From Macrolepiota albuminosa (lineage: Eukaryota > Basidiomycota > Agaricomycetes > Agaricales > Agaricaceae): a DNA stretch of 64,000 nt. The stretch covers positions 724,212 through 788,211 of the forward strand of contig JAMWFC010000055.1 of assembly GCA_027475525.1 (NCBI GenBank). Direction: 5' to 3'. The position numbers and the translations under genes were made by a program. Below the pieces are notes generated by a model. It ran no database searches and was not told the origin of the DNA. It worked only from the letters and a program-made list of their open reading frames with translations. This document shows, one piece after another, positions 1 through 64,000 of the stretch; positions within the stretch are counted from its first letter, which is position 1, and each line of letters begins with the position of its first letter.

Positions 1-439
1 GTCGCTTGCGTCATAGGCGAGTTATGGTCCAGGGTCTTAAGCTAATGAAAAATTTAGAGACAATATAGCAAGGATGGTAGTTGGAACGTACATTACCCGT
101 AGGTGCGTTAGCTATCACCACTTGGGGCTCAAAAACACTATGCCATATAGTCCTTCTCTCGTGGGCCGGTTCCATTTTCTTCTTTCGCTTCACTTTCTGC
201 GCGATAGACTCTGTCCATCTATGAATGACCGGTCACATTGAATTACAGGGCACAGAATCTTCTGTTAGTTACCGTTTGAAGGCATTGTCCAGTTTCTTGA
301 GATCAATGTTCCCCGGACGTCCTGTACTTCGGCCACGTGTGGGTCTATTGGAGGGGCCGGGTTGGAGGTCTCCAACATCTGTTTCCTCGTCGGCTTCATC
401 AATAGACTGCGCAATGGGCGTGTAACCTGAACGAGACAT
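1..439 (-). CDS. 5' end of an unidentified gene, running off the left edge (possible type II PI 4-kinase)
   Basis: A start codon at 437-439 opens an exon that reads MSRSGYTPIAQSIDEADEE and ends near 284 at a good donor. After an intron of about 54 nt the frame continues from about 230 with a basic stretch (KRWTESIAQKVKRKKK) and then TIWHSVFEPQV near 130, where another donor (gtgata) is plausible. The acidic, Pro/Ser-rich start followed by a basic helix and a 'SVFEP' motif recalls the N-terminal region of fungal type II phosphatidylinositol 4-kinases (LSB6). That is recalled family resemblance only, because the kinase domain lies outside the window. What is directly visible is two well-phased coding exons with a sensible intron. 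Confidence in a gene is moderate; confidence in the identity is low. Confidence 0.4.
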
Positions 440-1750
440 GATGAGTCTCCGGCCTTGTTGTAGTGAGAGTGAACAAGTTCGATCACTCGTCACGTTCCCA
501 AGAAGTCTACGTAAGTACTTTTACTATTATGTATACTATCTACCTACGCTATATGACTCTGATAGCTGTGGTCGCGTCGGTGAAGAAACGCCACGGTAGA
601 CCTAGTAGAAGAGCAAAGGACATCTAGCAAAGGGCTGGCGGGGTAGCATAGCATCAAAACCCCTTTAGGGAAAGCTTGCAGTAGTTTAGAGCAAGTTCGA
701 TGACTCACGTTCCTAAGTAAGTATTGGCGGCAATGTCAAGCGACGTAATCTATAGTTCGTTCTTGACTATCACATATTTGATTTATTTAGACCAACCCAG
801 CTCGTAACAAGAAACTGAACTCACTCTTGATTGTAGCACCAGTCAATTCGCCACACGCGCGGCAACGTTAACAAAGTTATGGAAAGGTCAACGCATCGCG
901 GGCTAGGAATTGTAATGACGCAGTTTTATTCCATTCCCAGTACTTATCGTACAGTAACAGATTGTAACTCAGGTATAGCGGTGGCAATATTCTTCACTGG
1001 GGCTTTCCACGCTGCCCTTTCTGAAAACTTGTAAGAGTCTTCATGGCGTTATCGATAAAATAGATAATATTGTCTTAACATAATCACAATATTTCCAGAC
1101 TTTTGACGAGGTGAATTCCATCATATGGTCGAGAGCTACTGTAGCGGTTGGGTTACCCGCTGTAAGCATGATGCTTACAAGTCTACAACCTCGACGACGT
1201 TTTCTTGACGAACATACTCATCACACCACACCACAAACTCGACGTTCAAACTCAACGTTGTTCTCAAACGACATTACTGCGTCATTTATTCGATCAAGTC
1301 CGCCGATCGAGACACTGGCTTGAACCTTATTCTGTATAGATATATATTCGAGGTCGTCATTCTTGTGTAAGGTAGACTACCTTTGGAATCATACTTTGTT
1401 CCTATCAGCTGCCCTGGGATCTTAAGTGAAGTCGGGCGAGACTGTCCGCTTACACCCGCTATGGAAATGATTGGCACTACCAGAGCCTGCTCCACTCTGA
1501 ATAACGGGACACAGTATAGTAACGATGTTTGTTCTAATGGTGACAGGTAGTCCAACTAGTTGTTCGTCGAGTGCAATTCCGACGTGTTCCATTTTAAGCA
1601 AAACGTTACAGCTATGGTAAGTGAAAAAAATCTCATCCATTACTGAAAAAAAATCTAAAAATAGATCTGCAAGAAAATTAAGAGGAAATCTAACCAAAGA
1701 CCGACGTACTGATCAAACCCCAAGACTTCAAACACAAAAACACAAGATAT
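440..1750. other. Intergenic, no gene recognised
   Basis: About 1.3 kb upstream of the truncated left-edge gene and downstream of the acyltransferase. Only short chance reading frames are seen. A loosely conserved direct repeat occurs around 473-520 and 688-725, where both copies hold 'caagttcgat' followed shortly by 'cacgttcc' and 'taagta'. Function unknown. Confidence 0.5.
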
Positions 1751-4302
1751 TCACGAATCCTTAGAGGGAGTTTCCCAACTTTTCTCCGTATTGACGGTCA
1801 TATAGCTTTCTCCTTCACTGCTCAGTGCAGCCCATTCATCATCGACAGTGCTCAACTGAATAACTGGGATATTCGCCCCTCGCCGCGTCAAAAACTGGGC
1901 AATTTCTTGTACGTCTCTCCATCCTACAACTTCCACAGAATCGTCGTGAGTAGATTTCACTTTTGTCAAGTGACCATATTTTCGCGCCAGATGCACGCTT
2001 GCCCTGATGCGCGTCGATGACGGAGCCCGTAGGAGATGATCGCAGAATACTGTAAGCGCTTTGACTGCCTCAACACGCGCTTTCAGGACGTGACGCACGA
2101 GGCGCCTTGATGGAGGACGGCGCATGGCACGATTCTTGGCAGGAGGCTTTCCACCAGTTTTTGCAACTCCCGAAGTCGAGGAAGGCGCGGGAGAAGGAGA
2201 TCCAGACCGTGACGGGGAGGGACTGGAGCACTGGGATGAGTCATTTGATGTTTTCGGCTTTTCTATCCACGGATTTTCTTTGGGTGGGGCTGGAGTAGTG
2301 TACTGGGAAAGAGCCGCTATTGAAAGATCCCAACGTTTAGGAGCCCATACACCGACTAGGACTCGCCATGCTGAAGTTATGCGCTTGCCACTATTGACCT
2401 TGAGTGCATAGATAAGCAAGAGGTAACGAACAGGTAATCACCGTAGGTAATAATCTGGAAACAATGGAAGTGAGCAAGTTCAAATGTACATAAACAAACA
2501 AAAAAATTGACCATCAATCATTCGGTCATGATAATTGGCAAGCAAATAGACTGTAGCTGCCGCCAACAGTGCACCAGTTGGCGTATACCATAACAAAGCC
2601 CAAAGGAAAAAGAAGGCAGCTGGATATATGAGCAAGAGCGATAGGAACCCGAAGACGACCTTGTTCTGAGCCTGCGTTTCCTCCTCGTCCTTGACTAGTC
2701 TTGCTCCCAGACGGCCCATAGAATATACAGGTAAGTACATAATGAGCGGGAAGAGGAAGAAAGGCAAGCGAATCAAAGCAGATAAGGTATCACGAATGAG
2801 GATAAGGAGGGTGAAGAGGCGACTAGGAATCGGTGCAGGTATGGTGGGATTGAGGGAACGAGGTAGAGGCAAAGATTTTAAAACCGAGTTGGTGAGGTGA
2901 GTAGATTGAAGCAGAGAATAATACTCAAGTAAACTGCGTTTTGCAGTTTGAAGATGAGGTATGGAGGTATCTCCGGACAACAAATCCACCAGGCTGAGGG
3001 CTTTCTGTCAGTGTATAGTATGAGATTAATAGATGAAATAACACATACGTCTGGGATATTGCCACGAAATCATCGAGATCGATAGACTTGGTCCCTTCCC
3101 ACAAAATGTCGCGTGCCATACGGGCGGCAAAAAGAGTGTTCCTAGCAAGATTTGTGAGTCATAGTTATTGCTGGAGAAGGCTTGATTTGCACCAGTCTGG
3201 GGCATTAACAGTTGCTTCCAAAAGTTCGCTTTCAATTGCACGAGTCAGCCTTTTCACGGCAGTGCGAGATGCGCCTTCCCCGCCCGAAATAAACTGCTCC
3301 TTATACGCCTCCAACGCAATTGGTTGGCCATACCTAATAGTAAGAGAGGAAAATTATATGAAAAACACGAGGGAGATCAAAACGTGATCTCACTCGACCA
3401 CAACCTGAGGGCAAGAATCAGTCGGTGCTCAGAATAAATGTTGACCACGAGACATACAGAGCTTCGGTATTTAGATTTGTTAGTATAGACGATCGCAGCG
3501 GGAACGATAATCACATCCTGAGGAGATGCCAATTCTGGGTTCTCTTGTCGCCATTTGGAGTACTCGAGGGCAGCCCATGCTGCTCCATCTTTGACTTGCA
3601 TAATTCTCGGTTCAGTATAACTTGTTCCTTCCGGAAACAACGCAACTGCGTGACCCTTAGAAAGTGCCTCCCAAGTCCCCTTAAATAAGACTTGACGATC
3701 CTTTGACTTGCGCTCGACAGGGATGTTACCCGAGGATAGCAGAATATATCGGACAATAGGATTAGCGAATAGACTCGCTATCAGAGACTGTTGAGCAACT
3801 GCCGAAGTGGAGCTCAGACAACGCGTCACCTTTACTCCAATAATTTAAGATACGACGATGAGGGAACGTCACAGCTGTCTATCTGTCAGTGTGAATCGAC
3901 AAGCTGTATATATTGTTCACGGACAGAGGATAGCTGGGTCAAGCATCATGTTGTGGTGGGTTGCAGTCCTATAATTCGCCCGGAAGAGTTGAGGGCAGGA
4001 AACAGCATAATGCGCGATATTATTTCTCGCGAATTAGACACGTACACTATAATGGGGCCATCTTTTGGCACGTTCTCCCCACCGATGACACGGATTTCCG
4101 TGAAAAAGGACGAGAGCGCCCAATCTGAGAGTTGACGAAGCACCCTGTGTAACACCTTTCGGTCTGACTCCATAGAAGCTTCAAAAGAGCACTGCGGATG
4201 GAAAGCAGGAGAAGAAGAAGAGGAGGCAATTGCTGTGTCGATTGCCACTTCGAGCCAGGAGAGCCATTTCAGGAACCTGACCAAGGGTGAAAAGCCAATC
4301 AT
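1751..4302 (-). CDS. SCT1: Glycerol-3-phosphate / dihydroxyacetone-phosphate O-acyltransferase (fungal Sct1/Gpt2 type)
   Basis: Membrane enzyme of the ER that acylates glycerol-3-phosphate (or DHAP) at sn-1, the first step of phospholipid and triacylglycerol synthesis. Reading leftward from the start at 4302 through about eight introns, the exons give IRVIGGENVPKDGPIIV, then the PlsC block THHNMMLDPAIL (the HX4D catalytic motif), then SGNIPVERK, then the acceptor-site motif FPEGTSYTEPRIMQVK. A hydrophobic region with at least two membrane spans follows (about 2500-2830), then AWRVLVGVWAPKRWD and a Ser/Pro-rich tail ending at 1751. Motif order, length and tail match fungal Sct1/Gpt2. The first Met could instead be the one at MESDRKVLHRVLR, about 43 codons downstream. 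No broken motif was seen. The neighbours are functionally unrelated. Confidence 0.88.
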
Positions 4303-4507
4303 GTGACCTCGGACTTATCAGGTTGCCATAGCACAAATTAAACGTCGCTTTGTACTCAGAGTCTTTGCTTACAATGACAATGAATTCGAACGAGACAAAA
4401 GGTTACTGAAGTATAAATATTCACTGGGAGACAACCAGATATCTGTCGAACGATGACTGCAACGCTTGTCAGTCGACCGATGAAGGCTCCACTGCAGGCA
4501 CATCTTC

Positions 4508-5994
4508 ATGACACAGTGAGCTAACGAATGGTTTCTTTGCTGATTGAGTTATTCTGATTCACGACACAAGGCTCCTCCGAGTCAAAGATCAGCAAGTACA
4601 GGTTTTAGTGTCGATGATTCAATCACACAATGCCAGTGGAAAAGTCATGTCACAGAGTCAATGAAGGATTCGTTGCCTTCCCTCACTGACACAGAAGAAC
4701 GCGCTCTGCTTGAAGCCTCCATCAATTCACGAATTCATTTCGGCAAGAGAAGTACAGACATAGCCAGTATGAAGCCCGGGACGGCTTGGAATGGACGAAC
4801 TCAGCATTTCAAGGGTCTTGTGGTCATCGGAGTCCTCATCATCATATCATGTCTTTCTTGGAACTTCAATATTGGGAAAAAGGCTGCCCTCTTCGATATT
4901 CGAGACTATCCGAACGTTTTCTCGGCATTCAACAAAATAAACATGCCCGCTCTTTGCAGCATGGACCTTATCTCGTCAACCTATTTCTGTGGCTCGAAAT
5001 GCAAAGGGGAAGTAGGGGGAGCAGACCTCTCTGCGGCAGTCGAGAACAAATCTCCTGGCGAAGCAAATGCTTTATGGGCCGATTTTCACAGCCTTACAGA
5101 AGTTCAAAAGGCCCTCGCCGATTACTTTGTAGGAGATGGTCCTGGCGCATCAGAGCTTGCCATCAAGATCGCCAAAGCTGAACTCGCGACAAGTGACCTC
5201 ATCGTCGCCGTTCGTTTTAGCACTTTGAGGACTGCAGAACAGCTAGCAGATTCTTTGTCACTCTTTGTTAGAGATGCTGGTGAGGCTGGTGACAGCCTTC
5301 AAGAGCTTGACGCGAAAGCAATGGGCGCAATTGATAGGTATTAAATAAACACTTTGCATCATCTCTACATGACTCATTCATTCTATATAGCATTGTAAAC
5401 CTGAATATCTGGGCTCTCCAAGCCATAGAGGAAGCTAAAGCGCCATCTGGAATCTTATCTTCCCTTTCGGTCTGGAAATCAAAGAAATCTACGCAAGACA
5501 TAATCAACGACAACTTCAAGGAAGCCATGAGAACCCAAGACGCGATCCTCATTCGCCTCATCACTCAGGCTAAGATTTCTCAGGGGCAACTCAAACGTAT
5601 GAAGGAGGGGCTTCAAGCGATTCGAGATCTCGCTACAAGGGAGAACATATACATCAATGCTCAGAAGATGGAGCTACTCGCATCACTGTGGACGACACTT
5701 GGTAGCAATCGTCAAGACCTTGACCGCTACCAGACGAATCTGGAACTTTTGGAAAGCTTGGAAGAGTATACGGACGTCGCAAAGGCACACGTCGCGCAGG
5801 CACTGACGAATCTGAAGACTATGCAAGCGCAGATGAAAGACTTGCGAGAGAAGGTGTCGCAGCCCGATATCGCGGGAACCAACGTTCCTGTGCATGTCCA
5901 TATCAGAACCATTATGGATGGCATTCAAAGAATGAAGGAAGGGAGGATTCGTGCCCGGGAGCGGGAAAGCGACATCCGAACGATTGGCGCCTGA
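4508..5994 (+). CDS. Single-pass membrane protein with a coiled-coil C-terminal half, unknown function
   Basis: The main exon runs to about 5338 and a second exon starts near 5392, with an intron ending tatatag between them. The protein has a polar N-terminus of about 85 residues, one hydrophobic span (GLVVIGVLIIISCLSW) and a lumenal or extracellular part with several cysteines (NMPALCSMDL, TYFCGSKCKGEV). A long Gln/Lys/Glu-rich helical region follows (AKISQGQLKRMKEGLQ, NLKTMQAQMKDLREKV) and ends at 5994. It resembles the lineage-specific membrane/coiled-coil proteins common in Agaricomycetes, but I do not recognise a named domain. The start is uncertain: the open frame begins without an in-frame ATG, and joining ATG 4508 requires an intron of only about 33 nt, so an upstream exon (ATG at 4453 or 4480) is also possible. 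Confidence 0.6.
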
Positions 5995-7041
5995 ATGACC
6001 TCTTGTTGCTTCTTTTGTTATTCACATACCTACGATTTGAACGGCGAACATAATTTCCGTCTGGGTTTCCGTAGTCAGATGACTTGAGTTCTGTCACAAA
6101 ACAAAGATGATGTAGATCGCTGCAATGCCGCATCATGTTTCCAACAAGGCCACCAGATGGGAGCATACGCAACGCTTAGATACGTTTGATAATCGATAGG
6201 CACCTACTTGTGCTGCGGTACAGTCCTCTGCCACGTTGTCAGCAGGAATTCATTTCCTGCCGGGGAGTATACGTTACAGTGAACGATACATAAATAATCT
6301 ACCTACGAGGGTCGTCATTAGTTTGGAAAGAGGTTATTTCAGTCTAGGCTTATCAACCAATGGATGAGCAGTAGTTTCCCGCACTTTCCCTATAGGTAGT
6401 CTTAGTCAATTGTCCCAGTGGAGTTAAACTTCGTCTTTCCAATCATTTGTGAGTGTTTTGAATTTACATATAAATAAATGGGGCCGGCATGAGCGGGGGA
6501 TCTCTGCGAGGCCGTCGTGCACGTTCTTGACAACCAAGCGTCGAAAAGAACATATACGATTCTAAAGTATATATGGTTTCGAGGATTAAGAAAATGTTTA
6601 TCCTTTTCAAGTCCTATAGCACCCAGAATGATGCACCCTCATCCTATTTCATTGGACGGCTGTTTCAATCCAAAATCGACACATGACGAACTTAGTATAT
6701 ATACATCAGGAGATTCAAAAAAGGAACGCTGAAGTTAGCACACGTTGGCCTTAGACCCCCACAAATCAGGTGTCGACGGCAAGGCCTGCAATAAGTCCTG
6801 AGGCCTGAGGTACGTGCCGCGCAGATAGGTGGCAGCAACGTCCGATCCATATTAGCCTCTGTTTAATTGGAAGGGGGCAAAATGGGGTTGTACTCTCATA
6901 TGTATCGAGGTTGTAGCCAACCAAAGCCAAACAATTGGATTTCGCGACCAACGTGTCCAACCTCTGCAATCGACGACGAATAGTTCTCGAGAGTGGCTCT
7001 CAGCTCGTTTCTGCTAGCTCATTCTCAAGACACCAGACTTT
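5995..7041 (+). other. Intergenic between the orphan gene and SPC3
   Basis: About 1 kb with no convincing coding region on either strand. Short open frames here lack splice partners and recognisable motifs. The last 100-200 bases form the SPC3 promoter and 5' leader. The frame open upstream of 7042 is not taken as coding because SPC3 homologues begin at the MHSF-type start. Confidence 0.5.
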
Positions 7042-8060
7042 GATGCATTCCTTTATCTCGAGAGTTAACAATGTCTCTGCTCTGCTCTCCTCGGTGACGA
7101 TGTGCCTATTGGCATCTATTGCTCTCTCGTCCTTCCTTTTCACAGCAGACCCCAAGGGCGAGGTTCACTTGACCTCGATCAAGGTGTGAGTCAATTGAGT
7201 GGACGACTTTGCTGTCTGAATCAGAGCTAATTATGATTTGCCAATCTAGCTTCCCTACGAGTCAGCGGCGAACGACCAAGAAACAGGAAATGACATTCGT
7301 TAACTTTAATATAACAGCAGGTCTGATTGATTCAAGATTTCATCCTTCCATTCTCGCTTACTGCAACTTGCGTGTCTCGCGGGATCTACATATAGACCTC
7401 ACGCCTCTTTTCCATTGGAACACTAAGCAAGTCTTCCTGTACCTTGAGGCCGAATATACCAACGCTAAGGGAGTGAGTTTTATCTTTGCTACCTCAGGAT
7501 ACTTTCGAGCTGTCTTCTATCCCTATATTCACGTGTTTTGGTACTTCCATTCTGAGTACATCGATCGTCCATTTTTATCACTCGGAGTAAAGCAGTCATT
7601 GATAATTTCTCATCCAGGTTCAAAATGAAGTTGTAATATGGGATCGTATCGTGCGACGTAAGGAAGACGCGGTAATAAATGTCGTTGGAAAGAATAAATA
7701 CATGCTACGCGACCTCGAGCCAACGTTCAAGTAAGTTGTTCTGGTTCAAAAAAAAGGATTCTTCTCGGGATGGTGGTGGTTTTTCCGCATCGCTAAGGCC
7801 CTGTTTTATGCATTTATCCGTCAATTCAATACATATTAACGAACTCTACGTGGTGGTTTTTCCGCATCGCTAAGGCCCTGTTTTATGCATTTATCCGTCA
7901 ATTCAATACATATTAACGAACTCTACTTAGGAACGTTTCTGCAGCCCATTACGCGCTGAAGTACAACGTTATGCCGTACGTAGGTTTGTTGACATACGGT
8001 GAAGCAGGGAGAACCGTAGACCCAGTGGTGTTTCCTCCGTCACAAAGTCGTGTGTCATGA
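7042..8060 (+). CDS. SPC3: Signal peptidase complex subunit 3 (SPC22/23)
   Basis: ER membrane subunit of the complex that removes signal peptides from secretory proteins. Five exons: 7042 to about 7186 gives MHSFISRVNNVSALL plus one signal-anchor helix (SVTMCLLASIALSSFLF). The next exons give TFVNFNITA, DLTPLFHWNTKQVFLYL, and EVVIWDRIVRRKEDA with KYMLRDLEPTF. The last exon (7931-8060) gives HYALKYNVMPYVGLLTYG and ends RVS-stop. This is the standard SPCS3 architecture of about 190 residues, with one N-terminal helix and a lumenal beta-rich domain. The fourth intron holds an exact 77-bp duplication (7773-7926), which enlarges it but leaves the coding sequence and the acttag acceptor intact. Confidence 0.9.
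7773..7926. repeat. 77-bp exact tandem duplication, no. 1
   Basis: Copies 7773-7849 and 7850-7926 are identical and abut. Located in the last intron of SPC3. Confidence 0.95.
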
Positions 8061-9044
8061 TCTTTGTACGTCTGGTCAGTGTTATAAATGATAAACGTGT
8101 ATTTTTCTACCCTCCTATGGTCAAACCTTGATTATCGTGGGTACGCCACGTGTGAAGGCTAGGAGATTTGTCAAGATTATCTGGGCCTGAGGTGCAATGA
8201 TTGCACTTTCTGGAGTGCGTTGTGTCATCACAGCCCAGGTATGAAAGAGTAGCTCTACTAATGGAGAGTTTGCGTCTCCTCGGGACGTCGAGCCGAGATG
8301 TGAGAGTATTCGATTTGATATTGTGCCGACTAATGTTGAACTTGCAGACCTATTCATATTAGTAACACAATTGTGCGCGCAGTCGAGTAAAAATAGGATT
8401 TGGACCGGGAATACCTTGGACAACACCTTGCGGCCTCTGCAGCCTACTTATGGACTTATCTTGTGACACCCCGACAGTTTGGTACTAGATGCTCAAATGG
8501 AGAAAGTGGGGAGGAACTTTGGCTGAGAACTTCGTGTGAAGTTGTTTACTTGCCTATGTGCTTATAGATCGGACTTGATTCTATTCAGGCTGCATTTTAC
8601 CATCATTGTACGCAAACGGCACTGACGCATTTAACTGAGATGTGCTGTGACCAGAAATTGAAGGATGATCTCATTGATTAGATGGCATCAAAACAAAGCG
8701 GGAAAAGGGGTCTTCTGACAGGAGAACGTGGACGCAATTCTTTCGAAGTCACTTGTAGCTTGGCACACCTAGCGCTTCTTTGTAATAAATTCGACGCCTA
8801 ATCTCAACTATCTGTCTGGTTGCCCACTTTTCTCTGTCTATGGTCCCATGTACAACGTCCACTCCAATATAGCCAATTTCTCCCTCATGCATGGCTCCAG
8901 CCAGCCATTGACTGACCCCACGCCAGTACAGCATTCCAACTACGTCTGCAGGCGAGCGTCATCGCCTACTGTAGTCCATCAAGTCAGTTGTGACGCACTA
9001 GCCTGTCTGTTTCCTTTGACCTTTTTTTCTTTGATCAGTCACCC
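8061..9044. other. Intergenic, no gene recognised
   Basis: About 1 kb between SPC3 and the zinc-cluster gene. A 101-codon minus-strand frame (8121-8426) and a 61-codon one (8749-8934) are open. Neither shows a domain, splice partners or composition that would support a gene. Confidence 0.45.
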
Positions 9045-10237
9045 ATGAGAGAGGAATCCGAGCCACTTTCGGCATATGCGCGCTGGAAAATTGAAGAAGA
9101 CGAAAGATTCTACGCGACTTTCCCCGCAGCAAGATGCGCTGCACAACAATATAGTACCGTCTCGAGTGCGTATCTGGTGGGCACAGGGCATTATCCCAAT
9201 GAAGAGGGCCGCATTGCAAGGTCCAATGAACCGACATACAAAGATGACCCTTCATCGTCATGTGCATTCACTGTCTATGACGAGAATGCCGCGAGTCTCG
9301 AACCACGAGGGACCAACTACGGTTATGACATTGACTACAGCGGTTCGGACCTAGCTCGGGCCCTTGTATCCGCGTCGCAGGATGGCGCAACAAGAAACAA
9401 TGGCCCATGTACGAGCCAGTACAACGTAAGTGGCAAAAAGCTTCTCTTGGTCAGGAGTTCCGAGTTACTAATAACCGCGTGACAGCCTGCTCCATCTCCA
9501 CCTCCACCCCGGTCACCTGTCGAGACCACCCAGACTAACTTGGTTGTTCATTCACAGCATCCTCTATCCGTCCCCGAGCCCCCACCAATGGACTCTCTAC
9601 CGTCCCCTGATTCCCCTACTCAGCCTCCACCGTCGTACAACACCTATCCCAAACCTGACATGACTCAAAAGACTGAATACTCGCTTCCAACCTTAGGCTA
9701 CGCAGACGTTTCCCTCTATTACATGCCTGCGTACTCCGGTTCATACAATTTTTATCCAACCACTCCTCAAGATGGATGGCCTGTGTGTACGCCTTTCCCT
9801 CATAGTATCCGCCTCAGCCCACTCCCCTCTTCAAGGAGACCGATATCGAAGAAGCCGCCCCTCGCATGCCTTTTTTGTCGAGGTAGAAAGATCGCTTGTG
9901 GCCCCCCGGATCCCGGGAGTTCCAATAGAAGCTGCAAGTAAGTTTCTCATCTTTCTTCCTATCTGTGCGGCCATTCCTGCTAGCACAATTGCGTATTACG
10001 TCCTTGAGGCAAGTGACACGAGGTCTTTTGATGACATAGGAGTGTCACCTGCCCCATTCTATCTATGAGTTCGTCGTGATATCTGATGTTCTTTGTGTCA
10101 GCCAATGTCAAAGGCGGTCAATCAAGTGCGAGTATCCTGCTGAAAGCCGGCGTGGTATTCGGAAGAAGAAAGCTACTTCGAATCTCAATGTGGGCCCAAA
10201 GGTCAGGGTGGGGAAGCGGTCGCGAGTATTACAATAG
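9045..10237 (+). CDS. Protein with a C-terminal Zn2Cys6 cluster (putative transcription factor)
   Basis: Three exons: 9045 to about 9426, about 9486-9938 and about 10099-10237. The first exon encodes a helical N-terminus (YARWKIEEDERFYATFP). The second is Pro/Ser/Tyr-rich and low in complexity. The cluster spans the last intron: KKPPLACLFCRGRKIACGPP, then NQCQRRSIKCEYP after the splice. This supplies six cysteines in the order C-x2-C-x6-C-...-C-x2-C-x6-C. A basic tail (RRGIRKKK) follows and the protein ends at 10237. Zn2Cys6 domains bind DNA, usually at CGG half sites. Most sit at the N-terminus, so the C-terminal placement marks a basidiomycete subgroup. No Fungal_trans middle domain is present, and the targets are unknown. 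Confidence 0.82.
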
Positions 10238-10697
10238 ACTTTCCACGTTGTTACTAACTCAGAGGTATTTTGCGTCGTGCGGCTGGTGCTAGTTCCTTCG
10301 AAAAACATATTATTGGGGTACGCAACAACATCCACGTAGATGTCAACGATGGTTTTCTTGGTTAAATGAAGAGGAGAATTCATCCGGTATCCGTAGCATT
10401 CTACTTCATTGTATATTTGACATGTAAATTTACAATCTTAAAAACTTATGTAGGATAAGCGTCACATTCATACGAAGTTTGATTAACAGGTTCGGAGATA
10501 CTTTAGTTTCCCAAACTTCCGGAACCACTCAAGGGGGATAAGAAAGATCATAACAAAGCAATGATTCCGAGTTATATACAGGCGAATTCGTTAGATACAG
10601 TGTTAGATATTGCAACAACGACGTCCAAAAGAGAGTGGTGGTGATATAGCATAGTGGTACTGATATTATGGGAATATACTGTGATAATGCAAGAGGC
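10238..10697. other. Convergent 3' intergenic region
   Basis: About 460 bases between the ends of the zinc-cluster gene (+) and the Chk2 gene (-). AT-rich. No reading frame or RNA gene was recognised. Confidence 0.5.
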
Positions 10698-13262
<2,565 letters not shown>

Positions 13263-13903
13263 ACTGAGAGAAATCGCGAGTTTTTTGATGAATGGGTGTG
13301 GAACAATTGTCAATTCGACAGGGTAAGCTTCTTTTATACGGGGCGCCTTTTTAAGCCCCGATGGCCTCGATAGCAGCTTTGACCCTCAATGGTCACGACG
13401 TGTCAAAGCTGAAAGGAAACTGAGCCAACTGTTGCTACAATTGGAGAGGTGGACTTGTACAGAAAGGCCCCTAACCAAGTTATCTCAGTAGATGGGGGTA
13501 TGTGGCTCTTGATACAGTGATGAATTGGCCTTGATTTTGGGTTATGTGAACAAAAGAAAATGTCGCGCAAACCAAGCCCAAGAACATTAGTGCCGAGGCA
13601 CGTGCACGCGTGTTCTATGTATCCTCTCTAAATCTCTTTGTTCCAAGCTACCCCACCAATTTGCTCAAAGCTCGTTCTCAAATACTTATATGGGCGACGC
13701 CTATTTACCACTGAATACAAATCATTCTGTCAATATATTACGAGGCAATAACCGCGAACTCGAAGCGTTGATAAACTTCATCCTCATTCAGAAGCCGCAG
13801 TGAATTTAAAACAACCTAACTACTTGCTAGGGCGAAAGCCTTTCATCAACGGTAATGGGGTGCTCTTGGTTTATAAATTGTTGACCATCATTTCGGAAAC
13901 AAC
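13263..13903. other. Chk2 promoter region and 3' flank of the methyltransferase
   Basis: About 640 bases between two minus-strand genes. It holds the upstream region of Chk2. No coding potential is supported. Confidence 0.45.
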
Positions 13904-15154
13904 TCATAAACCCAGGGAGATAATCTGTTCTCTTAACCTTTGAATGAGATCGGGGCCCGTCCTGCAACACCCTCCTAATACGAGTCCACCCCATATGCTC
14001 TGGTGCTCTGTTTGAGCCGCGTGAATGACATCCTTGAGACCCGTTACCCAAGAGTGTTTTACGTCCCTTGATCCTACCGACCAGGAACGAGTCAAGATAT
14101 CATAGGTATCCCCAGCGTCAGGATAAAGAATTAACCATGGACGCAAGGAGCCCGAAATATCAAGGCATTGCAAGGCATGAGTATATTCATGAACGAGGCT
14201 GGGAATGAACTCTGGCGCGGTGCAATTGATTCCGATGCCAGTTGGCCTTGGAAGTTCTCTGTCATCGTCTGACGCCATTTTTGCGAGAAATGTAGTATGG
14301 AAAATCTCCTGAATAGTTTTGCACTGACCCTCATTGGATTTCTGAGGTGACTTGCCACCTGGGAGCACAAAAGATATCCACCAAGGTTTCTGTACGAATT
14401 CAATACCCTCTGCAGCAAGTGTGCACTCTAGATAGAGCATGGCTTTTCGAATCGCGAACGCCTCTCGCACGAGTGGTACCGTCTCAAATGCAATGATATC
14501 GATCGCTCCCCACGTTTCTGAGTCCCTAGCAAACACAAGCAGACGTTCAAGATGAAATCGCGCTAAAGCTTCAATAGATTTTTCCTCGTTTTCTGTGTCA
14601 TGCATTTGAAACGAGTTGTAGATGTCGTCTCGTTCTGAGTACTTCATTGGCCCATAGGGTGGCGGGTAATAGCCAGCAAATTCCTGAGTTGGCGAAAGAG
14701 TTGCACCGAACGGGCCAAGTGATAGGGCAACCTTCACAATTTCTCCAGAGTTCTCGCAGATGAATGACTCTCGTGCGTCATTGGCCAGACGGACACTGTT
14801 TCTCATCATGTCCGAAGCCACAATTTCAGAATACCCTGCTTTTCTGAACGTGCTAACAGCAGCCTGATAACTACAAGGTCATTGTGGTTGACGATCTTCA
14901 GAGCACTATTGTGAGCACAAACGTGGAGGTCATTATGATCCGAGCCCCAGCCTGCAAAAAGGCCAAATGGACCTCAACAATAACGTTCGCGTTGTCCAAT
15001 ATCAGCTGGGTAGACCAAAGAGGTGTATTCACATTCTGTTTCAGTGTTTCAAGCGTTGTTCCCTGCTAGATAGTCAGATCGATGGTCATTTAGGAACGAA
15101 GCGACTTGCAAGTCCTCCGTCCAAAATAACAGGCGATGTTGGATAAAGGTTCAT
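13904..15154 (-). CDS. Homocysteine S-methyltransferase
   Basis: Zinc enzyme that transfers a methyl group from S-methylmethionine or S-adenosylmethionine to homocysteine, giving methionine (yeast Mht1/Sam4 type). Starting at 15154 the first exon reads PTSPVILDGGLA. The next gives QGTTLETLKQNVNTPLWS and AFLQAGARIIMTST. The large last exon starts YQAAVSTFRKAGYSE and runs to 13904. Zinc-ligand motifs are visible: GIGINCTAP for the first cysteine and LGGCCRTGPDLI for the vicinal pair near the C-terminus. Substrate-side motifs DIIAFETVP and GPFGATLSP also match. Total length (about 370-380 residues) fits the family. The first intron, near 15080-15105, is short and its donor is poor, so the exact junction is uncertain. 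Confidence 0.88.
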
Positions 15155-16162
15155 CGAGAGAGTGTGTGCCAAATTGGCGACTTACGTGGAAACAAGTAAA
15201 ACTTCTGGCCATAGTCACCTCCGACTATAATAAACACGAACACTGACTTAACATTGTCTCCAACCTTTGAATCTAAAATGCAAGGATCTGTACCCTCTCG
15301 AGCGTGATCCTCAGCTGAACCACGCATCCTGAATTCCACGCAGGGTTAACGATATAGGTCAACGTGCCACTGCTAAATATACATGCATCGCCAGCCCAGA
15401 TAGCTAAAGAATGGGTAAAAACGTGTTTGTATGAAATTTAAACAAACTGTACGTAGTCTCGATCGCGAGGTAACGCCTGCCTTTTCCTTCTAGCTTAATG
15501 CATACACAATGCGTGACCCGCGATGGCTATGGATGCATAGCTTCGCTATAGCTAGTACCTCTAGCGTAGGTGGATGGCAGCATAGTAATATAGTAATAAC
15601 GTTCGTGTCCTACTTAATATCATCCATCCAGCTTCTTAAAGAAATCTAACAGACTAACTCTAGTGCTTTGGTGCGAAGTGAGTTTTAGAATAAGGTTCAC
15701 CCTTTCAATGTTCCTTTCTGTGGCCAACGCCGGACAAAGTATTCTCCCTCCCCTCAGTTTTCATTCAGATCAGGCGTATTTCGCTTTCGTCTCAGTCCAG
15801 GGTAAGGGTAGTAAAGGGCATAGAGTCATCGAGCTCGATGAGGGTGAGCGAGGCCGGTGGACCATGTGAAATTCATTGATTGAAGGGGAAACCTTATGGA
15901 GGAACTCGAGTCTTCTTTATAGTACGCTGTACCTTGTCAACCCCTGTAGTTAAGGATCACCCCTGGTTATCTTTTCATGCGTTGAACAACTTGTTGATAT
16001 ACTTGTTCATGCTGAAATTTGCATTTGCCATAATCTATTTCATTTCGAATGGCCGCTAGTAAGGAAAGAACCTCATGGGTAGAGGATATGGTACATCGAA
16101 AAAAGGACGGCTTCACAGAGTAACAGTCTTCTACAAATTGTCCACATCCTTTAATCTGCGTA
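15155..16162. other. Intergenic, no gene recognised
   Basis: About 1 kb between two minus-strand genes. A 68-codon plus frame (15663-15869) and a 69-codon minus frame (15967-16176) have no recognisable motif. It contains the upstream region of the methyltransferase. Confidence 0.45.
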
Positions 16163-17860
16163 CTAGGAAGAATCAACTCTCATGGGAAGGCGTTTGGGTT
16201 GGTTTTCTTGCTTGAATTGTCTTGGAAGCAGAACCAGACCAACAAAGTAAAACAAGATAATGAGCTTGGAAAAAAAGACAAAAAAAATCAGCAACAATTT
16301 GCAAGGGCACATCAAGGTCGATTGTTTACCGCGATCCAGACAGAGAAAAAAGTGGTGACGCTTTTGGATAGTCCCTCACGTCCCGTCGTGCGTTGCCATT
16401 CACTCGTAAATCCATCGTGTACTTGATACATTCCGATAGCGATAATAAGAAGTCCGAATACTGCATGGGCGTAGTTCTGTATCGGACGGCGCGATGAAAT
16501 ACGTGGCTTGATCCAATGTATAACAGCACCCAAGGCAACCTGAAAGATGTAGAGGGCGAAGATAGCGACACCGAATCTCTAATGAAATACATCAGCAGGA
16601 TGTCCAGAGATACACGTACTTAATTCTCACTTTATGGTTGTCGTTAAGGTGCGGAGCACCTGACCTTGAAACTGCTAGTATACCAAGAACGATACCCACG
16701 ATAATCGCAGGACCCGCTAAACACGAGAAGATTGCGTTTACATATGATGAAACTCACCGACACGGACAGGTAACTTACAAAACCAAAATTGAGCAACAAC
16801 ATGACCAACAAACCACGTTGGGGTAAATGTCCGGAGGTATCGGGCGAAAAGAGTGCCGCCTGGAAGGAGGAGAAGGAAAGCCACTGTAAGGAAAATTCCA
16901 TGAGCAACGATCATGCGTTGATATGGCAATAGAGGAATGTCTTCTGTAGGGTTCGTTCTATGTCTAGTTGAGGATGTTTTGGCCGGAGGTGCAGCATGAG
17001 AGGTAGATGTCGGTGGCGCGGAGTCCCCCCCTTTCGTGAGGTCAAGGACTAACATCTTGAATTCGATATGTTGGCGGAGGGTTGCACCTGGGTCTGAGCC
17101 AGGGGCATCTGTGCCAAAAGCGATAATGACAAATTGTGTCGCGTCGCTATTTGCCTGAGGTTTGAAGTTAGCAGCAAAGAGGAAACCTCGCCATGATAAA
17201 GGCGTACTGGTATCGTAAAACCAAAACTCGGTTTGTCACCCGATAACTGTCCAATATTAAATCTCTTCAAAACCTGTTCAAAAGTCATCTCACAGAAGTC
17301 AAAGACTTGTCAATTGTTGCAATTCGGGGCGGATTCGGGTCCACAGTCGGCATAACCTCCCTGGGGGCTTTGCGTTGTGAGAGTACCACGTCATTTCCAT
17401 TGGGCCACATGATGACCATTGGTGTACCAGCCATAAACCGTCCGAAGCCCCTAGGCGAGATACTCAGGTTCGTTCTTCGACTTGAGCGTGTACCTTGACT
17501 CACATCCCCATCCACCCCAATTCTCTCTGGCCCTGACTGGATAGAACATCTGTATACTCCAGGGTTAGCTTGTTCCCTGTATCATTGTAAGCGTTTGTGC
17601 CCACATTGTACTTCAGATCCGTTCACGGTTGCCGAGATACACATTGTCTGATACCGTATTTCAACAAGAAAGGCCCGGAAGCTAGGGAGGCTGATACGCA
17701 CGGTCATACATTGTCGGTCGGTTACTTGTCGCCCCGCGATGAGCTGTCAGGGGAAGGCAAATGTTCAGCTCTCGTGCATATACGCTTAGACGATACCAAC
17801 AGTGCCAGCGGTAGCGACAGCCAGGAGAACAGCAAGGAAAGGTGACGGGAAAGCATACAT
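16163..17860 (-). CDS. DOMON - cytochrome b561 membrane protein (putative transmembrane ferric/ascorbate-type reductase)
   Basis: From 17860 the first exon encodes a clear signal peptide (MYAFPSPFLAVLLAVATAGT). A DOMON domain related to the cellobiose dehydrogenase cytochrome follows: LTLEYTDVLSSQGQRELGW, GMGFGRFMAGTPMVIMWPN and QFVIIAFGTDAPGSDPGA. After a Pro/Ser-rich linker comes the b561 domain, with YQRMIVAHGIFLTVAFLLLL, HVVAQFWF, NDNHKxRFG, GAVIHWIKP and NYAHAVFGLLII. These carry the histidines expected to hold two b hemes. The final exon (LPRQFKQEN...) stops at 16163. The family moves electrons across membranes, often linked to iron or copper reduction. There are about eight to nine exons. 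The substrate is not predictable from sequence alone. Confidence 0.87.
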
Positions 17861-18363
17861 GATTGTCAAGAATGGGGGGGAACAGGAAAGAAGGTGCAGA
17901 CTTTCAACCCAGGTTTCATGACCTTGAACGTTATAAACTCGATCAAATCAGGAGTACACTATGTAAACGTCATCGAGGGCTGAATTGAAGAGGATCGATA
18001 AGTATAAAGCACATCAACAATTGGCTTTTCTGTGCGGGAGTTGCGTAAGACCCAGAGAAACCCAGGTGATTTTCGCGTCCAGTTCAACTTCCAAATTCAG
18101 AGGTTCAGCATCGCTAGAAGGACCTATCCCCTATATGGATGCTCTGTTTGAGCAATTGTCAAAGAGGCCGGAGGTCACAAGTCAAATTAAGTGTGATTCA
18201 ATTCGCGTGGCTGACCACGGTGGATTCATAGCGACCTTGGAATCTCAATAGGGCCGTAAGGAAAATTCCACATTAACGACTCAACAATCCGTTTAAAATA
18301 GAGTCAAGGCCTAAGGAATGCAGCTATAGAAGGAATAAGAGAGGAATGCTACCCATTCTGAGA
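17861..18363. other. Intergenic, no gene recognised
   Basis: 500 bases holding the DOMON gene promoter and the API5 3' flank. An 88-codon plus-strand frame (17985-18251) is open, but I see no domain or splice context and do not call it. Confidence 0.45.
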
Positions 18364-20649
18364 TCATCTTCCACCACCCCGCCTCATCCCCCAACCTCGT
18401 CCATCCCCAACAGTCGCGCTCGAATTCTCTAGTCGCTCTAAGAGAGAGAAAGGTGTTGGATAACCAGCATTCTGGCCACCCATCCTCGCGGCGCCTCTGA
18501 TAGAGAGCTCTCCATTACGAGCCTGCAAGGGTTCAGGAGTATCTTCCTTGTGGGTACTTTGTATAGTAGTAGTCCTAGAAGCTGTAGTTGAAGCCGAATT
18601 CGTGCGAGGATTCAGATTTTTTGAGAATTTCGTTCCCATTCGGCTCAGTAAGGATGGGCCAGAATCTGATTCACTGCTGTCGTCAGTACTGCCTTTTTGA
18701 CGTTTTTGTGGACGGTTAGGAAAGTCCGGCGTTAGTGAGCGCTTGTCAGATGTTGGTATTAAAGCCTGAGGGGTTAGAGTTTCTACCGCAGTTGATCTGT
18801 GATCTTTGAGGCGAGAGCTTGATGTAATGTGCATTCGTCTTGCAGGATATGATACAACAGGACGTTCCGGGAGAGACACAGGACGACCTTTGTTGTTGAT
18901 TGCAGACTGTGATGTCGATGCCGAGGCTTGCTCTTGATCTTTTTCTGACGTACTTGCTTGTGGAACGAGTGACTGCCCAAACGGATGTTCGATGTATAGG
19001 AAAAAGAAAAAGAAGGCCCACTGCGAACCCTGATCAGATTATGAATATCTTGAGACTTTTCACTTGATATTTTGGTTTCGACGGCGGAAAGCACCGTCAC
19101 CAGATTTGGGCGGGGAGTCCAGGAGGTACTCTGTTTCCGCTGAAGTCACGTCAGAAACTGCCAACAATAATGATAGGTTGAGAAGAATTGATGACATACT
19201 TGTTGACAGGCTTGTAGTAATATTATGCAAGCCTTCACATGCCTCGAAGGTGATGTTTGAGTTAAATGAAGCGCCTGTGTAGGGGTTCAAGAAATGGTCC
19301 AGATAGAAGGATATGGCTAGCTAACCTCCAGCAAGAAAGGGCAGGAATCAACGATGACCCTGCTCAAAGCATCAAGTGAGGCTCCATCATCATTTAAAGG
19401 ATAGGGAGATGAAGATTGCTCATTAGCAGCAGCAAAAGTTTCTGCGAGACGGCAGACGACCAACTGTTGATCATCTTGGCGAAACTTCCGCAAGTTCACC
19501 TTGTTGGCGAACGAAGAACAATATTCACGCAGAAGGATAATAGCGGGTGCTACACGCTTTTCGACCACCACAAAACCTGCGAGGTCGAGATATGATTGTG
19601 CTGAGCGTAACAACACGGCACCGTCTGGTCGACCTGCATTTGAAAGTAGCTCAGTCACTTTGTCCAGCAGGACTTTGAGAACGTCCGATCCCCGCGATAA
19701 GCTTGAAGATGTCTTGAATGCCTTCAGTTTGAGGAAAAGCTCTTCAACAATGATCTCCACGTCCTTATAGGCTAATTTGGGGATCACCTGAACCGCCTGA
19801 TGAACCGGTAAGGACAGCATACAAAAGGCGACATACCTCAAGTAGATTGTCAATAAGGGTTTCTTCCGCTTCACTCCCGGGCACCGCATACCGCTCCACA
19901 ATCACTTTTCTTGCGTCTTCCGTCAGGAACTTGATAACAACCTTACGCAGTCTATCTCGAACGTCTTTCTCCTCGTCATCCATGCTGTCATCTAACGGAG
20001 CCATCTGGTCGAAAAAGACACCAAGTGTAATTCTGGCGTCCATTTCGAGGTGCTCCAGGAGCGCACTCTTCACAATTTCAACCTCGTCACGTTCATCTGT
20101 GTTTCCGCTATATAAGATGCAGAGATAGACATATAAATTGAAGACACACCACTTTGGAGGAGCTGTAGTAGGACATCTGCATTCCGGCTCAAAAGTCTGT
20201 TATTCGCCTTGGAGAGCTCAGTGACAGCTGTATATCCTTCAATTCGGACCTGCACCAGACGTAAGCCATAGCAGATTAGGTAGTAGACCAAGTCATACCG
20301 CAGGTGTTTGATCTTCACACAAATCATAAACAGCATTGATCGCTTCTTCCTCTAGCTCCGGAAAGTCAGTGAAGAAAGAGCCGATGTTCTGCGCGGCAAG
20401 GATTCTCAGGTTAGGATGCGAGGAATGAGTTAGGTCAATAAGCCGTTTGAGGGTATTTCTCCGCTCGGGAACATTCAGCCAACGTGTTCAGTCGGGAAAA
20501 TGGGAGCTCACTAGTGACCCTGTCTTATCCAGGTGTCCTTTGGCCTTCCTGAGTTGCTCTGGGAGTCCGCCAAATCAGCTTAGGTCAATGGATGGAATGT
20601 AATACATACCTTTGATATCGCGCTCTTGCTCGCCAGCAAGCGGGTTCAT
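18364..20649 (-). CDS. API5-like HEAT-repeat protein (apoptosis inhibitor 5 family)
   Basis: Nuclear all-helical scaffold. In animals API5 is an anti-apoptotic and mRNA-export-linked factor; its role in fungi is poorly known. The start at 20649 gives MNPLAGEQERDIK, then EQLRKAKGHLDKTGSLRRNT. HEAT-like repeats follow: LTHSSHPNLRILAAQNIGSF, FPELEEEAINAVYDLCED, VRIEGYTAVTELSKANNR and LLEHLEMDARITLGVFFDQM. The middle domain (VIVERYAVPGSEAEETLIDN through AQSYLDLAGFVVVEKRVAP) also matches API5. The C-terminus is Ser/Pro/Arg-rich and disordered, ending GWGMRRGGGR. There are about eight exons. The animal API5 C-terminal helical block is shortened here, and exon joins between 19000 and 19330 are my least certain. 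Confidence 0.8.
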
Positions 20650-20956
20650 GCCTGGACAAATGAATTCAAACGATAACAAGCAATTCTAATATTTCCACCC
20701 ATCAAAGACACACGTGACAATGAGTCAGCAAACTTCAGTCAGTATTTGACTTCCTCTATCCAAGACCTTGGAAGCGCTAGTAATATAGTGATGTCCTAGA
20801 ATTTTTGCAGGGATTGATTGCAAATACGGCCTTGCATTTTTTGCTTCGCAACCCTGCAACACCGGCGGCAGTCACGAGGGTTTATCGATCACGTGGTAAA
20901 CTCCGGTTTGTGCCAGCCAATAGGGAGACGTGAATTCTTGTCTCAAGGATACACCC
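20650..20956. promoter_or_regulatory. Shared divergent promoter region, API5 (-) / NDUFS7 (+)
   Basis: Only about 307 bases separate the two start codons, so regulatory sequence for both genes must lie here or inside them. No specific binding site can be assigned by eye. Confidence 0.5.
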
Positions 20957-22023
20957 ATGTCGTTGACCCTCAAAGCTGCAGGTATGTCATTTGGTCTTCA
21001 TAATCGTTATGAGATTCGTTATATTATTTTTGGTCCAAGTGTCTAGCGTTGGGCGGAGGGCAACATTCAGACCAGTTGTGGGGCTGCAAGGTGAGTTGAG
21101 TACATTTTCTGCGTTATTGTGTTCGGCTGAGCCTGTCAACTACAGCCTATCGCTATCTGCACTCTTCAAAGCCCACAAACTTCGCTGAACCCTCCAGTCC
21201 AATCCCGAGCTCGACTACGTCTGCGACTGAACCGATAACCGCTCTTGCACAGCGAGGCTCCAATCAATTCAGCCTTGAACACCCGCAGAACAGAGCCGGT
21301 GTGTCCTCGTCTGAATATCACGGCAAAATATATTCTTATTTTCTTTTCAAATCGCAGAATATGTTTTGTCAACACTGGACAAGATTACAAACTGGGCAAG
21401 GCAGGGTTCAATGTGGCCGATGACATTCGGTTAGTATTCCGTGCTGTTCTAGCCATTCCAGCAGGCATGAATTGATCATTCCAGGTCTTGCTTGTTGCGC
21501 CGTGGAAATGATGCACATGGCCGCTGCTCGTTATGATCAGGATAGGCTGGGTGTCGTGTTCCGTGCCAGCCCTCGCCAAAGTGATATTATGATTGTTGCT
21601 GGAACCCTTACCAATAAAATGGCACCTGCACTGAGAAAGGTTTATGATCAGATGCCTGAGCCTCGTGAGTGCGCTTCGACTTTTTACCTGCGAGAAGTTG
21701 ATCGGGGTTTATCAGGCTGGGTTATATCCATGGGTTCTTGTGCAAATGGAGGAGGTTACTACCATTATTCATACTCTGTTGTGAGGGGATGCGACAGTGC
21801 GTTGTCATTACTTCTTACTGTCTGCGCTTGCACTCAAGGAATGCTGCAGGAATTGTTCCGGTGGACATCTATGTTCCGGGCTGTCCTCCGACGGCAGAGG
21901 CGCTATTGTATGGCATGCTTCAACTGCAGCGCAAGATGCGTAGGAGTCGGAAGGGCGTCCTTTGGTAAGGGATTGGACTACCTTGAGCACGGTTGCTGAC
22001 TGTTTAACAGGTACCGTAAATAA
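20957..22023 (+). CDS. NDUFS7: NADH:ubiquinone oxidoreductase 20-kDa (PSST) subunit of complex I
   Basis: Mitochondrial inner-membrane complex I subunit that holds the terminal Fe-S cluster N2, which hands electrons to ubiquinone. Exons begin with MSLTLKAAG (mitochondrial presequence) at 20957. A low-complexity linker follows, then [60 protein letters not shown] and [19 protein letters not shown]. The last exons give [18 protein letters not shown] and [20 protein letters not shown] and end VLWYRK-stop at 22023. All four N2 cysteines are visible (the ACC pair, GSCA and GCPP). Seven to eight exons. This is one of the most conserved proteins in the window and a good calibration for splice-site use here. 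Confidence 0.96.
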
Positions 22024-22337
22024 TGGATAGTATATAGTCTAGAATATACATAGACGGTATTCTAGGGTACATTTATACATTTATGCACGAATTAGAGAGT
22101 TTAGCCAGAGTGAGCGAGGCAAGCTGCACCAAATAGCGGAGAAATTGACAAGTGTTGTGTGGACAATGCTTGTACAACTTGACTTGAACTCTTTCCTACT
22201 CCGAACCATTTTCCTTTCGTCGCCGTGTGCACCGTCGAGCGCGCAGTTTTGCTCGGCGAAAGGTCGTGGCTCTCGTCGCTGTTCTGTTCTTGCCGCCTAT
22301 TCCACTCGTACTCCTAAAGTGACGCCTTCAAGTGGCC
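22024..22337 (+). other. Intergenic between NDUFS7 and the next gene
   Basis: About 310 bases holding the NDUFS7 3' end and the leader/promoter of the following gene. Pyrimidine-rich in its right half. Nothing else recognised. Confidence 0.45.
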
Positions 22338-25300
22338 ATGGCGACGGCTCTCCATCCTTCGCGAAATGGCTCCAACACACACAATACACTCTATCCTGGA
22401 CGGGCCTTCATGACAGAAGTCGATTTCCAGGACAAGCGATACCCAAGCTCACAACGCGCAGACACCATCTCAGCAACAGAGAGGTCCGGCTGGGATAACT
22501 TTCCTAACGGTAATGACGGCTCTCTTCGCCCCCGTGATGCGGTTATTCCAACACGGGGGGCCGAACAACGGACCAATCAAGAAAACTTACAATTGTTCCA
22601 ACAACCGCAATCAAGGTCATCCGCGACTTCTGCAGATATACAGTCGCTGGTTTCTCAGTCCCAGTCCATCTCCCAGGAGCCTTCACGCAATACTCTATCC
22701 TACGCCTTGCCCTCTGGCTCTCGTAGGGTTGTCGAACGCTATAGTCTGGAAGATAACTCTCAGCGTGCACCATCCGGCACCTCGACAAACACGGTGCCTT
22801 TACCGACAAACAACGACACCAGAAATACTATTACCTTGAGCCCAGTCAGTCGTTCAGCACCCCTCCCAGTTGGTGCCCGGCGTTCGATCTCGCCATCACC
22901 TGGTATCGGTGCTAACGGAAGAAACACCAACAACGACTATCCCATCATGCCCTTATCCGCATCCCCGTCCTACAATCCTCCGGTAGCACCTAAGCCCCGC
23001 GCATCTGCACAACAACCCAAGTACATCACGCCTCCAACGACTTTCACCCCTATTCAAGCTGGGTACTCACCAAGGCCGCCTCAGCAGCAAGAGGAAGTTT
23101 GTGTAGAGTGTGCGATGCGAGACGAGGATATGGCAGACGTGGATGTGACCTCGCCTGGCGTATGGGAACGTGAAAGTGATGCTGAATATGAGGAACTCAA
23201 GAGACGCGAAGAAGAGGATGCTGCTAACGGGCTTGTCACTATCGACGATCCCAACCGGCCAAGGGCAAGGGGAGGTCGTCTAACGGAACAGAATCTTAAA
23301 CTTTGGTTAAGTGTTGTACGTATCCATCAACTCTATTCCTTCCTCCCACTAATAGCGTTGCCAGAATCCTCGCGAACCTTCTTCGCGCCAACAAACTCTT
23401 CGAACGTACATCAAGTCTCAGAAGACACTTCTCGAAGCGGAGGCATTAGCTCGCGCCCGTGCCATACAAGAGGCTAAACAACTTGAAAGCAGGATGCGCG
23501 ACACATATTCCCAACTTCGCCGATCTGCCTATGATCTTGGTAACACAGCCACTCCCACCGATGATTTTGGTGGACTACGAATCAGGCCTCCAATATCACC
23601 TACCACCCCGATCCACGACGTTCATGCTCGGTCGCATTCTCGTGAGATTACATTGTTAGAAAGCGGCATGATTGTAGAACATGTCAATGTCCGCAAAGAG
23701 GAACGTGAGGCGCGAGAGCGGAAACGAAAGGAAGATCGGGCAAGAAAATCATCTCGTGGATCAACGATGGACGTCACGTCAATAATTTCGAACAATAGTC
23801 TGGCACACACGGATGGTGGTTTAGGCTTACGCCCCAGTTCGCCATTCCACCATTCTGCGCGTCCCATCAGTGTGCTCACTGCTCCAGTCGACCGGCGCAC
23901 GGACATACCGCGGACGTATTCTCAAGCATCTCTCTCAGATGTGCATAGCTTGTTATCCGCTTCGCCTCGACGGAAGAAATTTATTGGCTTCAAGAATTTT
24001 AGTGCGGGATGGAGAAGTCAGGAGAGTCTGGCACCATCAGGCATTCAGTCTGGCAGTATGATTGACATGCAGTACGTTGTCTTTCTCCTTTTCATCGCAG
24101 AAATTTAAATCGTCTCATTTGTTCTTAGTCTCGCTCTTGACCGCGAAGCGCGTAATCTGGGAACCTCATTTGCCGATCCTGCGCACCAAAGCCCAGTATG
24201 GCCACGCACGACCAAGGAGCCAGAACGAAGTGAGAAGAGAGTTGACGGGAGTCCGAAGAAGAAGAAAAAGGGTTTGGCCAAGATTTGGGGCATCGTCACG
24301 GGAAGACAACTGAATGCGGCACGGAGCGAGGTTTCTCAGTCTTCCGATAGGAACGAGGATGACTCGCCGCTGGCGCCACCACCTCCCTTGTCTTACCTTG
24401 TCGATCGCGGACCAAGTGAGCTGCGTATTGCCAGCAATCGCCCTGGCTCTAACCCTTCTCTTCCTTCCCTCATTCCTTCTAAAATTTTCGGAAATGGGCT
24501 TGCTTCCCCAGTTTTATCTTCATCTACTGGTCCGTCCAGTCTCTTCTCGTCACCTGCCTCCTCATCGCGCATATCTGGTCCTGATGCAGAGGTTATTGAG
24601 GCATTGAACAATGCCCCGGAAGACAAAGAGAGCTATCTTCGCGATAATACGAACGGCAAGAACCAGCTTGTCACGCCTAAGACCGTCCATCCAGTCATAT
24701 CGGAACCTGACATACGTCGACGATCATCTCGCCCCGATTCCCCAGTACCACCGCTGCCTGATGTCAAGAACTTAGTGCCACTAATAAGTAGAGATAAATC
24801 GCTACCGCCTCTTCCTCCAGAAGCTATGTCTCCTTCATCGAGTATCAATGCAGGAGATGCCCGTCCTCATACTTTCTTCGCGTATGACCCTTGTCACCTT
24901 CCTCTCAACTCAAACTCTCCTGTTGATTTTATCCCTCCAAACGCTCCTTTCCGAAACATCGATACTCGCCGCCAATCTTTTGGCGGAGTATCCTCTCGTC
25001 CCACTATTACCATTAATACCATGCCCATCAACGGTCGAAAGTCAGGCAGCCCCGTAGCTTCTCACTATGATGACTTCGGTCATTCGCGGCGCTCACTTGG
25101 TCCTGGTCCTCTAGACTCGTTTAAGGACACTATACCTGGCCAGCAGCCCGCAAAGCGAAAGAGCAAGTTTGGGCTTGCGTCGTTACTGGGTAAGAAGAGC
25201 ACGACCTCCAAAGAGGAGTATGCGGACAGTTCAACTCTGCAGTTCCCGTTGATGCACAGATCTGGTTCAGACGGTCAGGAAGATGCCGTATACAATGGCT

Positions 25301-25467
25301 ACCTCACGCCAACATCATCAAGGTATAGTGCCCTTGGCTCTGGTGTTCCACAGTCACGGCTATCCATCACATCACGCAAAGTGTTGGAGGAACGTGTCGC
25401 CCAAGACCCTAACTTTGTGGCCTACCGCTATCCATCGAATGACCATCGTCTCGATCTCTTCCGGTGA
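22338..25467 (+). CDS. Large Ser/Pro-rich disordered protein with a short conserved Cys motif, unknown function
   Basis: Three exons: 22338 to about 23313, about 23365-24073 and about 24128-25467, together roughly 1000 residues. Most of it is low-complexity Ser/Pro/Arg. The distinctive blocks are an acidic motif with two cysteines (EEVCVECAMRDEDMADVDV, then GVWERESDAEYEELKRREEE), a coiled-coil stretch (LLEAEALARARAIQEAKQLE) and a very charged helix (VRKEEREARERKRKEDRARK). Later come PRRKKFIGFKNFSAGW, GSPKKKKKGLAKIWGIVTGR and a late KRKSKFGLASLLGKKS. The repeated 'basic patch + small hydrophobic helix' segments resemble membrane- or partner-binding short motifs. I believe homologues exist across Agaricomycetes but know no function. 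A start at MTEVDFQDKRY is also possible. Confidence 0.75.
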
Positions 25468-25888
25468 TACAAGCATTGATCATGTCATAGTGCTCGTGAT
25501 CTTTTGCATAAAATCATCTTTCGGTACATTATGGACAGTATTCTGCCCCTCGCATGCAATTGTTTCTGGATCCCACTCTCTTTTCTCATGCACGCATATG
25601 CAATCAGTCATGTCATGTCGGCTTCGCCCCTTTTCTATGGACTATCGCCTCTGGTCGACTTTCGCGTTCATCTGCCAGTGTCTGAAACTTCACTCTAATC
25701 TTTAACCCCATCAGCCTTGTACCTCAGTAAACCATATCCTTTCGTTGGCAGTTTTGTAACCACAAGTCCAGTCACATCTTCTGTTAGCATATAGTGTCTA
25801 TATGTACAGTATTATATCAAGCATCTTTGAATAGCGTGCATGCTGCCTTCACGCTGGTTGGAAACTGATCAGAGTGATTCGGAAACTA

Positions 25889-26045
25889 CTTTCGAACTTG
25901 CTAATTTTAGCCGCCTTAGAGGATTATGAAAGGTTGTACTGGAGAAAGAGACAAGCGAGTATGCTCTTTCGAACTTGCTAATTTTAGCCGCCTTAGAGGA
26001 TTATGAAAGGTTGTACTGGAGAAAGAGACAAGCGAGTATGCTCTT
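25889..26045. repeat. 77-bp-period tandem duplication, no. 3
   Basis: Second copy begins at 25966. The match extends 80 bases, three beyond the period. Intergenic. Confidence 0.95.
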
Positions 26046-27054
26046 GATCCCTGTCTTCATGCAAGGAATTATGCAGGTATTCTACGATAAAGCTGGCAAT
26101 TAACAACCAAAAGAAAGCAAAGTGCTTGCAAACGGTAAATAAGCGTCTTATACATGTATGATGTTTGTCTCAATGCAAAGCATTTCGAAGTTGTCAGTTG
26201 TCAGTTGTCTGTAACATTCAGGAACGACCAGCACCAGATGGAAGACACTCGGAAGATTGCATGTGTGAGCTGTTGCTCAAGAAGACAGGTTGATTAGGCA
26301 CATGACTGTCTGGTGTCTCAAATTCCGAGATTCTCGCTCCTTCATTTCTTCCAGAAGCGAGAGAGGTCGATCCGGGTGCACCTGTTCATCGTCTTTATGT
26401 CAATCGCGACCCGGTGTACAGGAGTTAATCTTAGTCGATGGCCGAGGTTCTCGGAAGATGATGAGCACGAACGGGAAGATACGGGTTGACTGCGCAAGGC
26501 ATATCTGTAAACCTGTCCAGCTCATTTGAACGGAAACTATGACTCCGCACACAGTTCTTGTCGGGTTGTAGCAACGTAGAGGCTTCTCCACCAGTTTTCT
26601 GAACTTGTCAATGAGCAGGCATGTTACCTTTGTTCATCCTGCTTCCTAATTTTTCTAGAATGCCGTTTAGTTTCGGCGGGAGTCATCAGGCCTGATCAAA
26701 CACAGCCCATGTGTTGAGAATTAAGGCTTAGCTTTCTATCGTAAGATGTCAATCAGGTAACCATCATTGATATGCGGTGGATATGGACGTGTGTATGCTC
26801 TTACGGTTGATGTATATCCCGTGCATTCCGGCTGAGTGGTAATAAACCAAGCGTAAAGTCCGTACCCTCCAACAGGCCAATATGTAAGGATATCAAAGCA
26901 AGTGTTTTTCATGTAGAGCTCCTTTTATAGTTCATCATGAAAATACTCTTTCGAGTGAGGCATCAACCTTAGTCTAGAACGATGAGTCCCAAAGAGGTGA
27001 GTCCATACCATTAAAGTAGATAGACGTCGAAGTATAAGCTTGTTGCTTTGTTGC

Positions 27055-27208
27055 GGAACAGGGTCCCAGTCGATGAAAGGAGCGTCGACTCCCAAAATCA
27101 CATAGTTACGTGAAAGAATCATGTGTTGCGGGGAACAGGGTCCCAGTCGATGAAAGGAGCGTCGACTCCCAAAATCACATAGTTACGTGAAAGAATCATG
27201 TGTTGCGG
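27055..27208. repeat. 77-bp exact tandem duplication, no. 4
   Basis: Copies 27055-27131 and 27132-27208. Intergenic, upstream of MND1. Confidence 0.95.
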
Positions 27209-27486
27209 TATTATTGTGGGACAGCCTAGGTCTTAGAGGCGCTCGAGAATGAAATTGAATGCATCATAGAGGAATTGTTTACTACTTGAGATATATATGC
27301 GTTTTTCAAGAGAAACGAAAGAGTTGAACAAGAGACAAAGCTCGCGTTAACTTCACAATTGCATGTCACGGATTGGCCGTATGATGCGGACGCGATTACA
27401 CGTCCGGATAATCAAGGAGTCTGAGTTTGACATTTCTTATCAGATTCTCCTCCTCACTGGAATAATTCTTCCTCATTTCTTGCTCA

Positions 27487-28664
27487 ATGGTAAACCATAT
27501 ATCGTCCGCCATACAATATTTGGCTGAACTTCGCAGGCACCTAGAGGTCTGTCAGCTGAAGAAAAACGCGTCAAACTGCTGGAGATATTTCACGAGACGG
27601 TAAGGGAGAGACAAGACTAAAAGTGCGACTAGAAATGATCACTGTATCCTGAATATAGAAAGACTTCTACCAAGTAAGTCAATAGAGACAAGACTAAAAG
27701 TGCGACTAGAAATGATCACTGTATCCTGAATATAGAAAGACTTCTACCAAGTAAGTCAATAAGCTGAAACACCCGAATACTAATCCTTGAAGTTAAAGGA
27801 ACTCGAGAAACTGGGCCCGAAGATGAAGGGCATAGGTAACGTAACATTATTGAACAACGCATGGACATATCTCCATTCCTGCAGTCTCTCAAAGCGTCAA
27901 GGAAGTACTTCAGTCTTTATTAGACGATGGGCTTGTCCAAGGAGATAAAATTGGTTCATCGAACTGTGAGGGGCGAAATGCTAGATATATGCGGCGTTAC
28001 TCATCAGAACCACAAGTTTATTGGAGTTTCCCATCCCAGCGGGGCGTGATGGTCGGTTTAAAGTTGTCAATGAAGTCACGCATGCTCAAGCTTTGGAAAA
28101 GATTCAAGCCCGTCTGGCGAAGGCCAAAGAACAACGAGAAAGCCAGCAAAAACAGCTCATTGAGATCAAGGAAAGCATCAGAATGGAACGCTCTACGAGA
28201 TTAGAATCCGTAAAGACCAAAATACCGTTGAAATACTTGGCTAACTCGTCATAAGGAATCACGTTCCAATGCTCTTGCGAAATTAGCCGATCTTCAAAAA
28301 CGGGCGGTCACTCTCGAAAAGGAACTCAACGCCTATGGAGACTGCGACCCTGTGAAGATAGAAGAGAAGAAAAGAGCCGTGATTCTAGCAAAAGAAGCTA
28401 CATTGCGTTGGACAGGTATGTCTGATTTGAATATCCAGGTAGGCCATAAAGGTAATATCGTCACATCGCGTTCCACTGTAGACAATTATGGGACGCTATT
28501 GTCGTATTTCGTCCGACAGAATGGCATCGATCCGGCTGAGATTCGTAGGTTCTTGTAGACAATTATGGGACGCTATTGTCGTATTTCGTCCGACAGAATG
28601 GCATCGATCCGGCTGAGATTCGTAGGTTCTTGAGATAGACGAGGACTATGAGGACATTTGCTAA
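27487..28664 (+). CDS. MND1: Meiotic recombination protein Mnd1
   Basis: Partner of Hop2; the heterodimer stimulates Dmc1/Rad51 strand exchange in meiosis. The first exon appears to be just the ATG (27487-27489). The next gives APRGLSAEEKRVKLLEIFHE, the conserved Mnd1 winged-helix start. A 15-nt microexon (KDFYQ) leads to LKELEKLGPKMKGI, SVKEVLQSLLDDGLVQGDKI and FYWSFPSQRGVM. The coiled coil follows (KIQARLAKAKEQRESQQK, LQKRAVTLEKELNAYGDCDP), then RWTDNYGTLLSYFVRQNGID near the end. Duplication 5 doubles the microexon and duplication 6 doubles the last exon. After removing the extra copy, the conserved acidic tail (IDEDYEDIC) lies one nucleotide out of frame; as written, the frame stops at 28638. 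The junction after RGVM is unresolved. Confidence 0.85.
27607..27761. repeat. 77-bp-period tandem duplication, no. 5
   Basis: Second copy begins at 27684. Lies in MND1 and contains the 15-nt microexon with its acceptor and donor, so the microexon appears twice. Confidence 0.95.
28477..28632. repeat. 77-bp-period tandem duplication, no. 6
   Basis: Second copy begins at 28554. Doubles nearly all of the last MND1 exon and places an early stop at the copy boundary. Confidence 0.95.
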
Positions 28665-29145
28665 GTAGACGTCATTTCATTAACCAAGTGTATTGTCGAG
28701 CAATAGATTCGTAGAGATGACGTGACGTGTTTGCAACGTATATCCATCCTGCTGTGTCTGAGACAGAACTTGAACAGTGGCACGACTAGACTAGACGCAA
28801 GCCTTTTTCTGATTTCCTCCGTTATTTATCTGTTTTGCGGTTGCAGGAGTAGCAAGGATATGACTGTATCACAGAAACCATGAGCCCGTCCCGACTTCTA
28901 GCCTCTCTTCGCTTTCATAAAAGCATGGAAATTGTGCTGGAGCCTCCTTGTCAACCGGAAAATAACAGTAAGATAACTATGATCCAACGAAAAGATGTAT
29001 ACCAGTCATTTGAAGAGATTCGTTCCTGATGAGTGTACCCCTTGATAGGCTCATACTTCTGACTCAGAGGTAACTTTTCATTATTGTTCACTTGGAGTTC
29101 TAGATAACGAACTCTATTACTCACTGTTCAAGGTCTGTTCCCAAG

Positions 29146-29299
29146 ATCAAGCACACAGATTATGGGTCCATGCCTGAAAGGCAGTATTTCTGTCCTAGGA
29201 GTAAAAAAAGACGATATAGTTCATCAAGCACACAGATTATGGGTCCATGCCTGAAAGGCAGTATTTCTGTCCTAGGAGTAAAAAAAGACGATATAGTTC
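29146..29299. repeat. 77-bp exact tandem duplication, no. 7
   Basis: Copies 29146-29222 and 29223-29299. No called gene. Confidence 0.95.
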
Positions 29300-29993
29300 C
29301 TGAAGGCGATGGTTTGGCGATATCTGAACTGATATTATATTTCAGGAGGGTTGATGTCCTGCAAAGAGACCTGAGGATTATTTTTGGAAATAATTAATTC
29401 CGTATAGGTATTATCTCTCTTACCTTGTGGGGTTCAGCTCACCATCTGGCATTGTTTGGAGCTGGCGACGGCTGCAAAGATAAGACGACAACATAGGAGA
29501 CGAGTATCACCTGTTATGAGTCATGTCAATCTGATTTGTGTTTTTGAGTTTAAGCACACCTCTTTACACGAGGAATGCGCTTGAAAAGGTTTAAACGATT
29601 GTTTTTTCGCACACCAGTGACGGTTACTTCTGAGCACGCGGCTGGCATTTCCAACGTGTTCTGCTGACATATGAGCCGTCCGAAGAAGCGTGTTCACGAG
29701 GACTTGGAGAGTAACTGAGGAGCGGCACAAACCGGCGTGTTTTGTGAAATCTCCAACCTTGCCTTGCGAAAACTTGTCCTATTGCATCGAGCTTAAACTC
29801 GACTTACGCCTTACCTGCTTCACCAACGGATATAGTATACTTACTGCTCTTGGCAATTACGAGGCTGGGCCCTTGCAATGATTGAAAACAAGTCTGACAG
29901 GTGGGTATTTCCTGTGACAAGAGAAAGCTTGACGTTAAATGTTGTCACTTTTGTGGGCTCAATCTGTCATGGGTGTTGATTATCATATGCAAT

Positions 29994-30147
29994 CACCGTC
30001 AGACTGTGATGTAGATTTTCAGGGCCGACAGAGGATGTGGAAAATTTATCGCCGCGCGACTTGCATAACACACCGTCAGACTGTGATGTAGATTTTCAGG
30101 GCCGACAGAGGATGTGGAAAATTTATCGCCGCGCGACTTGCATAACA
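29994..30147. repeat. 77-bp exact tandem duplication, no. 8
   Basis: Copies 29994-30070 and 30071-30147. Intergenic. Confidence 0.95.
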
Positions 30148-30339
30148 TTAGGTATGCGTGACGTTACATTCGTTGAGGACATGGCCTGTGAGCCAGTGTT
30201 CCAGAAAAAGGGCGTTGATGGGAGAACACGGCAAATTTAACACGGCAGACATGAAAAAGGTGACGAGTCTCAGGCGCACAGACAGCGACAACCCGAGCTT
30301 GGAAGTTCTCGAAAGGGCCACATTAGAGTATTCTGTTGA

Positions 30340-30494
30340 TGGAAGCGGTGAAGCGACAGAGAGTTTGGATGAATGGATATCAGTCAAGTGATGGTGTGAC
30401 GTGCGTGACGCAGGGGTGGAAGCGGTGAAGCGACAGAGAGTTTGGATGAATGGATATCAGTCAAGTGATGGTGTGACGTGCGTGACGCAGGGGT
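30340..30494. repeat. 77-bp-period tandem duplication, no. 9
   Basis: Second copy begins at 30417. Lies about 70 bases upstream of the zinc-cluster regulator's start codon, so it lengthens the apparent promoter. Confidence 0.95.
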
Positions 30495-30566
30495 CAGTGG
30501 TGCAAGGTGGTTGGGTCGCACGATTTATTCCAGTTCGCTCGAAATTGTCCTGCCGACGAATCCATC

Positions 30567-33500
30567 ATGTCGCTCAGCCCAGCCTCTCTGTCCAACGAAT
30601 CTGAGAGTGTTTCAAAAAGAAGACGAGCCAACAGTGACGCCGTCAACAGGTCAGTCGAACAGCCTCCCCCGGCTCTCCCGGCCCCAAGCCAAGTCGCCCC
30701 GCATATTCCGAAGAGAGGAGCGCGGGCCTGTACGGCTTGTAGGAAGGGGAAAAACAGATGTGAGGGAGAGGTAAGAACAACCTGCCGGATTTTTCGTCCC
30801 GCTTTGCTCACTGTGGCCCGCCTCCCCCCGCCCCGGCCCGGTCTCAGGCTCCTTGTCGACGTTGTGCGCACAATGGCATTCCGTGTGTATATGAAAAGCC
30901 GGAGAAGAAGCCTCAAGTTCTTAATGGCCCGAGTATCGAGTATGTAGTATTTCCAGTGACCTTTTTGTATTCTGGCGCCTTATTGGGAATTCCCAGACGC
31001 TTGTCTCGTCTCGAGGGACAGTACTTGGTGTGAAAGGTTCTCAACGCAGATCATAAGATGTCTGACTTCTTTCAAGGTGATGCAGAGCCAGATGATTGGA
31101 ATGCAATCGTCATTAGATAGAATACTTTCTGCGATCCAAGCTCAGCAAGCAATAAGCCAGCAGCAGATGTTCAACAACGGAGCGGGCCCTTCCCGTGAAG
31201 GTCCGGGTTTCATGCCGCCGCCCCGCAACGGCTTTAATATGGGTCCGCCACAGCCTCAGACAGACCCACTGAAGTCTTTCCCACCTCTTCCTGGGTTCAC
31301 TCCACCTGTCAGTCAACCTGCACGCCACAGCCTCAGACAGACCCACTGAAGTCTTTCCCACCTCTTCCTGGGTTCACTCCACCTGTCAGTCAACCTGCAC
31401 TTTTAGTGTCATGATAATAAATACATCCGTAACTTCTAGCCTCATAAGTACGCCACCTATGGGATTGTGCCGAGTACTGCGCCGTCCTCAGATGATGATT
31501 CAGAAGATACTTTGCCTCGGTCTACTCTGAATGCACCGATCGAGGCACTGCAAGGTTTAGCAAATGCTGCCGCTGAACTGGCGGCGGTACCCTCTGCGGA
31601 ATCCCCGCGGTTCGCTTTCCCTCTTCTATAGGTTTAGCAAATGCTGCCGCTGAACTGGCGGCGGTACCCTCTGCGGAATCCCCGCGGTTCGCTTTCCCTC
31701 TTCTATCTTACTATTATTTTAGACTCATATAGAGTTTACACAGAGTGAAGAAGCGCAAAAGGGCCGAGCCAATCCCGCGCAATGCCTTCCCTCATGTTGT
31801 AGAAAAGGTACACGTTGCCATGATTCAGATTACATGAACGTCCGACACTCAGTATTTATTTGTGTTCTCGCAGGGTTTAGTTAGTGATGCGGAGGCCCGG
31901 GAGCTTTACAACATGTAATCGAAGGTTACTGCTGACCGTCGCAGGATCTGACGCTAATACTTGTACTACATAGCTTTTTTGCGGGATGTCATCTTTTTAT
32001 ACCGTTATTCGACCCGATGTACGATACGTATGAAAGCTTGATGGAACGGACTCCTTGGACCTTCGATGCAATACTGGCTGTAGCTGGCAAGATACGCAGT
32101 GGAAATGGACCTCTCAGCCAGACCTTTTATAGATGCCTTGAAGAGGCGCAAGGTATAGCGCGCTCTTCCCTATTTGGGCCGGTTGTTAGGAAGGAAGCCG
32201 TACAAGGTTCGTTCATGCATGCAACAAGTCAACCTTCTGCGTCACATTTATCTCCATCTAAAGGAATGTTACTACTTGCCGCTTGGAGTACTAATGGATG
32301 GCTCCCGAGCGGGCATGCAATGCGTATGGCTTTGGATCTTGGCCTTCACCGAGCACTGGAAAAGCTCGCTGATGATTCCGGCAAGCAGCGTACACCTGAT
32401 GAAGAACGCGACCTTGGTAACTGTCTTCAGAACTTGTGGTCTTAGTGATTTCATTTGCTTTGGATAGTTGTGTCTGCGCGAATTTGGCTTTGCCTTTACT
32501 GGTTCGATCATCAGTTGAGTGCAATCGAATGCTTATCTATCACATGATACTCACAATGGGGACAGAATGAGCCTTGGCACTGGCCGTCCTATCGTTCTTC
32601 GGGATGAAAACTCCATTCGTCACTGCCGCGTCCTGCTTAACCATCCATTGGCGTCCCCGACAGATGTGCGCTTGGTTTCACTAGTTGAGCTTATTGCCCA
32701 AAAGAGTGTGTGACTGATACAACGACCTTGTGTCGCATGAAGCTTACCTATTACAGCACAAATATACGAAACTCTCGTCCCGCTGGGTGGCCAGGTGAAC
32801 CACAACACACTATCTTTTATCCGTCGCGCAATGACAGCATTGGAAAAATGGTGGCAAGATTGTGACGATCTGCACCGTAGGCTCAGCTTCACTGCTCCCT
32901 CCTTTCATCTGACCTAGGACACTGTTAGGCCAGAGTATGGACCAAGATGCACTGCTTAGGAAGATCCTCGCTGGCGAGCTTCAGTATGCTAAGCTTTGGG
33001 TCCTATGTGTCACTCTTCGTGGTGTCGCTTGGGACAAGATGAATTTTGATCAACGCGAACTGGCATTCCAAGCCAGAGATGCAGCATCACTCTTCGTGGT
33101 GTCGCTTGGGACAAGATGAATTTTGATCAACGCGAACTGGCATTCCAAGCCAGAGATGCAGCATCTAACTGCTTATCTATATTTTGACTTCGCCAGAATA
33201 TCGGTCCGTTATGAGACGCTTTTTTCCTTGGAAAATTTCCTGAGAAAGTAACAGTGCTGCCCTTCGTTATGCTGTTCATGACAGCCTTGTCACAGCAGCT
33301 TTTTCTGGCTTGTTCTTACTCAAGATGGCTAGCATTTTCCCCGGCGACGTGGATCTGCCTTCCATTATTGGCCAGGTGGAACAACTTGCACAGCTACTCT
33401 CCGAGGTGGCAGCGGAACGGTACGTATCCAAAAGTCTTCCATTATTGGCCAGGTGGAACAACTTGCACAGCTACTCTCCGAGGTGGCAGCGGAACGGTAC

Positions 33501-33984
33501 GTATCCAAAAGTCCATCAATCAGCTGTTCAACGTCATCAATTCTCTCTAGCTATGCCTTGACCCTCCGAATCATGTTGGCGAACCTCCGTCGGAAACTTG
33601 CAGAGAGGGATCGACAACAGGGGATCATAACACCGGTACCAATGCCGACGATGCCAGCCATGCCTCCGCCACCCTTTGCGCAAGAAATGGTCGTTCCACC
33701 CCCTTTCAACGTGGACCCTGCCTTACCCGCTCCTATCACCATGGAAGAACTCGGGTTTGTCTCCGACCGAGGATATTTCAGCCCGTCAGCAATTCCTTTA
33801 TGGTTGCAAGAAAAGGTAATCTGATTAGCGCCTAATTCAACACATAATCAAGAATAATTTTTCTTTTCAACAGAATTTGGATGATCTTGGCCTCCCCGTG
33901 AATGGCTCCGATGGTATATTTCTCCAGATGATTGGTGGCAATGGTTGGACGGGCGATTTCACTCCCATGCCCGAAGCCTGGTGA
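30567..33984 (+). CDS. Zn2Cys6 transcription factor with Fungal_trans domain
   Basis: Start at 30567 (MSLSPASLSNESES). The N-terminal zinc cluster reads KRGARACTACRKGKNRCEGE, then after an intron PCRRCAHNGIPCVYEKP, supplying all six cysteines. A Gln-rich coiled coil follows (SSLDRILSAIQAQQAISQQQ). After a Pro-rich linker comes KKRKRAEPIPRNAFP and the Fungal_trans domain: VSDAEARELYN, LFIPLFDPMYDTYE, LLLAAWSTNGW, GHAMRMALDLGLHRAL and SARIWLCLYWFDHQMSLGTG. The last exons are Pro/Met-rich and end FTPMPEAW at 33984. Predicted nuclear DNA-binding regulator with unknown targets. Duplications 10-13 fall inside it. With them collapsed, one frame break remains: 'AASNCLSIF' and 'LTSPEYR' are joined only if one extra T is present in the T-run at 33182-33185. 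Confidence 0.9.
31246..31400. repeat. 77-bp-period tandem duplication, no. 10
   Basis: Second copy begins at 31323. In the Pro-rich linker exon of the zinc-cluster regulator; the second copy is read in another frame and stops. Confidence 0.95.
31553..31706. repeat. 77-bp exact tandem duplication, no. 11
   Basis: Copies 31553-31629 and 31630-31706, in the zinc-cluster regulator at an exon end. Confidence 0.95.
33010..33165. repeat. 77-bp-period tandem duplication, no. 12
   Basis: Second copy begins at 33087. Inside a coding exon of the zinc-cluster regulator (TLRGVAWDKMNFDQREL). 77 is not a multiple of three, so it shifts the frame. Confidence 0.95.
33359..33513. repeat. 77-bp-period tandem duplication, no. 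13
   Basis: Second copy begins at 33436. Doubles an exon end and its donor in the zinc-cluster regulator. Confidence 0.95.
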
Positions 33985-34225
33985 ACGTGTCTCCAGCACC
34001 CGTTTGATTTCTACGATTGGTGGCCAGATATATGTATTGTATATAAGTAGGGTTCGAGCTTTGTAGCCTCTTCATCGTTATCTTTTCTGTTGGAACTGAA
34101 TAATCTCAAAATTACGAGTGCTTTACTTTAGCTTTTGCATGCGAGACGAAATTGTTCATTTGGGAAGACCAAGAAGCTCGAGGAACGGTGATTACATCAC
34201 AATACTCATGCTGCATAACGTCCTT

Positions 34226-35874
34226 TCATTCTTCCTCTTCCGAATCGGTCTCTTGTTCCTGCAAGTACTAACAGAACAGACGCATTATTACAAAAATCGA
34301 GAAAATTGATCAATTATTCTTACTTTCACCAGCGCCTCGGTGCTCTTCAGGAAGTGCTGTCTACCCTGAGGTTTAGAGCCCTTCTGATGCCAATATATGA
34401 TTGCCTGATCGGAGATACAGTCCTTGTTGTACAAGACCTAGGAGGGGCTTTATGACAGATAGTACGAGCGATACAAGTCAAAAGAACGGACCTTCAAGAT
34501 CTGGGGGAATGCCTTAATGATACGAGTATCTTCATAGCAATATACTTGAACCACGTTGATCAGAGAGACCTCTGTTTTAGCGCCGTTGCAGAACGGTTCG
34601 AGGACAGGAGCATATTTCTGAAGGAATGTCAACTTTTGGGTATAAGCAAAATGAGATATTGCTTACCCCAACCTCACGAAGAGCAAGGCCTTCAATTTGG
34701 TCAGGGCGGGTGCTCCAATCCACGGAGGCCATCAGACCCTGCCAAATGCACCCAACGAGCTCAATATCGGGGAGAGGTGTCTCCTCTTGACGCGCCTTGA
34801 TCGCTGCAATAATCTGACATGCATGAGCACCCACATAGATTGCATACATCGATAATCATTTCAGCTCACTTGATCTGTGGTTTCCTCCCGCTCACACATA
34901 TCTGTGAGTTCTTTTACGAGCTCAGCTTTAATGCCAGCATACTGTTTCTTCGACCACCAATCTGCAACTTGAGGAAGGCCTTCTCTCCTGAAGTGGTCGT
35001 CCAGGATCTTGCCTTCCCGTCTGTTCGGAGGGAAGAATTGCAAGAGGTCCTTAATCCCTCCACGCTTGAGGGTGGCAGAAAGGTGCTCCATGGATTGGTC
35101 GACAAGGTACGCACGGAAGATGAGGGTAAGAACATTGATCGACACGTCTTGTGGAAAGAGATACGTCGTAAGACTCGAGAACTTCAGAGCCTGGCAATAT
35201 CGCTCACCGTTTTTCACCAAATGGTCTTTGCTCAAGCTTGAGAGGCATGACGCACTAGCGAGTCCCTGGGAAATCAAAAGACCGACTGCGATAGACAGTT
35301 TATCACGTTGAGCTGGAGACCAACGATTGATATACTGGAGAAGGGTGGGAAGAGAGATCTCTTCCAGAGGTTTCTGAAGATATTTATACCTGAACACAGA
35401 AAGAGCTGAGGTAGCGAATTAGATATTTGGCACGGTTCGTGTACCTTCTGATAAGTTTATTGAGGACCTCTATATATTTCTTCATCTCGTCCACCTGAAC
35501 AGGCTCCTTGGCGTTGAATATCGTAAATGGCGATACTGGAGCACCATCATCGACATAACTTCCTCCTGGTTGGAGGAGACCACCAATGAGTATGATTTCA
35601 AAAAGTCCGTCTGCATATTTAAGGAATTCAAGTTGAGCGCCAGCTTGTGCGAGTTGTGTGGCAAATGAATCGAAGTCTCCTTCAGGAACGTTTTCTAGAT
35701 GTTTATAGAGCTGGTCTCTGAAAACTATGCGGAATGTTAGGAAAAGTATTGGACTAATCAAAAAAGAGGATAACCTGTTGGCTCGTGCTTAGCCTGTGCT
35801 TTTACAGCGCCTTTCCTTGCTTTGATTCTGACACCAGAAAGCGAAGGCTTGGAAGCGGCTGATTGCTGAGACAT
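34226..35874 (-). CDS. eIF5-mimic protein (BZW1/BZW2, 5MP; W2 domain)
   Basis: Translation regulator that competes with eIF5 for eIF2 and so tunes start-codon stringency. Start at 35874: KPSLSGVRIKARKGAVKAQA, then VFRDQLYKHLENVPEGDF, GAQLEFLKYADGLFEIILIG, LQPGGSYVDDGAPVSPF and EVLNKLIRRYKYLQKPLEE. The middle is helical (HEAT-like). The W2 domain at the end includes ELVGCIWQGLMASVDWS, GLALREV, YAPVLEPFCNGAKTEVSLIN, VVQVYCYED and IIYWHQKGSKPQGRQHFLKS. The acidic end ETDSEEEE stops at 34226, as in animal 5MPs. Six or so exons. It is convergent with the zinc-cluster regulator (242 bases apart) and divergent from the first PP2C gene. Confidence 0.92.
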
Positions 35875-36437
35875 GCACTGGTCTCAAAGACGCTCGTTCG
35901 AGGATGAGAATCGACCTGGGTGTGATGATTGTCGATCACGGATTGGTCGCACGACAAACGGCAGACTCGGAGGATGCCGAAGCCGATCCTGTCTTATTTT
36001 TCGAGCATTGCATGTCTTTTCTCATTTTATTGGCTGTCATTGGTTCCATATCCTCACACTTTTCCTTAACATGGGCGAGAAATTACACAGATGAAAGGGT
36101 AGTAATTGATAATATCCATTAGATAATACTCTCTTACGTAAACTATGATGCGATCCAATTGCACAGCAGTTCTTGATCAAATTATGATCACTATGTGGCA
36201 GATTCTGAGTGCTCCGAACTTGCTCATAGTCCACCACAGCTTTCCACAATAAATCCAGTTTAGTACTTGTAAGTTGCACATCTTCATGCCTATCCATATG
36301 TGTCCGATTCCCTGGGTTCATTGCTCGTCTACATTCTTGCAATTGTCCATTGCGCAGCCCAAACTTATGTCCATACTAGTCTAGTCTACTTATACTTAAG
36401 GAGCGCTCAATCGGACCTTTGATTCCTTCTACCCACC
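35875..36437. promoter_or_regulatory. Divergent intergenic region, 5MP (-) / PP2C-1 (+)
   Basis: About 560 bases between two start codons transcribed away from each other. A 72-codon plus frame and a 101-codon minus frame overlap here without any recognisable motif. Regulatory sequence for both genes is expected; no site is assigned. Confidence 0.45.
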
Positions 36438-37886
36438 ATGGATCCTGGAGACGATATTAAATGTAAGACTCCTCTCAGAAACCTTGAATGCATATGTTTA
36501 AATCTAATTAGTCCCCTCGACGCCCAACGAAAAGGTTACCCCTCTGTGCGTCTATGTTGTCACATTTTAAACCTTTGACCCTTATTGTGTCTAATTCAGA
36601 GAATTTCCAAATGCTGCAGTTGAGCGTATCACAACTGCTAGCGATCTCAATACTTATGGAGTTCGTGATATCCCAAGCCTCTGAGCGCAAGGCCGGATAA
36701 CTGTTGACGATGTTTCTTTTAGATCCTCAACCAACTCCCATCAATACCAACATCATATCACCTCGGCATCTCGGATAATATGGGCCACAGAACAACCATG
36801 GAGGACAGTTATGGCTTTGTACATGATTTTGATTCAATCCGCGGTCAGGGAGTCTTTGCGATGTTCGATGGACATGGTAACAAACTCGCTGCCGAGTGGG
36901 CTGGTGGCGAATTTCACAAGGTAAAGTTTCTGCCTTTGGTGGAGACCCGCGAATATCCAGATATTAACATCACGTGTATCCTCCATAGCACCTCCTTCAG
37001 CAGATACACGAAAAGCCAAATGCACCCATCAATCCAGATATCATGGAAGCCATGTTCAAATCGATGGACGACGAACTCTCCGCACGATCTATACAATCCG
37101 CAAATTGGGCAGCATCAGGATGTACAGCTGCCATTGCCTTCCTGAGACTTGAGGACCCTGATGGATTTCAATCATTTGCATCTTCTTCATCTCCGGCTTT
37201 TCTGGAATATTATAAACCCAACACTCCTAAACCAGCAACCTCTCCACCAAAGATTACTGCTGTTTTGCCACCCGCTTCGGCCCGGCGTGTTTTATATTGC
37301 GCCAACGCTGGGGACACTCGGATCGTGTTATCTAGAGATGGCGAGGCTCAGCGTTTGACTTACGATCATAAGGTTTCTGATAAGCCGGAATTTAATCGAG
37401 TAAGAGGACTCAAAGGTGTCTTCTGGCGAGGACGTGTACTTGGTCAATTAAATGTCACGCGAAGTCTTGGAGACCACGAGTCTCAACAAGGATACTCCAT
37501 CAAGAAGTTCGTCATTGGGACGCCGCATTTGACAAGAATGGAGCTCAGTGACGCCGACGAATTCTTCATTATAGCATGTGATGGGGTTGGTGCTACAATT
37601 GCATGAGGTTCAAATGTCCAGACCACTCATTAACATTCTTTCTCATTATAGCATGTGATGGGGTTGGTGCTACAATTGCATGAGGTTCAAATGTCCAGAC
37701 CACTCATTAACATTCTTTCTTCAGCTCTGGGATGTAGTTGAAGATCAAGAAGCAATTGATCTCGTTCGAAACGTCGAAGACCCTCAAGTTGCAAGCAAAA
37801 TGCTTCTTGATCTTGCTCTGGAGAACGAGACCCGCGATAATGTGACTGTACTTGTAGTGCGTTTGAATCTTGCGAAGGGGACATAA
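36438..37886 (+). CDS. PP2C-type Ser/Thr phosphatase, divergent tandem paralogue 1
   Basis: Mg/Mn-dependent protein phosphatase. Start at 36438 (MDPGDDIK). Small 5' exons include FPNAAVERITTASDLNTYG and ILNQLPSIPTSYHLGIS. PP2C motifs follow in order: GHRTTMEDSYGF, GVFAMFDGHGNKLAAEW, SGCTAAIAFLRLED, RRVLYCANAGDTRIVLSRDG, LNVTRSLGDHE, IIACDGLWDVVEDQEAIDLV and RDNVTVLVVRLN. It ends at 37886. The metal-binding acidic residues (MED, DGHG, CDG, DN) are kept. The segment between DHK and TRSLGD (VSDKPEFNRVRGLKGVFW) is much altered from the usual 'DHKGSDKQEAKRI...GG' seen in its neighbour. Duplication 14 sits in the last intron and does not touch coding sequence. Its neighbour at 39455 shares intron positions. 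Confidence 0.88.
37566..37720. repeat. 77-bp-period tandem duplication, no. 14
   Basis: Second copy begins at 37643. Covers an exon end, the donor and most of the last intron of PP2C-1, so the donor appears twice. Confidence 0.95.
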
Positions 37887-39454
37887 TTTCTGGTTGTTGT
37901 TTTCTGTCATCCACACATCTTCCTTTTGTTTGTATGGTAATTATTCGGCCTGGTACGAGAAAGTGAATTTACCATGTATCATCCAGCCATCCAATTCGTT
38001 GGCCAACAGTTTTTGGGACGTTAACTTGGTGTTATTTCCAACGTCAAAGTATGTTTGTAACCCATTCCAGTAAAAGGGAGATGATAAAGTAGGCATGCAA
38101 GATTACTTTCAACTAAATATTAAGAAGCCGAATAATGGATGTATGTAGTTTATCAATCGGCGCCTTATGGCCACGTGTCGCCGATAAGGTACAGGAAATA
38201 GTCCTTAAGCTCACATCACTTACACAGGTCATGATCTTGATTTCACTTCTGATAACCATAAATTGTCAGTGGACCAAGGGAGATATGCATAAGTATTTTC
38301 CACGCAACCCCGGTCGTACATGTAACACAATTACTCCTTGACCATGATCCGTAAGTATGGATACGTGCATCACATTGGATCGCCGTTTGAACACTAAAAC
38401 CATCAAACAATGGTACAAAGTATCCATAGACTTGATATCGTGAATTCATCATGTTGATGATCACAAGTATGTAACAGTCAGCGGGCCCATCGTATCATGG
38501 AGCATGAGGCAAGTATCGGCAATGAAAGTTGACCTTCGTGGCTGTAAAGAGTCACAAGGCAGTGCTTATGGCTGCATGAGAGTGTAAGTAATTTGCACAA
38601 ATGAACTTACTCATTTGCGACTCCTAACTTACCTCGAACTTTTTTCAAAAGACGGTTTAAGTACTTACCCCATTTGTAGAAGCTCTTCAGGGGTTTAAAA
38701 CTACAAAGAGCAATCGATTCTCCGCGAAACCATTGCCAGCCCTCTGGAGAAAGTACCGAGTTGAAAATGAGACGGAAGCTATATCACCATGCGTCTCTGT
38801 GTGTATCTGTATTCTCTTTTTCAAGTCGCCAGTCTTTTTGGGTGTCCGGCATTGAACTTGGGAAGAAGTCTGCCTGCAAAACTTGAAGCTTGAAGCATCG
38901 AAGGACTTGGTATATTGTTGATACTTATTAGTCGAATGAGCCGAAACCATGGTGACCATCTAACAGCGTTCCACACTTCTAAGCATAGACAGATATCATA
39001 GTAGTAACAATAGGAACGTCGAGCCTCACAGTGGCAATTGTAGGACAAAGGCGAATAGATGCGTGTTGGCAGATTGCTTACGAGACCTTGCTTACGAGAC
39101 TTGCTAACAATTGCGGTGTTTCCTAATTGGGGCAGATTTTGTTGGGCCAAAGCTGCTGTTCACTCCATTTAACAACCAACACACGCCATTTGTCCTTCTC
39201 ATCTCTTCCTTCTCTACGTCCGTCGCCTCACAAGGTATAAATCACTTACTTTCCGCGTTGATAATGAGCAAGTTGCTAATGAAACCTTCAGCACTGACAT
39301 TACAGCACACATTTACCCACATATCAAACTACAGAGCCTTATCCTCATCCCACTTGATTTGTAAGTCCTATATAGCCCACAGTAATGGACTTATGCTAAG
39401 CGCCAATGTAAAGCCAAGATCGAAACACATAACATTTTCCCCCTTACCAATATT
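37887..39454 (+). other. Intergenic between the two PP2C genes
   Basis: 1.57 kb with no convincing gene. Several frames of 60-145 codons are open, including 39111-39548, but they overlap true PP2C-2 exons in another frame or lack motifs. A further small 5' exon of PP2C-2 could lie between 39200 and 39450. Confidence 0.4.
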
Positions 39455-40839
39455 ATGCCACCCCGGTTCAGTGATTCTCCAAATGCGCGTTCAAAATCTA
39501 TTACAAGCGCGGAACTGGATACACACGGTGTTTGTTACACATTCATAGCTCATGCAACCTATTACTTGAACACCTTTTCGATATTTTAGGTCCTCAACCG
39601 ACACGCGACGAAGAATACAGCATATCAAGTTGGTGTGACAGAAGATAAGGGGACGCGAAGAACAATGGAAGATGCTCACTCGTTTGTGGTTGATTTTGAC
39701 GCTGTACGAGGCCAGGGCTTCTTTGCTGTATTCGACGGACATGCCGGAAAGCATGCCGCAGAATGGTGCGGGAACCATTTTCATGAAGTGTGTCCATGAA
39801 CTCTACACTTTCATTACTCCTATATGATATAACATGCGCGATAGTGCCTCCTAGCCTCACTACATGCTTCACCGAATTTGCCCGTGCCAGATATTCTCAA
39901 CGAGACCTTCCACAAGGTTGACAGATTCCTTTCGCGCATGTGCGAAGAATCGGAAGGCAAGATTCATTCTGGCTGCACAGCAGTAACCGCCTTTCTTCGC
40001 CTAGAAGACATCGACGGGCACCAATCCTTCATCAGCGCCTCTCCGTCCACGCCCGAGTCTGAGTCACCTATATTCGGTCACAGCAATGATCACAGCAATG
40101 ATCACGATAGCGCCCACAGCAGGAGTACAGAGAGCATCAACAGTACCGGCGAGGACCGCAGAGAAAAAAAAAAGAAATCCTCAGGCAGCAGCCGTATCAA
40201 GAAGGCACTGAAGAGCCTCACTGGCAGCAAATCAAGCCCCATCTCTTCTCCTGCAACACCTCGCTCCGGATCACCCGCATCGCCACGTAAAGATTTGACG
40301 ATTGGGACGACCGTCACCGTACCACCCTCCGATTTAAGACGTGTACTGTACACTGCCAATGCAGGTGACGCGCGAGCGGTTTTGTGTCGTGCTGGAAAAG
40401 CAGTGCGCCTATCATACGATCACAAGGGCTCGGACAAACAAGAAGCAAAACGGATAATGGATGCTGGTGGATTCGTTATGAGTGGACGGGTCAATGGTGT
40501 TCTCGCCGTGACACGGAGTTTAGGCGATTCTTCCATGAAGGAATTTGTAGTCGGCTCGCCGTATACCACTGAGACTGAGCTTTGTGAAGCGGACGAGTTT
40601 CTAGTTTTGGCTTGCGATGGGGTAAGTATATCCGTCATTCGAGATTCATCCTCCTGATGTGTTGCCACCAGCTATGGGATGTCACCAACGATCAAAGCGC
40701 CATCGACCTCATCCGCGAAATTCCTGATCCTCAGGCGGCGAGTGCGAAACTTCTAAAATACGCACTGGCGCATCACACGTCAGACAATGTCACGATCCTC
40801 GTTGTCCGATTCAAGCATGTCACTTCGCAGACTGTATAG
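39455..40839 (+). CDS. PP2C-type Ser/Thr phosphatase, tandem paralogue 2 (Ptc1-like)
   Basis: Start taken at 39455 (MPPRFSDSPNARSKSITSAE). It is joined through a 'gtttgt' donor to VLNRHATKNTAYQVGVTEDK, then GTRRTMEDAHSFVVDFDAVR, FFAVFDGHAGKHAAEWCGNH, HSGCTAVTAFLRLEDIDGH, RRVLYTANAGDARAVLCRAG, DHKGSDKQEAKRIMDAGGFV, GVLAVTRSLGDSSMKEFVVG, LACDGLWDV and SDNVTILVVRFKH. It ends at 40839. All PP2C metal-site motifs are canonical. A Ser/Lys-rich insert of about 75 residues (near 40080-40300, EDRREKKKKSSGSSRIKKAL) separates the first and second halves of the domain and is absent from paralogue 1. Signalling role likely (MAPK and stress dephosphorylation in yeast Ptc1), by family only. It carries no 77-bp scar. 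Confidence 0.92.
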
Positions 40840-41128
40840 TAGCCGGCAATGATGGGCGCGACTTCTTCGCGGCATATGTAACATGACGCGATGTCTTTTG
40901 TTCTCCTGTTTGCATCCTCATTAATCAATTCTTCTCTGTATCGTCTTCGCCTCCTTTTTCACATCCATTCCATGTAATAAGCATGTAAGCATGTAATAAT
41001 ACTTACTTCTCATACTGTTTACTCTATATCCACGGCAATTATCAATATCAATATTAAGCCCAAATACCTGACTTTAAGGTTTAACATTTGGTGCCTCAGA
41101 TGCTACTCAAAATGATCACCAAAATAAC

Positions 41129-41207
41129 TGTCCCAGGGAGGATTCGAACTTCCGGCTTCTCGGAGCCAAACCACAACGAGATGATTTAACCACTAATCGA
41201 CAAGGAC
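41129..41207 (-). tRNA. tRNA-His (GTG), intron-containing, copy 1
   Basis: On the minus strand the sequence folds as a cloverleaf: 7-bp acceptor arm (with one T-T mismatch), D stem GATT/AATC, anticodon stem TCTCG/CGAGA, anticodon GTG after TT, T loop TTCGAAT and discriminator A. The anticodon loop is 14 nt, implying an intron of about 7 nt just after position 37. T stem pair 52-62 is A-C, shared with the copy at 44577. Closely similar to that copy except in the acceptor arm and intron. Confidence 0.65.
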
Positions 41208-41365
41208 CTGTAAAGAAACCTTGCTCAACCAAGTTAGACTCCAAAGTCCAAAAGAAGTGTTTCAATTATCTATACCAAGGCTATAAATATCGACGAATTT
41301 ACAATGTATGTCAATGTATGCCAGAAGACATGCCCGACTTAAAACTCGGCGCAGCAAGCAACTCT

Positions 41366-44091
41366 TCAAATGTGGGGAACACCAGTTGTGACACGAGGGT
41401 ACCTCTCCGCAATGAGCTGGTAGAAGGGAGATTCAATATACGGAATAATTCCAATACATCCTTGCATGAACTCACGCCGAAGAGCTCTGGCGCTCGAATA
41501 GCCAGTACCTGCGGGTCTTCGCCGAGACCAACAAATCTGAGGCGTAATGTCATCAGAGGCTTTTATCCTTGAGTGACTATAACTCACATTGTCGAGACAC
41601 CAGCTTCGATGGCAGAAGACAGGGTCAAGGCTGAGATAGACAAGTTAGTAAGAACGCGCGTTCTGATGACATGCTTTACATACAGCATACTGTACCAATC
41701 AAAAATGCAAAGAGCAGGACTGGCGCAGTGTAACTCCCATCCGCGTTATAAGACGGGGCGGTGACTGGTAAATCGTCAGTCAGGAAGAACCTAGTGTGAC
41801 TATGACAAGACGCTTACAACGCAGATAGAGGTAGGCGAAGAGCGAGCAAGTTATTCCAACAACATATGCTCCCCACATCAATGCTGGAAATACGAATTAA
41901 GTGTCAGGAAAGACTTATACCGAAAGGCATACTCATTCCAACAAGAGAATCGTTGACGAGGGCATCGATGCCTGTTGAAAAACCAATGAGCAGTTGTATG
42001 AAAGACGTTGCGATCAATGAAAAGTTCACCTCGGTCCTTGAAAAGCCTCCAGGTATCCTTAGCTGCACTAATATATGGCTTTCCATACAGTGCTGTAGGG
42101 ATGTTAGACTCGCCAAACACAAGGAAACAAACAGACCAATCTCAATGTACGCATATCTGAATTAGAAAAATATCAGCTTTCTAATGCCTTGAGTGGAGGA
42201 CTCTACCTATTAAAACATTCCACCAAGGTCTCTATGCAACCAATGAAGCATGCTGCGCAGCAAGCTAAACAAGCCTCGACAGCTGAAAAAAAAAAGAAAC
42301 TATGGTTATGCAGAACAACAATGGAAAGCATACTTACGATGACCATCAGCACTAGCGTTATTTCGTATCATGTTAAATAACAGTCTAACGAGCTCCAGTA
42401 GCGTAACAATCAAAGATCCAAAGGCAATCGATCCCAGAGATAATGTATGTTAAATAACAGTCTAACGAGCTCCAGTAGCGTAACAATCAAAGATCCAAAG
42501 GCAATCGATCCCAGAGATAATGTGACGCCCTTCCAAAAGCAGAAGTAGTGGGATGTTTGGGCTATGAGCAAGAATATCAATAACGATTACGTCCTCGTTC
42601 CCAAAGAGATACAATACAAACCATCTCTCCCATGCTGCGGGGTCCAAAGTAATACCATGCCCCAAAGGGCCCTCCTGCTAGGGTGGCAATAGCAACGTTT
42701 TTGACAACTTGAGAGGTCCAAAGGAAGGAAAAGGTCTCGTAAAAGATTAGGCCAGCCACTGTGCCAGACGAACAACTAGTGGTTGCGCAATCTATGGTGG
42801 AAATGAAAAGGTCTCGTAAAAGATTAGGCCAGCCACTGTGCCAGACGAACAACTAGTGGTTGCGCAATCTATGGTGGAAATGTCATGGTGAATTGTAAAC
42901 ATATAGACACTACTCACTGGGATTGCCTGGCGTGTATTTATTGTATCTGTTTCGCGTACATCTTCACCATACACCATATGTTCGAAAAGACAATACTTAC
43001 GTGGCAATCGCGGTGAACACGTACCACCTTGATTGAAGCTTCACCATACACCATATGTTCGAAAAGACAATACTTACGTGGCAATCGCGGTGAACACGTA
43101 CCACCTTGATTGAAGATTTATAAAAGTACATAACAGAGAATCATTACTCACACGGCCAAAGCTGCTTGCAACAGAAGGCAACGAACGCCACGAGGTAGAC
43201 GCTCATGTGGTGTTTGGCCACGTCCATTACGACTTGCAGTAAAAGTGATGCCAGGGGTATTCGGGATCTAAAACCAAAGTAGGAGAGGATCGCGAGGAGA
43301 GCGAACACCGTAAAGATAATCGCGCCGGCTATAGGCAAAATAAGGATTAGCAAGATAAGCACTACCCAGGGGTACAGAAACACGAACACCAATATTTTGT
43401 GATCCAATAATAAACACAAATTCCACTGAAAAGAGCTTCAGTGCTCTAGGTCTCGAAACGTGAGTTGTGAGGTGTACGTACATGTTTAGCAAAATTGTTA
43501 ATACGAGGGTGATGTGCATGATTACCCGCGTGAACGCGCGCGTAAGCATGAGGTAGAGCGTGGAAAGCAGCAGTGCAGCTGCTGTAACCAGGAGTAGCAG
43601 GTAAACCGTACTCCTGGATGCAAAATGAGAAAAAGTATGGTTCAAGAACAGCTTAACTCACCGGTTAACTGTAACAGCCGTACCAGATTGTCCGCCTGAC
43701 TTTCCAAGGCCACCCCCAAATCCATTGCTTGATGACCACGAGTTGAGCACTACGCCAGATAGTGCTGCGTACCCAAGGAGCTGCGTGAGGTTGGATGCGT
43801 GTTTGTGATAGACAGTACGGAGGATAACACACTTGTAGCACGAAAAAAATCAGGAATAAAGGATCGTTGATTCTGTGTTTTGGTTTGAACCGGTCACCTT
43901 CGTAAGGCGATTTCTGATAGTAGGCTGGAGGAGGTGCTGGTTGCTCAGGCTGTGTTTTGGTTTGAACCGGTCACCTTCGTAAGGCGATTTCTGATAGTAG
44001 GCTGGAGGAGGTGCTGGTTGCTCAGGACATATCCCTCGTAACCTCCATAATTGGGCGTGGGTCCTGGATAGGGTTTGTATTGGCCATCCAT
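41366..44091 (-). CDS. PNS1: Choline transporter-like (CTL/Pns1) membrane protein
   Basis: Multi-pass plasma-membrane protein of the SLC44/CTL family; yeast Pns1 has no proven substrate. Start at 44091 with a Tyr/Pro/Gly-rich N-terminus (YKPYPGPTPNYGGYEGY, then PPPAYYQKSPYEGDRFKPKH) and INDPLFLIFFVLQ. Then come NRSTVYLLLLVTAAALLLST and other helices, ATTSCSSGTVAGLIFYETFS (the conserved Cys-rich loop), LGSIAFGSLIVTLLELVRL, YGKPYISAAKDTWRLFKDRG and FSLIATSFIQLLIGFSTGID. The signature FVGLGEDPQVLAIRAPELFG and YPRVTTGVPHI end the protein at 41366. About a dozen exons. Duplications 15-18 lie inside. Collapsing no. 18 still leaves the N-terminal exon one nucleotide out of frame between GGYEGY and PEQPAPPP. 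Confidence 0.88.
42370..42523. repeat. 77-bp exact tandem duplication, no. 15
   Basis: Copies 42370-42446 and 42447-42523. Doubles a CTL exon (GSIAFGSLIVTLLELVRL). Confidence 0.95.
42728..42882. repeat. 77-bp-period tandem duplication, no. 16
   Basis: Second copy begins at 42805. Doubles the CTL exon start coding the Cys loop, including its acceptor. Confidence 0.95.
42962..43115. repeat. 77-bp exact tandem duplication, no. 17
   Basis: Copies 42962-43038 and 43039-43115. Doubles a short CTL exon (RWYVFTAIAT) with flanking intron. Confidence 0.95.
43873..44026. repeat. 77-bp exact tandem duplication, no. 18
   Basis: Copies 43873-43949 and 43950-44026. Inside the N-terminal CTL exon. Confidence 0.95.
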
Positions 44092-44576
44092 GACGTCCAG
44101 AAGGAAAAGGGGTTTAATAAAAGTGGTGAAAGTCGTATATAAAAAGATTAGGCAAAATAGGGGGTTGAAGAAGAGAAGCAAGGACGATGCGTTTCGCGCT
44201 GTGCTCCATTCACAATGTCGATGGCGGACGTGACGTATTTCAAGTGATCCGATCTTTTAACCTTGGTCAAAATTAGGCGATCACGTGGACAAACCTTGAC
44301 CCTTGAGAGCGGAACAAGTCCCTTATGGAATTTCCATTTCGATGACCTCCTCTAGATGAGTAAGCTCAGTTAACCATCTGAGGGAATTTCCTTTGATGGC
44401 CACCTAACTTTAGATTGGCGAGACGTAGTATACAAGTTCGTTTCTGTTTTCACGCTCCACATGCCACAACAATATCTCCAAATCAGCAAATGAGGCGAGA
44501 CGTAGTATACAAGTTCGTTTCTGTTTTCACGCTCCACATGCCACAACAATATCTCCAAATCAGCAAATGATGCGAA
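44092..44576. other. CTL promoter / tRNA upstream region
   Basis: 485 bases between the CTL start and the second tRNA-His. Contains duplication 19, which ends 7 bases before the tRNA. No coding frame supported. Confidence 0.45.
44417..44570. repeat. 77-bp exact tandem duplication, no. 19
   Basis: Copies 44417-44493 and 44494-44570. Intergenic, immediately upstream of tRNA-His copy 2. Confidence 0.95.
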
Positions 44577-44656
44577 GTCCCTGTCGATTAGTGGTCAAAT
44601 CATCTCGTTGTGGATTGTGCTCCGAGAAGCCGGAAGTTCGAATCCTCCCAGGGACA
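44577..44656 (+). tRNA. tRNA-His (GTG), intron-containing, copy 2
   Basis: Acceptor arm GTCCCTG/CAGGGAC pairs perfectly. D stem GATT/AATC, anticodon stem TCTCG/CGAGA, anticodon GTG preceded by TT, T loop TTCGAAT, discriminator A. The loop is 15 nt, implying an intron of about 8 nt after position 37. T stem has one A-C mismatch (52-62), also present in copy 1. No encoded CCA, as expected in a nuclear genome. Confidence 0.75.
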
Positions 44657-45025
44657 TTCTTTTTATTTTGCGTTGTCTTGTGCAGCTGAACTGAGAATTC
44701 TGAGATTGTCACAAGACTGCGCCACAATTTTGAATAGGAAATCTTAACACCACCTAAACCCGCAACACAGCAATCTTGATATCATGAGGACTTCTGTGAC
44801 ATTTGTCCGACCGCTTGGCAAGGCAGGTGTTATCAAATCTAGCGATCGACGAACAGCAAAAACATCTCTTATCTCTGGACTCAAAAACGTTCATGCACAT
44901 TATAGCTGCTATTTATAATTCCTGTCACGAGCACTGGTACTCGGCGATCGAAGTGATGTCACATCTGTCAAGTAACATGACTATTTGAACCAGCTTTTCT
45001 TCTGCACAGTACACGTTCGTCCACG
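44657..45025 (+). other. Intergenic between tRNA-His and the membrane-protein gene
   Basis: 370 bases. A 61-codon frame (44803-44988) is open but featureless. Holds the promoter of the next gene. Confidence 0.4.
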
Positions 45026-45897
45026 ATGCGCAAGACATCCTATGTTTTGACCTTCTTTGTAGTGGTTTTTACTCTCCTTCTGGTAAGCCAAAAACCCATT
45101 TGTAGCCAATTGCTTGGAAAAGGAGGTATATTTATGATGTTTGGTAGAATGTCTTCTCTATTTCTCGTCCAGATTGGTTAGTCTATTCAGTCCTGCTTGC
45201 GCTTCCTGGCGACTCAAACAATAACAGGCTGATCGTTCAGACACCTGAAGTCCTTTACACTAAGCTCACCATCACTTACGGTCTTTCTCAACGTTGCGAG
45301 CGTCAAGTCACTCGCATACCAGGGAATGAACATTCAAAGTTCGAATACAGTGACTATCAGTGTAGAAGCTTTCCAAAAAAGGTTACCGATCGTTGTGAAG
45401 AGGAAAATGCTGAGTTTTGCGCGGCATGGACGAGTGCGCGATATTTCGAGGAGCTTGCAGCGTGGAGTGCTGCGGCATCACTCTGCTCGATAGCATTTGG
45501 TGTCAGCACGCATTCCCGCAGAAGGAGGATCTGGAGAGTAGCCGCGGGGCTAATACTTCTTCAAGGTATGTGCATTTCCTAAATGGCTTGCCTCCAAGTC
45601 TAACTAACCCCTTACCGATTCCAGCTGCATTCCAGATCGCCACTTTTGGAGTGATTACAGACCTGTATAGTACATCGCAATTCCCGACTTTTGAGGCCGC
45701 ACGTTTGGGTAAGCTCAGAAGAATCATTTACTACCTATCTAGACCTACTTCTAGGCCCTGGATACATCTGTAACATTGTTTCATGGATCTTTGGTATCTT
45801 CAACGGCATTGCTGTCATAATCACTGGAATTTCTGCGGACCAGGGTCACAAGTGGGCAGCCGGCAACAGAGCCTACAGGCGCATCCCTAATGTCTAG
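45026..45897 (+). CDS. Four-helix membrane protein (claudin/Sur7/PalI-like topology), unknown function
   Basis: Start at 45026: MRKTSYVLTFFVVVFTLLLN forms the first helix. Exon 2 then gives VFSISRPDW and, after an intron with a gttagt donor, LIVQTPEVLYTKLTITYGL. An extracellular loop follows with spaced cysteines (SQRCERQV, YQCRSF, DRCEEENAEFC). Helices 2-4 are WSAAASLCSIAFG, VAAGLILLQAAFQIATFGV and ICNIVSWIFGIFNGIAVII. A short cytoplasmic tail (AAGNRAYRRIPNV) ends at 45897. Helix 1, Cys-rich loop, three helices and a short tail match the topology of fungal Sur7/PalI and animal claudins. I cannot tell which family it belongs to. Five exons. Duplication 20 starts inside the last exon and repeats the end of the gene. 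Confidence 0.75.
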
Positions 45898-46004
45898 GCT
45901 TAGGAACTTCTTGACAGATCCATTTATAGTGGGCAGCCGGCAACAGAGCCTACAGGCGCATCCCTAATGTCTAGGCTTAGGAACTTCTTGACAGATCCAT
46001 TTAT
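45851..46004. repeat. 77-bp exact tandem duplication, no. 20
   Basis: Copies 45851-45927 and 45928-46004. Contains the stop codon of the four-helix gene, duplicated downstream. Confidence 0.95.
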
Positions 46005-47761
46005 CTGAACTACATATGTAGTACACACGTATCCGTACCTCATTATCGCACACGATGTCCCTCCATCTCCCTTATCCGTACTTTAAGTATTGTACACGGC
46101 TAAAATCCCTCTTCCAGTTACGTACGATCCAATGATGCTCCAAGTTTCCTTAGAGATATAGACCCATTCGAGAACCCTGGCTTTTGTTCTCAAACATTAA
46201 TCATCGTTGATGGCAACAAAGTTCTACAGTCGAAAATGTCGTATCTTATAACTGGTTGTAACTCCTATTTGGGAGTTTGTTAATAGCAAACCATCTACAG
46301 GAAGGTCGGAAGGCTCCCGAGTCGGACAAAAAAAGTGCTGACAAGCTGTCAATGTACTCAGTAACGACTATATACCTGTTGACAAGTTTTACTAAGTCTG
46401 CGTTAGTTTCATTGTGGAGTTACGTGTGTCGGGCTCGGGCTCACCTCAGTCCGTTGTATAACGACTAAGGTGTTCCGATGTGCATCCGGTCCTTTTGCTA
46501 TGAACTTTAATAGTTTTTTCTTTTTCCTTCGTACGTTTCACGTGCTCGACATAGACGTCGACGCATTTCTGTTCAACGAAAAGTTTTGTCACAAGCACAC
46601 ATGTTAAACACTCTAAACTTGTAATGTAGATGTAATGTTCTACCTATTTCTGACTTGTTCTGAGGTGGTTACTAGTACCCCTCCAGGCCGTTTGGCACTC
46701 CACACTGCAGAGAAAGTTCTCACACACCTAGGGGGGGCGCTAAGTACCACAAGAATCGGTGCCTGTGAGGCCACCGGCGGCCAAATAACAGACCTTGGGA
46801 AAACGAGGGTAAGCTCTGGTATACCACAAGAATCGGTGCCTGTGAGGCCACCGGCGGCCAAATAACAGACCTTGGGAAAACGAGGGTAAGCTCTGGTATG
46901 GGAAGAACTAGCTACTAGACAAGAGTAGGAATGGTTTATATAGGCATAGCAAAGCTAATATATCAGAGATCAAATGAATGGTCTGCGGGCAGCACTCAGG
47001 AGGGATAGGGAATCAGATCACTGTAAAGATAGGGGTGGAATATCGTCACTTTTGTGTTTGTTTAACTCTAATATGGAAAATTAGATGTGAATGGAAAATA
47101 TCTAGAGAAGCGGACCCTGGTAAGGTCCACTGCGAGGAAGAAATCAAAGGAAGATTGAGGAAAGCCCTACTTATCACGTAGACTGAAGCTTGACTGTCTG
47201 GCCACGGATAGAACCCGGTACGGGAAACTGGCAATATGTGGAGACCTGGTCAGACATACATGCGGCAATATGTTGCCAGAAAATACTACCCCCCTAAGGA
47301 CATGGCGGAAAGCGATTGAGGTTTTAGTGGGTATAGGCTAACACCCGAGTCCCACACTGAGTGCGTAATGGCATTTCCTGCGTTGTACAGGTTATACATA
47401 TACGGTTATTGTAAGCTTATCCCAAGCTACGGAAGTCGACTATGTGCGTAGTCCGTAGACCTGTGATACCACAAAAAAAAGATTGATGATGGTAATAATT
47501 TACTTGAACAATGAACAATAGACATTAGCATAAGTAGTATAGAAGACGTAGGTAGTGTACTGCGTAATATATGTGCCGGTAATTACAAATGACCAACAAG
47601 GGCCTAACCAGCGGTAGTAAACGATAAATGAGACGGTCTCTTGTATCGATCAAATACCCCCCAAAGCCATAGTTTTCCATTGAAAACAAGGCCTTCACGA
47701 GACAGGTGACAATGCAGGAATTTTGAGGGAGACTGTTGCTTCCATTCCAACACAGTATCTG
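45898..47761. other. Long intergenic region, no gene recognised
   Basis: 1.86 kb, AT-rich, with duplication 21. The 70-76 codon frames at 46635-46865 on both strands exist only because of that duplication. A gene-free stretch this long is unusual for this window and could hold decayed mobile DNA, but I see no terminal repeats or transposase/RT motif. Confidence 0.45.
46745..46899. repeat. 77-bp-period tandem duplication, no. 21
   Basis: Second copy begins at 46822. Intergenic. Confidence 0.95.
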
Positions 47762-50700
47762 CTAACGCCTGGTCGACATTTCAATTTCGTCTACCCTATT
47801 AGTTGAAGACGAAGACGACGCAGCTGCCGAAAAGGGCGTCTGGGGTGCTGACGATTTCTGTCTCAGATTATCACCTAAACTCTCTGAAATATTTCTTGAG
47901 CTTGTCATGTAGAGCTTTAATGAAAAATGTGAAAACATCCTTTGTTATCGGAACGGACACATACCTCATTAGCTTTTCCATTTCCTGGATTGATCAACTG
48001 GGAAGTATTGCGTCTAGATTTGTCTTGAGAACCCATGCATATCACATACCGATCACAGCATGTCTGTCTGCGAGTTGCCACCCATCAGGTGGCGTCTGTG
48101 CGAATTTTGAAGCTTCTTCTTGATATTCTTTGGCCTCGACTTCCTCGTAAGGCACCTTCATGTATCGTGTTGGAGCGGGAGGTACGTAAGGGTTGCCAGC
48201 GGGACCGTAAATCTTGAGCTCTACCAATGCTATTTTCAGAGCACATATCCACTTATTTCGCCGGCTTGCTGCAATTGGGATGAGTAATACATTTAACAAG
48301 AGCCAAATTGGTTAAACCTTTTAAAGCACTTATTTCGCCGGCTTGCTGCAATTGGGATGAGTAATACATTTAACAAGAGCCAAATTGGTTAAACCTTTTA
48401 AAGCACCTGTTGCCAATTACTCTTATATTTTACATCAGCTGACAGTGTCAGCTTTTTTTGGTCCGGGAAGTCTGTGTATATGATCAGCATTAATCCAGTT
48501 GAACAAATGAAACTTATTTTGACCCTTTACAGTGACATCGAAGGCAGGTTGATAATCACGTCGCTCTGTTTCGACGAAGGCGAGCATCTTCTCCCGGAGT
48601 TTTTCCAGATCTTCAAAGGTGGTGGCGTAACTCACGTCAAACGTGAACGTCTCCGACATCTTCATTTACGATAAGAATAGGAATTGAGTGGCGTGTTTAA
48701 AACTTACTTGTGGGCTACGGCGAATGTTCTGAATGAACTGGAATGGGAGATGAGTAACGACGGATTCTGAAAGAAAAATAAAGTTTTTATACCAATGTAT
48801 TCAACACTGTGTTAGGAGCTTGAACAGAAGTGTTGTTCGAATCAAGGAACACCGTGCTGAGGAGACGAATATCTTCGACAGTATAACTCTCTTTGTTGAT
48901 GTAGACGCGATCGCCAACGTCGAATGGATGTTTGACGAAAAGAAAAATGATGCTTGCCAGGACCTCTCTTTGTTGATGTAGACGCGATCGCCAACGTCGA
49001 ATGGATGTTTGACGAAAAGAAAAATGATGCTTGCCAGGACCTCCTGTAGACTGCCGCCGATGAGCCAGCTCAAACCTAAAAGAAATCAAGTGAGATGACA
49101 TGATTAAGATCCCTTGGAAATACAGGCACCAACCAAGAATAAGCGACCCGGTCCCCGTGACCACGGTAGCTAGTTGAGCTTCCTAAAAAGTGATAACCTT
49201 GGATCAGGACCAACATGGTGATAAAACTATGTGCGCAAGCAGACACACCAATGCGACGGCAATGATAATGATAGCGACCACAGTATAAAGAGTCATCAAT
49301 ATATTGTCCAAACGTCCCACAGCGCTGTCGAGGTTTTGCATAGACTTCTCGATAGATGACTGTTCGCGATGAATCTCCCTAGAGTGAATATGATGAGCTC
49401 GGAGCGCTTTTCGACACCGTAAAGCTGCTGTCTAAGCCGCTGTCCAGCATCGAGGGGTGTCCAAAAGGCTTTTACTCACAGGCAAGCCATTTCGACTTCA
49501 TCATAAGATACATCTCCGTTCATATCCTTGTCAAAAATTGAGAAGACGCGATCTGCTTCCTCGGAAGTCGTGAAATAAGGGGCGATGTCATCTACGAGGA
49601 CATACTTTGCATCGGGTTTTGCAAAGGAGCAGAAAAGTCGGCGGGCAAGCTAAAGTGAATTTGTCAGTTTGATTCGAAGTAATGATAGAGTATCTGACGA
49701 CGGCTCGTTGAACTAACCAGTCTTGATTTATTGGCGGACTCCAAAGCAGTTTTCACCATCGCCTGAGGAGAGTTAGGTTGGAGGACAGAACTGTACCCAG
49801 ATCGCGTGAGTACATGTTTATTGAGAAAAATACCATCGCCTGAGGAGAGTTAGGTTGGAGGACAGAACTGTACCCAGATCGCGTGAGTACATGTTTATTG
49901 AGAAAAATAATTTTAGGGATTGTTACCTTCCTGCTATTCCCGAAGCAACATTTCCTAACGCCGTGGTGGTAGTAGTGGCGGCCATACGTACGCCCTGTCT
50001 GAACTTCTTGAAGAATCGTTTGGCACCAACGGGCCCTCTGTTCGATGTACCATCATGGAGGTCATCCGATCGTCCTGGAATATCTTTGGAGTTGCGATAT
50101 AAAGTCACTAGGGACTTTACAGCAAACTCTTGATCGGTGATGCGCTCTGTCATGCGCCAAATCTTAATTTTCGTACCGTTTAATAGGACAGGACAAACGA
50201 ACCAGCATAAGAACGTTTATGGAACCTCGTAGCAATCCATTGAATAGAGAATTTCTCAAACAAGAGGGCTGCAGAGCAGAGAACAAATGCAAAAAGCAAA
50301 CGCGCAACAGTATCAGAAGCCTGAATACTCTTTGTACCAGCTTTGTCAGTTTGCTTGTCATCAATAAAGGGACCCCATGAAATCCATATAGTGTATGTCC
50401 ACGCGAAGAGTGCAATATATCTGCGAATATGTTTGGAATCAACAACCATCACCTGTTTTGACATGAAGTAATTGACCTGTGTAGTACTGCTATCCAGTCG
50501 ATGTATTTCCGTGTTCCCACCGCCACAAAGCCGATGGTAAATCTTAATATAGGTGGAATCATGAGGCTGCAGAACGGCAACATCATGCCATAAATATCAC
50601 ATACGGCTCTGAAGTTGCCAACTTACGAGAAGGCGAGCACTACCCACCAACCTATTTAGTTGATCAAGACAGGTTCCCTCCACGAGGACTAAAAAGGAAA

Positions 50701-51179
50701 CGAACCTCCCCATGCTACGGTGAGCCACACACTCCACCATAACAATCGTACATCCCATATCTAGCAGAACCAATGGCTATTATTTAATGAATTACTGGAA
50801 TAAGCTGCAACTCACAGTGGTATGCGGAAAGATAGTAAGTGAGAGTATACCAGGTATCCAAAGCAAAGCCAGTACAGGAACAATGAATAGGATCCAGCGC
50901 GTCACAATCGACACGTTCAACAAATAATTGCAGAATTTCAGAAACTGACGTCAATGTTTTAATCATCCACGTGTACATTTGGTGCGATATCTCGATAGAT
51001 CTTACCTTGCTCTTGGGCATATCTCCATCCGCATAGATAAGGTGGGCTTGGCCCGCATTTCGCGTGTTAAATTCTTCGTACGATTGCTCGAGTTTCTTGA
51101 TGCCTGCTAAGAAGTCCCAGCTCGATTTGCGGCTTTTAGAATGATAAGGAAGTTCCGATGAGTTGGTTGGATAGGACAT
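47762..51179 (-). CDS. EF-hand mechanosensitive ion channel, MscS family (Msy1/Msy2-like)
   Basis: Ca2+-regulated MscS-type channel. In fission yeast the relatives Msy1/2 sit in the ER and limit calcium rise after osmotic downshock. Start at 51179: [19 protein letters not shown]. Several membrane spans follow in 49.9-51.0 kb, then [21 protein letters not shown] canonical EF-hand is near 49500-49550: [20 protein letters not shown], with calcium ligands D-x-D-x-N-G-...-E. The pore and beta domain follow: [41 protein letters not shown] and [11 protein letters not shown]. Then [33 protein letters not shown], a Ser-rich tail and the stop at 47762. Twelve or more exons. Duplications 22-24 lie inside. 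Collapsing no. 23 gives an uninterrupted frame. Confidence 0.9.
48250..48406. repeat. 77-bp-period tandem duplication, no. 22
   Basis: Second copy begins at 48327; the match runs 80 bases. In an intron/exon border of the MscS gene. Confidence 0.95.
48887..49043. repeat. 77-bp-period tandem duplication, no. 23
   Basis: Second copy begins at 48964; the match runs 80 bases. Within the MscS pore exon ([19 protein letters not shown]). Confidence 0.95.
49755..49909. repeat. 77-bp-period tandem duplication, no. 24
   Basis: Second copy begins at 49832. In the MscS gene, probably intronic. Confidence 0.95.
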
Positions 51180-51977
51180 TGAGAGGTATAAATGGTATGG
51201 CAGTGAAGATTTCCGCCTTTACGACCGTTGGAAGGAGTGTTAGGAATGTCCGTTGTGAGCTCGAAGACGAGCAACCAGTTGATAGGGAATGAAAAGAGCA
51301 GTAGACGTGAGGTTGCAAGGTCAGGCTCAGGAAAGATAGTATGTTTAGAAAGACAATTTTGACGTGCTGTTTTAAAGGGAAAGAAAAGGCCAATCTGATA
51401 TAGGAAAACAAGACTCCTTTGTTAGAAAGACAATTTTGACGTGCTGTTTTAAAGGGAAAGAAAAGGCCAATCTGATATAGGAAAACAAGACTCCTTTGAA
51501 CAGTGACAACCGTCAATCCAGCAGATCTGTCCGGCATTCTTCCCTCGATACTCAGTGCCTCTTTTGACGACACCCTGGCAATGTGAGTAAGAAATCGAAA
51601 TTTGATCGGATATTCATTTTGTAAGTGGTTTGGTAACTTCGGGATCGTCGATGAGATCAATGAGACGTCAGTGAGACACAGCTAACTCATAGGCTTATCA
51701 CTCGCCTGTTCACGTCTGTGTCCACAGGCAAGCAATGCAAGTAGTAACGAACTACGTTTTACGCGAAATCTGTACATATGATAGCAATTCTGGAAGACGA
51801 ACAACCTGATCTAATAGGGCTTGGCGGGCCAGGGCCTCAGGCAAAAGATCTATCTAATAAAAGATACAAGATATCTGGATTTGGGAATCAAAAAGTCTAT
51901 GCCAGAAGTCTTCAAATTTATGCGTTTCGTCCAGGCTTGGTATATAATAAGTAACGTGGATCCGTATACAATTACTC
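51180..51977. other. MscS promoter and 3' flank of lyase 1
   Basis: 800 bases with duplication 25. The 174-codon minus frame (51136-51660) reads through the duplication and has no recognisable motif, so it is not called. Confidence 0.45.
51345..51498. repeat. 77-bp exact tandem duplication, no. 25
   Basis: Copies 51345-51421 and 51422-51498, upstream of MscS. Confidence 0.95.
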
Positions 51978-53430
51978 TTAGAGTAACATGGCTGCCAATC
52001 CAATGGTGGCGAGCCAAAGAAGCGGAGTGGTCATTCGGAAGTATGTTGCCCGATCAGCGGCGTTGACAACTTGGCCAGTAAGGTTGGACGCCAAAGAAGC
52101 GGAGTGGTCATTCGGAAGTATGTTGCCCGATCAGCGGCGTTGACAACTTGGCCAGTAAGGTTGGACGCTGCATTTCCACCGTATAAACGTATGTTACGAT
52201 AATACGTGTGGGTTGTTGTAGGTGTCTCCCAGCTGTCATCAGAGCCTGTCATAAAACAAGATGAGAATATGTTGTATGAAGATCAAGTATCCGAGTCACC
52301 TCCGAAAAAGGTCCTATTGAAATGCCATGTACATTCAAAGAAGGCTACTGACCAGGAGAATTCATACTCACGAGAAATATAGACCGTTCGCATTAACCGA
52401 TGAACTACTGCGGATCTGGAGATTCTGTTGATCAATGGCTTTCAGATCATTGTAGCTGGGTTGGAAAGCGATCAATCATCCCGATTGCTAAGGAGACATT
52501 GTAAAGAGCGACGAACTAGAGTTGAACATTGCCATTGGCAACGTTTGGAGGGTTGTTCAAGCGAACGAGAAGAGTAATTCTATTCCACCTGCTCTGATGT
52601 GAGGATGAAGCCCTATCAAATTGCAAAAGTTACTCGCTGGTTACTGACGAAGCCAAAAGCGCCACGTTGAAGAGAAATGCCAAAATCCGGATTACATATG
52701 ACACCGTCTGAAGAGCATAAGTCGTTCGGAGTGGGTATATATGCATAGACTAGGATATGCCTGATGACAATGGAATAGGGTTCGAATCATGAGTACACAC
52801 CTTCTCCCTGGCCGTCCTTTCTCCACATTAACCGTGTGATAAAGCACTCCTTCCCGTCCGCCTCATTACCACCACTACAACCGGTAGAATTTAGACCGCC
52901 ACGCAATCCTGGAAGTTTCCCACCCTTGACCCAGTCGAAGCCAGCATCAAAAGCCACTTCGTAAGAAAGGAGCATGGACTGGAACGACGATCCGTCGCTC
53001 GCATTCCACAGATTAATGAATTGTGCACCACTATCTGAGGATCCGAAACTATGGACTGGAACGACGATCCGTCGCTCGCATTCCACAGATTAATGAATTG
53101 TGCACCACTATCTGAGGATCCGAAACTTTGCTCCGGGTATGTGACTTGTAGGACTGGGCCAGTAGAGTTTGCTCCGGACGTGGTTGGAAAGGGATCGTTG
53201 ACGAATGCAAGATGATCTGGATTGTCCTGGATTCTGCCTTTCCCAAGAGACCAGCCTGATACGATGAGGGAGTCTGTATCCTTTGCACTTTGTGTGGCAC
53301 TAGGAAATGGCAGAGTTGTGCTGGAGGTGAGACCATACTGCGCAGCGATTTGTTCAACTGAAGTCTGTTGACTGGCAACGTATATGTTAGGCACAGAAGT
53401 AAGTAGAGAGAATAGAAGTCGACGATGCAT
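51978..53430 (-). CDS. Secreted polysaccharide lyase-like protein (PL14-type), paralogue 1, probable GPI tail
   Basis: Start at 53430 with a hydrophobic signal (MHRRLLFSLLTSVPNIYVA). The mature part contains TSVEQIAAQYGLTSSTTLPF, SLIVSGWSLGKGRIQDNPDH, LAFVNDPFP, VLQVTYPEQSFGSSDSGAQF, FINLWNA, LLSYEVAFDAGFDWVKGGK, LPGLRGG and ECFITRLMWRKDG. These blocks match the basidiomycete proteins annotated as polysaccharide lyase family 14 (glucuronan/alginate lyase fold). Later exons give GSDDSWETPTTTHTYYRNIR and LYGGNAASNLTGQ. After collapsing duplication 26, the end reads LLWLATIGLAAMLL-stop at 51978, a hydrophobic C-terminus typical of a GPI signal. About eight exons. Substrate unproven. Duplications 26 and 27 are inside. 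Confidence 0.82.
52013..52168. repeat. 77-bp-period tandem duplication, no. 26
   Basis: Second copy begins at 52090. In the last coding exon of lyase 1; without collapsing it, the hydrophobic tail is lost. Confidence 0.95.
52974..53127. repeat. 77-bp exact tandem duplication, no. 27
   Basis: Copies 52974-53050 and 53051-53127. In the core exon of lyase 1. Removing one copy restores an unbroken frame on both sides (QFINLWNASDGSSFQSMLLS). Confidence 0.95.
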
Positions 53431-53820
53431 ATTAAAGGATAGCCTGGTAGAATTTGAAAGTAGTATGGGAACCTGCCCTTGCAATTGGAGATGGAAGTTC
53501 TGTGAAAGTGACGTCTGATGGGGGACGCTTGTCACGTGTACTTCCGATGCGCGTAACCCACGAGTTTTAGGTGTGAATGCAAATGGAAAATATGACCGCG
53601 TGAAATGCGTCGATGAGCATGGGATGCGCGTAACCCACGAGTTTTAGGTGTGAATGCAAATGGAAAATATGACCGCGTGAAATGCGTCGATGAGCATGGT
53701 ACTGTATGGAAAACATTGAAACTCGCAATACAATACAGTCCTCGGACAGCCGCCTATATGCGACATTATTCCCCAAGATAACCTGTTACAATAAAAAAAA
53801 TTGGATACACATCGCAGCCG
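53431..53820. other. Upstream region of lyase 1
   Basis: 390 bases between the two lyase genes, with duplication 28. Presumed promoter of lyase 1. No site assigned. Confidence 0.45.
53546..53699. repeat. 77-bp exact tandem duplication, no. 28
   Basis: Copies 53546-53622 and 53623-53699, in the promoter side of lyase 1. Confidence 0.95.
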
Positions 53821-55141
53821 TCACACCTGACAAGACAAAATCATGGCGCTAGACCTAGGTATGTGAATGATTGAGTGTGATGCGCTGTTGATCGCTTTGC
53901 CTGTGAGATTTGAAGCGACACTGCTACCATACAGGATGACGTTGCGGAAATACGTATGCGTAGTGTTTGGTGTTGCCCAACTTTTATCAGATCCTGGCAA
54001 ACGAAATGTCAGTGCCCTAACCTACAACGGAGAAGGCCACAACTACCTCCGAAAAAAGTCCTGTTGAGTATTATTAGATAAAGTAGAGGCCATAATTAGG
54101 AGACCGTACGAGAAGTAGAATCCATTTAGATAGACTTGCGCATTTGTCCGGAGTTGCAGGTCTTCTTGATTAATTGCCAAAAGGTCGTTGTAACTATAAT
54201 TCGCGGCGAAGCATTAAAAACCCGCCCATCTTAGGAAAACATTGACGAACTAGACTTGAATGTTTCCATTGGCATTCTGGGGATCGTTCAAACGGATGAG
54301 AAGAGTGATACGATTCCATCTGTAAGTTATAAGCACCAAGTTTGCATGCAATTGAGTACAGACGTACTGGCCACTAGCAAAGCCAAATGAACCCCGCTGC
54401 AGACTTGTTGCATCGGATGCGCAGCTAACTCCGGGTTGATTGCAAAGGTCGTTTGAAGTAGGTATGGAGGCATATACTACAATCTCCAATTCAGAAGCAC
54501 ACTCAACATCAAGTTCGGATGAACATACTCTCGGCATTTCCACTGTTGCGCCACATAAGTCGGATACTGAAACAGTCATTTGTGGCCGATGCCTTGGCGC
54601 TGCTGCATCCTCCTAAGTTCGATTTTGTGGAGCCCCGCAATCCAGGAAGCTTGCCGCCCTTAACCCAGTCAAAATAATTGTCAAACGCTACTTCGTATGA
54701 CACCATCATCGTCTGGAATCTTGATCCCGCTGTGGCATTCCACAAGCTGTAAAACTGGGCACCACCAGTTTCGGACGAGTAGCTGCCTTGGGGATAAGTT
54801 ACTTGTAGGACGGGTTTTCCTAGGTTCTTGGTGGTCCCAATGGCTACTGGTTTCGTAGGAAATGGGTCCGCGACAAAGGCGAGATTATTAGGATTCGTTT
54901 GGATTGAACCTTTGCCGAGTGACCAGTCTTGGACAAGAAGTTTCTGAGTATCTTGTGTACTTTGCGTTGCGCTTGGGAAAGGAAAGGATGTACTCGTAAC
55001 TAGTCCATAATCAGCTGCTAGTTGCTCTACAGACGCCTGGGGGTTGGCCGAGGCGTAAGCGAACGTGAAAAGGAGCATCAAGAAGCTACTGGCAGAAGGA
55101 AAGAATATTGAGCAGAGCATGGCGATAGAATAGCCAGACAT
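53821..55141 (-). CDS. Secreted polysaccharide lyase-like protein (PL14-type), paralogue 2
   Basis: Start at 55141 (MSGYSIAMLCSIFF), with a second Met eight codons on (MLCSIFFPSASSFLMLLFT) that could be the true signal-peptide start. The core mirrors paralogue 1: ASVEQLAADYGLVTSTSFPF, LLVQDWSLGKGSIQTNPNN, LAFVADPFP, VLQVTYPQGSYSSETGGAQF, YSLWNATAGSRFQTMMVSYE, FDWVKGGKLPGLRG and DCFSIRLMWRNSG. Then come CNQPGVSCASDATSLQRGSF, RITLLIRLNDPQNANGN, NDLLAINQEDLQLR, and GSDKSWATPNTTHTYFRNV with LYGSSVASNLTGKAI. It ends at 53821. The C-terminus lacks a long hydrophobic GPI-type tail, so this copy may be freely secreted. The two genes lie head to tail, 390 bases apart, with the same exon plan. No 77-bp scar falls inside it. 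Confidence 0.83.
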
Positions 55142-55514
55142 ATGAGGCGAATAGCCTGCTCGTAATGACGTGACGAAGGAAGGAACGGCTAAGAGTCAAT
55201 GGGTGTGATTTAGACTACAGGAGATGGAAAACAATCGAGACAGCGATCGTTTCTTGGCGTTTGGTACCATCAAATCGTCCACGTGAATCGTATCACCTTA
55301 GCGGAAAAACTTTGGCGTGAACCCACGTCGACAATAATTTGCAGGTCAACATGAAAATGTGGAAATGCATAAGACATACCCTGAGTTGAGAGAGCCATAT
55401 TAAGACGCCTGTTGATGACTTCTTTCCCTTGGATATCACGTGATAACGTTTCAAGGCGCGTGTCACTCAAAGCGCAAGCTACGCTCTCATGGTCTTTGTA
55501 TCCACTCCTTCATA
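55142..55514. promoter_or_regulatory. Divergent promoter region, lyase 2 (-) / AAAP transporter (+)
   Basis: About 370 bases between two start codons transcribed outward. No specific element recognised. Confidence 0.45.
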
Positions 55515-57621
55515 ATGCCGCTAAAGCCTGCACGAAAGGAGCGAACTCTGCGGGAACATGCAGAGCATTCCCAACCACTTCTTGGATCTACTAGCCACCT
55601 TCACCATCAGACCATTTTCTCCGTCGACAGTGACGATGATGACTCTGTGAAAGAAAACATGCCGCTTGCGCGGTCAGATCATACTGTTAGGTTTCAAGAA
55701 GAACCTGTGATTATTTCGCCGCCACTGCGGTCAACTTATTCTAGTCGTGAAGCAGGTGTGTACGTGTCCAGTTCCATTCTGTAGGGTATCCGCAATTACG
55801 AACTTCATGTATTCTCTGTGTAGAATTTGAACTGGATTCCGACGAATTGGACGAAAGTATCGATGTCGAAAGCATACCAGCACGAAGGCGCTCGGACCAG
55901 TCCATGCCTTTACTTGTTGGGCTTGTCGACACGACTCGAAGACGAAGTATGGATGTTCCAAATAGGTACGAGATGTCCGGAGAGTATGACTATGACTTGG
56001 AAGAGCTGGCAAGAAAAAGGACTGCTGGTGGCAGCCTGCTGGATTCCATTGCCAATATGGCCAACTCAATTCTTGGAGCAGGTGAAGTCTGCTGAAAGTT
56101 CTGTAGATAGAAGAAAAGTTCACACTAACTCCACACAGGCATAATCGGTACTTTTACAATCTGTTTCCAAGGTCATCTTGGATTTAGAATCTCTCACAGG
56201 CTTGCCTTATGCAGTCAGCCAAGCTGGCTTTTTCACTGGATTATTTCTCCTCACGATTCTGTGCGCCGTCACAGACTGGACAATCCGTCTTATCGTCATC
56301 AACGTAAAACTTAGCGGTCGACATTCTTATATCGAGATTATGGATCACTGTTTTGGATCCAGCGGTCGAGCTGCTGTCTCGTTCTTTCAGTTCGCCTTTG
56401 CTTTCGGAGGTAGGTACTTTCCGGTGTAATTGGATTTTTTTTGATTGAATACAGGAATGTGTGCTTTTGGCATCATCATCGGCGATACAATACCACACGT
56501 CATCCGTTCAATATTCCCCAACCTATCTACCATCCCCGTTCTCAAATTATTCACTAACCGCCAGTTCATCATCGCTCTCTGCACTGCATGTGTATCTTAC
56601 CCGCTTTCTCTTTACCGCGACATCCACAAACTTGCTCGAGCTTCGGGCGTCGCCCTCATTGGCATGGTCATAATTGTCGTGTCTGTGATTGTTGAAGGTC
56701 CACATACATCGCCTGAGCTTAGAGGTGACCCATCAAAGCGTTTTACTATCATCCAACCTGGCATCTTCCAGGCGATTGGTGTGATAAGCTTCGCTTTCGG
56801 TAGGGATATCTTGTGGCTATTCATATATATATATAATTCATTTGGTTTTATATTATAGTATGTCATCACAACACTCTCCTCATCTATGGAAGTCTTCGTA
56901 CACCAACTCTTGACCGTTTTGCAAAAGTAACGCATATTTCTACATTCGTCTCGCTTGTGTGTTGCACAACGCTGGCAGTGTCAGCATACATGGTCTTCAC
57001 CGACAAGACGCAAGGAAACATCTTAAATAACTTTGCCTCGGTAATTGTTATGTTGTGTGCGGAGTAACAACTTACCTTTCATTTTTCTTAGGATGACGTC
57101 CTGATAAACGTCGCGCGCTTTTGTTTTGGCTTGAACATGTTTACCACATTACCACTAGAACTGTTTGTGTGTAGAGAGGTACGCTCCCTTCCATCAGTAA
57201 CTATGCGTCATAATTCGTCACCTCTTCAGGTCATCGAAAACTATTTCTTCTCGCATGAGGCCTTCAACCAACAACGGCATATCTTCTTCACAACAACCAT
57301 CCTGTTTGCCTCCCTCCTTAGTAATCTTTTCCTTCCTTGGATGTCTGTCATAGGCTCATCCGACCTATAGTTGCACTCATAACATGCGATCTCGGTGTCA
57401 TGCTTCAGGTCACAGGCGGTGTCTCTGCAACGGCGCTCGCATACATCTTTCCCGCGGCTTGCTACTTCAAGTTATTAGATGCAAAGCTACCATGGCATAG
57501 TCGTGCCAAGCTTCCTGCCGTCCTATGCGTCACCTTTGGTGTCGTGGCAATGGTGATTTCGCTTTTCCTTGCTCTTGGGAAGTCCTGGTCTGCGAAGGGT
57601 GAGCCGAGGATATGTTTGTAG
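55515..57621 (+). CDS. Amino-acid transporter, AAAP/SLC38 family (vacuolar AVT type)
   Basis: Start at 55515: a hydrophilic N-terminus of about 180 residues (MPLKPARKERTLREHAEHS, FSVDSDDDDSVKENMPLARS, ELDSDELDESIDVESIPARR). The transporter domain follows: SLLDSIANMANSILGAGIIG and LPYAVSQAGFFTGLFLL, the family's first-helix signature. Then TDWTIRLIVINVKLSGRHSY, FFQFAFAFGGMCAFGIIIGD, ACVSYPLSLYRDIHKLARAS, SGVALIGMVIIVVSVIV, IFQAIGVISFAFVCHHNTLL, CCTTLAVSAYMVF, CFGLNMFTTLPLELFVCREV, LQVTGGVSATALAYIFPAAC and FGVVAMVISLFLALG. It ends at 57621. About eleven helices. Yeast Avt proteins of this kind move neutral amino acids across the vacuolar membrane; the substrate here is inferred only. Eight or so exons, and no 77-bp scar inside. 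Confidence 0.9.
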
Positions 57622-58083
57622 TGATAGGAGGTTTGGGGTCATGTTTGTACACGTAGACAATTGACTCTATTCTTTGTACTGAGCGTGCACGTTGTAGCAA
57701 CTGGAGAATGCCTCAGAATAATTACGTAATTCATATTTTGGGTGAATTACGTGACGACTTTTGGAAGTCTCTTCAGACTAAAGTACTTACCCTGGCCACG
57801 AGCTTCAACAAGCTCGTAGCGACAAGGCTTCTGGATCTTCCTGCCATCCCCAGTTCCCGTGGCAACGCGGTTGAACGTTCTCGCCATTCAATCGATCGAG
57901 CACTCAAAAAAGTCCTTCGGTGTTCAGCTAAACTATATGTCCTGCTACAGGCAAAAATTGGGACAAATCTATGTAGATCGTTAGTAGATACAAAGACGAA
58001 CATGTACAATGTATGTCTGGTATAAGCAAGGGTATATATAAATGCGAAAATAGATGGTTCCAAACCTCATACCAACTGCCAAT
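57622..58083. other. Convergent 3' intergenic region
   Basis: 460 bases between the ends of the AAAP transporter (+) and phosphomevalonate kinase (-). A 105-codon plus frame (57708-58025) and its antisense are open but show no motif. Confidence 0.5.
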
Positions 58084-60343
58084 CTATGATGCCAAAGCCG
58101 TCGCTTCTGCCAAGCCTACGACTGCATCCAGGCTCTCAACGCAGATTCCGCCTGCAAGACTCTCCTGTGCAGACAGAGGGGACACGCTGAGTTCCGTATA
58201 TTCGCTCCACACTTGTTCCACGCGCTGAACCGGAGGTATATCTGGCGACGAGTCAACAGGGTCGCATACCAAGAGCCAAATCGCATCGTATCCACCGGCT
58301 ACATGCCAAGTGAGTTTTCAAACACCTTATGAGGAAGACATAATTAACATACCACCCGGGACACCGCCTCCAATGACACCGGCGAGAGATATGCAAGAGT
58401 TAAGGAGTTTCGTCTGCTCCACCGGTTCAATAGGGACGTCAGACAGTTCTCCCATTTTTTTCATGCTAACGCGAATAGCCTAAATATGCGATCTTGAGTA
58501 AACCACAGTTGAGAATTTTTTTCAAACTAGATACCCATGAAATCTTGTGGGCATCATAAAACTTCGTGATAATAGGCTTTTCCTCTTCAGGTTGGTATTC
58601 AAACTAGATACCCATGAAATCTTGTGGGCATCATAAAACTTCGTGATAATAGGCTTTTCCTCTTCAGGTTGGTAGGATTGGCTGACCACTTCAAAAAAAA
58701 CATCAAGTTCTTGCCCTGCCAACAAAAAGTCTGCAGACTGACCTGAATGGGTTGCAAGGAGGCGATGTACTTGAGTGCAGTGGTATAACTAGAGGCATCC
58801 TGTTCGTACAGTTCTGACAGGGCAGCGAGCGTTTCCGCTAGCCTCGTGTTCAATCTATCTATATCTGTCCACAACGCAAGTGCTAGAAGGGACAGGACAA
58901 TCAACACAAAAGACAGGTGTCCACTGTCAGCCCAAGTTTCACCCACGCCACGCAGCGGTAATTACTGCATAGTGGCAGTAGAAAGGGAATGATGTACCTT
59001 GTTCAGGATTTTCTGTCCGCCATCTGAGGACCTTGCTCACACTGCATAGTGGCAGTAGAAAGGGAATGATGTACCTTGTTCAGGATTTTCTGTCCGCCAT
59101 CTGAGGACCTTGCTCACGAGCGTGGGTGTATCACTGCCCGCGTCGACGTCGGCGAGCATAAGCCTTGTTAGGGGCGGAAGCTTGAACGGCTTTATGGTAT
59201 AATCCCATGCTTTGTTGGAGGGCGAGAGTATCGAAAGAAGAGTTGAGAGCCCAGCTGCATGGGGAAATAGATACCTTGCATCGGCGATTCAGAATACATA
59301 GACTGATACTGGGACTCACAGCTTCCTCATTCATCAATCCGTTCAGCACTGTAGGATTGAAGCGCGTGTAGATATGGCTGCCAAATACGGCCGCAGCGAC
59401 ATCGAAACCACTACCCACCTTTCCCTGGGCATAACAGTGGACATACTGTGCGAGGTTGTGAGCTAGCAAGCGGCCATCGCCAGTAGAAAGGGAGAAGGCG
59501 TCTGGGCATAACAGTGGACATACTGTGCGAGGTTGTGAGCTAGCAAGCGGCCATCGCCAGTAGAAAGGGAGAAGGCGTCGCCGAGATGCTTGAAAAGTGA
59601 ATTAGCAGAGCAGAGACGAGGGATGTGATGAGAGCCGCGGAAGACCCAAGTCCCGTTTTGTGTACTTGGGATAACGGGACTCCAGTTGAAGTGAAAGGAG
59701 GTATTTGACTGAGGGAGTCGAGAGTTCGCGGGAGGTGCAGTGAAGCAAGCTATTCAAGAATATTTTTTTGAAAGGAGGTATTTGACTGAGGGAGTCGAGA
59801 GTTCGCGGGAGGTGCAGTGAAGCAAGCTATTCAAGAATATTTTTTCAATCCTGAGCTCGACATTGAGCTTCGTTCCAACCTTTTCCCTTTGCGAGTAAAA
59901 GTCATTGTCTCCGACTATTGCAATGTCGAGACCTTTGGACAAGGAAGCGTTCAACGATGTAATTCCCTTGATTTCAGCAATCAGTGCAAGTGTGATTTGT
60001 AGCGCTAGGTAGACAAATTTGTTCTTGCTCGTACTAAAGTACAATTCCATTTTCGTAAGAGCAATGCACGACGACGCCAACTGTTTTCAACGTACTTCGT
60101 TGGTGACTCCTCAACCTTCACAGTCGTTTGAGTCGTCGAGACGGAATATTCCCAGGTCGCACTGAGGAACTGTGGGGACCTCACACGGATGTTATTTGCA
60201 CCTCGAGAGGCATCTGTCTGGATGACGGTGTAAAACCGGGACGATGTGGACACCACGGTGCCAGAGTACTTGGGATCGAGCACAAGATAACCCCCCGAGA
60301 CCAAAACTTTGCCTGGGGAGGATACGACGGTTGTAGAGGCCAT
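58084..60343 (-). CDS. ERG8: Phosphomevalonate kinase
   Basis: GHMP kinase that converts mevalonate-5-phosphate to the diphosphate on the way to ergosterol and isoprenoids. Start at 60343: [20 protein letters not shown]. Then [55 protein letters not shown] and the nucleotide loop [20 protein letters not shown]. Next come [20 protein letters not shown] and [16 protein letters not shown], then [39 protein letters not shown] and [32 protein letters not shown] leads to the stop at 58084. A TATA-like stretch (tatataag) sits about 50 bases before the ATG. Duplications 29-32 are inside. One frame break remains after SALLIHF (next block [15 protein letters not shown]), where one extra T is needed at the run near 59593-59596. 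Confidence 0.92.
58521..58674. repeat. 77-bp exact tandem duplication, no. 29
   Basis: Copies 58521-58597 and 58598-58674. In an ERG8 exon ([14 protein letters not shown]). Removing one copy leaves the frame intact. Confidence 0.95.
58964..59117. repeat. 77-bp exact tandem duplication, no. 30
   Basis: Copies 58964-59040 and 59041-59117. Doubles an ERG8 exon end ([13 protein letters not shown]) and its donor. The frame is intact after collapse. Confidence 0.95.
59425..59579. repeat. 77-bp-period tandem duplication, no. 31
   Basis: Second copy begins at 59502. In an ERG8 exon ([12 protein letters not shown]). A one-base deficit lies 14-17 bases to its right. Confidence 0.95.
59693..59845. repeat. 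77-bp-period tandem duplication, no. 32, second copy one base short
   Basis: Second copy begins at 59770 but matches for only 76 bases. The first copy ends in a run of seven T, the second in six T before diverging. In ERG8 around an exon/intron border. Confidence 0.9.
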
Positions 60344-60569
60344 GTAAGAGAAGAAAGGAACGATAGCGAAGAAGTATGGATCTTCTAGACTTATATACGA
60401 GAATGATTTCGAACGCGCGCAAACGCGTAAAGAAGCAAGCTTAATGGTGTCCAAAAATGGCTGACTCAGCAACCATTGAGCAATCATCTTCAAAGATATT
60501 TATGCTAAGCTTTGGGTGGGGCTTCGGAATTATATAACGGGGCGCGTCATTCGGCTGTTATAAAGAATA

Positions 60570-61870
60570 CTAACGACCTCCACGCGCAAACCAAGTCTTC
60601 TGCTGCTCACACGTCGCGTTCGTGCACCCCGGGCACCGTAGACCGAACTGCGTACTCACTGGACCCTTCCCGGACGCACATTCCTTCAAGTGTTGTGCAG
60701 CGATATCGGCCAGTGCCCGAATGAACACCGGCGACCCATTAAGTGACTCTGCACGGTGAACTTCTATGCCATGCTGCCGTAGCGAAGGCAAGAAAAAAGG
60801 TCAGTTCTTGTCTTCTGTGTTTCATGACGAGAGAAAGCCTTCTCACCGCGCGTGCTTCCTCGGCATACTCCAAATCAATCTCATACAATGTTTCAATATG
60901 ATCGCTGGTGAACGCAATGGGAACCAGCACGACTTGCTTTTTACCTAACCGTGCCAGACCCTCAAGCGCCTTCCCCGTCTGCATGCCCATCCATGCCGAT
61001 GGACCCACTTGAGATTGCCAAACCAGACGGTATGGATTGCTGTGCCTGAGCCTATCCATAACGGCAGATACGGATGCCGAAACTTCAAGGATATAAGGAT
61101 CTCCGCGGTTGACAACAGACATGGGTAACGAATGTGCCGAAAATAATAGAATAGTGTCTTGCCGTGTAGAAGCAGGAAATTTAGCGAGGGCGGCCTCGAT
61201 ATTTTGTGCTACAGCCTGTTCGTAGGTTACTCATCTGATGAATCGGGAGTTTGAAAGAGAAACGTACCTCAACAAACCCTGGGTGGGTACCCCATCTGTC
61301 TATAACGCTCCACTCAATATTCCCAGTGTTATCCGTGCTCCCTTTGCGAAATATCTCGTTCAAACTGCTTCCAGTCGTACTGCAACTGTACTGTGGGTAC
61401 TGCGTGAATGCGATCGCCCTCTTCACTCCGTCCGCCCTCATTTCCGCCAACGTTTGTTCAGTCATAGGGCGAACATATCGAAAAGTTACATAGGCCTTGT
61501 GAGGGGCTGTTTCAGGGTGCAACTCATCCAAGAGCTTTGCCATTCCCTCGCCCTGTAATTTCGTCCACCTCAGAATGGGCGATCCACCGCCAATGTCTTG
61601 GTATTGTTTCTCAATTTGTGGTGTGCGTCGACGCGCAATCAAGGGTGCTAAAACGCGCTGAAATGGCAAAGGGATGAGGTCGCCATCAGAAAAAAGGTTT
61701 TTGAGGAAGTCATGAGTTTCTGAAACCTGCTCAAAATGTCAAGCTAGCAGATTGGAGTCGTGGCAAGCAACGGACAGTTTCGGGGCCACCCATGTTCATC
61801 AATACTATGGCTAAATCTCTGTTCAGCGTGGGTGTGCCGTGGCGGCCTGTAAGCTATACAACGCACCTGT
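60570..61870 (-). CDS. HEM15: Ferrochelatase (with C-terminal Fe-S cysteines)
   Basis: Last enzyme of heme synthesis: inserts Fe2+ into protoporphyrin IX on the matrix side of the mitochondrial inner membrane. The core begins near 61830 with [20 protein letters not shown], then [80 protein letters not shown] and [20 protein letters not shown]. Then [17 protein letters not shown] (the catalytic-site His block), [40 protein letters not shown], and [20 protein letters not shown] with [18 protein letters not shown]. It stops at 60570. The CPGCTNATC cysteines match the [2Fe-2S] ligands of animal and S. pombe enzymes. The mitochondrial presequence exon lies further right (61.87-62.05 kb), but its start and phase are obscured by duplication 33. 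Confidence 0.93.
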
Positions 61871-61886
61871 GGGGCTATGATAATCT

Positions 61887-62040
61887 GGTTAGTACGTCGC
61901 CAAAAATAAAAGCGGCGACAAACTCTACCTCTTGTTCGGTGGAGGCACATTATGCAACGAGGCGGTTAGTACGTCGCCAAAAATAAAAGCGGCGACAAAC
62001 TCTACCTCTTGTTCGGTGGAGGCACATTATGCAACGAGGC
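61887..62040. repeat. 77-bp exact tandem duplication, no. 33
   Basis: Copies 61887-61963 and 61964-62040. Covers the likely presequence exon of ferrochelatase (a minus-strand ATG followed by CLHRTRGRVCRRFYFW), doubling its start region. Confidence 0.95.
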
Positions 62041-63099
62041 AAGGAGCGAGCCAGAGACCAATCCGAGGGGTTATACGTGAGGCAGAAAAAGCCATGATGA
62101 AAGAATTTAGAATTGAGTTATTAGCTGATGGGCATAAAGGAGAAAGACAAGCTGCCTAGTAGCTAATAATAAGCACTTCGATCAGGCTCGCGTGACGCAG
62201 ACTTCGACCGTTTTTCTGACCGGCTCAATCTGTCTTTCAGGGCCTTGTAAAGAACTACGCGAATTACATATGAAGGTTACCTAACATCCGTTTACCCGAC
62301 GATATTCTCAAGCATCAGACCCACTCAACGTAAGCTTAATGTTTAACAACTACACGATTTCCATAAACTATAGATAACTATCAATGACAATTCCTGGAGT
62401 CGCGTTCCACACGCTTGGGCGTTGATCAGGCTGGACTGATGACGAGGGACGGACGAAATTGCAGAAACTGGGAGGTAAAATTATCGTGGTCTTTGACAAC
62501 TGTTCTCAACTTGGCGTAGTTTCTGTGATTATGCAGAATTGGCCCAACTTCGTTATCTAATGCATTCGTGCGTTTCTCCATTATTCGACGCGCTAGAAGT
62601 TTGTATCGGCGGGAAAAGGAGAGACAACCTTGCAACACTTTAGTGACCACTAGGTGATAAATGGCGCATCAGCGACACATGTAAAAACCTGTTGTAAATA
62701 CTCGTCGGCAAGAACTTCCTCTGCCATATAGAGAAGGCGGGGAAACAGAAGTGCGAGCCTGAAGATAGCCATAAAGATCATTATTTGCAAGCACATGCGG
62801 AAGCGTATGACCCCTGGTCAAAAACCTCCAAATTCCAGGATAATGTCGACGACCTGTGATGATCACGACCCGATGCAGTCAGTCGAGAATCGACACCGTA
62901 AATTTGTGTACAATCAATGAGAGCAAACGCTCAGCGCTCCGCGCTTCAGCACTGGTTGGAGTTCAAAAAGGTCGAAGTCCCAGAACTCGGAATTTTGGCC
63001 AGTCACGTGCAGAAAGGAACAAAAGTTCTATTTTTATTTCGGCTGGGTCGATCTCACCGATATCCGATGATTTACTTGGACTAACTCTCTCCTCCATCC
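62041..63099. promoter_or_regulatory. Divergent intergenic region, ferrochelatase (-) / NAR1 (+)
   Basis: About 1 kb between two genes transcribed outward, both in iron metabolism. Short frames at 62426-62650 and 62669-62866 are featureless. Shared regulatory sites are possible, but none can be named from sequence alone. Confidence 0.45.
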
Positions 63100-64000
63100 A
63101 TGGCATTTTCTGGTGCCCTTGTAGGTTTACTCGCTAGTGATACCAAAGACAAGCTAAACCTCACTACCTTCAGACGCTTAGTGATCTAAATGATTTCATT
63201 ACGCCATCTCAGGCTTGTATCAAGCCCGTAACACAGGTCAACTCCTTGGGGCCAGAAAAAGATCCAGGTGCTGCTACAGTATGCATATATTATCTCTGGA
63301 CATCTCTTGACAACTCACTGATAACAGATTTTTCCAGACCGCGATTCAAATTGATCAGAATGGGGCTTACTTCGAGGTGACACAAGATGACAAATTCCAG
63401 GCTCCTGCCCCAGTGAAGAAACTGGAGCAAGCACAAGTAAATTTAAATGATTGCCTTGCATGTTCGTACGTCTTTCCCTTATCTTTTGAACTGTGTGATG
63501 ATTCAAGATCAAATCCAGTGGTTGCATCACTTCGGCCGAATCTGTCCTCATCACTCTTCAGTCACACACTGAAGTCCTAACCTTTCTCGAGTCTAACAAG
63601 AAAATACTAGATGCCTCATCCTCTGTACCCACCTCTGAACCTTACAAAATTCCTGTTATTTCAATATCTCCCCAAACCCTCGCCTCGCTTGCGGCAGCAA
63701 CAGCATCATCGTCTACACAAAAGCCAACTGTGCGACAGATCCTTCGCCGAATTCGCGCGTTCTGTGCAGAATCTCTCGGGTTCGCTTTTGTTTTTGACAC
63801 GACTTTCGCTCGTCATCTTGTGCTCCAGGAACATGTCGCTGAATTTCAAGAGCGGTGGCATGCTGCCAAGCAGGAATCGAGCGAGGTGACTAATGGCTTG
63901 GCTGGAGAAAGTGTGAAAGGACTCCCCATGCTTGCAAGTGCATGTCCAGGATGGATATGCTATGCCGAGAAGACACACTCGGAGATGCTTCCATTTATTT
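63100..64000 (+). CDS. NAR1: Cytosolic Fe-S assembly factor Nar1 (5' part; runs off the right edge)
   Basis: Iron-only-hydrogenase-like protein of the cytosolic iron-sulfur assembly machinery, delivering clusters to cytosolic and nuclear apoproteins. Start at 63100: MAFSGAL, then after an intron (donor gtaggt) TLSDLNDFITPSQACIKPVT. Next AIQIDQNGAYFEVTQDDKF and LEQAQVNLNDCLACSGCITS. The cysteine in ACIKP plus CLACSGC form the N-terminal [4Fe-4S] site, as in all Nar1 proteins. Then SAESVLITLQSHTEVLTFLE, VISISPQTLASLAAATA, VRQILRRIRAFCAESLGFAF and VFDTTFARHLVLQEHVAEFQ. ASACPGWICYAEKTH follows, where the first H-cluster-type cysteine lies. The window ends inside this exon. Three introns are seen; no break or scar. 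Confidence 0.93.

Follow-up and report, generated by a model that had tools for sequence, protein, structure and literature searches.

Exact 77-base tandem duplications in a Macrolepiota albuminosa assembly are almost certainly untrimmed overlaps between assembled pieces

The window analysed here is a stretch of 64,000 nucleotides from contig JAMWFC010000055.1 of Macrolepiota albuminosa. The short introns, gypsy-like elements and polysaccharide lyase 14 genes of this DNA would suit a filamentous fungus. When the window was compared with itself at offsets of 1 to 2999 and exact matches of 25 bases or more were kept, 33 exact tandem duplications were found, every one at an offset of 77. Together they reach from 7773 to 62040, and no other period occurred among such runs in the window. 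Chance falls far short of explaining exact runs of this length at a single offset in 64 kb. The two units were identical on rechecking in all 33 pairs; the copies show no haplotype difference, and the second adjoins the first directly with nothing between them. The longest cross-match between different units is 13 bases, and there is only one such match; each 77-mer matches its own two tandem copies alone (33 of 33) in the window and 24 further loci, one of which (L023) is all N. N bases are absent from the window and from the other 40 loci, whose letters are available. A sequence-only reading of this DNA had described 33 direct duplications with a period of exactly 77 and the same bounds, identical in their copies and mutually unrelated, and the scan bore out each of these points; it had also given repeat lengths of 76 to 80, of which runs of 77 to 80 are present and a run of 76 is not.

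Eighteen of the window runs are 77 bases long, nine are 78, three are 79 and three are 80. Besides the duplications taken up below with genes or with the search for second loci, the self-match scan placed runs of 77 at 7773..7926, 29994..30147, 31553..31706, 42370..42523, 42962..43115, 43873..44026, 45851..46004, 51345..51498 and 61887..62040; runs of 78 at 30340..30494, 31246..31400, 33359..33513, 42728..42882, 46745..46899 and 49755..49909; runs of 79 at 33010..33165 and 52013..52168; and runs of 80 at 25889..26045 and 48250..48406. The suggestion that the longer matches reflect chance extension at the ends held up: for the window and 25 sampled loci together, the classes 77, 78, 79 and 80 or more were observed 39, 18, 6 and 3 times against 37.0, 18.6, 7.0 and 3.4 expected (chi-square p=0.96). 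No boundary motif was found at the 39 sites with an unambiguous register, where the information content reached a maximum of 0.14 bits, below the 0.27 that marks the 95% level of the null, so that the sequence preference expected of a target-site or other biological duplication is not seen. Target-site duplications or other traces of mobile elements might be suspected because some duplicated units outside the window sit in repeats, one of them (L001) presumably a gypsy-like element, judging from its motifs. The lack of a motif, the abutting copies with nothing between them and the unrelatedness of the 33 window units all speak against such an origin, to which we assign next to no probability. 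Slippage was rejected because only a single period occurs.

Several of the duplications touch genes. One (52974..53127, run 77) falls in coding sequence of a polysaccharide lyase 14 gene and changes the reading frame, with about 25 residues encoded twice, while an adjacent paralogous open frame without a duplication (54512..55195, minus strand, 228 codons stop to stop) reads through; a second duplication (53546..53699, run 77) lies upstream of the lyase gene that carries the first. In a PP2C phosphatase gene, a further duplication (37566..37720, run 78) extends from the end of an exon into the neighbouring intron, with boundaries inferred by reading, and the PP2C paralogue at 40271-40791 is free of any such repeat. 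These two families provide the paralogue comparisons at window duplications. Pfam scans near the duplications gave a family match in 4 of 20 open frames, one of them weak (LZ3wCH, below the cut-off); among the matched frames, the paralogue comparison covers the lyase. An open frame with a protein kinase domain match (12285-12614, minus strand) has its start overlapped by one duplication (12550..12703, run 77), another (48887..49043, run 80) lies within an open frame with a mechanosensitive-channel domain match (48790-49182, minus strand), and a third (44417..44570, run 77) is immediately upstream of a tRNA at 44577-44656. The units had been said to fall in exons, introns and spacers alike; one exon (52974) and one exon-intron boundary (37566) could be assigned, but most units could not.

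The duplications are not peculiar to the window. In 25 sampled stretches of the 129-contig assembly, totalling 208,598 bases, at places not chosen at random, 33 further duplications were found in 11 stretches, and all 66 exact duplications with a period of 30 to 1000 have a period of 77. The distribution of perfect tandem periods, which the sequence-only reading had proposed as a check over the whole assembly, thus contains 77 and nothing else within 30-1000 for the window and these 25 stretches. The other 14 stretches have no duplication; the sites are therefore unevenly spread. The smallest spacing between neighbouring sites is 217 bases. Five near-perfect duplications with one or two mismatches were also seen, two in L001, one in L029 and two in L030. 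Beyond these, no older, decayed duplications were detected down to 66 of 77 matches in the window, the 25 samples and L029-L032.

The assembly was searched for a second allele of the window with eight of the 33 duplications, namely 27055..27208 (run 77), 27607..27761 (run 78), 28477..28632 (run 79), 29146..29299 (run 77), 58521..58674 (run 77), 58964..59117 (run 77), 59425..59579 (run 78) and 59692..59845 (run 77), and none was found; nor was one found for three duplications in the left flank of the window, absence of a match in either search being no sign of rarity. The haplotype comparison therefore comes from other contigs and consists of one pair, C46 and C71, which share about 99.3% identity over 10 kb. 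Two 77-base copies in C46 are matched by a single copy in C71, and the two sequences differ at the base right after the common 77-mer, the expected branch point of a de Bruijn graph. Over all six comparisons in which an exact match to a unit occurs once at another locus, C46/C71 included, divergence at an edge of the 77-mer was seen in four; in the other two the partner copy did not diverge there, and these fit an assembly seam less neatly. The assembly keeps no record of where the original contigs ended; branching was judged from sequence divergence, at sites outside the window.

A repeat family at one sampled site, L017, gave a larger comparison. Among the 40 of 1649 candidates scored, the second unit was absent from all 24 copies with split matches, 21 of which were shorter by exactly 77, and there is no duplication in L040 and L041, two single copies whose letters were read. 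Nine of 79 non-self matches cross the site without a split, and such copies could have been thought to share an inherited duplication. Seven of these nine colinear copies were fetched (C87:438086 and C90:2389420 were left out), and inheritance was rejected for them, as each has its own exact 77-base duplication at another phase, 3-30 bases out of register. The units inside these seven copies show no mismatches to each other, yet are 86-99% identical to the L017 sequence. Homology thus points to a single copy in C71, in the 24 repeat copies and in the lyase paralogue, whereas duplications shared by descent with diverging units were not found, all seven being private, differently phased and made of identical units.

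Alternatively, the duplications might be real and have been made in the organism by an enzyme or by replication in fixed steps of 77 bases. Their exactness, their number and the presence of some of them within genes could be taken to favour such a process, as could one 77-mer that occurs in duplicate in both L030 and L031, which are repeat copies, and might have been inherited, though a shared graph vertex explains it too. Against it stand the missing boundary motif, the near-identical contig that is single-copy with the unit ending at the difference between the two, the 24 single repeat copies at the L017 site, the identical units inside diverged repeats, the altered lyase frame, and the occurrence of near-perfect pairs with at most two mismatches but no older decayed ones. 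We know of no duplication process with a fixed 77-base step, and consider this explanation exceedingly improbable. It would call for exact, motif-free tandem copying of 77 bases in vivo, recent (as nearly all pairs are identical) and differing between haplotypes, the likelihood of which we put equally close to zero. A biological origin, whether by fixed-step duplication, as a transposon footprint or as a minisatellite, was rejected on the strength of the single-copy counterparts, the missing motif and the phases private to each repeat copy.

Judged from the assembled sequence, the duplications are almost certainly assembly seams, that is, untrimmed 77-base overlaps, rather than features of the organism. 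Short reads would have been assembled via a de Bruijn graph in which neighbouring pieces have 77 bases in common, with k=77 if pieces overlap by k, as in assemblers of the SPAdes type, or k=78 if the overlap is k-1. Pieces ending at a branching 77-mer would later have been ordered by longer-range information and written end to end, keeping the common 77 bases and inserting no Ns; the branch 77-mer would then appear twice in tandem at each seam. The assembler, the value of k (77 or 78) and the tool that placed the pieces are what we infer from this pattern. The sequence-only reading had likewise proposed that contigs from a graph with k=77 were abutted without trimming, and its proposal is supported by the one exact length at all 66 sites, their spread over the assembly, the single-copy counterparts, the branch point at the unit edge, the phases in repeats and the changed reading frame. 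Two further assumptions are needed: a length filter, because the smallest spacing is 217 although a graph with k=77 permits pieces of 78, and later correction of single contigs, which would account for the near-perfect pairs. Another artefact of the same size, in which a gap closer or similar tool wrote a 77-base anchor twice, would equally leave seams without Ns, as closed gaps do and as is seen in the window and the 40 loci. The unit edge, however, coincides with a sequence difference in C46/C71 and in four of the six comparisons overall, which contig ends at graph branches fit better than arbitrary gap edges; we regard the gap-closer artefact as very unlikely.

If the duplications are assembly errors, the genes that they interrupt are broken on paper only, and users of this assembly should be warned. 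Since 77 cannot be divided by 3, a seam that falls in a coding exon creates a spurious frameshift together with a spurious short repeat, and these would distort gene models, predicted introns and tallies of pseudogenes or tandem duplications. Extrapolating very roughly from the 33 duplications in 208,598 bases, at places not chosen at random, there may be 16,000 seams and 1.2 Mb of false sequence per 100 Mb. Any assembly can be checked for this error quickly, and without a reference, by looking for perfect tandem repeats that all have one fixed length.

As errors, the duplications are of a known kind, the homotype false duplication at contig boundaries. In the Vertebrate Genomes Project work, false homotype duplications stem from overlapping contig ends at graph branches; they are often as long as a corrected read, and a gap separates the copies (PMC8081667). 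The present duplications resemble the cases described there in that the branch sequence would lie on both contig ends and become a tandem duplicate after joining; they differ in their constant length of 77 and in the lack of a gap between the copies. Our search for k-mer-length tandem scars in the literature led to general work on false duplications, and we do not claim that such scars are absent from print.

Contig ends in de Bruijn assemblies of the SPAdes type overlap, and normal output lists the overlapping contigs separately. The k used by SPAdes is usually 77 for 150-base reads (PMC6404606). The duplications described here match such contig-end overlaps in their exact length of 77 and, in C46/C71, in a unit that ends where two sequences start to differ. 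Unlike normal output of this type, the pieces are here joined in contigs of up to megabases, and the overlap was kept.

A self-match scan of the window at offsets 1 to 2999, taking exact runs of at least 25 bases, found 33 runs, every one of them at offset 77, as the sequence-only reading had claimed. That reading had given run lengths of 76-80; we observed lengths of 77 (n = 18), 78 (n = 9), 79 (n = 3) and 80 (n = 3), with no run of 76 among the 33. The units are unrelated to one another, and each matched only its own two tandem copies when searched against the window and 24 further loci. The window has no N bases. A second allele was sought in the assembly for eight of the duplications, and none was found. 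The density of duplications along the window is uneven, with 2 of the 33 in the first 25.9 kb (1-25888), 11 at 25.9-33.5 kb, 1 at 37.6 kb, 14 at 42.4-53.7 kb and 5 at 58.5-62.0 kb. Two tRNA genes (Rfam RF00005) lie at 44577-44656 (+) and 41129-41207 (-).

Two window duplications were compared with a paralogue. The first, 52974-53127, lies in one of two neighbouring polysaccharide lyase 14 genes (52790-55195, minus strand; ~53-56% protein identity). This gene, running from ~53376 to 52793 (-), matches its paralogue (54512-55195, open over 228 codons) in one frame before the duplication and in another beyond it, the two matches having 56% and 53% identity, and ~25 residues (SFGSSDSGAQFINLWNASDGSSFQS) are readable in both frames. 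The second, 37566-37720, falls in one of two neighbouring PP2C phosphatase genes (37280-40791, plus strand) and, with boundaries placed by reading the sequence, appears to span an exon end and most of an intron. The next piece of the PP2C domain begins 137 bases past the end of the exon match versus 24 in the paralogue (40271-40791), whose second match starts 8 profile positions earlier.

The duplications extend across the assembly (100.1 Mb, 129 contigs), in which the window occupies C90:724212-788211. We examined 25 further stretches totalling 208,598 bases (L001-L022, L024, L027 and L028; L023, all N, was excluded), a non-random sample: L011 and L012 are the window's two flanks, and L027 was picked together with L028 as a pair. 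These hold 33 additional exact 77-base duplications, in 11 stretches on contigs C1, C20, C46, C70, C90 and C100; the other 14 have none. Loci examined later add C5, C11, C14, C23, C79, C85, C87, C89 and C108. Outside the window, the two copies differ at one or two bases in five duplications, which we tentatively attribute to later correction of single contigs. All eight duplicated units in L009 lie in DNA without a second full-length match, and duplications are found in repeats too. L001 (C1:100001-110000) is GC-rich (63%), carries seven exact duplications and two with one mismatch, and holds what we take, from its motifs, to be a gypsy-like retroelement.

Of the periods from 30 to 1000, 77 alone is represented among perfect tandem duplications in the window and the 25 stretches. 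Two short arrays, of periods 20-25, occur in L014 and L016. Among the 66 exact cases, runs of 77, 78, 79 and at least 80 numbered 39, 18, 6 and 3 (expected 37.0, 18.6, 7.0 and 3.4), a good fit to chance extension of a 77-base unit (p = 0.96), as had been proposed. No sequence motif was found at the start, junction or end of the duplications at 39 sites with unambiguous register.

Some of the single-copy counterparts come from repeats. The duplication in L017 sits in a high-copy repeat, for which 79 non-self matches were listed, from 40 scored of 1649 candidates. Among these, all 24 copies whose match is split across the site lack the second unit, the subject being shorter by 77 bases in 21, 78 in two and 79 in one; two of these copies, which lie on C126, agree in query coordinates and in score and could represent a single duplicated stretch, and copies matched on one side only are excluded from the count. 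Neither L040, one of the 24, nor L041, a one-sided match, has the duplication by sequence. Comparable splits occur at duplications of L014, L005 and L010 among the matches listed (40 candidates scored each). Nine listed matches cross the L017 site unsplit, and the seven examined each have an exact 77-base duplication of their own, overlapping the L017 unit with a phase shift of 3-30 bases, and with units identical at 77 of 77 bases. Had the duplication been inherited, a common phase and drifted units would be expected. Other listed copies have an extra 77-79 bases elsewhere, that at C90:2390329 several times. Pairs of repeat matches with identical scores lie ~80-280 kb apart on one contig (C65:253874/359682, C27:396510/570704, C87:438086/520320 and C126:1219822/1501210), and may be larger within-contig duplications, false or real.

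One pair of counterparts, spotted by identical scores in a PP2C search of the assembly, was compared over 10 kb. L027 (C46:265001-275000) and L028 (C71:513790-523789) are ~99.3% identical, with 70 differing columns, and probably represent either separately retained haplotypes or a single stretch that was duplicated. L027 has a duplication at 7255; L028 has the same 77-mer once, at 7334-7410. The duplicated unit is exactly the last 77-mer that they share at the site, the next base being T versus A. With 70 such columns in 10 kb, a difference at precisely this base is unlikely to be due to chance, and in a graph whose pieces overlap by 77 bases, a branch vertex requires just such a mismatch directly after the shared 77-mer. 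Six comparisons could be made in which a unit occurs exactly, and once, in another non-overlapping examined locus: divergence falls at the 77-mer edge in four (L014-722/L031, L017/L034, L027/L028 and L033/L041) and not in two (L014-722/L032 and L014-2385/L031). One identical 77-mer is duplicated in both L030 and L031, which fits a shared vertex; inheritance would also fit.

The duplications are almost certainly untrimmed overlaps between graph pieces. Such an overlap explains the single length, the chance-like excess of run lengths, the lack of any motif, the counterparts with one copy and a unit that ends at a sequence difference. The sequence-only reading, which had proposed untrimmed 77-base graph overlaps, is supported by the single length, the counterparts and the L027/L028 branch; the two comparisons without edge divergence fit it less well. 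The pieces would have been placed end to end, overlap included, without Ns. Seams lie at least 217 bases apart, which points to the removal of shorter pieces. The overlap between graph pieces is exactly k bases in SPAdes, and k-1 in ABySS. In published work, k = 77 is the usual SPAdes setting for 150-base reads (PMC6404606), false duplications are treated generally (PMC9516828), and overlapping contig ends at branches are described as a known general source of false homotype duplications (PMC8081667), the kind to which those described here would belong.
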